DNA from: Siphonodentalium dalli
Taxonomy: Eukaryota > Mollusca > Scaphopoda > Gadilida > Siphonodentaliidae
Assembly (NCBI GenBank): GCA_032622095.1
Contig: CP136068.1
Location: 159,049,465 to 159,113,464, forward strand
Direction of reading: 5' to 3'
Length of the DNA stretch: 64,000 bases
This document shows, piece by piece, positions 1 to 64,000 of this stretch. The notes beneath the pieces are model-generated. The model ran no database searches, had not been told where the DNA came from, and saw nothing but the letters and a program-made list of their open reading frames with translations. The translations under genes and the position numbers were made by a program. Every line of letters begins with the position of its first letter. Position 1 is the stretch's first letter.

Positions 1-361
1 CTAAATTATTATGACCCAACACTATGTTACTGTCCTTTAATGTACAAATGTTAAAATGATGGCGGTATTCTTGTGATTGTGGTGATTATACAATTTTCAC
101 CTTTTTTAATCTTTGCATAGTTTCCTTCACAGCTACTATCATCTGGTCAATCTGAATAGTTAGCTTCTTCATCTAAATATTATTCCACCGCTGTGCCGCC
201 AATTATGCTACTGTTTATTTGAGTGAAATTGTTATTATTCTTATACCATACTCCATAATGCGAACCGAAGACTATACATAGCTTGCGTGAGTGTTAGTGG
301 TTTTGGGTTGACCCTCACTTCTCTTGGTATTTCCAGTAATCATTGTTAATTATTACAACAG
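1..361. other. Upstream intron of gene 1, no coding content seen
   Basis: This AT-rich stretch lies before the first visible exon. I see no domain-like translation and no repeat. The exon at 362 begins in the middle of a chitin-binding domain and in the middle of a codon, so this is intron and the 5' exons lie left of the window. Confidence 0.6.
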
Positions 362-667
362 GTAAAATGTACATAAGTCAGTGTCCCCACGGAGAGATGT
401 ACCAGACAACATCTCAGCAATGTGGATCTGGATCGGAGCCGGTCATAGGAACACACCTGGAGCTGTGGATTAAGAATCCGTGTCCTCTGGAGCCAATGGA
501 TAACGCACAGCTGATCTATCCACACCCCGATCCGCAATTTTACATCCGCTGTGACAACTGGGCTCGTGCGTGGAAGGTCAAGTGCCCGGATGGAACAGTT
601 TGGTCGTCTGCCGGGAGGACGTGTGTTCAGCAGACGTCTGCGTATGTTCCTGTCCCAATGAGTTCAA
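362..667 (+). CDS. Gene 1 exon: chitin-binding type 2 (CBM14/peritrophin-A) domain
   Basis: This internal exon encodes 101 whole codons. It starts after a CAG acceptor at 359-361 and ends before a strong gtgagt donor at 668-673; both ends are phase 1. The first residues (SQCPHGEMYQ, then a second Cys) look like the tail of one CBM14 domain. A second domain follows, with NPC, YPHPDP, FYIRCDNW, KCPDGTVW and RTC; YPHPDP..Y..CD..GxxW is the hallmark of molluscan and insect peritrophin-A modules, which bind chitin outside the cell. Two tandem domains are inferred, the first completed by an exon outside the window. The acceptor tract is weak (attgttaattattacaacag); a better-looking ttccag at 331-336 is followed directly by an in-frame TAA and was refused. 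A phase 1-1 exon is typical of shuffled extracellular modules. Confidence 0.8.
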
Positions 668-1305
668 GTGAGTTGAAGACCCGTCGTGTCAGAAATAATA
701 GTTAGATACGATGATAATATTGTAGTGTTCAATGGCAATATAAATATAACGCACTGTGACTTACAACCACCGTTCACTTATGCGGATACAATTAGTTCAT
801 TGTAGTGTTTAATGGCAATATAAATATAACGCACCGTGGCTTCGAATCACCCGTTCATTTATGCGGATACAATCATTTCATTGTAGTGTTTAATGGCTAT
901 ATAAATATAACGTACTTGTATTTATATTGCCGTTCTCTTATGCGAAACAATCATTTCATTGTAGTGTTTAATGGCAGTATAAATATAACGTACTTGTATT
1001 TATATTGGCGTTCTCTTATGCGGATACAATCATTTCATTGTAGTGTGTTATGGCAATATAAATATAATGCACTGTAACTTACAACCACTCGTTCTCTTAT
1101 GATACAACCATTCCACTCCCATACACAAGGAACATGGTAACATGAATTACCAATATATTATATTGTAACAAATTATTATTGGGAATAAATATTATTAAAC
1201 CAACCATTTCTGTGTAGTATTTAATGGCAATATAAATATAACGCACTGTGACTTCAAATCACCCGTTCTCTTACGCTGATACAATAAATCAATGGTAGTG
1301 TTTAA

Positions 1306-1673
1306 AGATATAATATGGACTTATTCGGGTGTGTGAAGCTGATCAGTTAGTATTCATACTATGTCAACTGGTGGAATATAGTATTCTACTAACATCACCG
1401 AACATCTCGAGCAAATCAACCGTAACACTCCATAGAAAACTTCGCCTGAACTAGCGCTCCATTGTAAATATTTACCTCTCGATTCGGGACGCAACTACAG
1501 GCGATAAACTAACGAAAACGATTTTACCATCTAGAGTCGCTACATTTAATAAATACATAAGAATGATGGTGTGTCATGTCAATTTTGATATAATATTTGT
1601 ATAAAATAAGTACTTTTAGCAAGATTATTATCCATTTCTATTTGATCACCATACCGGAGTGTTTCACATCACT
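1306..1673. mobile_element. TTAA-flanked MITE, family A, copy 1
   Basis: A 368-bp non-satellite block splits one satellite monomer exactly at gtgtTTAAtggc: TTAA lies on both sides (1302-1305 and 1674-1677) and the interrupted monomer continues afterwards. The ends are AGATAT... and ...ATCACT. A reverse-orientation homologue lies at 15918-16281 and a fragment at 19917-20163. TTAA target duplications are typical of piggyBac-type transposases; the TIRs are too short and diverged to assign a superfamily. No ORF is present. Confidence 0.75.
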
Positions 1674-3441
1674 TTAATGGCAATATAAATATGCGGATAC
1701 AATCATTTCATTGTGGTGTTTAATGGCAATATAAATATAACACACTATGACTTCGAATCACCCGTTCTCTTATGCGATACAACCATTTCTGTGTAGTGTT
1801 TAATAACAATATAAATATAACGCATGTGACTTCGAATCACCCGTTCTCTTATGAGATACAATCATTTAATTGTAGTGTTTAATGGCAATATAAATATAAT
1901 GCACTGTGACTTACAACCACCCGTTCTCTTATGCGGATACAATCATTTCATTGTAGTGTTTAATGGCAATATAAATATAACGCATGCGACTTCGAAGCAC
2001 CTGTTCACTTATGCGGATACAATCATTTCATTGTAGTGTTTAATGGATGGCAATATAAATATAACGCACTATGACTTACAACCACCCGTTCTCTTATGCG
2101 ATACAACCATTTCATTGTAGTGTTTAATGGCAATATAAATATAACGTACTGTGACTTACAACCACCCGTTCTCTTATGCGATACAACCATTTCATTTTAG
2201 TGTTTAATGGCAATATAAATATAACGCACTATGACTTACAACCACCCGTTCTCTTATGCGATACAACCATTTCATTGTAGTGTTTAATGGCAATATAAAT
2301 ATAACGTACTGTGACTTACAACCACCCGTTCTCCTATGTGAATACAATCATTTAATTGTAGTGTTTAATGGCAATATAAATATAACATACTGTGATTTAC
2401 AACCACCCGTTCAATTATGCGATACAATAATTTAATTGTAGTGATAAATGACAATATAAATATAACGCACTGTGACTTCAAATCACCCGTTCATTTATGC
2501 GGGTACAATCATTTCATTGTAGTGTTTAATGGCAATATAAATATAACGCACTGTGACTTACAACCACCCGTTCTCTTATGAGATACAATACTTTCATTGT
2601 AGTGTTTAATGGCAATATAAATATAACGTACTGTGACTTACAACCACCCGTTCTCTTATGAGATACAATACTTTCATTGGAGTGTTTAATGGCAATATAA
2701 ATATAACACACTATGACTTCGAATCACCCGTTCTCTTATGCGATACAACCATTTCTGTGTAGTGTTTAATAACAATATAAATATAACGCATGTGACTTCG
2801 AATCACCCGTTCACTTATGTGAATACAATCATTTAATTGTAGTGTTTAATGGCAATATAAATATAACGCACTGTGACTTACAACCACCCGTTCTCTTATG
2901 AGATACAATACTTTCATTGTAGTGTTTAATGGCAATATAAATATAACACACTATGACTTCGAATCACCCGTTCTCTTATGCGATACAACCATTTCTGTGT
3001 AGTGTTTAATAACAATATAAATATAACGCATGTGACTTCGAATCACCCGTTCACTTATGTGAATACAATCATTTAATTGTAGTGTTTAATGGCAATATCA
3101 ATATAACGTACTGTGACTTACAACCACCCGTTCTCCTATGTGAATACAATCATTTAATTGTAGTGTTTAATGGCAATATAAATATAACATACTGTGATTT
3201 ACAACCACCCGTTCAATTATGCGATACAATAATTTAATTGTAGTGATAAATGACAATATAAATATAACGCATGTGACTTCGAATCACCTGTTCCCTTGTG
3301 CGGGTACAATCATTTAATTGTAGTGTTTAATTGCAATATAAATATAACGTACTGTGACTTACAACCACCCGTTCTCTTATGCGATACAATCATTTCATTG
3401 TAGTATTTAATGGCAATATAAATATAACGTACTGTGACTTA

Positions 3442-4802
3442 GGGCGCGTACACATGAAGCTGCAAGAAAATATCTGCAAGAAAATATCAGGTACAATTGT
3501 ACTCTGATATTTTCTTGCTGAAAAGATTACGCCCGTGAGAAAGCGGCGGGTTAGTTGACGTTGATTGAGCTCAATGTGACTAGTGTTAGTCGTGTTTGTT
3601 GAAGTGAATTACTGCGGACAAACAACCTATAGTCCATATCGAATATTCATAGAGCTATAAAGTGTTATGGAAAATTTAAAATGCCACCTATTTTAACGAG
3701 AAAGGAACGCGCCCTCTATGCATACAGTCCAAATTAAAGTAAAACAACTAAATCAAGGCATGTGAGGTACCAAATTATAAAGCATCCCCATATACGCAGA
3801 AGGTTTCCGTTCGGGGGTGTCCACCTTGGGAAATTCTAACTGCACCCCCCTTAAATCAGAATCAGACCAAACACAAGTTTTCCATAATTCCATTTGCACC
3901 CCCTTGCACCTCAGTGCTCTTAGGCCTAATATTAGACCATGGTTCGGCCCGGTGTGCGAAAATTTTGTAATCTGAACAAGAAAATCGCAAAATCCTACCA
4001 TCTAGACTAACCTCAATCATTCCTAGAGTTGGAAATTTCAAACCTGACACCCCACTTAGGTTGGAAAATTTACATCTGATGACAATTCCAATGGCAATGT
4101 TGACCAAATGTATGACAATATTGTTTTTTTTAAATTAACTAGCAGTTTTTGACTTTTGACTGGCCACGGGGGAGGGACCAGGACACAAGCTTTCAAAGTG
4201 TTGGAAATTTCCAACCTATCACCCCACTGAGGTTGGACAGTTTCCAACTGATGCCCATTTCAGACCAAAATTTTTACCGAAAATATGCAAATATTGGTCC
4301 AAAAACAATTAATTCCCCCAAGAAATGTTTTGAAAATCAAACTACAAGAACATTTTCAACCTATTGTTGGTGTGAAATTTCCAACTAATGTTTTGGCAGG
4401 TATGAAATGTCCAACTGTTGAAAATATTGACCAAAGTTGGGGGTGAGACACACCCCAAGCCCCCCCCTGTCGCCACGTCTCTGTACACACGTATATACAT
4501 GTATATATAATACATCAGCAGTTCTGACAACCAATGTAAAATGGAAATACGTAGTATGTTGAAACAGACGATATTATTGATGGATCATAACTCGAGTGCT
4601 TGAATTGTTACGATCATATCCCTGCGAGATTAGTTAACGGATACCGATGGCCACATATCAAGGTGAACACATATCACCAATTGGCGATAAAATATCAGCG
4701 CGCTGCCTTCGTAGGATATTTTCCGGTATTATTTATTTCATTGGTCAAGTAAGTCACATGGGGCATACCTGATATTTTCTTGCTGGTCATGTGTACGCGC
4801 CC
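3442..4802. mobile_element. Non-autonomous PIF/Harbinger-like element (1.36 kb)
   Basis: The satellite reads gactTAcaacc in intact copies. Here it is split as gacTTA, then GGGCGCGTACACATG..., and it resumes after ...CATGTGTACGCGCCC with TTAcaacc. That gives a 3-bp TTA target duplication (3439-3441 and 4803-4805) and inverted termini of about 35 bp sharing GGGCGCGTACACATG and CAAGAAAATATCAGGTA. A 3-bp TWA duplication with GG...CC ends fits PIF/Harbinger. The interior has no transposase ORF, only short direct repeats built on ttggaaatttccaac, which also occur at 18380-18545. Confidence 0.75.
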
Positions 4803-5170
4803 TTACAACCACCCGTTCACTTATGCGGATACAGTCATTTCATTGTAGTGTATAATGACAATATACATATAATGCACTATGACTTCGAATCACCCGTTCT
4901 CTTATGCGATACAACCATTTCTGTGTAGTGTTAAATGACAAAATAAATATAACGTACTGTGACTTCGAATCACCCGTTCTCTTATGCGGATACAATCATT
5001 TAATTGTAGTGTTTAATGGCAATATAAATATAACGTACTGTGACTTACAACCACCCGTTCAATTATGCGATACAATAGTTTAATTGTAGTGTTAAATGAC
5101 AATATAAAAATAATGCACTGTGACTTCGAATCATCCGTTCTCTTATGTGAATACAATCATTTCATTGTAG

Positions 5171-5338
5171 TGTATAATGGAAATATAAATATAACGCACT
5201 GTGACTTCGAAGCACCTGTTCACTTATGCGGTTATACACAGGATCAGACTGATACGGGCGAGTGGTGGATCGGATCGGGATCTGAAGACGGCTCGCACAC
5301 GGGACCGTCTCAGGACCACACCTTCCTCACGCAAAACG
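5171..5338 (+). CDS. Gene 1 exon: first part of MAM domain
   Basis: The exon begins after tttcattgtag (ag at 5169-5170) in the last satellite monomer and ends before gtgagt at 5339. Both ends are phase 1, joining the CBM14 exon upstream and the 10679 exon downstream. The product reads NGNINITHCDFE, APVHLCGYTQDQTDTGEWW and then HTGPSQDHTFLTQN. This is the standard start of a MAM domain: CDFE..xLCG, an aromatic pair, and the TGPxxDHT block. MAM domains are extracellular beta-sandwich adhesion modules. Two later AGs (5241, 5247) also look like acceptors, but they give phase 0 and would remove the two N-terminal domain cysteines. An acceptor in the preceding monomer (exon start 5090) is also phase 1 and open, adding 27 residues, so alternative starts are possible. 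Confidence 0.85.
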
Positions 5339-6240
5339 GTGAGTCTCAAACTGGTTCCGGTCAGGGCCAAACCTTCCCCACAGAATACATTGTGTCTCAA
5401 ACTGTTGTCGATAAAACATGGACACGGCATCCTCGTGCAAAACGGTGAGGCTCAATCTGTTGTTGATTCATCAGGGTCACGCTTTCCTCTTTTAAAACGA
5501 TTTGAGTCTCAAATATATTTATGTCAATCAGGGCCATGCCTTCCTCTCACAAAATGGTGAGTTTCATACTGATGTCGACCAATCAGGGCCACGCCTTCCT
5601 CTCGCAAAATTGTGAGTTTCATACTGATGTCGACCAATCAGGGCCACGCCTTCCTCTCGCAAAATTGTGAGTTTCATACTGATGTCGACCAATCAGGGCC
5701 ACGCCTTCCTCTCGCAAAATTGTGAGTTTCATACTGATGTCGACCAATCAGGGCCACGCCTTCCTCTCGCAAAATTGTGAGTCTCATACTGATGTCGATC
5801 AATCAGGGCCACGCCTTCCTCTCGTAAAATGGTGAGTTTCATACTGATGTCGATCAATCAGGGCCACGCCTTCCTCTCGCAAAATTGTGAGTTTCATACT
5901 GATGTCGATCAATCAGGGCCACGCCTTCCTCTCGCAAAATTGTGAGTCTCATACTGATGTCGATCAATCAGGGCCACGCCTTCCTCTCGTAAAATGGTGA
6001 GTCTCATACTGATGTCGATCAATTAGGGCCACGCTTTCCTCATTTAAAACGATGCGCGTGAGTCTCAAATATGTTTCTATCAATCAGGGCCATGCCTTCC
6101 TCTCGTAAAATGGTGAGTATCAAACTGTTGTCGATTCATCTTTCCTCGTTTAAAATAATGCGCGTGAGTCTCAGACATGTTTCTATCAATCAGGACCACG
6201 CCTTCCTCTCGCAAAACGATGGGTGTTAAACTGGTCCTAC
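5339..6240 (+). repeat. 55-bp minisatellite copied from the MAM exon 5' splice junction
   Basis: About 16 tandem units follow the donor directly. A unit reads cagggccacgccttcctc, then tcgcaaaattgtgagttt, then catactgatgtcgaccaat. The real exon end and donor (5312-5350) read caggaccacaccttcctc, then acgcaaaacg, then gtgagtctcaaact. The match covers about 25 exonic and 15 intronic bases, so each unit brings a copy of a 5' splice site. Units farthest from the exon are the most diverged (5980-6240), and the first two near 5350-5460 are irregular. Confidence 0.88.
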
Positions 6241-6768
6241 CATGGTCACACATTCCTCATTCAAAAGAGCAACTCATTGACGAATAGTTCCGTCAAGTTT
6301 GTCCACCAGGCAGAACCATTGGGTTATTCCGTAATACAATTTGGCCCTTCGTTTTTTTGTGTGTGATACCCATAATATATGAGCAGGGGGATGCTCGTTC
6401 CCCGGTCCCACAGTAGAGGCACTCCTGTATTGGACTCCGGTAGTGGAAACTTCACTAATGGTGTCCAGAGCCGTCTACCTTGCGGCAGCTTACAAAATTC
6501 AGGATAAGAGTAACAAAAGCATAGAATATAACAGTCTAGACTACCTTGGATTAACCTCCCTTTATCATATTCCCGTTTAAAAAGCAACTGATAAATTAAC
6601 CGCTCTTTATTAAGCGCATGGCATATTCGCCCAAAACTAATAAACAAGGTGTCATAACTCATGTGAGAAATTGTCTGGCGGATTCCAAATTCGAACTTGA
6701 ACCGTACCCGTACCCTAGATATCCTTATAGAATACCCGTTGATTTGATCCTTTCCCAATAATCAGTTG
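6241..6768. other. Intron 2 sequence without recognisable content
   Basis: This is unique intronic sequence. A 144-residue open frame on the minus strand (6758-6324) shows no known motif and no splice support, and I do not call it a gene. Confidence 0.5.
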
Positions 6769-7309
6769 CACTGAAAAAAAAAACTTAGTCATAGCCTTAG
6801 TCAACCCGTAACTTAGTTATTTTTGACTAACTTAGCCAAAAGTAACTAAGTGTTACCTTAGTCACATCTTACTAATTCTTAGTTACTAAGGTTGACATTT
6901 TCGTGATTCAGTCATGCCGGCAAAACTCAATAGTATACTTATCGGCGACATATTATACACGGCAATGACACCATACAGTATAACTGAATCTTAATCTGCT
7001 CCATACAGTATAACTGCTTTTTTCAATGTTTTGCACAAGTGAACGCAAACCGCCAATTGGCTTTAACCAAGAGTGCATCAGATAATGAAAAATTGCTTCG
7101 ATGGATAGGATATGTTTGACTAACTTAGCCAAAAGTAACTAAGTTTGACCTTAGTCACATATTACTAATACTTAGTTACTTAGGTTAATATTTTCGTCAA
7201 AAAAAAAAATTAGTCATAGCCTTAGTCAACCCGTAACTCAGTTATTTTTGACTAACTTAGCCAAAAGTAACATAATGACTAAGGCTATGACTAAGTTTTT
7301 TTTTCAGTG
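6769..7309. mobile_element. CACTG-ended foldback MITE, copy 1
   Basis: The element starts CACTGAAAAAAA followed by cttagtcatagccttagtc and ends with the inverse, ...ggctatgactaag followed by TTTTTTTTCAGTG. Inside, the motif cttagtcaa / ttgactaag recurs many times, and an internal copy of the left half lies at 7200-7270. No coding content is present. The second, shorter family member is at 8709-8999. CACTG ends suggest a CMC/Chapaev-like origin, but I could not fix a target duplication, so the superfamily is open. Confidence 0.7.
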
Positions 7310-8708
7310 TACATTTTATATGCATGTACAACTACAAGAGAGGATATACGTGTACTAGTACTGCACTGTGCGCAGCAGTGTAACTCACACGCTTCAATGT
7401 CAACAAATAGACAACAAACAATGTATATTATATAATATCGCATTCATTCTGTGTTAATCGGGTCGGTACGTATATGGCGAGTACGTAATTTTAACTCAAA
7501 TTATTGTTTCTCCATTTTGTGGCCGACATTTTAATCACTAAAATCAGAGTGATTTAGACGTGATATTGGCGTCGAACGAACTAAAAGAGACGACATATTA
7601 CATAAATAACAACCATGGCGTATTTAGAGAGCTAATAAAATCAGGATAAAAGAGAAGTTATGAAAATAATCTGCGAAACCGTTCATCGTGTATTGTTGAA
7701 CTAATTATTCAGACTCAGTCAGAGCTCTGTTTTCATTCAACAAGTGGACAATTTGTCAATAATGGTTTGATTCTTTATTCTACATGTGAAAGAACAGCGC
7801 CTGAAATATTTGCTGCCAAAATTAGATGTGTGACTGATGACTTCTTCAAGGTTACATGTACACAGTACAGTACATACGGTGTGGTGAACGTTTTTCGCAA
7901 TGGCATTGTGGACGAGCACCCTAAGGCCTAACTTGAACTTGATGTGCATTCCGGCTTGGTGGTCGAGGCTGTTACCTGTTCGATTGCGGACAGTTGTTAA
8001 AGACGGTCTGATTTCGGTTCCTTCGATAACCGGACAAGTTTATATTCTGCGAAAAAAAGGCTTATTAATCATTGACAATTTCCACTAAATTCATCGAGAG
8101 CAGAGATGCATGCCAATTAATCGATGAATCATGATATGATCCTTTCAATCGAATCAATGGTCTGACAATGTCGTCTGATGTCAAGCAATAGTGACAATAA
8201 TATCAACGACTCAACGAGCAGCTACATGTGTATTAATATTATAATGTTGAAAATGCAGTTCATGACAGTACTTGTTCAGAATCTAATTCTTTCAGAGCAC
8301 ATCAATATGATCGACATGCATGTACAAGTTCTACAAGAGAGGACATACGTGTACTAGTATTGTAGTGTGCGCACCAGTGTAACTCACACGAGGTTCAATG
8401 TCAACAAATAGACAAACAACAATGAAACCGATGCTGTGTCGTGATGGATGATCACATTGTTTTAATAGTTAATAAAATTTATTTTTATACCTGTAAGTCA
8501 TTATTTTCAGTTATTTTAATCTGCAGTTGCGATGTTCAGCTGAGATTGCAGGGCTATGATACCCCCAATAATTAGGTCCAATTAAATGTACTAATGTATA
8601 CAGTGATGACATAGTCAAGCCGTAGTTATTTCTGACTAAGGCCTTAGTTATTTCTGACTAAGGCCTTAGTCATTTCTGACTAAGGCCTTATATTATATGT
8701 TATATCTA
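7310..8708. other. Intron 2 sequence with a short duplicated stretch
   Basis: No exon is visible. A stretch near 7320-7420 (tgcatgtacaactacaagag ... tcaacaaatagacaa) is repeated with changes at 8320-8425, so a local segmental duplication is likely. From 8610 the cttagtcatttctgactaag motif begins, leading into the next MITE. Confidence 0.5.
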
Positions 8709-8999
8709 CACTGAAAAAAAAACTTAGTCAAAAGTAACTAAGTTACCTTAGTCAGAACCCCCGTCTCAAAACTAACTAGCTTAGCTTAGTCAGAAATGAC
8801 TAAGGTTGCCCTTAGTCATTTCTGACTAAGGTCTGACTAAGATTGCCCTTAGTCATTTCTGACTAAGGCCGTAGACCTTAGTCAGAAATGACTAAGGGCA
8901 ACCTTAGTCATTTCTGACTAAGCTAAGCTAGTTAGTTTTGAGACGGGGGTTCTGACTAAGGTAACTTAGTTACTTTTAACTAAGTTTTTTTTTTCAGTG
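8709..8999. mobile_element. CACTG-ended MITE, nearly perfect palindrome
   Basis: This 291-bp element runs from CACTGAAAAAAA followed by cttagtcaaaagtaac to gttacttttaactaag followed by TTTTTTTTCAGTG. Its halves mirror each other almost base for base, including blocks such as agaacccccgtctcaaaac / gttttgagacgggggttct. Transcribed, it would form a hairpin of about 140 bp. Confidence 0.85.
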
Positions 9000-9415
9000 T
9001 GGTTTCAATTTTATTCTCGAAAGAATTCTCTGTCAGGGTTCAAGTTGAAAAGAATAAACCAAAGTTTACTCTCATCTTAATATAGAATAACACGTCACCG
9101 CTGACCTGATCTGGATATGGAACCAACTGGTAAGTGTATTTGATAATGAGATAATGGGTCATCATGCATTATATTCGCAGTTGATACATGGCAAACTTAT
9201 AAATGTCTCTAGGACCATGATTATCACGAAGATTGAGCAAAAGTGAGATCTTAGATAATGTTGCACGTGAAACAATTGTCATTTATACTCTTACAGTTTT
9301 ATAAGCAATCATCGCCAATGGCATGGTGAGTCGGTGATTAAAATAATTACTTGTAAATATGTGTTCCAATGCTTTGATCATTCTATTTTGACTCTCTTGT
9401 GGCATTTGTAGTTAA

Positions 9416-9935
9416 AGATACGGGTGGTTTTGGCGGTTAGTATGCTGTTAAAATATTTACCTGCGTCAAAAACCGCCATAAACAGAAAGAATAGTAAAAT
9501 ATAGACAGGATTTGTTCTTACAACAATCAGAAATATGGCATAAACAGTATGTTATTGTCAATGTTTTCACATTTGTTATGTAAACAAAAGCAAAAAAAGT
9601 TACGTTACCGGGCTTTTGTTTAGATCCGGATATGGTAAACATAAAGAGCGTTATTTGGTACTGTTTCCCTGATATGGAAATGATCTAGAGCGTTTATATC
9701 ATTTGTGTGTTATTAACCAATATAATTGCGCCGTGTTATGTAAACAGAAGCACAACTTCTGTAACACGAGCAGGCTCTTGTTTGCGTACACCATCGTACG
9801 TCTTGACGACAATACACTATTTACGCACTGATTATGTTTGGCATATGAACATATATATATATTTTTCAATATTCCTTCTGTTGGTGGCGATTTGAACAAA
9901 TGTGAATATTTCTGTAACGAACGCCGCTCGTGCCT
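9416..9935. mobile_element. TTAA-flanked MITE, family B, copy 1
   Basis: TTAA lies at 9412-9415 and 9936-9939. The ends are AGATACGGGTGG... and ...CGCTCGTGCCT. Near-terminal inverted blocks include ggcggttagtatgctgttaa and aaccgccataaacagaaag. A related 354-bp copy is at 46604-46957, sharing cgccataaacagaaagaata and agtatgttattgtca. There is no ORF. The right TTAA also serves as the left TTAA of the next element. Confidence 0.65.
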
Positions 9936-9939
9936 TTAA

Positions 9940-10470
9940 AGATGGATTATCTCTTTAAATAAAAAAATTCAAATAGTTGCGCGGGTATAATATAATAAAT
10001 ATGAACTGAAGACCCCTGTCCGGAAAGGCTTCTATCTATTAATATTGATCTTATTTCGAATATTTTATTATGATTAATTGGGACACTTTATTGGTCTATT
10101 TTTAGTACAGACCATTCGGACGATACCATATAGCGATAGAGAGCATTGTGCTGTTCCTATAGATACGTACCGAACGTCAAATGTCCCAGATTGATTGATT
10201 GTATTGTTTTATTCCATAGTAATAAGCGACAATGAGTCTAATTAACGTTTATTTGTGACAAAATTACACAATAAAATTGCTACGTCTATGTTAACAGTAA
10301 CCACTATTGTTCGTTAGCTGAACAAAGACACCTTTTTAGACCAGACTATATTCGAAATAAAATAAATATTAATCGATAGAAGCATTTCCGGACAGGAGTC
10401 TTCGATTCATACCTAATAGTTTATACCCCGATAACTATACAATAGATGTTTACAACGAGATAATCCGCCT
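9940..10470. mobile_element. TTAA-flanked MITE with about 140-bp inverted ends
   Basis: The left arm AGATGGATTATCTC...gacccctgtccggaaaggcttc is mirrored on the right by gaagcatttccggacaggagtc...GAGATAATCCGCCT. TTAA flanks both sides (9936-9939 and 10471-10474). The arms are about 140 bp and the middle has no ORF. Confidence 0.75.
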
Positions 10471-10678
10471 TTAACTGTGTTAGGTAACAATGGTTGCACC
10501 ATGGAACATCTTGTTATTGGAGAATTACTGAAAAATTCAAATGACAACAGAGTGTTTTAATTTTTCTCACATTCTTCGCGATAATAATGGTTCTACGGAC
10601 ATTTTGATTTTTAACATATACCAAGTGTGAATGACTAGCTCTTCGGCTCTCACAATGTATTTATTTTAATTTCGCTAG

Positions 10679-10845
10679 GACACTATGGATACATCAGTTC
10701 ATTCAACCTCGCACAACCAGACAGCCATGATGCCAGTGTCGCCAGGTTGATCTCGTCGGAATTCGACAATGGGAGAGGCTATTGCATACGTTTTTCATAC
10801 AATATGTATGGCAAAGATATTCGGTCGTTGCGAGTTTACATATCA
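10679..10845 (+). CDS. Gene 1 exon: MAM domain, second part
   Basis: The exon starts after ttttaatttcgctag (phase 1; the split codon is Gly) and ends before gtaagt at 10846 (phase 0). It reads HYGYISSFNLAQPDSHDASV, then ARLISSEFDNGRGYC, then IRFSYNMYGKDIRSLRVYI. This matches the MAM core: the G.Y.Y..S block, A.L.SP-like strand, the third conserved Cys in GYCIRF, and the YxMYG...L.V strand. It continues the previous exon directly across the 5.3 kb intron 2. Confidence 0.9.
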
Positions 10846-12012
10846 GTAAGTCACATCGAACAAGCGTAAATAATGCCTAAACAAGAAATATATATATATA
10901 TGCATAGGTATACATATATAGAATACACCCATAGTAATCGAGAATACCAAATTTTCACCACGAGTGGAATTGTGGTTTAACCACGAGCCTGTTGGAGAGT
11001 GTTTAGAACCACGATACCACGAGTGGTGAAAATTCATTACTCTCGGCTACTATGCGTGTATTTTAATTATGCCTTAATTATTATTTGTATTTGTTCCGCG
11101 AATACAACTACTCCGCTGTTTAATTTGAATTTATTTACACCGAGACACACAAACACGACGCTATAAGAAATGTGCGGTGGTGAAAAATATTAGATTTCAA
11201 AAATCCTTATCTGATCACTCTGAGCTGTGACGGGTGGGTTCATCGACTCGAATCAAATATGTTTTACCCCGAAGCCAAATAAATAATAATTAAGGGGGGG
11301 GACTTAATCGGATTATGAATCTGTAAACACAATTGTCTCTGTGCATTACTAACAATTGTTGAATACCAAATGCGACATGTACATTATTATGCAAAGAGTG
11401 GTCGATAAGCAAATCACTCAACACCGTATATAAGCTCACTCTGGATCACCATGATTTTTTTCGTGGTCATTATTATCACACCCTCCTCGATTATTATCAC
11501 CCCCTCCTCGATATTTTAGCCCACCTCGGATTTATTTATCTCCCTACACCTTACTCATATATAGTCGTAACAATGGAATGTGGAATTATCGATGTTACAA
11601 TAAGTTAGTAATTTTAATTGATTAATGCTTAACAGCTATCACATTTTACTGACATTTTAATGATATGCATGTAATTACTTGTATATTGAACAATGTATAC
11701 ATGTATGTATATTATCTTGTGAATGTATACATGTATGTATATCGAGATGGACTTTTCTTGGTCGCTGATGGTGCAACGGAGATAACTAATACAAAATATA
11801 ATCCTTCCACGCGCGCCAATTTTTCAAGAAAATCCGTGATAATCTTTCGGTTTATATTTTAATGACCTTACCATTTCGGAGGGCTAGGTTTTGATTTTCG
11901 CTGAACCTAGCGATTTTCGTATCACCTGCTCAGACACCCACTTACATGTAATGGTTACCTATAAAACGAAATGCAGACGGCGTTATATATACGTGATCGC
12001 ACTCCATTTCAG
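10846..12012. other. Intron 3, with hairpins and no exon
   Basis: The intron holds an imperfect palindrome at 10922-11063 (listed separately), a second inverted pair (ccttaattattatttg near 11072 and its complement near 11280), short direct repeats of attattatcaccccctcctc at 11470-11520, and a dispersed block at 11870-11965 (ggagggctaggt ... cacccacttac) that recurs at 17395-17490. Confidence 0.6.
10922..11063. repeat. 142-bp imperfect palindrome (foldback MITE)
   Basis: The left arm (gaatacacccatagtaat ... attttcaccacgagtgg) pairs with the right arm (ccacgagtggtgaaaattc ... ctatgcgtgtatttt). The hairpin lies 77 bp inside intron 3. No target duplication was identified. Confidence 0.7.
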
Positions 12013-12123
12013 ACCCAAGGACATACCGGATATCCACTCTTCAAGGCCGAGGGTAACGCCGGAATAGATTGGATGACGACTGAAATGGATGTAGACTATG
12101 AATACACCGTTACCCCATTCAAC
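12013..12123 (+). CDS. Gene 1 exon: MAM domain, third part
   Basis: The exon is exactly 37 codons, phase 0 at both ends, between ctccatttcag and gtaagt. It encodes TQGHTGYPLFKAEGNAGIDW, then MTTEMDVDYEYTVTPFN. It fits the MAM strand that normally carries LW...G..G..W: here the final Trp (GIDW) and the following hydrophobic strand are kept, while the first LW is replaced by LF. It fits between the exons at 10679 and 14481 without frame change. Confidence 0.85.
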
Positions 12124-12415
12124 GTAAGTCACATAGCTCTATTCAATGGTAATAACATGATTGTTTTTTTTGCAGCCAACATCGATAAATTATATATCAA
12201 ATTGCATGACGACAGATGACAGACAGACGAAATGATAATACAAATGCAGAAGAATTCATTTTTTTTAATGTCGGTATATAGCATGTTTAAATTCGTTTTT
12301 TGTAGGGAGAGGTTTCCCTTAATGAAAAATTATAGATTTGTGAGAGAGAAGAGAGAGGAGAGAGACAGTGTATAGTTGAAGTTTGTATTGTAAATAAATG
12401 TCACTTGGTATAATA

Positions 12416-12685
12416 GTTAAGTAGTGGTTAAGTCAGTGCGTTAATGTATTATCAATGTGTGGTATAATAGTTAAGTAGTGGTTAAGTCAGTGCGTTAATG
12501 TATTATCAATGTGTGGTATAATAGTTAAGTAGTGGTTAAGTCAGTGCGTTAATGTATTATCAATGTGTGGTATAATAGTTAAGTAGTGGTTAAGTCAGTG
12601 CGTTAATGTATTATCAATGTGTGGTATAATAGTTAAGTAGTCCTTAAGTCAGTGCGTTAATGTATTATCAATGTGTGGTACATGT
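12416..12685 (+). repeat. 54-bp minisatellite, 5 copies, in intron 4
   Basis: The unit tggtataatagttaagtag, tggttaagtcagtgcg, ttaatgtattatcaatgtg is repeated five times with almost no divergence (one ggtt to cctt change in the last copy), so the array is young. It lies in the intron after the third MAM exon and does not resemble a splice junction. Confidence 0.92.
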
Positions 12686-12769
12686 GATGGTTAGATGATT
12701 GCTTTTAAGGCATTGGATTTTCTTTTCTTACATATATGAATAGAAGTATACTACAATAATCTTTATTAA

Positions 12770-13152
12770 CCCTTTACCCAACAAACCGGCCAAAAACGGC
12801 CAAAAACAGCCTAAATTATCTTGGGTCTGTCTCAATAAAACCATACAAATATGGATATCATTGGAACCGGTTCATTGACCACATTGTGATGGTTACAGTT
12901 ATGCCCTGTGCCAATGCATTCTCTTATATATGCGAGTCGACCACAGGTCGCCTCGCATATATAAGAGAATGCATTGGCCTAAACAAAATCTTTTTTTAAC
13001 ACTTTTTACCATTTTTTCTTACATTCTTTAACAATGTTATAATTTTTAATGTGTTAAGCCGATGCATTCTCTTATATATGCGAGGCGACCTATGGTCGAC
13101 TCGCATATATAAGAGAATGCATTGGCACAGGGCCGTTCTGTTGGGTAAAGGC
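12770..13152 (+). mobile_element. piggyBac-type MITE with two internal hairpins, copy 1
   Basis: TTAA (12766-12769 and 13153-13156) flanks CCCTTTACCCAACA...TGTTGGGTAAAGGC. TTAA plus CCC-starting ends is the piggyBac signature. The interior has two near-perfect hairpins of about 66 bp (12907-12975, 13063-13127), each with arms ccaatgcattctcttata tatgcgag and their complement, the second inverted relative to the first. No ORF is present. An opposite-orientation copy is at 23571-23962. Confidence 0.85.
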
Positions 13153-13535
13153 TTAAAAAGTGCCCACGTGATATAAGGTGTCAATACACATTTATATATC
13201 ATTCATGATAATAATTATTCTACTTCAGACAGTGACTTCGCAATGTAGTCGTTGTTTTATACAGGAACATGTCCCAAGTCCTGCACATTGAACATGTTCC
13301 GTGATATAAGTATTAAAATAGATACGTTAGGTTAATATACAATAATCTTGTGTCGGTAATTCAATTTAATTTAATTTAATTTTAATTTATTTTTAATTTT
13401 TAATTTTGAGGCGTGGAATGGGTTTATATGGTAATAATATGATGATACGAAACACGTATTGGACCAACCACATAATCCTCAAACAACTGTCGAAATAGGT
13501 CATGAATTCAGGAAATACTATATATATGAATGACG

Positions 13536-13549
13536 TCACACACACACAA

Positions 13550-13598
<49 letters not shown>
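13536..13598. repeat. (CA)n/(TA)n microsatellite
   Basis: A run of cacaca is followed by a pure tata run in intron 4, just before a retroposon-like block. Confidence 0.9.
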
Positions 13599-13599
<1 letters not shown>

Positions 13600-13604
13600 C
13601 TAGA

Positions 13605-14065
13605 AGGTGACCCGACATCGTCCGGGCTTTGTCCTTGAATTGTCCATTTTGAAGGTCAATGTCAAGTGGGGTCACCATTTGACCAGTCCAAAACACTTCC
13701 AGGACAAAAGTACCCCTATGTATAAAATTTCGTCGAAATCCCATCAAAATTGGCGATTTGACCTTGAATTGACCCGATTTCAAGGTCAAGGTCACGTCGC
13801 ACGGGAAAATGAATATGCTTATGAGACTCCCCATACGAAGGTACCCCCACATACCAAGTTTCATCGAAATCCCGTTATATTCGGGCGTTTGACTTTGAAA
13901 TGACCCGATTTCAAGGTCAAAGTCACGTCGCACGGACAAATTAATAGGCCCATGCCACCCGCCGGCCGAAAATACCCCCACATACCAAGTTTCATCGAAA
14001 TCGGCTGGGCCGTTTTCGAGTTCATCGCGAACACACAGACACACACACACACAGACACACAAACA
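13605..14065 (+). mobile_element. Retroposon-like repeat with a microsatellite tail
   Basis: Internal copies of a diverged unit of about 110 bp (ttcaaggtcaaggtcacgtc, gcacgg, cataccaagtttcatcgaaa) end with tcggctgggccgttttcgag, ttcatcgcgaac and an acacacagacacacac tail. Blocks of this kind (aagttt.atcgaaatcgg...gccgttttcgag...cgcg + CAGACA tail) are common 3' ends of RTE-like LINEs and SINEs in marine invertebrates. That is recalled family knowledge, not a search. The long open frames here on both strands are by-products of the repeat. Confidence 0.55.
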
Positions 14066-14480
14066 GATCCTCCAAAATATATAATAGATATATATATATA
14101 TATATTATCTGAAAAGTCTAATCATAGTCGTATACATTAAATAAGCGGTTTCCATAATCCGAAAATAAGCGATTGTGCTGTACAAATAGACCCTCTACAA
14201 TTATGCATGTGACATGTCCCTTCTAATATAGTAATTGAGGTGGGTCTATTTAATTTCCAGATGCACATGGACAATATCTCAAATTAATGCAAAATGATGT
14301 GTAACCGACAAAGTGTTAAATACAAAAATGAGTGATTTCCTCAAATCCTGTATACGTGATGGCAGTGATCAAACCAGGGTAGATAGGGACTGAACTCTAC
14401 CTTGCAGTTTGGCAGAAATGTGACGTTATTGGTGGTGTACCGTATACAAGGAAGTTACACTTTTGTGGGTTTTGTTTTAG

Positions 14481-14604
14481 TTGGTGTTTGAAGCGACAAC
14501 ACTATCGTACGAGCATATGTCGTCCCTGAGCGGATATTACTTCTACGGGAACAAGGGAGATATCGCTATAGACGACATCCAGGTGTACAATACATCATGC
14601 AAAC
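14481..14604 (+). CDS. Gene 1 exon: end of MAM domain
   Basis: The exon lies between gggttttgttttag (phase 0) and gtgagt at 14605 (phase 1). It encodes LVFEATTLSYEHMSSLSGYY, then FYGNKGDIAIDDIQVYNTSCK. FEA, then GDIAIDDI and a final Cys, is the diagnostic C-terminus of MAM domains (consensus GDIALDDI...C). The four conserved MAM cysteines are now all accounted for across the four exons. Decayed copies of the 3' half of this exon and its donor lie downstream at 14637-14740 and 18003-18240. Confidence 0.92.
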
Positions 14605-14636
14605 GTGAGTATACGTCATTGGGACGTGATTATTAC

Positions 14637-14740
14637 GACATTGGAACACATCTCATTCACATTCTATTACTACTATGATAACACTAGACGACATCCAAAC
14701 GTACAACACGTCACGTATACGTGACTATTACGTCACATGG
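14637..14740 (+). pseudogene. Decayed copy of the last MAM exon end plus donor
   Basis: This intronic stretch repeats, with deletions, the end of the preceding exon and its intron start: attctattactactatg, then ctagacgacatccaaacgta, caacacgtcacg and tacgtgactattacgtcac, against tactictacgggaa..., tagacgacatccaggtgta, caatacatcatgc and gacgtgattattacgac in the working exon region. The GDIAI codons are deleted, so it is not functional. Confidence 0.7.
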
Positions 14741-15490
14741 ACGTACTTATGTTATTCCCCGGTTTTAGATGTCCATTAAGGAATATACAAGAGGTGGTGT
14801 GTGACTGAACGAGCTGATTAAATTTCCAGACTACAACAGTTTCCAGTATCATCATATTTGGTGAATAAGTTGGAAGGGAGATATCAAGGAAATATCTCAC
14901 CAGATATAGTCCGTGATCGCATTTATTACATCGTAGACATCATAACATCATGCTATACATGCGGCCATATTACACACATTCATCTTGTAACATATGGAGG
15001 ATATTTATGGCTTTGGGTGAGCAATTCAGATCGGCTCACCCACGTATACACGTACATGTATAATTAGTAGACTGTAAATACAGAATTAGCCATTCTGAAT
15101 ACCTATATCAGAGTGCTACTTTGTGGACAATTATTTCATTGTTTATCTGCATTGATTAGCTGTATCAGATGTTCGTTTCTATAGTATTCGCCTTAGGTTC
15201 GTTTCTTCGTTAGGTTAGGCTTTCTCGCAATTTCGACCTTTTCTTTGTATTAATCAGCTGGCTTTTCATATGCAACTTGTCAATTCTTGCCCAAACATGT
15301 GTTCATTAATTACCATTCATCGCACGTATTCTTAATTTATTAGCTTTACTTTTAATAATTAATAATATGTCAAACTGTTAATGCCACTGTGGTGATCGGA
15401 TATTTTATAATGCAAATATATTAAGCGAATCCCGCTTGGTTAATTCACACATGTGCATTCTTTGTATATCAGAATTTGTAACACTGTGTT
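14741..15490. other. Intron 5 sequence, nothing recognised
   Basis: This is AT-rich intronic sequence without repeats or domain-like translations, up to the 25-bp minisatellite. Confidence 0.5.
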
Positions 15491-15494
15491 ATGT

Positions 15495-15855
15495 TACTGT
15501 GCATTCTGATTACCTATACATGCCTACATTCTGAATACATATACATGCCTTCATTCTGAATACCTATACATGCCTGCATTCTGAATACCTATACATGCCT
15601 GCATTCTGAATACCTGTACATGCCTGCATTCTTAAAACATATACATGTCTGCTTTCTGAATACCTATACATGCCTTCATTCTGAAAACATATACATGCAT
15701 GCATTCGGAATACATATACATGCCTGAGTTCTGAATACCTATGCATGCCTGCATTCTGAATACCTATACATACCAGCATTCTGAATACTTATACGTGGCT
15801 GCATTCTGATTACCTATACGTGGCTGCATTCGGAATACCTATACATGGCCGCATT
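15495..15855 (+). repeat. 25-bp minisatellite in intron 5
   Basis: About 14 copies of tgcctgcattctgaatac ctataca are present with moderate divergence. Because three units make 75 bases, an open minus-strand frame of 71 codons results; it is not a gene. Confidence 0.92.
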
Positions 15856-15917
15856 CGTATTACAACAACTTAGAATAGACAGGTAAGACCTACTGAAATA
15901 TTATGAAAAACATTTAA

Positions 15918-16281
15918 AGTGAGCACGGTAGGGTGATCAAATAGAAATGGAGAATAATCTTGTTCAAAGTTGTTATTTAAAAAAATATTATATCTACTTT
16001 GACAACACACACCGTCGTTTATTTAGTATGTACTAATTAAATGCAGTGACTCTCGATGATGAACTCGTTTTCATTAGTTTATTGCCGATAGATGCGTCCC
16101 GAATCGAGTTGTAAATATTTACAATTGAGCGTAGTTCTGACGATGTTTTCCATGGAGGGGTACGCTCGATTTACTTCAGATTGTCGACGGTGTTAGTAGA
16201 ATGTTACATTCCTCCTATTGGCATGGTGCCTGAATACTAAATTATCAGTTTCACGCACCCGAACAAGTGCATAATATGTCT
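15918..16281. mobile_element. TTAA-flanked MITE, family A, copy 2 (reversed)
   Basis: This is the reverse complement of the 1306-1673 element, sharing gggtgatcaaatagaaatgg, gcgtcccgaatcgagttg and tgttagtagaatgttac. TTAA flanks both ends (15914-15917, 16282-16285). It is 364 bp long and has no ORF. Confidence 0.78.
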
Positions 16282-16321
16282 TTAACCACAGCTCAGAAAA
16301 AGAGAGTGGTGCAAATAGCTT

Positions 16322-16815
16322 TGAATCATATATAGATTGCTACAATGCTTTTACATTTAAACATATATAGATTGCTACAATGCTTTTACATTTAAACATA
16401 TATAGATTGGTACAATGCTTTTACATTTAAAGGGACTTAGATATTATTAAAACATATATAGATTGGCACAATGCTTTTACATTTAAAGGGTCTTAGATAT
16501 TATTAAAACATATATATATATATATTGGTACAATGCTTTTACATTTAAAGGGACTTATATATTATTAAAACATATATATATTGGTACAATGCTTTTACAT
16601 TTTAACATATATAGATGGTACAATGCTTTTACATTAAAACATATATAGATTGGTACAATGCTTTTACATTTAAACATATATAGATTGGTACAATGCTTTT
16701 ACATTTAAACATATATAGATTGGTACAATGCTTCTGCATTTAAACATATATAGATTGGTACAATGTTTTTACATTTTAACATATATAGATTGGTACAATG
16801 CTTTTACATTATGAT
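16322..16815 (+). repeat. 35-bp tandem repeat in intron 5
   Basis: About 14 copies of acatatatagattggtac, aatgcttttacatttaa occur, some extended with agggacttagatattatta. A stray copy with its flank lies at 17486-17560, so the array was once larger or has been partly moved. Confidence 0.9.
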
Positions 16816-18002
16816 ACATTTAATGGGACTTAGATATTATTAAAATATAAAATAGTAACAGGACGATATCGGGAAAATTATGACATCTTACAGATAACGA
16901 GTCGAAACTTGATGTGACATGCGCTTAGCATGGCATATAGTCAGCAAACTGCAACTGATGGTGGTCTTATCAAAACATTTTGGCATCTTTTTAACTCATT
17001 GGGAGTAATTTTCAAAAATGTAGAAATGCTACCTTTGGCATTAAATGAATCTTGTTTTTGTGGGGTACTTTCTAAAACTATTTTCAAAATTTTAATAAAC
17101 CGCTCCAGGGTCCAGCTTCCACCTCAAAATTCATGTCATCAGAACGAGGAGCAATTTGTCTGCGAGAAATTGGGACCTTGGTCATCATCACATTTAGCCT
17201 CGAATCTTCTTTAATATGCCTAACAGACAACCTCCCCTTTCTTCTGACATCCATACATTTGTGCACCACCTTCATTATGTAGGGAAATTATATAATGGAT
17301 AGGTTGTAAGCCATTATTTCTTTCACTCTACTTGTGTTGACAAACGGAAAGGCCGTAAGGTCCGTCAGCCAGTGCTCCATTCTGACTTGTTATTGCCATT
17401 CCGGAGGGCTAGGTGTGATTTACGTTGACCCGGCAGATGTGTTACATTGTCAGGCACCCACTTACCTGTATTGGTTAACTTATAAAACATATATAGATTG
17501 ATACAATGCTTTTACATCTAAAGGGTCTTAGAAATTATTAAAATAGAAAATAGTAACAGAGCGATATCGGGAAAATTATAACATCTTACAATTGTCCAAC
17601 ATTGGGTAAAATAAACATGTACAAAACTCACCCGATCGATTGGACCAAAGTCACACATAAACTACATCAAGTCTTCCATAGAAACACCTCACCATATCAA
17701 TACATCAACTTGATAATCATTTATACAATGTTAGACGATCATATTTTCAAGAAACTCAAGAGACTGACCCTTTCTGAATAATTTCAGAACGATATTTTCC
17801 TCCAATTAGCCAGGTGTAAAAATTAGGGTTGACTGCACTTGGACAAAATATTGGGCTAAAGTTGTGAAAATTATATATGGAGATATTGTGGACTAAGCAA
17901 TATACTGTAGCAACTTCTAATGAACGTATACACGTTTGTGCATACATATAATTAATAACACATATTGATTGCCTGTGTTACACTTATTATATCATATGGC
18001 CT
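16816..18002. other. Intron 5 sequence, no supported exon
   Basis: This is mostly unique sequence. A minus-strand frame at 17275-17084 (63 codons) has fairly protein-like composition but no motif or splice sites that I can defend. A dispersed block at 17395-17490 matches 11870-11965. Confidence 0.45.
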
Positions 18003-18240
18003 CATATGGGTCACGTTCTGTTACTTCTACGGGTGCAAGGGGTATCGATATTTATGACATCCACGCGCACAATACATCACGTAGTCGTGATTATTACGCC
18101 ATCGTGATGTAAGTATTACGTCATCGGGTCTCACCTCGGCCATATTCTATTACTTCTACGGGAACGACGGGATATCGCTATAGACGACATCCACGCGTAC
18201 ACTACGTCATGCAGACGTGGATGTTACGTCATCGGAACAC
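18003..18240 (+). pseudogene. Two decayed copies of the last MAM exon end plus donor
   Basis: Two adjacent copies (about 18003-18115 and 18116-18240) repeat the exon at 14481-14604: gttacttctacgggtgcaag, atcgatatttatgacatcc and gtcgtgattattacg in the first; attacttctacgggaacgac, gggatatcgctatagac, gacatccacgcgtac and cgtcatgcagacgtgg in the second. The second has a one-base loss relative to the exon before the IAIDDI codons, so it is frameshifted. They lie 3.4 kb downstream of the exon, in the same intron as 14637-14740. Confidence 0.8.
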
Positions 18241-18569
18241 ATCTTACTCATCGACTATTATGTTTTATTGTATGCTTTATTCTCTGATCCAATACCAGAG
18301 AGAAAGAAAAACAAGATAGAATAGAAAATATACATATATACATATATATATATAAATATTACAAATTGTTTGACCCAAATGGCCATCAGTTGGAAAATGT
18401 CCAACTTTGTGGGTGTCCGGTTGAAAATGTCCAACAGTTGGATAGATTGAGGTACATATTGGAAAACTGCAAACCACAATGGGCTACAAATGGGTTTACC
18501 CAAGTTCAAGGGCGGGGGAGGTAGAGTTGGACATTCCGAGACCATCTAGTCAGGTCCCTGTCCAAGCTG

Positions 18570-18790
18570 TAAGTCAGTCAGTCCCGTCGCTACCCTGGTT
18601 TGAATGCTGCCATCATGTATATAGAGTTCAGTCCCATCGCTACCCTGGTTTGAATGCTGCCATCATGTATATAGAGTTCAGTCCCCTCGCTATCCTGGTT
18701 TGAATGCTGCCATCATGTATATAGAGTTCAGTCCCCTCGCTACCCTGGTTTGAATGCTGCCATCATGTATATAGAGTTCAGTCCCCTCGC
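18570..18790 (+). repeat. 50-bp minisatellite ending at the lectin exon acceptor
   Basis: Four to five near-identical units of gttcagtcccctcgctac, cctggtttgaatgctgcc, atcatgtatatagag run into the first C-type lectin exon. The last unit breaks off after gttcagtcccctcgc and continues as the exon. Each unit therefore carries the ttcag that is one of the two candidate acceptors of that exon. Confidence 0.9.
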
Positions 18791-19009
18791 AATTGTTTCT
18801 TGAAGATATCCCGTCATGCCCTGCTGGTGCTGTGACACGATTGGACAACTCGACCAACACTCAAGTGTGCTATTCGGTCCATACAATTCGACGATCTTGG
18901 TATGACGCCGCTAGGGTGTGCAGGGCAGAAGGAAAATACGGACACCTGATAACAATTAACAACGCAGACGAGCAGCAATTCATAGCTGACCACATATCAC
19001 AAAGCAAAG
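18782..19009 (+). CDS. Gene 1 exon: C-type lectin domain, first half
   Basis: The exon encodes FLEDIPSCPAGAVTRL, then NTQVCYSVHTIRRSW, then AARVCRAEGKYGHLITINNA and EQQFIADHI. This is the first half of a long-form CTLD: the N-terminal Cys pair (CPAG...VCY), W..A...C, G.L..I...E. Two acceptors are phase 1 and open: ttcag ending 18781 (exon from 18782, adding PSQLFLED) and ttgtttcttgaag ending 18805 (exon from 18806, directly IPSC). The second has the better pyrimidine tract, while the first is the one copied in the neighbouring minisatellite. I list the longer form. The donor gtaagt at 19010 is phase 1. C-type lectin domains bind sugars, often with calcium, outside the cell. Confidence 0.85.
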
Positions 19010-19775
19010 GTAAGTCATCACACCACATATCACATACCACATGTCAGTCATCATCGTAACACATATCACATAACACATGGTAGTCATCATCGTAACGCAT
19101 ATCACAAAACAACGATAAGTCATCGCCGTACCACATATATCACAAAACAACGATCAGTCATCGCCGTACCACATATCACAAAAAAGGATGTAAGATCAGC
19201 CCTCACCATAATATAAATCACAAAACAACGATCAGTCACCGCCACATATCACAATTCAAAGGTCAGTAATCTCAGTAAAACTTTATATCACAAAACAAAG
19301 ACCAGTCATCACCGTAACACATATCGCAACACAAATGTCGGTCGTCGCCGTTACACATATCACAAAACAACAATCAGTCATCGCCGCATATAACAAAATA
19401 AGGCCAGTCATCGCCGTAACACATATTACAAAACAAAGATCGGTCATCGCTGTAACCCATATCACAAACAAAGGTCAGTTATCGTCGTAACACATATCGC
19501 AACACAAATGTCCGTCATCGCCGTTACACACATCGCAAAACAAATGTTGGTCATCGCCATTATACATATCACAAAACAACAATGAGTCATCGCTGCATAT
19601 AACAAATGGAGGCAAGGCATAGCCGTAACACATATCACAAAACAGAGATCGGTCATCGCCGTTACACATATCACAAAACAAAGGTTGGTCATCGCCTTAA
19701 CCTATATCATAAAACAAAGGTCAGTCATCACCATAACACACATCACAAAACAAAGGTCAGTCATCGCAGTAAAAC
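19010..19775 (+). repeat. 36-bp minisatellite copied from the lectin exon 5' splice junction
   Basis: About 21 tandem units start at the donor. The consensus unit is acacatatcacaaaac, aaaggtcagtcatcgccgta. The exon end and donor read accacatatcacaaagcaaag then gtaagtcatcac, so each unit contains the last ~20 exonic bases and the donor, with gtaagt mostly changed to gtcagt. Because 36 is a multiple of 3, several minus-strand frames stay open across the array; these are not genes. Confidence 0.9.
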
Positions 19776-19916
19776 TTGGCCAGTTTCAGATGGTATATCC
19801 ACTGATAAAATATTGGGGTAAATATGAGTAACGTAGGGTAAGTCAAAAGCATGTGGAGTCATTTTGACCAACCCACACCCTTCAGCAAGTTAATATGGCT
19901 AACTCTTGTCTTAGTC

Positions 19917-20163
19917 AGTGTGACCACTCCATAGAAAACATCATCTGAACTACGCTAAATTGTAAATATTTACTTCTCGATTCGGGACGCAACTGTCGGC
20001 GATAAAGTAACGAAATCAATTTCACCATCGAGAGTCACTGAATTTAATTAATATATAATAATAGCGTTGTGTGTTGTCACTTATGATTTAAGATTTGTAA
20101 AAATAACTGCTTTGAGTAAGATTATCCGCCATTTCTATTTGATCACCACACCGGGGTGTTTCT
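19917..20163. mobile_element. TTAA MITE family A, truncated copy
   Basis: The stretch from gtgaccactccatagaaaac to gatcaccacaccggggtgtttc is collinear with 1425-1665 (including cgattcgggacgcaact and ccatttctatttgatcacca). One end is missing and no TTAA pair is seen. Confidence 0.7.
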
Positions 20164-22180
20164 TCCAATATGACCGAAATGTTTTAGATTAATGAGCTCT
20201 AATTCACAATAAGGTTTGCAAAATGGCCACAATGAACCAATACAATATTCTAATCAGAAAACATAGATCACTTTGAAATGTAAAATGTTGTCCCATCTTA
20301 CAGGAATCTATATAAAAACAATTATGAAACAATTGTTGTTTTCAAATTTACACTTTCTTACAGTACTCATATCTGTAAAATTACTGCATGTTTTTAGTAT
20401 AATAGTTTACCGAAATGTGCTATGATATTCCAATATATTGAGAGGGACCTTGCTTTTTCGTTATAATGTTTCTTGTGTCAGAAATTCACCATGTAAAATG
20501 TTGTCGTATCCGCTCGATTTGCGAAATCAATAACAACACTCGAAAAATAGGGAACGTCAATATATAGTATATATAGTCACCACCAATTGGCTTATTTAAG
20601 TACTTTATGACCAAAACTAACCTTAGAACATCGCTGATTTAGATGACAATTTCCTAGAAAAAAGATATTTGACGGAAAACTTTGACAAAATGGATTGTAA
20701 ACATCACGTGACTAAAAACTCGGAATACCCTCCGAACGAAATTAAATAGTTAAAATCGTTAAATAGTTTTTGTCTTTAAACATGGCAAAACACTTGAATA
20801 TGCATTAGACTGACAACCTAAAATACGATATTCATATATAAACATAATTTATTAAATAATGTGGCTATATATCAAGTATTATTTTGTTACAGGGTAGAGA
20901 TTCCCGGTCTTTCCCCAACTCTATTTTTATTGTCGCACGCGTTTCCCTCTTTGGAGTGGTTTGCAGATGCAAACTATTCTTATTAAAATCAATCAAAACA
21001 AGGTTACACGCATAATACACAGTGGCAATAATCCACAACATCTGTAATCCATGCAGGTATAGATAACTGCGCAATCGGTCATCCAAGTTAATTTTTAGGG
21101 CTGTTGTATTGTTTAATCAACTTTCTCTGAAAAACAAAAACATGTCGAAATCTCGTTTTGGTTTCGGTTTGATGGATGACTAAATGTGTTCAAAATATTT
21201 TTGAAAACAATATTAGGGTTAATTAAACTATAAGTATTTCAAATTACAATATATGCTAGCTTACTAGTTTTGTTGTTCAACTGTCTGTGGTAATTTCTGT
21301 TGGAAAATCTCTGAAGTATGAATTTATACCAGGCCATTTGTGTCAAAATGCACCAGTATCACAAAATATGATGCATCTGATATGGTAGGTAATGTTGAAA
21401 ATATAGCCTACAGTGTAATGTTTTGCTAAATATGTTAGAAAGTATCAATTGTGCATGAGGTATTGGTGAAATAGGGGCAAAATAGACAGCCTCATACATC
21501 CTTATGATCCAGCTCACATAATTGCCAACTTGGCTTCCCATACCAAAAAATAGTCCCAAAAAGCAAATGGCCACATAACTGTGTTCAACTGATGGAGGGT
21601 GCCTTCAACTCAATGGATTTGTAGCTAAAATAGTGAGTTATTTTACAAAATGACGGTCCTTCTCCTCATCCTGGAATCCTAATCTATAAGATGCCACAAT
21701 AATTATATTTGTTTGCTTTATTAGTTTTGACTTCTGGTGAGTGGCATAATTTCACTCCCTTTCTAGTTAATTTTCTCAATCAAATATATCTTTTAAAAAT
21801 ATGGATGTGATGTCAACAAATTGTTCAATCATATTCCTATATCCTTGTGAAATTTCATGTCAATTGGAAACAGTCTTTCAATGGCTGGCATTTATCAGAG
21901 AGAGGGGTATAAAAACTCATTCGGCCATCTTTGTCACGTTTAGGATACCCTTAAAACAAAATAGATTTTGACGGTTACTAGATATTGATTCGTCTGTCGG
22001 TTAACACTGTGCTTCGACTTTAAACTGTTTGTAATTATGTTAAGTTTATGACGTTGTAATTCGGTACATTGATTTTAGGCAGAATTTATGTTTTGAAAAT
22101 CTCACATTTCAAGCAGTGTGTGGTAGTGATCGATCCACCGTAGTGAGGGAGATAACTCTGTCAGTTTGATTCTGTTACAG
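20164..22180. other. Intron 6 sequence, nothing recognised
   Basis: This is long AT-rich sequence between the lectin exons after the 36-bp array. I see no repeat structure, domain or element end. Short open frames at 20865-21086 and 21359-21574 (minus) carry no motif. Confidence 0.5.
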
Positions 22181-22428
22181 ACCTGCAGAGGGTAGGCGTG
22201 GACGAATTTTGGACGTCCGGGAACGACGAAGTGGATGAATCACATTTCATGTGGACCGACGGTGATTGTGCGCATCCTGTGCTGAACTACACTGCATGGA
22301 AACCAGGACAACCGAACAACGTGGGCGCCAATCAGAACTGTTTACTCTTAGAGTATCCGGATTACGCGTACACGTGGGGCGATGGCAACTGCACCGATAA
22401 GAAACCGTTTATATGCGAACAGTCCTAA
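22181..22428 (+). CDS. Gene 1 last exon: C-type lectin domain, second half, stop
   Basis: The exon starts after ttctgttacag (phase 1, making Asp with the upstream G) and ends with TAA at 22426-22428. It encodes DEFWTSGNDEVDESHFMWTD, then NYTAWKPGQPNNVGANQNC, then TWGDGNCTDKKPFICEQS. It holds the remaining CTLD landmarks: W..G, W..GQPN (the calcium/sugar-site position usually occupied by EPN or QPD), W.D..C and FICE. The QPN triplet resembles the mannose-type EPN, but sugar specificity cannot be read from this. The protein ends 3 residues after the last domain Cys, so the lectin domain is C-terminal with no membrane anchor, which fits a secreted protein. Confidence 0.93.
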
Positions 22429-22482
22429 ACGCGATGGCAACTGCACCGATAAGAGACCGTTTATATGTGAACAGTCCTAAAC
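22379..22482 (+). repeat. 52-bp tandem duplication of the gene 1 coding end
   Basis: Positions 22379-22430 (gcgatggcaactgcaccgat ... agtcctaaac) are repeated at 22431-22482 with two differences (gaaacc/gagacc and atgcga/atgtga). The unit includes the stop codon, so the second copy lies in the 3' untranslated region. Confidence 0.95.
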
Positions 22483-22808
22483 AGTGACGTACAGTACATG
22501 ACTAAACACTCAACATCGTGTGGACCCAACTAGGGTTTTTTTTTATTTATTTGTTTCTCTCATCCAAGTTAATACACGTGTAATACAATGATATTGAGAT
22601 ATATAATTATACAAACAATAGAGATATAGAAATATTATACAATAGATATGTACATATGGGTTCGGGTCGATGGCATGTTGAAATTCGATGAATATATTCC
22701 TAGTTTTATTCTGACACCGCTACTAGCTTATTTTCGAAAGGAGTAATAACGGCGCAATCTCGTGTGAAACCTTGTTGGTTGGAGCAAATTATTTGATCGC
22801 AACGCGGT

Positions 22809-22814
22809 AATAAA
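22809..22814 (+). terminator. Possible polyadenylation signal of gene 1
   Basis: AATAAA lies 380 bp after the stop and is followed by a GT-rich stretch (ggttgatgtcttc ... gcgtgtgttt). It is the first canonical hexamer I found after the stop codon. Confidence 0.35.
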
Positions 22815-22829
22815 AGGTTGATGTCTTCA

Positions 22830-23566
22830 CAGGCACACGCGTGTGTTTATATTTAGTTACAAATGATAGGTTGCTACATGTAGATCGTCAATGTTAGTAT
22901 TTATACCATCGATGATTGACATATCGCTCACTCGTGACTATCGTATAACTGATTCCGGGAACCATACATATATACTAATATACCAAGTTACCAACATAGA
23001 AGCCAAGTATTAATATCATAACGTCTGACTATTTAAATAATCAATTATAACTAATATAATTGCAAATATACCTGCATACTCATTGCGCTTGTTGGCAGGT
23101 ATTTACTTTAATGTGGATGATCGGCTAGCTATCATCAGCAGAAAATTTTAGACTTTCTGTCAAACCCTGCATCTGAACATCACCATAGATGAATGAATGT
23201 GAATCCACACAGCTTCTCTCTCCGTGTCGTCTGCTCGAATCTACACATAATTATATCATAGCAAATCAAAAATAGACAGATTTATGAGGAGAAATTTCGA
23301 TGCATTAATTGTGATCTGAGAATACGTTCGTGATGATCCGAATGAAAGAACAAAGTCTGCGGAGTAATATGGGATTCTTCATATTGAGAATTTCATTTAT
23401 CGCGGTAGCATTTGTTCGTCTATTATATTTTGGTTGTAAAAAGCGTTTTCTTACATCCGTAAAGAACTCACATTCCAATAAATAATGAAATTCATCACCA
23501 CCGTGTATCGCCGGTATTGACGGTGATTGTTTCGCGATGATCCAAGGTGAACATGATTGGAACGTA
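22830..23566. other. Intergenic, nothing recognised
   Basis: This is AT-rich unique sequence between the end of gene 1 and the first MITE of the next cluster. Confidence 0.5.
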
Positions 23567-23570
23567 TTAA

Positions 23571-23962
23571 CCCTTTACCCAACAGAACGGCCCTGTGCCA
23601 ATGCATTCTCTTATATATGCGAGTCGACCATAGGTCGCCTCGCATATATAAGAGAATGCATTGGCTTAACACATTAAAAATTATAAAATTGTTAAAGAAT
23701 GTAAGAAAAAATGGTAAAAAGTGTTTAAAAAAGATTTTTTTTAGGCCAATGCATTCTCTTATATATGCGAGGCGACCTATGGTCGACTCGCATATATAAG
23801 AGAATGCATTGGCACAGGGCATAACTGTAACTATCACAATGTGGTCAAGGAGCCGGTTCCAATGATATCCATATTTGTATGGTTCTATTGAGACAGACCG
23901 AAGATATTTTAGGCTGTTGAAGCTTTATTTGGCCGGTTTTGGCCGGTTTGTTGGGTAAAGGG
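23571..23962 (-). mobile_element. piggyBac-type MITE with two hairpins, copy 2
   Basis: TTAA (23567-23570, 23963-23966) flanks CCCTTTACCCAACA...TGTTGGGTAAAGGG, a perfect terminal match over 14 bp. It carries the same two ~66-bp hairpins and the ggccggttttggccgg stretch as 12770-13152, in the opposite orientation and better preserved. Confidence 0.9.
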
Positions 23963-23966
23963 TTAA

Positions 23967-24445
23967 AGGCCCACTTAATTTTAAAACCCCAATATCACGT
24001 ATATAAAATATATGCCATATTATATACCATTTAAAAGAGGAAGTCCCAAAACATTGTATTATCAACTTAGCCAGTGTAATAAACTGTGAACATGTTGTTT
24101 TTGTTGAGTTACTGACGTGTTTTTTCCATCTGGATTGTAGATCAAAATGAATTATATTCAATGGAGGGGGAATAACTCTAAATCTCAAAGATAGAGTTAT
24201 TCCCCTTGAAAATACATTTTTAGTTTGAATTCTGATGCATTCTTGGTGGCAAAGGGGGGGGGGGGTAAACATTATATGATTTCAGCTGTTTTCTATTTCT
24301 CTATGGGCATCTTCTGAGGCACAGACGTTTCAAACGGTGATGAATTATAGTAGTTTAATAATATTTTATGTCATATATTGTTATTAAGACCGTATATCAA
24401 GGCACTGTAAACAAATAATAAGTGACTCGAAAATTAAGTGGGCCT
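23967..24445. mobile_element. TTAA-flanked MITE with AGGCCCACTTAATTTT ends
   Basis: The inverted ends are AGGCCCACTTAATTTT and AAAATTAAGTGGGCCT, with TTAA at 23963-23966 and 24446-24449. The left TTAA is also the right TTAA of the preceding piggyBac-type MITE, so the two abut. The 479-bp interior has no transposase ORF. Confidence 0.88.
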
Positions 24446-24623
24446 TTAATATGAATCAACAGAGATCTCGGAGACCAGGGATCACCCAGATTTACCGCGA
24501 ATCACTAAGACAACACCCCTGGCCAAGTTAACCCATAGCGAGCCCCGCAGAGCAGCGAGCATACGACAATCAGCAGTACATTATTATGTTTCTTTGGGGA
24601 TCCATGTGGGATATACATGTATA

Positions 24624-25145
24624 CACCCCTGACCACGTGGTCCTTCAAATGTGCTACGATGCGGTTGGGTCCTGCTGAATTGCTATGATGCTGTTAGGAC
24701 AATCTGATGCTGTTAAGAAAAAGTACCGTTATTTTTTCTACAGTTTTCATTTTTGTGGTTTTCGAATAATCTGCTTATATCAAGGAAAAGCCATTATTTG
24801 TATAAAATATTCGAGAAACATATATTTTGTGAAATAGTTGTAATATTAATTGTATCAGTTGTTGAAAGTCGACTCTAATAAATTTGGCTATTCATGTCGT
24901 TTTACAAACACCAGCGCAGCCATTATTGAATTTTTCAAAAAAATATATATGTTCTTGAATGTTTCATACAGACACTGGCTTTTTCTCAAATCCCTCCGAT
25001 TAGCGAAACACCACAAAAATGATAACTTTAGAAAAAATAACGGTACCTTTTCTTAACAGCATCAGTTTGCCCTAACATCATCATAGCAATTCAGCAGGAA
25101 CTACCAGCATCATAGCACATTTTCAGGACCACTCGACCAGGGGTG
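24624..25145. mobile_element. Long-TIR MITE (CACCCCTG ends), copy 1
   Basis: The ends CACCCCTGACCACGTGGTCC and (reversed) CACCCCTGGTCGAGTGGTCC open inverted arms of about 165 bp that include ctgctgaattgctatgatg and gtaccgttattttttcta. A second copy is at 44935-45344. No ORF belongs to a transposase. Confidence 0.8.
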
Positions 25146-25516
25146 GACAACACAACGTTAAATACTTCGCGTAGTTTAAGATATTCGATTTAGTTTTGTA
25201 AAAGTGTTAACTAAATATTGATAATTGTCTTGTCTTGAATTGTTCAAACTTTCGAAATAAAGATGTATAAAAATGTCACCACTATGTTGACAACACATCA
25301 GCAATAGCTAACTCTCGCCAATAAAGCTTCCGGTGTTGAGGGGGTCAACCGGAATACCGCCCCAAAAACAAAATCGCCAGGGTGTTGAGTGTTTTGTTTA
25401 CGTATCGTACTGATTTTGTTACGCTGTCAATACAACGACACATTATATGAGCTCACTTCATTGAGATATTACTTGTTTTATTGACATCTCGAATAAATTC
25501 GTGGGTAATGTGGTAA
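25146..25516. other. Intergenic, nothing recognised
   Basis: This is unique sequence between the long-TIR MITE and the 1.5-kb tandem duplication, without domain-like translations. Confidence 0.5.
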
Positions 25517-25605
25517 TCTAAAATGTTTTTTCCCTTTCTTGCTTAGATCAATCTTATTCCACTCTACTCTGACTCCCGTAGATATCATGTTCCACCTGTT
25601 TTGAG

Positions 25606-25759
25606 ATCTGGCGGAGAACATTGTTAAACGAGTACTCCATAATGGTGTCGATATATCTTGCCGGTATGATAACCCTGATGTGCACATGGATATGTTGTAT
25701 CTGCAGTTACTTCCTATGGAGGATGGGGTGACAATAGTATCAAGTGCCCTACTACCAAT
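25606..25759 (+). pseudogene. Exon-like piece P1, unit A (unidentified protein)
   Basis: After a plausible acceptor (ccacctgttttgag) the frame reads DLAENIVKRVLHNGVDISCR, then YDNPDVHMDMLYLQLLPMED and GVTIVSSALLP, reaching a possible donor (gtaata) at 25760. The unit B copy (about 27107-27260) differs by one residue in this stretch. The composition is protein-like, but I do not recognise the family. Confidence that it was coding is modest. Confidence 0.35.
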
Positions 25760-26063
25760 GTAATAATTAATGTAAAGTGCATTGAAATAAACTCATTGTG
25801 GAAGCGGTATGTAAATCGCTCAACTATTATACTTCCATTGTTTTGCCAATGCAGTATATCGTTAGTCAATTATATATATTTTTTCCAAATATTATTTATT
25901 ATACTTAATAGGTTTTGTAACCCTAATTTATCAGAGAGTTGAACAGACTAAGACTTGAAATGTGATAGGTTTATACAAAATATTGAGTTACAACTTCATA
26001 GACAATTTATGATTTTTCCTCACTTGCCTTGCAGAGTAATCCCCCTTTACAATATCCTTGTAG

Positions 26064-26219
26064 AAAAAGTTTGTTGCCAGATATCAAGTGGAATTGTTTG
26101 TTGACTCATATCAGGCCAAGCAGCTGGATTTGGTTAATGCAACCGTTTTAACTATAGGAAAGGCACACATCGAGGAAATTTTCACCAGATCCGAACATGG
26201 TTTCACGATCTGGGAGGGG
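26064..26219 (+). pseudogene. Exon-like piece P2, unit A (frameshifted)
   Basis: This matches piece P2 of unit B but lacks one A (caccagatcc against caccaagatcc), which breaks the frame. It follows the same ccttgtag acceptor-like site. Confidence 0.35.
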
Positions 26220-26284
26220 TGAACAATTTGTCATTTTTTTTCTTGTCACCGATTCCAACCATTTTCACTGTCATGTGTCTATAG

Positions 26285-26470
26285 GACGATGATCCTCCTA
26301 AAATAAATTTGTAAATTGGTTGGGAAAAGGTCCAAGATATAACCCCTCGATGGAGGGGAGGCGGCATTGTCCCAATGATACAGCAGTATTCGGATACCAT
26401 TATGTCTATATTCAACGACAGTTCACAGTTCTACTTCTCGGATATCATTAGGATATCATATCATGCCTAG
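26285..26470 (+). pseudogene. Exon-like piece P3, unit A (in-frame stop)
   Basis: After tgtctatag the frame reads DDDPPKINL, then TAA at 26312-26314, then IGWEKVQDITPRWRGGGIVP and MIQQYSDTIMSIFNDSSQFY before a TAG at 26468. The internal stop is shared by unit B (27788-27973), so it predates the duplication. The family is not recognised. A decayed last exon is one reading; chance openness is the other. Confidence 0.35.
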
Positions 26471-27565
26471 CTTTCATGACTCTGTTGAACAATAACCAGG
26501 TTACAAACCCCTACATCGGCAAACCAGAGATTTTATGCAGAATCTCTCTTAGCACTGACATTCTTACAGAACAGCTTGCATCTTTCTAAAACCATCATAG
26601 TATGATCAGAAAAGTATGCGGTCTTTCCTCCACCATTAATGATGCCAAAAGACACTGAATCCGAAACAGAAAATTGCAAAATCCGTCGCGAAATCTCAGA
26701 TTGATGTGCCCTCAAAATTTGGAAATTTTGGCTGAACTTCTTGTAAGCATACATGTAACTCCTCCGATACGACGGAAATATAGTGGTCATGCGTTATACG
26801 GGTTATTCTAGGTTACGATGGATTTACATGTAGACTATCGAAAAGGACTTGGGCGTCATAGGTAGTGGTGGAAAGTACTCTCAGGTGTTTTATCCACCGA
26901 ATCGAACCAAACTTGGAATGTAAGATATCAAAAAGACACTGAAACCGTTTACGAAATACCAGATTTGTGGGCTCTCAAAATGTTAACGTTTAGAATCCCA
27001 ATGGTGATTTCTGGTGAATCTAAAATGTTTTTCCCTTTCTTGCTTAGATCAATCTTATTCCACGCTACTCTAACTCCCGTAGATATCATGTTCCACCTGT
27101 TTTGAGATCTGGCGGGGAATATTGTTAAACGAGTACTCCATAATGGTGTCGATATATCTTGCCGGTATGATAACCCTGATGTGCACATGGATATGTTGTA
27201 TCTGCAGTTACTTCCTATGGAGGATGGGGTGACAATAGTATCAAGTGCCCTACTACCAGTGTAATAATTAATGTAAGGTGCATTGAAATAAACTCATTGT
27301 GGAATGCGGTATGTAAATCGCTCAACTATTATACTTCCATTGTTTTGCCAATGCAGTATATCGTTAGTCAATTATATATATTTTTTCCAAATATTATTTA
27401 TTATACTTAATAGGTTTTGTAACTCTAATTTATCAGAGAGTTGGAAAGACTAAGAGTTGAAATGTGATATGTTTATACAAAATATTGAGTTACAACTTCA
27501 TAGACAATTTATGATTTTTCCTCACTTGCCTTGCAGAGTTATGCCCCTTAACAATTTCCTTGTAG

Positions 27566-27721
27566 AAAAAGTTTGTTGCCAGATATCAAGCGGAATTGTT
27601 TGTTGACTCATATCAGGCCAAGCAGCTGGATTTGGTTAATGTAACCGTTTTAACTATAGGAAAGGCACACATCGAGGAAATTTTCACCAAGATCCGAACA
27701 TGGTTTCACGATCTGGGAGGG
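27566..27721 (+). pseudogene. Exon-like piece P2, unit B (open)
   Basis: Between ccttgtag and gtgaac the frame is open: KKFVARYQAELFVDSYQAKQ, then LDLVNVTVLTIGKAHIEEIF and TKIRTWFHDLG. It looks like an amphipathic helical stretch. I do not recognise the family. Its neighbours P1 and P3 suggest a short decayed multi-exon gene that was duplicated in tandem. Confidence 0.35.
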
Positions 27722-28609
27722 GTGAACAATTTGTCATTTTTTTTCTTGTCACCGATTCCAACCATTTTCACTGTCATGTGTCTATAGGACGATGATCCTC
27801 CTAAAATAAATTTGTAAATCGGTTGGGAAAAGGTCCAATATATAGCCCCTCGATGGAGGGGAGGCGGCATTGTCCTAATGATACAGCAGTATTCGGATAC
27901 CATTATGTCTATATTCAACGACAGTTCACAGTTCTACTTCTCGGATATCATTAGGATATCATATCATGCCTAGCTTTCAGGACTCTGAACATTAACCAAG
28001 TTACAAACCCCTACATCGGCAAACCAGAGGTTTTATGCAGAATCTCTCTTAGCACTGACATTCTTACAGAACAGCTTGCATCTTTCTAAAACCATCATAG
28101 TATAATCAGAAAAGTATGCGGTCTTTCCTCCACCATTAATGATGCCAAGAGACACTGAATCCGAAACAGAAAATTACAAAATCCGTCGCGAAATCTCAGA
28201 TTGATGTGCCCTCAAAATTTGGAAATTTTGGCTGAACTTCTTGTAAGCATACATGTAACTCCTCCGATACGACGGAAATATAGTGGTCATGCGTTATACG
28301 GGTTATTCTAGGTTATAATGGATTTACATGTAGACTATCGAAAAGGACTTGGGCGTCATAGGTAGTGGTGGCAAGTACTCTCAGGTGTGTTATCCACCGA
28401 ATCGAACCAAACTTGGAATGTAAGATATCAAAAAGACACTGAAACCGTTTACGAAATACCAGATTTATGGGCTCTCAAAATTTTAATGTTTAGAATCCCA
28501 ATGGTGATTTCTGGTGAATACAGCGTTCCTTAAAATCGAATATTTGAGGGATCGAAAGAGGCTGGGACGACAAAAATGGTACATTTCATTGCCCAATAAT
28601 CAGTTAACA

Positions 28610-28629
28610 TCTATATCTATATTTGCGAA

Positions 28630-28668
<39 letters not shown>

Positions 28669-31600
28669 GTTCTATAGAAATTCACAGGGGACCATCTAGA
28701 TGATGCCAAAGGGGTCTACTAGGAGTAGCTTTTTACGAGAAAGATAATGGTCGGGGTTAGAAATTACTAAAGTGACGCCGTTGTTGTCAGGGGCAGAAAA
28801 GGGGGAAGGGCAGAAAAACAATTTGTCGCCGATTGCCACCAAACTTATATATAATCATCCCCATAATATGAGGAATCTAATGGCGTGGTTTAAAGATGGC
28901 TAAAGTCGCGCCGTTCGCGTCAGGGGTGCCCGGAAGGGGGGGGGGGGGCAGATTTTTTTTCTGTCGCCGATTGCCACGAAACTTACATATAACCATCCCC
29001 ATGATATGAAGAATCCAACGGTGTGGTTTAAATGTGTCAAAAGTGGCGTCGTTTGAGTCGGGGATGAACGGAAGGGGAGAGGGGCACCAAAATTGATAAA
29101 ACTAATTTTAGCGCCGATTTCCACCAAATTGATATATATTCTTCTTCGTGATACAAGGAATCTAATTGTGCGATTTAACAACCCTAAATTGTTGTTTTTG
29201 GATGAGAGATTGGGAGGGGGTGGGCACAAAATTTGATAATAAGTCGCCGATTGCCACCACACTTATACAAAATCATCCCATGGTATGAGGAGTCTAATGG
29301 TGTGGCATTTATCTGTCAAATGTGGCCTCATTCGAGTCAGGGTTGCATTGAAAGGGACAGGGGCACCAAAATTGATGCACAATTTTTTTAGCGCCAATTT
29401 CCACCAAATTGATACACGTTCTTATCCATGATACGAGGAGTCTAATCGTGATTTAAAGACGCCATAGTGGTGCTGTTTGGGTGAGAGATGGAGAGGGGAG
29501 GGATTGGCACCAGTTTGATAAAAAAAATTGTTTAGTCGCCGATTATCACCAAACTTATAAACAATCATCTCCATGATATCAGGAGTGTAATCGTGTGGTT
29601 TGAGGATGTCACAAGTGGGGCCATTCGAGTCAGTGGTGTATATAGATGAGAGGGACAAAAAAAATTATATCTATATGTTTAGTGTCGATTTCCACCAGAT
29701 TGATACTTATTCTTCTCCGTGATACGAGGAATCTTATCGTGTGGTTTAGATACACCAAATTGGTGCCCTATGGGTGAGAGATATGGGGACCTTAAATTTG
29801 ATACGAATTTGTATACTCGCCAATTTTCACCAATTTCATATATATGCATCTCTAATCTCTAATGAGTCTTAGTGTGTGCATCTTGAGTCCGAAATAGGGA
29901 CGGGAGGGTCACCAAAACTGATACAAAATATTTTTAGTACCAATTACCATCAAATTCAGACACGTTCTTCTCAGATGATACAAGAAATAAAATCGTGCTG
30001 TCTGTCTGTATTTTTGTCTGTCTGTGTGCGTTCTATGTATAACTTCATGCGGTACAATCGAGATGGCACCAAGGCGTTCTAAGATGGGTAACTTTTTACA
30101 AGGAAGATAATGGTGCGGGTTAAAATTTTCTAAAATGACGCTGTTGGTGGCAGGGGAAATTATAAAAATATGGTGAAATAGTTTTGTTGCTGATTTCCAC
30201 CAAACGAATACATAATCACCTTCGCAATATGGCGTTGTTCGAGTCAGCGTTGCATCAACAATTGATTTAATAAACCAAATTCCACTAAATTCATACACGT
30301 TTTTCGCTAATGATATACCATGAACTAAATCACATTTGGTGTCGTTTGCGTCACGGATGGCGAGCGGATATGCACTATCAATAATTCATTGATAAGATTG
30401 CTATTCGCCAATATCCACATATAAGTTATATACAGTCACCAGGCCATATCCATATCATTTTAAGTAGTTGGGCGTTCATATTTCACAATCCCGACATATG
30501 GTGACCCACATAAGTCACTTGAACAATTACATCTTCTTAACAGTCATATTTATATCGGAATGGCAATCAAGGCATTCACACAATGAGCTAACAAAAAGAG
30601 ATAACTAGAAGAAGCATTAAACGTATATTTATCATTCTATTGAAGAGATACATATATTCGTGCAAACTGAGAGACCTCGAACCGTCAGAGGATTGCATAT
30701 ATATAATAACAAAATTTAGTCTGTTCCATTCAATACAGTTTCCACAAAAAGTTACAATTTGTCAAGAAATATGGAAGGCCTGTTCAAAAACAGTGGCCAC
30801 AGTGTGCAGTCAAATATAGTTTCTTCTGATATACAAGAAAATGCAGTTAGTAGCACAAGACTTTTCAGGATCATACCAATCTGACAAGGGTATTAGAACA
30901 GACTCATCGACTGACATAAACAAATCAAAATCTCGCTCTGTGCCTGGCACATGTAGCTGATATATATGCGCAGCAACATTTCGTTTCATGGAGATATGAT
31001 AGCCAGGTGTCCTCGAGATCTTAGACCAACCCACTAGATTGTCTGTCTGTCTGTCTGTGTTCTATAGAAATTCACAGGGGACCATCTAGATGATGCCAAA
31101 GGGGTCTACTAGGAGTAGCTTTTTACGAGAAAGATAATGGTCGGGGTTAGAAATTTCTAAAGTGACGCCGTTGTTGTCAGGGGCAGAAAAGGGGGAAGGG
31201 CAGAAAAACAATTTGTCGCCGATTGCCACCAAACATATATAATCATCCCCATAATATGAGGAATCTAATGGCGTGGTTTAAAGATGGCTAAAGTCGCGCC
31301 GTTCGCGTCAGGGGTGCCCGGAAGGGGGGGGGGGGGGGGCAGATTTTTTTTCTGTCGCCGATTGCCACGAAACTTACATATAACCATCCCCATGATATGA
31401 AGAATCCAACGGTGTGGTTTAAATGTGTCAAAAGTAGCGTCGTTTGAGTCGGGGATGAACGGAAGGGGAGAGGGGCACCAAAATTGATAAAACTAATTTT
31501 AGCGCCGATTTCCACCAAATTGATATATATTCTTCTTCGTGATACAAGGAATCTAATTGTGCGATTTAACAACCCTAAATTGTTGTTTTTGGATGAGAGA

Positions 31601-33765
31601 TTGGGAGGGGGTGGGCACAAAATTTGATAATAAGTCGCCGATTGCCACCACACTTATACAAAATCATCCCATGGTATGAGGAGTCTAATGGTGTGGCATT
31701 TATCTGTCAAATGTGGCCTCATTCGAGTCAGGGTTGCATTGAAAGGGACAGGGGCACCAAAATTGATGCACAATTTTTTTAGCGCCAGTTTCCACCAAAT
31801 TGATACACGTTCTTATCCATGATACGAGGAGTCTAATCGTGATTTAAAGACGCCATAGTGGTGCTGTTTGGGTGAGAGATGGAGAGGGGAGGGATTGGCA
31901 CCAGTTTGATAAAAAAAATTGTTTAGTCGCCGATTATCACCAAACTTATAAACAATCATCTCCATGATATCAGGAGTGTAATCGTGTGGTTTGAGGATGT
32001 CACAAGTGGGGCCATTCGAGTCAGTGGTGTATATAGATGAGAGGGACAAAAAAAAATTATATCTATATGTTTAGTGTCGATTTCCACCAGATTGATACAT
32101 ATTCTTCTCCGTGATACGAGGAATCTTATCGTGTGGTTTAGATACACCAAATTGGTGCCCTATGGGTGAGAGATATGGGGACCTTAAATTTGATACGAAT
32201 TTGTATACTCGCCAATTTTCACCAATTTCATATATATGCATCTCTAATCTCTAATGAGTCTTAGTGTGTGCATCTTGAGTCCGAAATAGGGACGGGAGGG
32301 TCACCAAAACTGATACAAAATATTTTTAGTACCAATTACCATCAAATTCAGACACGTTCTTCTCAGATGATACAAGAAATAAAATCGTGCTGTCTGTCTG
32401 TATTTTTGTCTGTCTGTGTGCGTTCTATGTATAACTTCATGCGGTACAATCGAGATGGCACCAAGGCGTTCTAAGATGGGTAACTTTTTACAAGGAAGAT
32501 AATGGTGCGGGTTAAAATTTTCTAAAATGACGCTGTTGGTGGCAGGGGAAATTATAAAAATATGGTGAAATAGTTTTGTTGCTGATTTCCACCAAACGAA
32601 TACATAATCACCTTCGCAATATGGCGTTGTTCGAGTCAGCGTTGCATCAACAATTGATTTAATAAACCAAATTCCACTAAATTCATACACGTTTTTCGCT
32701 AATGATATACCATGAACTAAATCACATTTGGTGTCGTTTGCGTCACGGATGGCGAGCGGATATGCACTATCAATAATTCATTGATAAGATTGCTATTCGC
32801 CAATATCCACATATAAGTTATATACAGTCACCAGGCCATATCCATATCATTTTAAGTAGTTGGGCGTTCATATTTCACAATCCCGACATATGGTGACCCA
32901 CATAAGTCACTTGAACAATTACATCTTCTTAACAGTCATATTTATATCGGAATGGCAATCAAGGCATTCACACAATGAGCTAACAAAAAGAGATAACTAG
33001 AAGAAGCATTAAACGTATATTTATCATTCTATTGAAGAGATACATATATTCGTGCAAACTGAGAGACCTCGAACCGTCAGAGGATTGCATATATATAATA
33101 ACAAAATTTAGTCTGTTCCATTCAATACAGTTTCCACAAAAAGTTACAATTTGTCAAGAAATATGGAAGGCCTGTTCAAAAACAGTGGTCACAGTGTGCA
33201 GTCAAATATAGTTTCTTCTGATATACAAGAAAATGCAGTTAGTAGCACAAGACTTTTCAGGATCATACCAATCTGACAAGGGTATTAGAACAGACTCATC
33301 GACTGACATAAACAAATCAAAATCTCGCTCTGTGCCTGGCACATGTAGCTGATATATATGCGCAGCAACATTTCGTTTCATGGAGATATGATAGCCAGGT
33401 GTCCTCGAGATCTTAGACCAACCCACTAGATTGATTGATACATCTCAATTTGTAAAACCCAATTATCATCTTTTATCGAACTAATGTGTTTATGATGTTC
33501 ATGTATCATATTATAACGTCTAATGTATACGCAGTTGTAAATAAATAAATACTTCATAATTGGTGGAACGGATTAATCGCGATAAACAGAATGACAATTG
33601 ACAAGGTGAGCCACTACTTATATTCCATGACTGTAATAATCATGTTTTGTGATGCTATTTGAATATACAATTTATGAGAAAACGTATAACACTTTAAGCA
33701 TTCTCTATTCTCAACAAATTTCCACAGCATACATTAACCTGGGCAACGCCGGGTAACCCTGCTAG
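28610..33765 (+). mobile_element. Non-autonomous Helitron (about 5.2 kb)
   Basis: The left end TCTATATCTATATTTGCG is followed by a (TCTG)n run, a common Helitron 5' layout. The right end is gggcaacgccgggtaaccct then gCTAG, where a short gggt/accc hairpin sits just before the terminal CTAG. The element lies between a flanking A (28609) and T (33766), the A-T insertion rule of Helitrons, and has no TIR or target duplication. There is no Rep/helicase ORF. The interior is made of diverged units of about 118 bp (gccgatttccaccaaattg, atacgaggaatctaatcg) and two 2.39-kb tandem copies. Confidence 0.8.
28648..33431 (+). repeat. 2.39-kb tandem duplication inside the Helitron
   Basis: Copy 1 (about 28648-31039) and copy 2 (about 31040-33431) are almost identical with a constant offset of 2391-2392 bp. 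Differences are a few substitutions and length changes in homopolymer G and A runs. The junction falls in a TCTG run: copy 1 ends with ccaacccactagatt and enters gtctgtctgtctgt, whereas copy 2 ends with the same bases and passes into gattgatacatc. Identical short open frames in both copies are not supported as genes. Confidence 0.95.
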
Positions 33766-34165
33766 TACAAAATAAAGTCAAAATTCTCAACCAGTGCTAA
33801 ACAGCAGAAACTATTCTAGAATATATTTGCGAAAAAGTGTAATCTATTCCAAATTCGGTTGCCATTTTGGCGGCCATCTTGGACTGGGAGATCCAATTTC
33901 GCCCTAAAATGGTGGCATTTCGTCACAAAAATATATACATTCGTATATGTTTGACAATATTTTCCGCTCTAATTTGCACCAAACCTACTTAGTGCCTCGT
34001 TTGAAAAATGGCGGCCATGGTGGGCGCCATATCCTCTGGTGTCTACATGACCAACTTTTTTCGCACCAAACCTTGCTTAAAAGTTGAGGGATACTAAGGA
34101 AGAAAGTGAGTGGCATGAAGTGCGGTCCTATGGGGATGCAGGGATACCACATCAGCTGCCGGACT
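33766..34165. other. Intergenic with dispersed-repeat fragments
   Basis: The stretch contains cggttgccattttggcggcc-type blocks (33860-34035) of the kind dispersed in many invertebrate genomes. No gene is seen. Confidence 0.4.
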
Positions 34166-35070
34166 ACTTAGGGTTAAGGTTAGGGTTAGGGTAAAGTTAG
34201 AGATAGGTTTAGGGCCATGATTAGGGTTATAGTAAAATTAGTGTTATAGTTTTGGTTAGGGTTTGGGCTAGGTTTAGGGTTAGGGTTTTGGTTAGGTTTT
34301 GGGTTAGGGTTAGGATTATGATTAGGGTTAGAGTAAAATTGGGGTTACAGTTTTGGTTGGGGTTAGGGTTAGTGTGAGGGTTAGGAATAGGATCATGGTA
34401 ATGATTAGGGTTAGAGTAAAATTAGGGTTATGGTTTTGGTTATGGTTTGGGTTAAGGTAAGGGTTATGATTAGGGTTAGAGTAACATTTTGGTTAGGGTT
34501 TGTGCTATTGTTAGGGTTATGGTTAGGATTTTGGTCAGGGGTTTGGCTAGTTTTAATATCAGTGTTATTGTTTATGTCAGGATTGTGAATAAACTTAAAA
34601 ATATGGCTACGATCATGGTTATGGTTATGGGTTAGAGTCAGTTTTAGGGTTGTGAGTTAGGTTATTTTTAGAGTTCGGATTATAATTATGGATAGGGCTA
34701 TGTATAAGCATCATCGTTAGGGTTATGGTTATGGGTTAGATTCAGGTTTAGAGTTGTGAGGTTAGAGTTCGGATTATAATTGTGGATAGGGTTATGTACA
34801 AGGATACGGTACGAATCATCGTTAAGGTTACTGTTATGGAAATATTTTGGGCTATGCATGGGTTTATGTTCTTGGAAATGGTTAAGGCTAAGGGCAGGGT
34901 TAGGGTTATGAGTAGATAATGGTTATGTTTAGGGCTAAGGTTATTGTTAGGGTTATGGATAGGTTAATGTTAACCAGTAAAAACTGTTGTCAGTAATATT
35001 CAAAGGAATTGTGCTATGGTTAGGCCAGTCGGTATGGTTAGATTTATAAAAAGTTTTAGGTTTGTGTTAG
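34166..35070 (+). repeat. Degenerate TTAGGG-like array, block 1
   Basis: Irregular ggttagggttaggg, with variants ttatgg, tttggg and ttagag, is all on the plus strand. The whole block, including its non-telomeric right part (ggccagtcggtatggttag, tttataaaaagttttaggtt), is repeated at 37334-38130, so it was copied as a segment. Confidence 0.88.
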
Positions 35071-35349
35071 GTATATGGAATATATATGTTTTTATGTGTA
35101 AGCAATATTTGCTAAGTGGGTGTCTGACCAGGTAACACGTTGTCCAGACGTAGTGAACACCAAACCTGGCACACCAGAATGACAAAAACAAGTCAAAGTG
35201 AGATGCCGGCAGGTAGACCAGAGGCCTTTTGGAAAAGTCAAATGAGGATAAGAGCAAAAACGTCTTAAAACATATTTGTCAAAAGAATCGTTAACGCAAT
35301 ACTGCTGGACACAAAATACACGGGCTATGTTGCAACGTCTCCTCTACAC

Positions 35350-35700
35350 ACACTATGCTTGGCAATATTTTAAGTTCCCGTCCCGATGACTCAGTAAGTA
35401 AGTAAGGCACATTGTACTAAATGGAGGGGACCTCGATGACCCAGTCAGCAAGGCGCACGAACTCCCACACGGAAACCCCGATGTCCCAGTCATCAACGTG
35501 TATGACCCTCTTACGGGTTGGACCCCGGTGCCTCAACCGGTAAGGTGCATGGTATTATCATGGAAGGACCCGGTGATATAATTAGTAAGTCGTATACAAT
35601 CTTATGGATGGGAACCGGTGTCCAATATTACCACGGATGCGGCCCCGGTGCTTCAACCAGCAAGGCGCATGGCCATAAACCTTAATTTCTTATCTGGTCC
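35350..35700 (+). repeat. Diverged tandem units around CCGGTGCCTCAACCGG
   Basis: Five to six degraded copies of a unit of about 55-60 bp are built on ccccggtgcctcaaccggta and aggtgcatgg. A related piece is at 51682-51710. It resembles tRNA-derived SINE sequence, but no intact A and B box pair is visible. Confidence 0.5.
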
Positions 35701-37333
35701 CCAACATAAATCAGTTTGTGGTGTATCTATGACACAAGGGTTGCCAGCCACCAAGTAATGTAACTATATATATTTATAATATCAAATAACATATATGTAG
35801 TGGGGTTGTATATAGTCCAAAGCAACCCCGAAACTCAACACTAGGATGTGATACTAACATAAGATAATAAATTGTTTGTATATTATATTAATAAATGTGT
35901 TAAAGTCTATACATATTAATAATGCCATATAAGCAGTGTGCTTGTTAAAAATAATAACAGGTATTAAAGTTCCTCAAAGTAGTAACAGGTAGACTAGTTT
36001 ATAGAATTTATAGTTAATAAGTGATTGAAAAGTCTAGTTTATAACTATGCCCTTGTTGTTATCGGGTGGTACCGGCATCCAACGAGATCGCATCGCCCGT
36101 ATAAATTCCCACATTTTAAATATTTCCGCGCTATCATATATGCGCATTTTACATATTAGATATCGGTATACACAAATTATGGCATCCAGGTGAGACATAA
36201 AAATCTCTTGCGGAAAACAGACGCACACGGACGGACGGGCGGACTGAACAAACGGCAGACAAGGAATGTCGGCCACAAAACGTTATCCGACATTATATTA
36301 AATATGTATTAGCGACTTTAATGTGTCAAGGAGTTGATTGTATGCGTGGATGGAGTTGGACCGTTGGAGTCCGCAATATTTATAACAACCAACGCTATCC
36401 AAATACATGCACACGCACGTGTTACATGCTTGACACTCTGGGGTCCGGAGCCCCCGTCTTTGCAAAATAATTGCGCTTAACATGTATACATATGTAAACC
36501 ATAATATTTATATACTTATTAAAAGATACCAACACTGAATATTTTCAATTATCGAATTATCCACACACTATCGTGACAAGTTATTTCGTTTACTTGATCA
36601 AGGGAGGTCCCGTTGTTTGATCATTGGCAACCATAAGTCCGTATTAAAATAAATAATAGATAAACAAATCCTCATGCAACACAGCAACCCCGAGTCAAAG
36701 GCCAAACATGCAGCAAGCATCCACACGTCACACGACAACATGTCCATCCTACACTTGTCATGATAATTGATATATAGGGCTGTTGTTAGTAAGTAATTAA
36801 ATTACAAACCTATACATATGACATGGTGAACGCTCTTTATGTAGAGTATATAACAGTTATGTATATATATGGTACATCGGTTGGAAATGTGTTCAAAGTT
36901 CCCATGCATACAATTTGTTATCGTGATAGCAGACAAAAACGTGGGCCATCCCACATACAGGTATACAATCAACCATCCATAAGTTAAATGGTTTGTTGGT
37001 TAACGGGTCCTGTTTCTAAAGTGGTGTTGACATGTGGAGCTATGTAAACATGTCATATTTACTGTATTTGAGTGTTTATTTTTTGAGTGTTTATTTTTTG
37101 ACTTATCGTACTAGCTTGATAACACAGAAGGAATCAATTGTTTGGAAAATGTTTACTAAGTCCGTTCCGAAATCATATTTTTATACCGAAAGTTGGTCCT
37201 ATAAAAAAATGTTTGGCCACAGCAGCTCATCAGGTACACTTCTGGTCTATAACAAATATAAAGCAATCTGTTATTTCATATGTGGTTTCGGGAGTATAAG
37301 TGCACGACCTTATGGACAGACCAGTTCTCCCGT
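35701..37333. other. Intergenic, nothing recognised
   Basis: This is unique AT-rich sequence between the two telomere-like blocks. Short open frames at 36034-36483 (minus) and 37032-37367 (plus) lack motifs. Confidence 0.5.
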
Positions 37334-38140
37334 ACAGACCAAGTTAGGGATAGGATTAGGGTTATGATTAGGGTTATAGTAAAATTAGTGTTATGGTTTT
37401 GGTTAGGGTTTGGGCTAGGTTTAGGGTTAGGGTTTTGGTTAGGTTTTGGGTTAGGGTTAGGATTATGATTAGGGTTAGAGTAAAATTGGGGTTACAGTTT
37501 TGGTTGGAGTTAGGGTTAGTGTGAGGGTTAGGAATAGGATCATGGTAATGATTAGGGTTAGAGTAAAATTAGGGTTATGGTTTTGGTTATGGTTTGGGTT
37601 AAGGTAAGGGTTATGATTAGGGTTAGAGTAACATTTTGGTTAGGGTTTGTGCTATTGTTAGGGTTATGGTTAGGATTTTGGTCAGGAGTTTGGCTAGTTT
37701 TAATATCAGTGTTATTGTTTATGTCAGGATTGTGAATAAACTTAAAATTATGGCTATGATCAGGGTTATGGTTATGGGTTAGAGTCAGGTTTAGAGTTGT
37801 GGGTTAGGTTAGAGTTAGAGTTCGGATTAGAATTGTGGATAGGGTTATGTACAAGGATACGGTACGAATCATCGTTAGGGTTACTGTTATGGAAATATTT
37901 TGGGTTATGCAGGGGGTTATGTTCTTGGAAATGGTTAAGGCTAAGGGCATGGTTAGGGTTATGAGTATATAATTGTTATGTTTAGGACTAAGGTTATGGT
38001 TAGGTTTATGGATAGGTTAATGTTAAACAGTTGTCAGTAATATTCAAAGGAATTGTGCTATGGTTAGGCCAGTCGGTATGGTTAGATTTATAAAAAGTTT
38101 TAGGTTTGGGTTAAGTATATGGTTATGAATATGGTTATTG
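37334..38140 (+). repeat. Degenerate TTAGGG-like array, block 2
   Basis: It is collinear with 34166-35070 with small indels (offset about 3150 at the left, 3045 at the right), ending at the same tataaaaagttttaggtt. It leads directly into the ordered 42-bp array. Confidence 0.88.
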
Positions 38141-39535
38141 TGAGTGTTATGGATAGGATTAGGGCTATTCATTGTGTTAGGGTTAAGGATATGATTGAGG
38201 TTAGTGTCGTGGGTAGGGTTAGGGTTAAGCCGCCGTTAGGGATATGATTGAGGTTAGTGTCGTGGGTAGGGTTAGGGTTAAGGATATGATTTAGGTTAGT
38301 ATCGTGGGTAGGGTTAGGGTTTAGGATATGATTGAGGTTAGTGTCGTGGGTAGGGTTAGGGTTAAGCCGCTGTTAAGGATATGATTGAGGTTAGTGTCGT
38401 GGGTAGGGTTAGGGTTAAGGATATGATTGAGGTTAGTGTCGTGGGTAGGGTTAGGGTTAAGGATATGATTGAGGTTAGTGTCGTGGGTAGGGTTAGGGTT
38501 AATAATATGATTGAGGTTAGTATCGTGGGCAGGGTTAGGGTTAAGGATATGATTGAGGTTAGTGTCGTGGGTAGGGTTAGGGTTAAGCCGCCGTTAAGGA
38601 TATGATTGAGGTTAGTACCGTGGGTAGGGTTAGGTTAAGGATATGATTGAGGTTAGTGTCGTGGGTAGGGTTAGGGTTAAGGATATGATTGAGGTTAGTA
38701 TCGTGGGTAGGGTTAGGGTTAAGGATATGACTGAGGTTAGTATCGTGGGTAGGGTTAGGGTTAAGGATATGATTGAGGTTAGTGTCGTGGGTAGGGTTAG
38801 GGTTAAGGATATGATTGAGGTTAGTGTCGTGGGTAGGGTTAGGGTTAAGGATATGATTGAGGTTAGTGTCGTGGGTAGGGTTAGGGTTAAGGATATGATT
38901 GAGGTAAGTGTCGTGGGTATGGTTAGGGTTAAGGATGTGGTTCGGGTTAGTGTTATGGATATGGTTAGGGTTATTGATTGTGTTAGGGTTAAGGATGGTT
39001 CAGGTTAGTGTTATGGATATGGTTAGTGTGAGTGTCGTGGGTAGGGTTATGGTTATTGGTTGAGTTAGGGTTAAGGATATGGCTGAGGTTAGTGTTATGG
39101 ATATAGCTAGTGTGAGTATCATTGGTAGGGTTAGTGTTATGGATATGGTTAGTGCGAGTGTTATGGATATGGTTAGGGTTATTGATTGTGTTAGGGTTAA
39201 GGATATGGTTGATATTAGTGTTATGGATATGGTTAGTGTGAGTGTCGTGGGTAGGGTTATGATTATTGGTTGAGTTATGGTTAAGGATATGGTTGCTGTT
39301 CGTGTTATGGATATGACTAGTGCGAGTGTTATGGATATGGTTAGGGTTATTGATTGTGTTAGGGTTAACGATATTGTTGAGATTAGTGTTATGGATATGG
39401 TTAGTGTGAGTGTCGTGGGTAGGGTTAGGGTTATTGGTTGAGTTAGGGTTAAGGATAGGGTTGATGTTGGTATTATGGATAAGGTTAGCTCGAGTGTCAT
39501 GGGTAGGGTTATAGTACAGGTGATCTAATTGCAAC
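38141..39535 (+). repeat. 42-bp higher-order telomere-like array
   Basis: The unit aaggatatgattgaggtt, agtgtcgtgggtagggttag, ggtt is repeated about 17 times to 38930. It then changes to longer variants (ttatggatatggttagtgtg, agtgtcgtgggtagggttat). 42 bp is seven hexamers and a multiple of three, so the plus strand reads MIEVSVVGRVRVKD repeats and the minus strand is open too. These frames are artefacts of the period. Confidence 0.93.
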
Positions 39536-39599
39536 ACTAATGCCTTTTGGTTTACGGACAGCTGAATATGTACTGTATTAGAATATAAATTTTATAATT

Positions 39600-40850
39600 T
39601 CATGGATAGGGTTAAGTTATTGATTGAGTTAGGGTTAAGGATATGATCGAGGTTAGTGTTATGGATATGTTTAGTGCGGGTGTTATGGATAGGGTTAGGA
39701 TTATTGATTGTGTTAGGGTTAGGGATAGGGTTGAGATTAGTGTTATTGATATGGTTAGTGTGAGTGTCGTGGGTAGGGTTAGATTTATTGACTGGGTTAG
39801 GGTTAAGGATATGATTGACGTTAGTGTCGTGGGTAGGGTTATTGATTGTGTTAGGGTTAAGGATAGGTTTGAGGTTAGTGTTATGGATATAGTTAGTGTG
39901 AGTGTCACGGATAGGGTTGGGGTTATTGATTGTGTTAGGGTTAAGGATACGGTTGATGTTAGTGTTATGGATATGGTTAGTGTGACTGTCAAGGATAGGG
40001 TTAGGGTTATTGATTGTGTTAGGGTTAAGGATACGGTTGATGTTAGTGTTATGGATATGGTTAGTGTGAGTGTCACGGATAGGGTTGGGGTTATTGATTG
40101 TGTTAGGGTTAAGGATACGGTTGATGTTAGTGTTATGGATATGGTTAGTGTGACTGTCAAGGATAGGGTTAGGGTTATTGATTGTGTTAGGGTTAAGGAT
40201 ACGGTTGATGTTAGTGTTATGGATATGGTTAGTGTGAGTGTCGTGGATAGGCCTAGGGTTATTGATTGTGTTAGGGTTAAGGATAGGTTTGAGGTTAGTG
40301 TTATGGATATAGTTAGTGTGAGTGTCATGGATAGAGTTAGAGTTATTGACTGGGTTAGGGTTAATGATACGGTTGATGTTAGTGTTATGGATATGGTTAG
40401 TGTGACCGTCAAGGATAGGGTTAGGGTTATTGATTGTGTTAGGGTTAAGGATACGGTTGATGTTAGTGTTATGTATGTGGTTAGTGTGAGTGTCACGGAT
40501 AGGACTAGGGTTATTGTGTTAGGGTTAAGGATAGGGTTGAGGTTGGTGTTATGGATATGGTTAGTGTGAGTGTCATGGATAGGGTTAGAGTTATTGACTG
40601 GGTATGGGTTAATGATACGGTTGATGTTAGTGTTATGGATATGGTTAGTGTGACTGTCAAGGATAGGGTTAGGGTTATTGATTGTGTTAGGGTTAAGGAT
40701 ACGGTTGATGTTAGTGTTATGGATATGGTTAGTGTGAGTGTCGTGGATAGGCCTAGGGTTATTGGTTGTGTTAGGGTTATGGATATGGTTGAGGTTAGTG
40801 TTATGGATAAGGCTATGTATAGCATTAGTGTTATCGATCGGACACGTTTA
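39600..40850 (+). repeat. 84-bp higher-order telomere-like array
   Basis: The unit gttattgattgtgttaggg, ttaaggatacggttgatg, ttagtgttatggatatggtt, agtgtgagtgtc is repeated about 15 times, in places as 168-bp dimers that alternate gtgagtgtcacgg with gtgactgtcaagg. Open frames of 308 codons (plus) and 294 codons (minus) run the full length; both are by-products of an 84-bp period. A 60-bp unrelated stretch (39537-39600) separates it from the 42-bp array. Confidence 0.93.
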
Positions 40851-40899
40851 TGTATGGGGTTACGGCTGTTGTTACGGTAATGGAGTGGGCTATGGGTAT

Positions 40900-41580
40900 G
40901 GATGGGATATGGTTGGGTAGATGTTTAGGATTAAAAATGGGGTTCGGATCGGGATATTCATGTAAGTATCGGAATTATTAGGCTAGCATTTCAGTCTGTT
41001 CTCACGTATGGTCTGTTTTGGCATAAGCAGGTGTGGAAATTCCCGAATATACTACAATATACATATGTAGATAGTGTAGCTTCATATGGATATTGATGAT
41101 GGATGGATCTGGTTGAAGAGAGAAAACCCAATCCAAAAAAGAATCATTTAGATATACAAGAACATGATTTGATTGTACTCTCGGTAAATTAATATTGTTT
41201 TCCATTTTCATGTATAATTAACAAACTATTCCAACATTGTTACTTTTTCCTATCAACAGTACCTGAATAGAAGAAGAATAGCTAATATATCGACTGATAT
41301 GAGTCCCATATCGCATAACACATTTCTAAACATGTGCTTATTTATTCATATCGGGTATTCCGCAAGCTGGTGCAACCGAAATGTCATCGGTAGTGGTTTT
41401 ATAAGTTGTAACAACATAATACCCCTCACCCTTAGTTGCAACAGCTCGCTGTAATGATTGCATGCAATGCAAATTATTAAGATATTGTAGCTATAATTGG
41501 GAATTGCCAGACCTGATAATACTGGTATTATTTGTTTCCTGGGAAATGAAAGAAACACGCAGAAACAAAATATACAGCAA
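40900..41580. other. Intergenic, nothing recognised
   Basis: This is unique sequence between the telomere-like arrays and the 145-bp satellite. Confidence 0.5.
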
Positions 41581-41589
41581 TTTAATTAT

Positions 41590-42950
41590 ATAACATCTGC
41601 CCTTTTTAGCATATATTGACATGTCAGTTCATATGATATTTGTTTCAATAATATTATATTTGTTAAGTATAGCAATAACAATGATATTACTACAACAAAA
41701 ATAACAATATTAAAACAAAATTAACGATAATAGTACTACAAAAATAACCATCATAATATTATAACAATCAGTTTACTACAACAGTAACAATCAAATTACT
41801 ACAATTACAATCATTTTGCCACAATATAAATCATATTAGTACAGCATACTACAACAATAACAATCACATGACAGTGCTATTCTTATATGAGTTATTTTAT
41901 ATTTATATAAATTATCTTTGGTGGCTACATTACTACACTTATAATCATTTTGCGACAATATAAATCATATTACTACAGCAATATCAATCATATTACTACA
42001 ACAGTAACAATCATATGACACTGCTATTACATGAGTTATTTTATATTTATATAAATTATCTTTGGTGGCTATAATACTACAATTACGATTATTTTTGAGA
42101 CAATGTCAATCATATTACTGCAGCAATCTCAATCATATTACTACAACAATAACAATTACATGACAGTGCTATTACATGAGTTATTTTATATTCATATAAA
42201 ACATCTTTGGTGGCTATAATACTACAATTACGATTATTTTGAGACAATGTAAATCATATTACCACAGCAATATCAATCATATTACTACAACAGTAACAAT
42301 CACATGACAGTGCTATTCTTATATGAGTTATGTTATATTTATATAAATTATCTTTGGTGGCTATAATACTACAATTACAATCATTTTGAGACAATCTAAA
42401 TCATATTACTGCAGCAATATCAATCATATTACTACAACAATAACAATTACACGACAGTGCTATTACATGAGTTATTTTATATTCATATAAAATATCTTTG
42501 GTGGCTATAATACTACAATTACGATTATTTTGAGACAATGTAAATCATATTACCACAGCAATATCAATCATATTACTACAACAGTAACAATCACATGACA
42601 GTGCTATTCTTATATGAGTTATGTTATATTTATATAAATTATCTTTGGTGGCTATAATACTACAATTACAATCATTTTAAGACAATCTAAATCATATTAC
42701 TGCAGCAATGTCAATAATATTACTACAACAGTAGCAATCACATGACAGTGCTATTACATGAGTTATTTTATATTCATATAAATTATCTTTGGTGGCTAAA
42801 TTACTACACTTATAATCATTTTGCGACAATATAAATCATATTACTACAGCAATATCAATCATATTACTACAACAGTAACAGTCATATGACACTGCTATTC
42901 TTATATGTGCTATTTTATATTTATATAAATTATCTTTGGTCGCTAGAATT
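41590..42950 (+). repeat. 145-bp satellite
   Basis: Seven or more units of about 143-150 bp start at tttggtggctataatactac (41918, 42061, 42207, 42352, 42503, 42646, 42787) and contain atcatattactacaacagta, caatcacatgacagtgct and tatgagttattttatattta. The left part (41590-41880) is an irregular aacaataacaatcat region. Confidence 0.88.
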
Positions 42951-43832
42951 GCGAGCGAAATTAAACACTGAAACCTAGATGGAGAGTTTAGATTTTTTGT
43001 TGGATAAATGGTGCAATTTGGCGTGCACTGATCTGCGAGAATCGAGATATTTCTGATAAATAACTAAGCATTGAACTCTTATGTATTTAACTAGATAGTA
43101 GACATTTGTTTTCTGTTGGCTACAGTTGCGATACAATGTTAGCACTGAACACTATGTGGATAATTGTGTGTTTTGCACTAATGCTGATTGTAATATTAGT
43201 GACATAATGTCGCGCGTAATTTACTATACTTATGTTAATATGAAGACACGACAATTATATTTTGATTCACTGTACATGTTAGTAATCTACTAGATGCAGC
43301 ATGCGATAAAGCTAATATACAGTAATTGGTAAAACTATGTGATGAAAGCGAATATCGTCACCATATTCTATCCCAAATATGTCGGAAGATTATAGCAAGA
43401 ATGATTCTACTTGAAATATGGATTTTGGTACGGCTACAACCTTGATTATAACATGTATATATATGGTTTGATTATCCACGGTAACTATATATATGGTTTC
43501 AGCATAGAGTTAGTTACCAATCATTCCAATTATTTTTATCTAAGTGGAGCAATCAGAAAAAAAATAATAAACATCAACCAATATTAATAACGGCTTAATT
43601 AATATATAATTGAGACTGAAACACTATAATATGTTTATATTAAGCTGTATTTAATACGCATCAATATACATCATATAACTAAGAGACCAAACATGCTAGG
43701 TTATTAATACGCTGTATGTAGTACGCGCATTTGTGCTAAATTTCCCTTGATGTGATATATGTATGGTGCTTCTTGTTTGCAAAGAATTCGCATTTGTTTG
43801 TCTTCAATCATGTTTGTCCTTCGACATGTTGT
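42951..43832. other. Intergenic, nothing recognised
   Basis: This is AT-rich sequence without repeats or domain-like translation up to the zinc-finger relic. Confidence 0.5.
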
Positions 43833-43926
43833 GATCACCCGTATAAATGTGATATATCCGAGAAATCATTCACTAAATCAAGCAGCTTGACTAGGCATAA
43901 ACTAATCCATTCAGGTGATCACCCTG
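43833..43926 (+). pseudogene. C2H2 zinc-finger relic
   Basis: The translation is DHPYKCDISEKSFTKSSSLT then RHKLIHSGDHP. This is one C2H2 finger (Y.C..C.KSF...S.L..H...H) with its TGEKP-like linker (SGDHP). The second zinc-binding Cys has become Ser (CDIS), so the finger cannot fold normally. It is a lone finger that passes directly into the hairpin arm of a piggyBac-type MITE at about 43921, so it is a fragment of a zinc-finger array broken by that element. Confidence 0.75.
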
Positions 43927-43966
43927 TGCCAATGCATTCTCTTATATATTATATATATATGGTCGT
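43921..43966. mobile_element. Fragment of the hairpin MITE
   Basis: The stretch ccctgtgccaatgcattctc followed by ttatatat matches the start of the first hairpin in the elements at 12770 and 23571. The remainder is lost. Confidence 0.7.
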
Positions 43967-44129
43967 TTGTACCACACTCCCCATCACATTTCAATTGTGT
44001 CGACTTTTGGTACAGAGGGTGGAGCTGTGCTGATTGTCAACGGAATGTAAACCGAACATTCCCTACATTTCCCACAAAAATCGATCACAATTCACACACA
44101 CATATGTGCTAACTACGCAGTCCATGTTG

Positions 44130-44934
44130 GAATACCACGATGCACAGCTAAATGGGAATGCGTACACATCTTGCAGACGACAGATAATAAATTAACAGCA
44201 TGAGTCATATTTATTGGAGGGAAATGTTCAGATAACATGTTCAACCAAAGACCTATGAAAGTTTGCTGAATGCACAACCGCATCATAAAACGTCAGTCTT
44301 TGGCAATCGTTGATCAGAATCTATATTGAATAGTATTACTGAGGCACTTGACCCATAATTTAGTGTAATACCGTATCTGTTGGCATAACTGTATTGTTTC
44401 CTGCTTTCATGAAATAACTACTTGTTACAACAGGTTACACTACACAGCCATATTCATAGTAAATTTGCATATGTTTACTAATAAGTGATGTCCCATAACA
44501 CGATGAGCAAACCGGGAATGTTTCAGTGTTGAGATTTGGTCTCAAATGTAGCCAAAATACCTCGTCTGATGACATTATAATTACCAACAATATCTCAGAG
44601 TCATAATTAATGCATATGCGAAATTTCAAATACACATTTATTGGCAAGATTAATTACGACATTAAATATTTTCTATAATAAAAAAACGCTCTTTAAATTC
44701 ATAAATACGCCAATACAAATGGGTTAAAGTGAAAACAGTTGTCTCCACATCCAAAATCAATAAGTTAGCTTTAGTAATAGTAGCACTCAGTGTCCAACAG
44801 AACAGAGATTTACACATGAAGCTGCCATTTATAACCGGCCTGGGATGAGTCTCTTCTCTGTGGATAATGTCACTAGCCCGACATAAAAATCCATTTATAC
44901 ACAGCAGTCTGACCTGATCTGGTTCACCCTTGGT
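44130..44934. other. Intergenic, nothing recognised
   Basis: This is unique sequence; the small open frames carry no motif. Confidence 0.45.
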
Positions 44935-45344
44935 AAAGTGTGCTATAAGTACCGTTATTTTTTCTAAAATAGCCAGTGTCTGTATGAAACATTCAAGAAC
45001 ATATATATATATATTTGAAAATTTTAATAATGGCTGCCCTGATGATTGAAAAACTTTACGAGTTCATAGCCAATTTGCAACAACTAATACAACCAGTATT
45101 AATATATTTCGAAATATATAAGTTTTTGACTATTTGATACAAATAATGGCTTTTCCTGGATATGTTCCGATTATCAGAACACCGCGAAAATAACAACTTT
45201 AGAAAATTAACGGGACTTTTTCTTAACATCATCACTTTGCCCTACCAGCATCATAGCAATTCAGCAGGACCCTCCAGCATCATAGCAATTCAGCAGGACC
45301 CTCCAGCATCACAGCACATTAGCAGGACCACTTGACCAGGGATG
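44935..45344. mobile_element. Long-TIR MITE (CACCCCTG ends), copy 2
   Basis: It shares gtaccgttattttttcta, gccagtgtctgtatgaaac, cagcatcatagcaattcagc and aggaccacttgaccaggg with 24624-25145. The left arm is shortened, and a 31-bp part of the right arm (catagcaattcagcaggacc) is duplicated. Confidence 0.75.
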
Positions 45345-45564
45345 TGGTTGTTGAATTTTGATTTTCGTTGTTGATTGTCACGTCATAATTTATTTTCATT
45401 CAGCTACTCTGGCTGATCGAAGTTATATTCTGTTCTGTGCATTGGTATCCACTTTGTCGATATGTATAACAAACGTAACGTAAACTTTCATTCAGCATAC
45501 CTATTTATCGCTAACACCACTCGACAAGTGATTCATTTGTAAACGAATTCCAGTTCGACGCTAA

Positions 45565-46545
45565 ATCAAACCGAGATGAGGGGTTGAGCCAATTCCAGCA
45601 GAGATGAGGGGCTGAGCTATTTCCAGCCGAGATTAGGGGTTGAGCTAATTACAGCCGAGATGAGGGGTTGAGATAATTCCAGCCGAGATGAGGGGTTGAG
45701 ATAATTCCAGCCGAGATTATGGGGTTGAGCTAATTCTAACGAATTTGAGGGGTTGAACTAATACCAGCCGAGATGAGGGGTTGAGATAATTCCAGACGAG
45801 ATGAGGGGTTGAGCTAATTCTAACGGATTTGAAGGATTGAGCTAATTCCAGCAGTGATGAGGGGTTGAGCTAATTCCAGCCGGATTGAAGGGTTGAGTTA
45901 GTTACAGCCGAGATGAGGGGTTAAGCTAATTCCAGCCGAGATGAGGGTCGAGCTAATTCAAACCGAGATGACTGGTTGAGCTAATTCCAGCCGAGAAGAG
46001 GGTTTGAGCTAATTACAGCCGAGATGAGGGGTTGATATAATTCCAGCCGAGATGAGGGGTTGAGATAATTCCAGTCGAGATGATGGGTTTGAGCTAATTC
46101 TAACGAATTTGAGGGGTTGAACTAATTCCAGCCGAGATGAGGGGTTGAGATAATTCCAGACGAGATGAGGGATTGAGCTAATTCTAACGGATTTGAAGGA
46201 TTGAGCGAATTCCAGCCGTGATGACTGGTTGAGCTAATTCCAACCGAGAAGAGGGGTTGAGCTAATTACAGCCGAGATGAGTGGTTGAGCTAATTCAAAC
46301 CCAAATGACTGGTTGAGCTAATTCCAGCCGAGATGAGGAGTTGTGCTAGTTACAGCCGATATGAGTGGTTGAGATAATTGCAGCCGATATGCTGGATTGA
46401 GCTAATTCCAGCCGAGGAGAGTGGTTGAGCTAATTCCAGCCGACATGAGGAGTTGAGCTATTTTCAGCCGAGATGAAGGGGTTGAGCTAATTCCAGCCGA
46501 GATGAGGGGTTGAGCTAATTCCAGCGAAGACGAGGTGTTAAGGTC
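45565..46545 (+). repeat. 28-bp minisatellite
   Basis: About 35 copies of gagatgaggggttgagct, aattccagcc occur with scattered substitutions. Variants such as aattctaacggatttgaag recur at regular distances (45720-45840 and 46085-46200), showing a longer block duplication inside the array. Confidence 0.93.
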
Positions 46546-46603
46546 GAACGTGATAATCATGGGACCCCATTGTTTGCTAGAATCTCAATCGTGTGATAAT
46601 TAA

Positions 46604-46957
46604 AGGCATCTATATCATTCGCGGTGGGTATGATGTTAAAATTGTCACATAATTTTGTTAAAAACGCCATAAACAGAAAGAATATTAAAATATAGACATA
46701 TCACATCGAGTAAATAGTATGTTATTGTCAAATAATTACGCTTTGTTATGTAAATACAAACACAAATATGTTACAACACCTGTCTTTTGCTTTCATGACA
46801 CAGCATACGACCATGACAATAGCATACTATTTACGCGATATTTGTGATTGGGATTATAACAAAATGTGTCTATAATTTATTATTCTTTCTGTTTATGGCA
46901 GTTTTAACGGGTGTGACTATTTTAACAGCATACCCACATGGAAGGCCATCTGTGCCT
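46604..46957. mobile_element. TTAA-flanked MITE, family B, copy 2
   Basis: TTAA (46600-46603, 46958-46961) flanks AGGCATCTATATC...CATCTGTGCCT, with inverted blocks ggtgggtatgatgttaaaat and attttaacagcatacccac. It is related to 9416-9935. Confidence 0.78.
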
Positions 46958-46961
46958 TTAA

Positions 46962-47280
46962 TCATATCATGTAGCTATTCTCTACTTAATGGAGCTGTCG
47001 ACCAACATAATTCCTAAAACAACATTTGCCATGTGTTCCAAACAAACCAACTTCATGCTAAACTTTGTGCCTCCATGCTCCTTAATGTTAGCTCGATTTT
47101 AACATTTTGAGCGACACATTGCTTTCACGTATTTGTACATGGTTTGCTGTATTTCAGAGCAGGCTTTGACAGTGATGTATAAACTCATGTCAGCAACACA
47201 GTCGCTAAAGTGTTAATAGTCTAGCTGATTCATGTTGCTTATAGCAAGGGATGATGTCAAGGCGAGAGCTGCGCATTGAA
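46962..47280. other. Intergenic, nothing recognised
   Basis: This is unique sequence between two mobile-element remains. Confidence 0.45.
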
Positions 47281-47432
47281 GGCCATGTGCCAGTGCATGT
47301 TCTTATATGTGGGAGTCTCACATAGAGAGTCTCACATATATAAGTGAATGCACTGGCTTACACGATCAAGGTAAATATTGTTAGGCCTATGGGCGACTCG
47401 CATATATAAGAAACTGCATTGGTACAGGGTTT
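47281..47432. mobile_element. Degraded hairpin MITE
   Basis: A decayed relative of the double-hairpin elements: gtgccagtgcatgttcttat ... ataagtgaatgcactggc, then a half hairpin gcgactcgcatatataag ... tgcattggtacaggg. The TTAA ends are not preserved. Confidence 0.65.
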
Positions 47433-47737
47433 CCGCAAAAAATCACGAAACACCAGTCTCATGGAAAGGTTAAATACCTATGGGATCAACCGGTGCTGAC
47501 AAAAACTGTCTTAGAAATAAACGAAATCTCGAGCGTGGATACATAAAAAGGAGGGTATAACCCAGACTTGTGTTACACGTGTTATAAATGTCCAATTGTC
47601 GCCCAAGAACATACGGATGGGCACAGTTTCACGTTACTGTCACTCTATCTACTGCGCGAACATGCAATATATAAAAAGTGAATACACACTTGAATTATAA
47701 AGTAACTTGTTATTTTAGTGAACGGAGTATGTGTAAT
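47433..47737. other. Intergenic, nothing recognised
   Basis: This is unique sequence before the diverged direct duplication. Confidence 0.4.
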
Positions 47738-48560
47738 GTTTGTCCATTCATTCCAATTGTTGCATGACTTGTTATGAAAAGTAATTGCATATATGCTGTA
47801 TCAATGCAGCATAAAGCAATCTGCCAAATGATTTATTTCGCTGAACTGTGGCATGCAGTTGTACTCTTTCCTTTACAAAATCAAATTTATTTTCGCCAAT
47901 AAGATTATTTTTAACAAGAACATTTGTTAATCTGCAGTGTATAAATTGTATTAACTTTACCAATTATTAATAATGACGTAACCATTAACGCACAATTTAA
48001 TTAGCACCCAAAATCAGTACTTCCAGCAGATAAGTGTTGTGGTGGACACCAAGCTGCATGATACGCGGTGGTATGAGATTCATGCATATCACCCTCACAT
48101 TTTGAATTCTGATTAGATTAAGATAAGTGTTGTATGTGGATATCCTGATAAGGGTGGTGTGAGATACATGCATGACCCTCAGTTTGAAATCTGATCAGAT
48201 TAAGATAAGTGTTGTGGGTGGAGATCAGGCTGCATGCTACGCGGTGGTATGAGATTCATATTTGTGTATTCATTCAAATTGTTGCATTTTATGAAGAGTA
48301 ATTGCATATTTACTGTATCCCGACAGCATAAAGCGGTCTGCCAAATTATTTATGTTGGTGAACTGTGACATGCAAGTGTACTCTTTCCTTTAGAAAATCC
48401 AAATTTATTTTCGCTAATAAATTTATTTTTTCAAGAAAATCTGTTTATCTGCAGTTTGTGAATTGTATTAAGTCTACCAATTATGAATAATGACGTAGCC
48501 ATCGCACAATTTATTTAGCACCCAGATCAGCAGATATGTGTTGTGTGTAGAGATCATGAT
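47738..48560 (+). repeat. Diverged direct duplication (about 525-bp offset)
   Basis: Positions 47738-48065 and 48263-48560 share tccattcattccaattgttg, tgcagcataaagc, tgtactctttcctttacaaa and aattatgaataatgacgta with roughly 80% similarity by eye. The space between them holds copies of a block of about 90 bp (tgcatgatacgcggtggtat, gagattcat, atctgatcagattaag) that also occurs three times at 50825-51085. Confidence 0.75.
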
Positions 48561-49930
48561 ACGGGCTCATGTCCCTAAATAGATGCCAAGGAACCAACTA
48601 AAATAGTATATAATTGGCCCAGTGCCCTATATATAGTGCATATACACAGTTATGTAACAAACACACATATATTCAGGTAGACCATGTCTATAGTAGATGC
48701 ATGGAACCAGGCACCTACAGGTGTAAGTCATGGACCAAAATACCTGTATTATGGGATGGACCCACGTCGCTATATGCAGACCTTGAACGTATACCCTGAA
48801 CCTTGAACGTATCCATATACATTGATAAGGGACCAACGCCTTACATGGTGGAGGTCCATATAAATAGCAAATGTGAAACCATTATAACTTGGCCATGGAT
48901 CCAGGCTCATATATTAAATAAAGTAAGGAATGGACGTATGCTACTACGGTCAGGTCATGGATTCATGCGATTTAGTTATGGCATTATCCAGACATGATCA
49001 CTGGCCATCTATATGTATATGACTTTGACCCAGCCAATTATAAGGCTATAGCTAGGCCAAAAACCAAGCCATGCACATGCTTTGGGCCCATGCATACACC
49101 TTGGACCCATGCAGATCCCTATATGTAGTGCAAATAACATATGCAAAATGACATGGACTAGGTCCCTGCATAAATCTATGGAACCAGGCCTAAATGGTAT
49201 ATCATAGACCCACTCCACTATCTACGACATGGACAAAGTAGTTAGGGCACGTCGTCGATTAAAATCCCTACAAGTAAGCCATGCACACACACCCTATATG
49301 CAGGCCATCCATGCATGGTCCAATACATAGGTATTGGACTGACTACCCTATATGAGCCTGGTCGTTGTAGACACATGGATGTCCATATAGGTATAGTATA
49401 TTGGAAATGAATGCCGGCTCCCAAAGGTAGGTCATGGGATCTCACATCTGAAATAGATAGGCATAGGCTACGCCCCTGAAAGCGGAGAAAGAACATATCA
49501 CAATGTATCGACATACATCTATGGCATATATAGGTATAACAAACAGTTAGTTCCTAATGTATGGCAAATATTATTCCGGATGCCGTCACCATGTGATAAG
49601 AGTATATTTTGCATGGATGACATGGACAATTATAGTGCGGAGGTCGGATTGCAGAGGCAGGTGCCAACAAAAATGTGGGTCAATGTTATTACAAGCCTGT
49701 TTAATGGCTCATTAAAATGTATCCCACCCGATTTATGGCAGAAACAGTCATAACCGCCATACATGTACATGTCATTCTAACTTAACTAAATGGTAATATA
49801 ACTTAAAGGTACATTTGTCAATGGAAAGTGTGCCTGCCAACACCTTCAACTGAAATATCATCCTGAAATAGGGTCATATTGCGTCGATACACCACAACAC
49901 ACCATTTAATGATGCATTATTTGTCAATAT
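48561..49930. other. Intergenic, possible ancient degenerate repeat
   Basis: Phrases such as catggacc, ggaccaggc, tatatgcagacc and ccttgaacgtat(a/c)cc recur at irregular spacing to about 49520, which suggests a very old, decayed tandem repeat. No gene is seen. Confidence 0.4.
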
Positions 49931-50700
49931 AAGCATAACATGAAACAAATATATCAGTTAATTTGTCAGAAATTCATACCGACGGTATTTTTGCAATGGT
50001 GGGTATGTCCCATACCAACCATTACAACGAATGAATGAAATATATTTCAGTGCCAATCATGCCCACACTAACAACAATTATTATAATTGTTTTCATCAAC
50101 AAAATGCTACATGGTGCAGTTTAGTTTGAAAACAAATGCTATAATATTGATCAATTTCGGGTATGTCCATAGCAACCGCTACAACCCATGTAAGTAAGAC
50201 ATATGTTAATTTTCAAGTCTTTCCCACACAAACGACAACTATTATAATAGTTTTCACTATAACAATGTTACATGGCGTAGTTTAGATTGTTAAAACTGCC
50301 ATAATACCAGCCATGTGTGAATTACTTCAATTTCGGGTAATGTTCCTTGCAACCGTTACCAGCCCTGTAAGGAAGAACTATGGTAATGTTTCAGTCAGGT
50401 CCGCACTAACAACAACTATTATTTTTGTTTTCAACATAAGATCCTACATCGTATAGTTTAATTTGTTTAAATTGCCATTAATATCAGCCATATGTATATT
50501 TTTCGATTTCGGGTATGTCCCCAGTAACCGTTACCACCCCTGTAAGTGTGACATATGGTAAATTTCCTGTCAGATCAACATAAACAACAAATAATATAAT
50601 TATTTTCATCATAAAATGATACATGCCATAGTTTAGTTTGTTAAGAAGTGCCATAATATTAGCCATATATGCATTTCTTTGATTTCGGGTAGTTGCATAA
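49930..50700 (+). repeat. 177-bp diverged tandem repeat
   Basis: About 4-5 units share tttcgggtatgtcc (near 50157, 50333, 50511, 50687), aaccgttaccacccctgtaa, aacaacaactattataat and tacatgg.gtagttta. The divergence is considerable. Confidence 0.8.
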
Positions 50701-50824
50701 CAATCGTTGCTAAGGAATGATCTCCCGCGAATGCCTCCATATCTGAAAATGACCAGTAATGCACGGGAAACCATTTTGCAAAGTTTCATGCTTTTATCAC
50801 CTTTTGCACACTTGTTGCACAAAG

Positions 50825-51081
50825 CGCCTGGACTTTGCACGATACGCGGTGGTATGAGATTCAAACATATCACCATCACAGTTTGAAATCTGATCAGATT
50901 AAGACAAGTGCTGTGGGTGGAGATAATGCTGCATGATACGCGGCGGTGTTGCATTCATACATATGACCCTCACATTTTGAAATCTGATTATACCGAGAGA
51001 GGTGTTGTGGGCGGAGATTATGCTGCATGATACGCGGTGGTGTGACATTCATACATATGACCCTCAAATTTAAAAATCTAT
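50825..51081 (+). repeat. 90-bp dispersed/tandem block just beyond gene 2's stop
   Basis: Three diverged copies of tgcatgatacgcggtggt, gtgagattcatacatat, gaccctcacattttgaaatc, tgatcagattaag are present. The last copy reaches the stop codon of gene 2, so the receptor's 3' untranslated region (minus strand) runs into this repeat. I found no clear polyadenylation hexamer for gene 2. Confidence 0.75.
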
Positions 51082-51530
51082 TCAGATTAAGTTCATTTTC
51101 GATGCAAAAACCAGCGTCAGGAAAATGTTGTATAGGGATAATGTTACAAGGCATATGGCGTCATATACCTCCGCCACCTGTTGCCATGATACTTTTCCAA
51201 CTTGTAAATCCGTATCTGTTTCGTTGATGTTGACTTTAGCGGATATTGGACGGTCGTCACCTTTTGATAGTTGTGTCTCCACAGTCTCCGGTGGCGTCAG
51301 TTCAGCATGAATTCGTTCAGCAAATTGCTGCGGTTTGCCGCTCCTAGTTTTATTGGGGGTTGGTTGTATTTTTCTACATTTTCTCTGCAGTGAGGCGTTT
51401 TGAATCAGGCGGATGATGGTCGCCGTTGCATTGGGAACGGGTTTGACACCGCGGTTGCTAACCACCATGTTCCACATTGAGAATAGAATGCATAGCACGC
51501 CGTTTAGACTCAATAGTTGAAGGTAGAAAG
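51082..51530 (-). CDS. Gene 2 last exon: nicotinic receptor-like TM3, cytoplasmic loop, TM4, stop
   Basis: On the minus strand the exon begins after a textbook acceptor (ctctcattttcttgcag) and encodes FYLQLLSLNGVLCILFSMWN (TM3), then VVSNRGVKPVPN, a loop of about 85 residues, and VSWQQVAEVYDAICLVTLSL, YNIFLTLVFASK (TM4) before the stop. The NRG..PVP turn after TM3 and the W..VA.V.D stretch entering TM4 are landmarks of nicotinic-type Cys-loop receptor subunits, pentameric ligand-gated ion channels of the plasma membrane. It joins the 61271-61563 exon in phase 1 (split codon Ala). TM4 is unusual: the usual DR after VA.V is D-A, and the protein ends only a few residues after TM4. An open ATG 51 bp upstream lies inside the intron and is ignored. 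Confidence 0.85.
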
Positions 51531-51799
51531 CTGCAAGAAAATGAGAGCCAGCTGTAGTGTATATATTAATTTGCGATGCCATTTGCCGACTAATGGTGCA
51601 AAATGCGTTAAATTTTATATAAAAGTCGAGTTAGCGGTTACATTGATGTTTAAGGGAAATACCATCAACAATTGTGGGATCCCGGTGCCTAGGTCGGTAA
51701 GGTCTATTATGTTCACATAAGCTGCGCATCGATGGCGGGTGTGTGACCCAAAATGGCGTTACTATTTCGCCAGCTCTAATACCCATATGATATAGTCAG

Positions 51800-52045
51800 A
51801 TTGCTAAGTTGATTAATCAAGATAGCTATATTGGTTAATCAATATTGTAAGTTGATTAATCAAAATAGCTAATTTGTTTAATCAAAATATATATGTTGAT
51901 TAATCAAGATAACTAAGTCGATTAATCAAGACACTAAGTTGATTAATCAAGAAAGCTAAGTTGATTAATCAGTATAGATAAGTCGATTAATCAAGATAGC
52001 TAAGTTGATTAATCACGAAAGTAGGTTGATTAATCAAGATAGTAA
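51800..52045 (+). repeat. 22-bp palindromic minisatellite (TTGATTAATCAA)
   Basis: About 11 units of aagttgattaatcaagatagct are present. The core ttgattaatcaa is a perfect 12-bp palindrome with a TAAT homeodomain-type core in each half. Confidence 0.9.
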
Positions 52046-52107
52046 ATAAATTGGTGTGGCGATTCTACGCTGCCGTGCATATGAACCAAATTTAATAAAG
52101 AAATTCG

Positions 52108-53525
52108 TGACATGATGTTTATAAAATCCATTTTGATATATCATGATGTCTATAAAATCTATTTTGACATATCATGATGTTTATACAATCCATTTTGATA
52201 TATCATGATGTTTATAAAAGCTATTTCGATATACCATGTCTATAAAATTTATTTTGACATATCATGATGTTTATACAATCCATTTTAATATATCATAATG
52301 TTTCTAAAATTCATTTTGATATATCATGATGTTAATAAAATCCATTTTTGTATATCATGATGATTATAAAATCCATTTTGGTATATCATGATGATTATAA
52401 AATCCATTTCATATATCATGATGTTTATAAAATCCATTTTGATATATCGTAATGTTTACTAAATCCATTTTGATATATCATGATGTTTTCTAAATCCATA
52501 TTGATATATCTTGATTTTATAAAATCCATTTTGATATATCATGATGTTTATAAAATTTATTTGATATATCATGATGTTTATTAAATCCAATTTGAAATAT
52601 CATGTTTATAAATTCCATTTTGATACATCGTAATATTTATTAAGTCCATTTTGATATATCATGATGTTTATAAAATCCATTTTGATATATCATTATGTTT
52701 ATAAAATCCATTTTGATGTGATGTTTATAAAATCCATTTTGATATATCATGATGTTTATAAAATCCATTTTGATTTGATGTTTATAAAATCCATTTTGAT
52801 ATATCATGTTTATAAAATCCATTTTTATCTATCATGATGTTTATAAAATATATTTTGATACATCATGATGTTTATAAAATCCATTTTGTTAAATCGTGAT
52901 GTTTATAAAATCCATTTTGATGTAATGTTTATAAAATCAATTTTGATATATCATGATGTTTATAAAATCAATTTTGATATATCATGATGTTTATAAAATC
53001 AATTTTGATATATCATGTTTATAAAATCCATCTTGACATATCATGTTTATAAAATCAATTTTTATCTATCATGATGTTTATAAAATATATTTTTGATATA
53101 TCATGATGTTTATAAAATCCATTTTGAAATATCATGTTTATACAATCCATTTTGAAATATTATCATGTTTGTAAAATCCATTTTGATATATCATCATGTT
53201 TATAAAATCCATTTTGAAATATCATGTTTATAAAATCAATATATCATGATGTTTATAAAATCCATTTTGATATATCATGATGTTTATCAAATCCATTTCG
53301 ATATATCATTATGTTGATAAAATCCATTTTGGTATATCATCATATTTAAAAAGTCCATTTTGATATATCATCATGTTTATAAAATCGATATATCATGATG
53401 TTTATAAAATCCATTTTGAAATATCATGATGTTTATAAATCCATTTTGATATATCATGATGTTTATAATTCCATTTTCATATATCACGATGTTTATAACA
53501 TCCATTTTGATATATCATCATATTT
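52108..53525 (+). repeat. 31-bp satellite
   Basis: About 45 copies of atgatgtttataaaatcc, attttgatatatc occur, with frequent 3-4 bp shortening (atcatgtttataaaatcc). It lies in the gene 2 intron. The small open frames inside are artefacts. Confidence 0.95.
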
Positions 53526-54095
53526 TGGCGAAACGTTCTTCTTGCCCTTAACTGTATTGTAATAACTGTGAAACAAACTGCATCATAGTAACCCAAATCA
53601 CTTGGTTCGAAACATAGATGCTGGCTCATACATCCTATAATAATGCTTATTGTCACACATTGCATTGTCATCAGCAATTACCACACAGTGTTTCAAGTTT
53701 TACTTTAACATTATAGCGCCTTATGTAATGTAACACCATGGCAGATGCGTCCGTGCATATATCGCACAATTTCAATAATATTGTGTTTCAGTGAACCATT
53801 TTTAAATCACCGATACGCGATGATAAATCTTAATTTGGTTTACAGAGTAACTTGTGCCCATTTGAGTATTGATTGCTTCTCTTGTCACTTTGTACTTAAA
53901 TTAATGCAGATATTATTCTATATGGGACAATGACTGATGAAATTATGCAGATTTATGTCTTTTGCGTGTGCCTTTCTGAGACACCCCACGTGTGAACTCG
54001 CGTCCTTTGTCTCTCAGCCGGCCAATCAGAGTGAACTCCGTAAAGACAAAGTGGTTTCTTTTCAGCTATATTCGATTTGGCTTCCAAACCGCAAA
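53526..54095. other. Intron sequence, nothing recognised
   Basis: This is unique sequence between the 31-bp satellite and the palindromic MITE. Confidence 0.5.
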
Positions 54096-56015
54096 CAGAC
54101 GACTCTCGCTAGTCGACTCTCCACGTGACCCTCTCAAACACCTTAGAAATGTCACTTCACGTTAGGTATTACTATAAAACTCCCAGCAGCTTTCCTTAAC
54201 TAAGTAAGAAATATTAGACAACTTTGATCGATCGATGTAATTATCATGTTGTCTAAGATTTCTTACTTTCTCGAATACTGCCACATAATATGGAATGAGT
54301 TAAGCTAATACTTATTATATCTCATTGCCCTATTATAGTATATTGTAGTACACATTATCTGATTATCATCATAATATTATCTAAATTGAACCAAACCCCC
54401 CCCCAACATTGTAACATCCATACATGTAGAGACAAAACAAAAAACATACTGTACGTGTTATAGTTGTGTATAGTAAATGCCTACCGTGGATCCATGTCAT
54501 ATGTTACTCAAGCAGCACCAAATAATATCCATCCGATCAGCTAACTGGCATGTACGTGTAAGTAACATGTTGTTGAACACTCGGCTATTTGATTTCTTGT
54601 TTTGCATTACTGTCAGCTGGTCAGTGTCCAAACAACTCGACTATTTATTTCCATTTATTTTAATTGTTAAAGAAAGACCTCTCGAAAATAATCCTTATTT
54701 CGGAAACACAATAAGATCCATAGTAAATCCAGAAATCCGAAACCCAAAAGACAAACATTAATCCAAAACATACTTCGCCTACGGGAACCTTCCGAATTAG
54801 CACAAAAAATAAACACATGGAACAAATGGGGTTTGACATAACTACGGGTGTCACACGAGCAAACTCACAAAATCAGTCGTGTATGATGAGTGCTAATTAT
54901 TGATGGAATGTGTGCTTTATCGATCGGTTTGCCCGGTCGAGTATCTATCTATATTTAGCCTCACCAACCAAGAAAAACGTCCAGATTTAACAAATGTGCT
55001 ACTGTTTTATCAGGTAATGAGTTGGTGTTATCTCCACGCCGTATTATGATTTTTTGGCATCAAATGCGAGCTACTTTCAAATTATTGACCATGCTGATAT
55101 ATGAGCAGCTCCCTATCAAGTTAATTTACATATAAATGCCACTTAATCTATATATCTAGTTTACTTGCTTTCACACAATGCTTTGGTCATGACTAAAATA
55201 AGACATATAACACTTATTATGCTAATTCATATGCGTGCAGCTCAATAGTCGCAGTGAGCATATGGTGCGGCTTGTGGAATAAGCAAGGCTCAGGGAAAGT
55301 AATTACTATACACATTCATGTTATTATTAATGCATGAACATGTAACTATTCAGAGATAACATGTGTACTACTATTTCATTGTTAGCATGCCACTAATATG
55401 TAATATTATCTTACTTAAGCACAGTATAATGTCTGCACCTAGATATGGATGCGTTATGAATCGACTTTTTTAAGATGATTGTTCATCTCCAAAAAAATAC
55501 AATTGAACACATACTTAATTACATACCGAATTGAGTTTCCTAATTCCACTAGTTTATTTCACTATATTACATGTATATATATACTATACATATCCATATA
55601 AGCACCCCGTGTGCCTCAGCCCATTAACTGTCTATCTCATCTTCTCCCAATTTTCACTTTGGTTTATTTCATCACTTGGAAAGTATAGTAATAAAATAAG
55701 AAACGAACATGCAAGTCGTATTGAACTAATAAATCTAGCTCGGGCTGTGGCAATCCAAAGAACTTAACATGTAGTATATGCTGCCACCACTGGACGGTCG
55801 GTGTTGTCCATCCAAGCAGACGACGACCTTTAGCCGGTTGTATATGTCTCTGTTTTTTCTGTTTTTGTACTTCACCTTTGTTATGTCTGTAACCCTTTTC
55901 TTTGTGCGAATGAATGTGACATCAAAATGTACCATAATATTATATATATATGTGCCGTGTGTGCCACTACATAACATGTGTCTGGTTCGACAGCTAGGGC
56001 GTCCGCATATCTATA

Positions 56016-59000
56016 ATGAGTAATATAAAAGTTTTTTCTCTGAACTGCCGTGGACTTAACCAAACCGATAAACGCCGAGGCGTTTTCCATCACATCCGTA
56101 ACCTTGGTGGATCTATATATTGTTTGCAAGATACACACTTTACTAATCGCATGGAAAGGTGCATTGAAGCAGAATGGGGATGCAAAGCAATAATGGCATC
56201 ATACTCTTCGCAAGCTAGAGGTGTAGCTATTCTATTTAGAAATAACTTCGAGTATATTATTCACGAAACATACAAAGACTCTGGTGGAAATTTTATTATA
56301 CTTGATATAACCATAGACAAAATACGTTTAAGTTTGGTGAATTTATATGGGCCCAATGATGATAATCCAGCTTTTTACTCTAACCTAAAAAAACTAATTA
56401 CCCAGATTGGGAACACGCAAATAATCATGTGTGGAGACTGGAATCTTGTTCAGAAACAAGACATAGACACTTATAACTACAAACATATAAATAACCCCCA
56501 TGCCATAAATGAAGTTGTTGACCTTGCCGGCAGCCTTGAACTAGTTGACGTGTGGAGACTATTCAATAAACAAGAAAGACGTTACACGTGGAGAAGAAAA
56601 TCCCCAGTTAAAATGGCGAGGCTAGATTATTTTTTAATCTCTGAGGACCTCCTTAATCTAACTGGAGAAGGACCGGAAATTTTACCTGGGTACAAATCAG
56701 ATCATTCTATTATTTCACTCTCATTAAACGTCAGTGACATCAAAACTGGTCCAGGGTTTTGGAAATTTAATAATTCTCTTCTGTACTGTAGAGAATATGT
56801 TAATTTAGTAAAATCAATCATAGCTGAAAATAAAATTAGATATTCTTACTCCACAAATGTAACCGAAAACGAAAGCAAGATAAAATGTTCAATTGGTAAA
56901 CGACTCTTCCTCGACGCAGTGTTGCTTGATATCAGAGGCGCCACCATACGCTTTTCCGCACATCGAAAACGTGAGCGAACAAAAATCGAGAAAAATCTGA
57001 CATCAAAAAAGGAAAAAATTATTTCAGATCTTGAATCCAACATCTCTGGTGACAAACAGAAAATAATGAAAGACTTGGAAAAATTAGAAGCCGAAATTGA
57101 AGCAATGCGAAAAGAAACAATCCGCGGAACCATGGTTCGATCTCGTGCTAAATGGATAGAAGAAGGTGAAAAACCAACAAAATATTTTCTAAATTTAGAA
57201 AAACGTAACTACATATCCAAAACCCTGACCAGTCTGACAATCGCCGATGGTAGTACAATCACGAAACAAAACGATATTATGAAAGAAACCCGAAAATTTT
57301 ACCTTAATTTATACTCACATAGGTCAATGGACGATCGCGATCTAAACTCCCTTCTTAAAGATGGAAAAGTTCCTAAACTAAACCCTACGCAGGCCTCGAG
57401 TATTGAAGGACCATTAACTTTGCAAGAATTAACAGACGCGCTTAAGAACACCAAAAATAATAAAAGCCCAGGGCCATCCGGATACACCTACGAATTTTAT
57501 AAAAAAATTTGGTCTGACTTAAGTCCCCTTTTAATAGACTCGCTCAATGAATCGTTTTCGGTAGGGGAACTATCAATCACACAAAAGCAAGGTATTATAA
57601 CTTTGATTCCAAAAAAGGATAAAAATAGAAAGATGCTAAAAAACTGGCGTCCCATCTCCCTTTTGAATACATCTTACAAACTAGCCTCGTCATGTATAGC
57701 GAACAGAATAAAACGTGTGCTCTCATCTATAATCAATCCCGACCAAACTGGGTTTTTAGCTGGTAGGTATATAGGAGACAACACCCGATTAATATATGAC
57801 ATAATTCACAGGACAAAGCAAGAAAATAAATCTGGTCTACTACTCCTTATCGATTTTGAAAAAGCGTTTGACACTGTTTCCTGGTCATTTATAAGAAAAT
57901 GTCTTGACCTTTTTAATTTTGGAGATACCATAAAGAAGTGGCTATCAATTTTGTACGATAATGCCAGCTCATCTATTCTGATTAATGGTCATATTTCTCA
58001 GAGCTTTTTGTTAGGGAGAGGCTGCCGCCAGGGTGACCCAATATCACCGTATATTTTTCTCATCTGCGCAGAAGTCTTGGGGCTAATGATACGCCAAAAC
58101 AATACAATTAAAGGGATTATCCTCGGCGGTTCAGAGTACAAAATAACACAATATGCGGACGACACGACGCTCATTCTTGATGGTTCTGAAAAAAGTCTAC
58201 GTGAATCGTACTTAACACTTGACGAATTTGCTCGGGTATCGGGTCTGCGCATAAATCCTGAAAAATGTCAATCAGCATGGATAGGGATAGGGTCACCAAA
58301 TAAAATACGGCATGTTCTTATAGATTTAAACCTGTCCACTGTAAACACTTTCAATTTTCTAGGTATACACTTCGACACTGATTTAACAAACATGAATATA
58401 AACTACAATTATAAACTCGAAGATATAGAAAAGACCACAAAAATTTGGAAACACAGACTCCTGACCCCTTTAGGTAGAATAACCGTTGTCCAATCCCTCA
58501 TCTTACCGAAATTGACACACCTATTTATAACTCTACCAAGTCCAGGTACAACTTTTTTTAAAGCCCTAAATACCTGTTTATATAATTTCATTTGGAATTC
58601 CAAACGCGATCGAATAAAAAGAAAACAATTATGTGCCGATCATATGCACGGAGGTTTGAAGATGATTAATGTTGAAAACTTTGATAATGCCATGAAAATT
58701 ACCTGGATACGACGCTTGGTTTGCAAACAATCAAAATGGGCTTCATTGTGTAACACTACATCTTTCTTAAACGACCAACTATTTCTCACGTACCATTCAA
58801 GTTATATTGCAAAGCAAACAAACAAGTTCGCAAATCCATTCTGGAGAGATGTTTTCGGTGCATGGTGTAAATTTATGCGATTAAATAATTCAAATAATAC
58901 TATTATGGCTTCGACTATCTGGAATAATCCGAACATAAAAATTGGAGGTTCATCAATCAACTTTAAATCGTGGAGAGATGCGGGAATATATTTTATAAAC

Positions 59001-59798
59001 GATTTATTCCAATCAGATTATACATTCCATACCCCACACACATTATATGCAAATTTCAACATCCGCGTCGATTTCATAACTATCAGCAACATAAAACGTC
59101 AGATTATGTCAATGGCAAGTTCTCTTAATCAACCATTAATCCGTATACCCTGCCCATACCTACCTAATAATCTTACTGCGATACTCCGTGACAAAAAGGG
59201 CGGACAATTATTTTATAAAGTGCTAGAAAGTGAGAAAATTATGCCAAATTCATGTCAAAAATGGGAATCCGAAATTTCCGAGAAGATAGAAAATTGGGAA
59301 GAATATTTGAGCATGCCCTTTAAAACGACAACCGATACGAAATTACAGTGGCTCCAATTCAGAATAAACACGCGAATTATCGGTACCAATAAATTTCTGA
59401 AGTTGGCTAACCTTCGAGTCGACGACTTCTGCAATCGGTGTCAAAATTTACAGGAAACAATTTCTCATATCTTTTGGGACTGTCCCCATGTACAAACCTT
59501 TATAAAGGAAATTGAAATATGGAAGGAAAACAACCAGTTTCCCATTGATCTAACAAAGAAGAATATTATTATCGGTATAGATCACGAATACAGAAAGTCA
59601 ATAAGCAACCTCTTCCTGTTAGTGATGAAACAGTATATATACAGGACAAAATTCACGCCAACACAACTGTCGCTTTGCTCATTCCTTTGCGATCTTCAAT
59701 TTAGGTATGAATGCGAGAGATACAATGCAAAATGTAACATGAATTATGACTTCGATAACCAGTGGATGACACTTCGAAATGCCTTAAAAATAAAATAA
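56016..59798 (+). CDS. LINE ORF2: endonuclease-reverse transcriptase (1260 aa)
   Basis: This is the replication protein of a non-LTR retrotransposon: it nicks target DNA and copies the element RNA from the nick. Domains in order: an apurinic-type endonuclease/exonuclease/phosphatase fold (residues 1-240) with N10 (LNCRG), QDTH at 38-41 (Asp where many LINEs have Glu), YGPN at 111, GDWN at 140, LDYF at 203 and SDH at 228-230; a coiled, charged linker (about 310-400); reverse transcriptase (about 470-780) with SPGPSG, NWRPISLLN, FEKAFD (614-619), GCRQGDPISP and the catalytic YADD (713-716); a maturase-like thumb; and a C-terminal CNRC..H...C zinc knuckle (1139-1156). The architecture and the LQDTH/KSPGPSG wording suggest the Tx1/L1 group. 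No stop or frameshift is seen, so the insertion is young and could be active apart from its missing ORF1. Confidence 0.95.
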   Translation: MSNIKVFSLNCRGLNQTDKRRGVFHHIRNLGGSIYCLQDTHFTNRMERCIEAEWGCKAIMASYSSQARGVAILFRNNFEYIIHETYKDSGGNFIILDITIDKIRLSLVNLYGPNDDNPAFYSNLKKLITQIGNTQIIMCGDWNLVQKQDIDTYNYKHINNPHAINEVVDLAGSLELVDVWRLFNKQERRYTWRRKSPVKMARLDYFLISEDLLNLTGEGPEILPGYKSDHSIISLSLNVSDIKTGPGFWKFNNSLLYCREYVNLVKSIIAENKIRYSYSTNVTENESKIKCSIGKRLFLDAVLLDIRGATIRFSAHRKRERTKIEKNLTSKKEKIISDLESNISGDKQKIMKDLEKLEAEIEAMRKETIRGTMVRSRAKWIEEGEKPTKYFLNLEKRNYISKTLTSLTIADGSTITKQNDIMKETRKFYLNLYSHRSMDDRDLNSLLKDGKVPKLNPTQASSIEGPLTLQELTDALKNTKNNKSPGPSGYTYEFYKKIWSDLSPLLIDSLNESFSVGELSITQKQGIITLIPKKDKNRKMLKNWRPISLLNTSYKLASSCIANRIKRVLSSIINPDQTGFLAGRYIGDNTRLIYDIIHRTKQENKSGLLLLIDFEKAFDTVSWSFIRKCLDLFNFGDTIKKWLSILYDNASSSILINGHISQSFLLGRGCRQGDPISPYIFLICAEVLGLMIRQNNTIKGIILGGSEYKITQYADDTTLILDGSEKSLRESYLTLDEFARVSGLRINPEKCQSAWIGIGSPNKIRHVLIDLNLSTVNTFNFLGIHFDTDLTNMNINYNYKLEDIEKTTKIWKHRLLTPLGRITVVQSLILPKLTHLFITLPSPGTTFFKALNTCLYNFIWNSKRDRIKRKQLCADHMHGGLKMINVENFDNAMKITWIRRLVCKQSKWASLCNTTSFLNDQLFLTYHSSYIAKQTNKFANPFWRDVFGAWCKFMRLNNSNNTIMASTIWNNPNIKIGGSSINFKSWRDAGIYFINDLFQSDYTFHTPHTLYANFNIRVDFITISNIKRQIMSMASSLNQPLIRIPCPYLPNNLTAILRDKKGGQLFYKVLESEKIMPNSCQKWESEISEKIENWEEYLSMPFKTTTDTKLQWLQFRINTRIIGTNKFLKLANLRVDDFCNRCQNLQETISHIFWDCPHVQTFIKEIEIWKENNQFPIDLTKKNIIIGIDHEYRKSISNLFLLVMKQYIYRTKFTPTQLSLCSFLCDLQFRYECERYNAKCNMNYDFDNQWMTLRNALKIK

Positions 59799-60594
59799 TA
59801 GACTGAAACCCCAATATTTGCAGACTCAAAAATACACCCGACATAAACAGTGACTCTGAATATAGCACACAACAAAATGAATTATACCCGGTACCCGAGC
59901 GAAAGAAATCTATCCAATTTAGTGTTACACTGATCATTATAATTTGACCAATCATATTCTACGATAACTGCAATAGATACACCTGTTTTATTAAACACAT
60001 CACAACACTGTCCGAAAAGCAAAAACAGCGAGCGTTGTGTATTTTCCAGATAGCTGTCGAACCAATATTTACAATACAGTTTCAATATGGTTAATTTATT
60101 AATTATACTGTTTATGGTAAACTCTGAACATAAAATAATTAAAGTTACACATATTGTTTGGAACTTTGATTCTGCAAACCTGATATACTTACTACACACC
60201 ATCAAACACTTTAGCTGCTTTAGTACGGGATTTTGAATGTTATTCTGATGGAAACAAAATAGTCTATTGTTTTATCACCATTATTTTAGCTAAAGAAAGC
60301 AAATTTTCGGTCAAATATATTTCAAGGAAGAAACTAATATCACTGCTTCGTCTTGCTGTTAAGTTGAACGGTGCCTAAAGAAAGATATAGTCCCAACACA
60401 ATATGTGCCTTTAAATATTTCCGAAAGTCATGTCACTAGTACGAAAGTAGGCCAGGTCATGGCAGAGTCCGCTCTTCCATGTCCTGGATTGAGAGCATGA
60501 GCGAGTGCGTGTATTATGTCTTTTCTCTTGTGTTATTCTTTGTTCACAATAAAAAATTAAAAAAAAAGGAAAAAAAAGAAGAAAAAAAAAAGAA
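59799..60594 (+). other. LINE 3' untranslated region and A-rich tail
   Basis: The non-coding tail of the LINE has an aataaa-like run at 60548-60555 just before the A-rich end. The minus-strand frames here (59701-60205) are not genes. Confidence 0.75.
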
Positions 60595-60714
60595 AAGATT
60601 TCTTACTTAGTCAAGGAAAGATGATGGGAGTTTTATAGTAATACCTAACGTGAAGTGACATTTCTAAGGTGTTTGAGAGGGTCACGTGGAGGGTCGACTA
60701 GCGAGAGTCGTCTG

Positions 60715-61196
60715 TGTGCGCTCAGTACTCACTGCTGGTCCCCATTATAACCGAAAAGAACCCAGACCTCCGACCAGACATGTGTGTTGATAAGATATAA
60801 AAGTCAACACTTGCAATACATCTGGGTTGATGAAACTAACTTGCATTTTGGGGTTGTAGTTAAAACTGTATATTGTGACTCGCCTACCATTTTGGTTTCT
60901 GAGCTACTGTGCACACAGGCCGCGCTATGCTGATAACGGGCGAGTTTTTGTCGCATTGGCATTTTGTTCTATTTGTCACACAACGAGCGACATGATATAA
61001 CTGCAGCTTAATTAAGTGAACCTCAGCTCAAGTGGGAAGATACAATAAAGCATGTGTCAAAACTATTGACCAGTCACAGATATGTCATAAATACGGTCGC
61101 TAGCCGGGGCATCGCGTAACGAATGTGAACAGTACCTGAAATTACTTTTTCATAAAATATTCCACCATGAATTCTTCAAATACATGTATTCACCAA
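60715..61196. other. Gene 2 intron, nothing recognised
   Basis: This is unique sequence between the right MITE arm and the duplicated receptor splice junction. Confidence 0.5.
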
Positions 61197-61200
61197 ATAA

Positions 61201-61237
61201 ACCTACCGAAAGGCTGATAGCGTTCCTGACTCAGCTG
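61201..61237 (-). pseudogene. Copy of the gene 2 TM2 exon end and its donor
   Basis: On the minus strand, ccagctgagtcaggaacgct, atcagcctttcg, then gtaggtttattt repeats the working junction ccagctcagtcgggaacgct, attagctatcg, then gtaggtatattt 64 bp upstream. It is a 64-bp tandem duplication covering about 31 exonic bases plus the 5' splice site. Confidence 0.88.
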
Positions 61238-61270
61238 GTATACATGTATGTGTCCATCAAATATACCTAC

Positions 61271-61563
61271 CGATAGCTAATAGCGTTCCCGACTGAGCTG
61301 GTAGCATTGAGTTCACAGAATTGTTCATGAACACGAAAGCGAGGAACACTGTGATGATGTACCCCATGCGTTCTCCGGAGCTCGGTGGTAGGTAGAAGAC
61401 GAGTGGTCCGAGGTGCGCTGCGATCATAGCTGGTAAAACATTGGCGACGAGGAAGGAGAGTGGCTGTCTGGTTAATGTGAATGGCAGGACTGCATAGGAT
61501 ATATTTCCGAGCTGACTACTGGTGATTGTGTCTCCTGTGTCAAGAATCCAGTCCATGTTTTTG
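61271..61563 (-). CDS. Gene 2 exon: nicotinic receptor-like pre-TM1, TM1 and TM2
   Basis: The exon follows tatcctttttatcccaag (phase 2) and ends before gtaggt (phase 1). It encodes NMDWILDTG (the E/DW strand before TM1), YAVLPFTLTRQP, LSFLVANVLPAMIAAHLGPL, VFYLP (TM1) and SSGERMGYIITVFLAFVFMN, NSVNSMLPAQ (TM2). TM1-TM2 of nicotinic subunits normally read FTL..RRPLFY...P, FYLP.DSGEK..L.ITVLL. The pore shows Glu at -1', Arg at 0', Thr at 6' and Leu at 9', which by family rules suggests a cation channel; 13' is Phe and 20' Ser, which is atypical. The ligand-binding domain exons must lie right of the window. A second acceptor (gacacag ending 15 codons later) would remove the pre-TM1 strand and is less likely. 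Confidence 0.88.
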
Positions 61564-63349
61564 CTTGGGATAAAAAGGATACACTAGCATGCTTACACAA
61601 AAAACAAACAGTAAACGTGTGACGCATGGGTATACACACGATATGCATAACCACTACATTAATAATATGCCATAATCATGTCAAGTTTTGTTTTGTAAGT
61701 TTTAAGTTCACTTTGCTATACCGTATAACACATTGGTTATGTGAAGTCTGCATGTCATACTTATACGGCGACTTCGTAAAAGCTTTTGTCGCCGTCCGCA
61801 TCGAACATACAGCGAAATTTGTCGTGACTATATTCGCACATCAACGTTAGATATTAAGTCGTAAGTTACATCGGTGAACCTGACGATATTACTGTGTAGG
61901 AACATACGCATAATTATATAGTAAACATTATCCGGTATATAAATACGATTATGTGTCACCCGACATAGCATTATCCGATATATATACTGCGGGCATTATT
62001 TACCATTTATAAATACTTAAGTGTGTACGGTATAGCCCATCGAGCGCACCATTAGTTATATAATTCTTAATACTGAACTGACAACGGACATATCGTGACG
62101 ATTATATTGACGAAATAACGGATATATTCAGAAATTAAACACAATATACAAAATAATTTTAAAAAAGCGACTCCTTTAAAGAGATTTATTTTCCGATGAA
62201 ATTTAAATTGACTAAATAACGGAGATATTCAAAACTGAAAACAATAAAATAAAAAAAAAAAACATTTGTTAATGCGCGTTTTTTCTCTCTCGAAGTAGTT
62301 ATTTTCAAGAATGACCCAAACCTGCCCATGACCACCCACCCAATAGGTGAACTTTGACTTACATACGGCCAAAGTTCGTAATTTGTGTTGTTGTAAATTG
62401 TTTCAGAGAACTCCGTTATTTCGTCGAAAATACGTTCTATATTGTCATTTTTTGGTTATAACCTCTGATAATGCTATGCGGATCGGGTGTTCGTGTACCT
62501 TAAAATTATACAGTTAACATTATCCGGTATATAAAGAAGATTTATATATCTTAGTTTAGCCGCAATTATATAGTAAACATTGTCCGGTATATAAGGACGA
62601 TTTGTGCTGTAATGTTAAAGTGAACATTATCTGGTATATAAAGATATTTTTTGTACCTTGTTTTAGTAAACACTGTCTGGTATATACAAAGATGATTAGT
62701 AGTAGTAGCATATTTACTGCGCCATGAATATATAGGTTAAATTACAAATTAGGATATAGTTATACATATGATATGGTAACAGAGGATTGGAGTAAAAGTT
62801 ATGCAAGTTATTGATGATCCTCTCCCTGTGTTCATAAGCGCTCATGAGAATATAATAAAGAGATGATAGTGTTGATAAGAAAGGATATACCAGGTTTAAG
62901 TGCTTAAATATGTATACATGGGTTCTGACATCAAACTATAAAGAAAAGGGTAAGATCCAGGTTAATGCGATGTTACATTATTCTCCGGTGAAATGGTAGT
63001 TGGTCAAATGCATTTGTGAAATATGTTGCATGCCTTACACTAGACATCAATTGTTATTAAGGTAAATTTCCGCACAATAGGTCCGGAGCCATGGATACAC
63101 CCTTAAGTGCATTATGGCGATGTGTTGCTGCAATGGCATCAGCACAAGGTGTCGCATACATATAGTAACTTCGTTGTAAAAAGTACTGCGCTCGTGTTGG
63201 GCCTCAGTTGAAACGACCAGTTGTCGAAATTTAAGATTGTACTATTTCAAATAAACGACTATTTAATTCATTGCTCATCTTCGGTATACCGAATAACAGG
63301 TCGATCACAGAAGTAACATGGATATCCGATCTAGTAAATTTTCCCAACA
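61564..63349. other. Gene 2 upstream intron, no exon recognised
   Basis: From 61880 to 62700 the phrase tatagtaaacattatccggt followed by atataaa recurs about six times at irregular spacing, suggesting a decayed repeat. I found no ligand-binding-domain exon (no Cys-loop motif C..DVT.FPFD..C-like reading) on the minus strand. Confidence 0.5.
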
Positions 63350-64000
63350 TCAATTGCCTAGCTTGGTTGTATAATGAACACTGAACAAATAATGATATGC
63401 GTCTTCACAATGATGACCGCATGGGCATAATAAGTTGTCGGCAATATGAGTCCGTTGTTTATCGAAATTTAGGTCACCACAATTATTTCGTAATCTACAT
63501 TGTAATACGTTCAATTTTCGTTGTCCTGTCTTATAGTATTGTGGTTGTTTCGGAATATCTACTGTAGCTCTACAAGGAGTATACATTTTGGTAAGCACGG
63601 TGGTTTTATTGAGTTCGCTCTGTACGCTCGTGGTGCCAGTGTTCCATTCCGAGATCATAGACGGAACAAAGGAGGATATCATGTGTGCACTTCTATTATT
63701 GTCATGTCTCAACCATAAAGGGTTTCTAAGTGGGTAATCGGTCAGTTCACCAGATGTTTTAGGTATCAAAGGTGTTAGGTATCTTGGAGTTTTTCCATCA
63801 ATTGTTTTATGCCATATACGTAATTTGTGCATTTTTCGTCTTTCTTTGAGCTTGGTCCAACCAGTTTCTATCAACACCCTGTCAGACGAGGCTGATCGTG
63901 TAAGGCCAGTAACAATGAGCCCGGTCTCGATCTGTAATCGCTCTAATTTATCCAAAAGATTGTCAGTAGCATTGCTCCAGAGTACATCACCATATTCCAT
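63350..64000 (-). mobile_element. Truncated LINE, C-terminal end of reverse transcriptase ORF
   Basis: The open frame enters from the right edge and reads MEYGDVLWSN, KLERLQIETGLIVTGLTRSA, GWTKLKERRKMHKLRIWHKT, then PRYLTPLIP and a Cys-rich end NLLCPCGHHCEDAYHYLFSV. The wording (leYG..vW...L..lQ...r.vTG, GW..L..RR..h.l...yK...g..P.YL..l.P, CPCG...ED..HYLF.C) is the carboxy end of CR1/Jockey-type LINE polyproteins. The last HYLFSC Cys is Val, and the frame stops soon after, earlier than the family usually does. It is a different clade from the LINE at 54270-60594. It lies in sense orientation with the receptor gene. Confidence 0.8.

Follow-up and report, generated by a model that had tools for sequence, protein, structure and literature searches.

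Tandem duplications of the exon-intron boundary have been described in lancelet genes under the name of mirages (PMC3087553, PMC3902484), where they were reported gene by gene and, in the part of PMC3087553 considered here, their origin was called unclear. In human segmental duplications, paralogues likewise carry variable minisatellites where exons meet introns (PMC2812944), and intron gain by tandem genomic duplication is the subject of PMC4974935 and PMC3443670. According to the sections of PMC8355091 used here, no class of short insertion (<100 bp) is more common in the human genome than small tandem duplications, which form when breaks with 3' overhangs undergo fill-in and NHEJ; PMC5896119, in the portion consulted, concerns whole-gene duplications and is not relevant here. 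Mirages are thus known from lancelets, and what is new here is their occurrence in an animal whose genome is very unlike theirs, with boundary copies at 10 of 49 sampled exons.

Gene 1 encodes a protein of the CBM_14-MAM-C-type lectin type, with seven exons within the window (the whole 64-kb stretch of Siphonodentalium dalli DNA analysed) that splice into a single clean frame of 441 aa. Each of the six introns is GT-AG, and Pfam CBM_14, MAM, and Lectin_C all score above the cut-offs. The gene lies on the plus strand, as do all the arrays and copies described below. Exon A (362 to 667; phase 1-1, donor at 668) carries the chitin-binding CBM_14 domain, exons B (5171 to 5338), C (10679 to 10845), D (12013 to 12123), and E (14481 to 14604) are the MAM exons from first to last, and exons F (18806 to 19009) and G (22181 to 22428), the latter with the stop codon, encode the lectin domain; these assignments come from the gene model, supplemented by Pfam for exons A, B, F, and G and by blastn for exons B to E. 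Elsewhere, a candidate second gene at 43.5-53.4 kb was rejected, with no Pfam family in three minus-strand frames (E up to 1) and no PDB match, and Rfam at gathering thresholds found nothing in the 64-kb window.

Tandem copies accompany 4 of the 13 splice junctions of gene 1, namely, acceptor B and donors B, E, and F. Junction-centred 120-mers compared with the window by blastn gave, self included, 36 matches for acceptor B, 14 for donor B, 4 for donor E, 17 for donor F, and 3 for the end of the coding sequence (CDS); acceptor F gave 3 matches, self included and on the intron side only, and the remaining 8 of the 13 junctions, with both exons C and D devoid of junction copies, matched only themselves in the window. 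The largest family comprises 32 copies of acceptor B in units of 80/81 bp (TRF, copies read), located at 719 to 1073, at 1690 to 3441, where one unit (at 1957) shares 96% identity with the real junction, and at 4810 to 5231, where the array enters exon B, the real acceptor forming its last unit. Since the start of exon B at 5171 falls inside this last unit, the unit consists of ∼20 nt of intron end followed by 60 nt of exon start. Inside the 80-bp array sits an insertion (3442 to 4802) that, as read from the sequence, is bounded by inverted ends of 16 nt, shows a TTA target repeat, and resembles a DNA transposon. The end of the same exon is copied downstream, 12 copies of donor B (exon end plus GTGAGT) forming a 55-bp family at 5361 to 6259, of which TRF delimits 5524 to 6135 and blastn adds diverged copies. 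Donor F (exon end plus GTAAGT) is represented by ∼20 copies in a 36-bp array at 19021 to 19772 (TRF, blastn), and donor E by three degenerate copies of ∼120 bp found by blastn at 14685 to 14750, at 18029 to 18127, 3.4 kb from exon E, and at 18158 to 18238. The CDS end is itself duplicated at 22379 to 22482 (TRF, breakpoints read): the 52-bp unit holds the last 50 nt of the CDS, including the stop codon, and 2 nt beyond, in exactly 2.0 copies with zero bases shared at the breakpoints. Among the best candidates in the genome, the segment 5239 to 5400, taken as the query, had one match, itself.

The similarity of these copies to the junctions of gene 1 is far beyond chance. When array consensus sequences were aligned to the gene 1 exons with 40 nt on either side (11 units; 100 shuffles of single bases within 40-nt blocks), the scores of the 80-, 55-, and 36-bp units were reached by 0 of 100 shuffles, and each match coincided with the exon end predicted for it. 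The 52-bp unit passes as well, a trivial result given its location in exon G, and the 50-bp unit passes solely through its own last copy (18766 to 18790). Together, the blastn searches and the shuffle alignments confirm the four families of splice-junction copies and the duplication of the CDS end. This bears out the view of the first-pass annotation that the 80/81-, 55-, 36-, and ∼120-bp repeats are independent of each other, unlike in unit and sequence, and each grown from the junction that it adjoins, as well as its report that the 52-bp duplication affects the end of the CDS; the formal alignment that it had proposed leaves the 80-, 55-, and 36-bp units above the shuffled background. Its 50-bp array at the lectin acceptor (18578 to 18790; TRF, blastn, and consensus alignment) does adjoin the junction, but it is made of intron sequence only and stops 15 nt before exon F, and hence is not a junction copy. 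The other arrays of gene 1 were considered as old junction copies, and the 54-, 25-, 35-, 131-, 22-, and 21-bp units (6 of the 11) match no exon.

These repeats have the features of mirages, and a name therefore exists for what the first-pass annotation had linked to no named mechanism (PMC3087553, PMC3902484). They are minisatellite-like tandem repeats in which the unit spans the boundary (exon, splice site, and intron), either the 5' or the 3' boundary is duplicated (acceptor B, donors B, E, and F, and the CCT loci described below), and the unit length varies by locus, from 36 to ∼150 bp here as against 10-72, 60, 108, and 150-160 bp in the lancelet cases reported in these sources. In both animals, many but not all copies retain AG or GT, and the repeats are homogenised within clusters. 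Unlike the lancelet mirages, those of gene 1 reach up to 32 copies that fill an intron and affect both ends of one exon, and their frequency was sampled and set against a position-matched null. The genomes also differ, the present one measuring 2.23 Gb in 9 contigs whereas Branchiostoma floridae chromosomes are labelled up to BFL19 in the part of PMC11175523 consulted. The human repeats, with units of ∼30 bp on average, differ from one recent paralogue to the next and are associated with RNA-supported new or alternative introns in the text of PMC2812944 considered, whereas the copies described here sit in existing introns and are known from DNA alone. Duplicated exon sequence with splice signals is likewise a feature of intron gain by tandem duplication, but no new intron between duplicated exon segments was found in gene 1, whose copies lie in existing introns.

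Gene 1 is no isolated case: boundary copies were found in 10 of 49 other exons (7 of 39 CCT and 3 of 10 MAM), on contigs C2, C4, C5, C6, and C7. The exons were picked by coordinate, with the flanks unseen at the time of choice: 39 of 53 CCT hits were used (2 long uninterrupted hits, 6 second copies of used exons, and 6 further hits were left out, the last for size), as were 10 MAM exons among the 150 scored hits listed of 285 candidates. Their 98 junctions are predictions placed by a wider rule, which shifted 11 of the 49 exons; the denominator of 98 includes the probably misplaced acceptors of L068 and L071 as well as the donors of L041, L044, and L048, which may not be splice sites given that the match ends at the last domain positions. 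The copies concern acceptors in L025, L037, and L050 and donors in L036, L039, L042, and L047 among the CCT exons and donors in L064, L065, and L067 among the MAM exons. By coordinate, the CCT cases fall in 3 of 9 gene loci, three in C2:20.44-20.48 Mb, two in C4:24.38-24.40 Mb, and two in C7:133.4-133.5 Mb; because cases cluster by gene, the binomial P values given below are approximate.

Our working hypothesis, to which we assign a probability of about 70%, is that the arrays of gene 1 are mirages seeded by untargeted short tandem duplications (∼35-160 bp) that chanced to span an exon end. Such duplications would arise throughout the genome, with no preference for splice sites demonstrable in this sample, most probably when staggered breaks are filled in and their ends joined. 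Those lying within exons would be purged, whereas those spanning a boundary would keep a complete working junction beside the exon, with the extra copy displaced into the intron, and would survive because the exon-proximal copy is still functional. In exon definition, splicing pairs the nearest acceptor and donor across the exon; outward copies should therefore be poor competitors and the change nearly neutral. Some seeds would then expand into arrays by unequal exchange or slippage, exchanging sequence with the real exon, and others would decay to ghosts. Genes differ in proneness to this process, and gene 1 is a minisatellite-rich gene in which four junctions and the stop codon were affected. 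The short units and the blunt or near-blunt seeds resemble the small tandem duplications of break repair, which the cited part of PMC8355091 describes at Cas9-made breaks in mouse and human cells; here, such an event is deduced from sequence and would have been followed by growth to arrays.

The first-pass annotation had instead proposed a single process acting at junctions, for which the sample offers no support so far. In the end-unit test, whose null is the fraction of intron positions that fall in a terminal unit (the first or the last) of a local repeat, hits were scored at 8 of the 98 predicted junctions against 4.94 expected (P = 0.12), so a special mechanism at junctions does not reach significance; the ratio of 1.62 has an interval of 0.70-3.19, which together with this P value leaves room for a modest preference for junctions, above all for donors. 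The count is 7 of 96 against 4.81 expected (P = 0.21) without the sister locus L067, 5 of 78 against 4.09 (P = 0.39) for CCT exons alone, and 1 of 49 for acceptors. Any local same-strand copy is present at 9 of 98 junctions, as against 13.4% of 65,318 intronic control positions, in a genome where 15,935 of 190,000 random bases lie in arrays with a period of at least 20. A hot-spot role of splice sites, and of donors in particular, in tandem duplication, for instance owing to breaks or template switching coupled to transcription and splicing, would nevertheless agree with several subsets: MAM exons alone (3 of 20 against 0.46 expected, P = 0.011, a sister pair accounting for two of the three), donors without L067 (6 of 48, expected fraction 0.0494, P = 0.030), and the total after adding the L037 and L050 acceptor copies that the automatic rule had missed and that were seen by eye (10 of 98, P = 0.026, the controls not having been read by eye). 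Compared with other intron positions, as the first-pass annotation had suggested doing, predicted junctions in the sample thus show no significant excess, and gene 1 taken by itself does show an excess (4 of 13 against 0.69 expected, P = 0.0038), post hoc in a gene chosen for its repeats and in which plain coverage is 4 of 13 junctions against 33.7% of control positions. Against a hot spot also speak the units, which range from 36 to ∼150 bp with a variable reach into exon and intron, and the fact that a donor excess could also stem from selection against upstream decoy acceptors. We therefore regard junction-directed duplication as improbable, and hold the same view of its wider form, in which exon ends, especially 5' splice sites, would be true germline hot spots (∼1.5-3x the intron background), perhaps by way of transcription- or splicing-linked nicks, and mirages would result from a splice-site-coupled mutation process common to lancelets and an unrelated animal with a large genome.

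Another untargeted origin, the seeding of arrays by slippage at preexisting short homologies rather than by break repair, is unlikely in our opinion, although a little less so than a junction-directed process. Later growth and homogenisation of the arrays fit slippage or unequal exchange, and ATACA can be read close to each end of the sequence from which the 80-bp unit derives; however, the two youngest readable seeds share 0 or 1 base (by reading, at most one base is shared at the breakpoint of L067 versus L068), and L025, L036, and L047 seem, by reading, to carry a few filler bases between copies. It is very improbable that the copies were retained on purpose as splicing decoys or alternative exon ends, another possibility raised at the outset. 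AG is kept in 31 of 32 acceptor B copies and GT in 11 of 12 donor B copies, two decoys keep the frame (the acceptor at 5090, +81 nt, and the donor at 19043, +33 nt), and boundary repeats in human paralogues can alter splicing according to the part of PMC2812944 considered. Yet the splice dinucleotides are not specially preserved relative to other columns: those of acceptor B (31 and 32 of 32) and donor B (11 and 12 of 12) rank from the middle or low half to the upper quarter, and the GT columns of donor F (11 and 17 of 20) rank low to middle, with G among the least-kept columns. Moreover, a premature stop would result from 31 of 32 acceptor B decoys, from 14 of 14 donor B positions (one without GT), and from 8 of 9 donor F decoys tested; boundary copies also occur in housekeeping chaperonin genes, and RT-PCR in lancelets suggested undisturbed splicing in the section of PMC3087553 used. 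We infer that the copies are nearly neutral, the decoys probably being ignored by splicing.

With untargeted seeding as the preferred origin, the position-matched null leaves little need to invoke a process aimed at junctions. It can now be tested whether mirages in different animals are predicted by the overall rate of short tandem duplication and nothing else, and how often boundary copies serve as intermediates on the way to new introns, to displaced exon ends, or to splice sites that act as decoys. Of note, the upstream arrays of L002 (23 and 77 bp) gave no match to the exon regions compared. Among the second copies (paralogues) of used CCT exons, one of six has a boundary copy, and the paralogues L050 and L058 (97% identical) have theirs in common (one haplotype). 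The MAM donor array is present in L065 and L067 (91% identical) and absent from their paralogues L068 and L072 (84-85%) and L073 (76%), and by this sequence comparison the array appears as the derived state.

Copies of exon-intron junctions in this genome are real, occur in several genes and are of a kind that has already been named in lancelets. The seven window exons (A to G) of gene 1, a CBM_14-MAM-C-type lectin gene on the plus strand, join into a single 441-residue frame with CBM_14, MAM and Lectin_C domains, and GT-AG borders are found at 6/6 introns. No exon with a start codon was found within the window; an exon of the locus just upstream (L002) looks CBM-like by eye. That locus, which adjoins the window, also carries a 23-bp array of 68 copies (L002 2193-3766) and a 77-bp array of ∼60 copies (L002 4491-9428), neither of which matched the exon regions compared.

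The claim of the first-pass annotation that repeats of gene 1 copy adjacent splice junctions is borne out for all four families. The start of the first MAM exon, exon B, lies at 5171 within the final unit of an 80/81-bp array; each unit joins ∼20 nt of intron end to the opening 60 nt of exon B, and 32 additional copies of this acceptor (3' splice site) lie in the intron from ∼706 onward. The array is interrupted by a transposon-like insertion (3442-4802) bounded by 16-nt inverted ends and flanked by a TTA target repeat, which we take to be PIF/Harbinger-like; the insertion sits inside the 80-bp array, part of which predates it. The donor (5' splice site) of exon B recurs downstream as a 55-bp family of 12 copies, donor F with the end of exon F as ∼20 copies of a 36-bp unit, and donor E with the end of exon E as three degenerate copies, of which two lie 3.4 kb away, beyond other arrays. 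The end of the coding sequence is likewise doubled, by a 52-bp duplication comprising its last 50 nt, stop codon included, and 2 nt further. The 50-bp array said to end at the lectin acceptor does adjoin it but stops 15 nt short of exon F and contains nothing but intron sequence; the match of acceptor F in the window is itself confined to the intron side. Within the window, 8 of the 13 splice junctions matched only themselves, and 6 of 11 array units tested were unrelated to any exon. The unit at 1957 is the closest of all to the real acceptor B (96% identity; runner-up, 0.90), which suggests that exon B and its array exchanged sequence.

Boundary copies are not limited to gene 1. Among exons found by domain search of the same genome and picked by coordinate, 7/39 CCT chaperonin exons, confined to 3 of 9 gene loci (defined by coordinate), show an exon end copied in tandem: acceptors in L025 (55 bp), L037 (∼83 bp, 73% identical) and L050 (∼150 bp), and donors in L036 (63 bp), L039 (39 bp, 8 matches), L047 (75 bp) and L042, where the clearest copy lies 113 bp on. 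The same holds for 3/10 MAM exons, all at donors (L064 and the sister loci L065 and L067). Read by eye, 5/7 CCT cases have the splice dinucleotide intact in the nearest copy, the exceptions being L039 and L042, where it is lost; in L064, too, the nearest copy lacks it. For several CCT genes, a further copy with 88-99% identity lies 37-169 kb away (C7:133433378/133489158, C8:26613240/26650366, C1:68370935/68539505 and C1:54104851/54270895), and these pairs are either recent segmental duplicates or uncollapsed haplotypes. MAM-domain matches form a dense cluster at C7:93.42-93.80 Mb, some of them in frames that run uninterrupted for as many as 834 codons.

The first-pass annotation knew of no named mechanism, yet repeats over exon-intron boundaries in lancelets are called mirages. 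PMC3087553 describes them in the globin genes BflGb6 (intron 3' end plus exon 2 start, 150-160 bp) and BflGb9 (3' boundary of exon 2, 157 bp) and in Adh3 (10-72 bp), with more loci cited, and PMC3902484 adds TnC and PGBD5 (60 and 108 bp). The lancelet authors hold the origin of mirages to be unclear, report RT-PCR results that suggest that splicing proceeds regularly, and propose a way in which new introns could arise. Variable boundary tandem repeats have also been tied to new introns, with 27 intron modifications, in human segmental duplications (PMC2812944). Beyond these we recognised no boundary repeats in the literature covered, which is weak evidence of absence since subscription papers fell mostly outside it. 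New here are the host animal and a sampled rate of mirages.

The proposal that one process acts at junctions was set against a position-matched null. Since exons tolerate none of the remaining units, an array can reach over a junction with its end unit only, and the fair comparison is with the fraction of intron positions that fall in the first or the last unit of a local repeat. This fraction was 4.97% and 5.12% (65,318 positions); random genome pieces gave, for the two end units, 3.4% and 3.6% (174,331 positions). Predicted junctions lay in end units in 8/98 cases (expected, 4.94; P=0.12; ratio, 1.62 [0.70-3.19]), or 7/96 with the sister L067 left out (expected, 4.81; P=0.21). An excess is seen in MAM junctions alone (3/20; expected, 0.46; P=0.011) and in gene 1, a gene chosen for its copies (4/13; expected, 0.69; P=0.0038); CCT junctions alone gave 5/78 (expected, 4.09). 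Donors reached 7/49 versus 1/49 for acceptors (P=0.059), and 6/48 alone without L067 (P=0.030). Adding the diverged acceptor copies of L037 and L050 by eye gives 10/98 (P=0.026), with controls not read by eye, and donors versus acceptors become 7 versus 3 (P=0.32). All P values are approximate, since cases cluster by gene and some junctions in the denominator of 98, which are predictions, are doubtful. On plain coverage, junctions are not above introns (9/98 versus 13.4%; in gene 1, 4/13 versus 33.7%), and an earlier, looser control found a copy over the centre at 63/388 and 10/89 random positions. Targeting may thus operate at a modest level but is not needed, and short tandem duplication throughout the genome, together with tolerance of changes that spare the exon-proximal junction, explains most of the mirages.

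Nothing in the sequences points to selected use of the copies, such as their suggested retention as splicing decoys. The two columns of the splice dinucleotide are better conserved than a fraction of 0.46 and 0.76 of columns in acceptor B, 0.18 and 0.53 in donor B and 0.05 and 0.42 in donor F; the dinucleotides are not specially retained, and the donor-F G is rather lost. Use of a decoy would give a premature stop in 31/32 acceptor-B, 14/14 donor-B and 8/9 donor-F cases tested.

The MAM donor array is present in L065 and L067 and absent from their paralogues L068, L072 and L073, so that it is most simply a derived state; the acceptor copy common to the paralogues L050 and L058 (97% identical) predates their separation. 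The 52-bp duplication consists of exactly two copies, with no base shared at its ends, the L067 seed (the first duplication before array growth) compared with L068 shares at most 1 base by eye, and L025, L036 and L047 apparently carry a few filler bases, again by eye. Seeds may have formed when staggered breaks were filled in and their ends joined, which fits the breakpoints better than slippage does, a break-repair step that we infer because seeds are few. This process yields small tandem duplications in mammalian cells (PMC8355091).

Arrays of period at least 20 cover 8.4% of 190,000 random bases. The genome totals 2,226,750,531 bases in 9 contigs, each of 190-301 Mb, and the window occupies C8:159049465-159113464. 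The animal is very probably no lancelet: a lancelet genome is ∼0.5 Gb in size, and the 9 contigs differ from the chromosomes of the lancelet B. floridae, labelled up to BFL19 (PMC11175523). Another open frame also has a repeat across its end: a 94-bp array overlaps the stop codon of a minus-strand ORF (51630-51082), and 51091-51024 recurs at 50903-50836 (82%). The ORF had no Pfam match over the cut-off and no PDB match, and its end resembles, by eye, the final membrane segment of a Cys-loop receptor. TTAGGG-related units form large degenerate arrays (38176-40809, 34168-34527 and 37343-37674) with a strong GC-skew bias (0.80 over 38001-40000). One stretch is present twice ∼2.4 kb apart (∼28824-30385 and 31214-32777), with identical or near-identical minus-strand ORFs, and a LINE-like element at 55998-59798 has an uninterrupted 1266-codon frame with endonuclease and reverse transcriptase domains.
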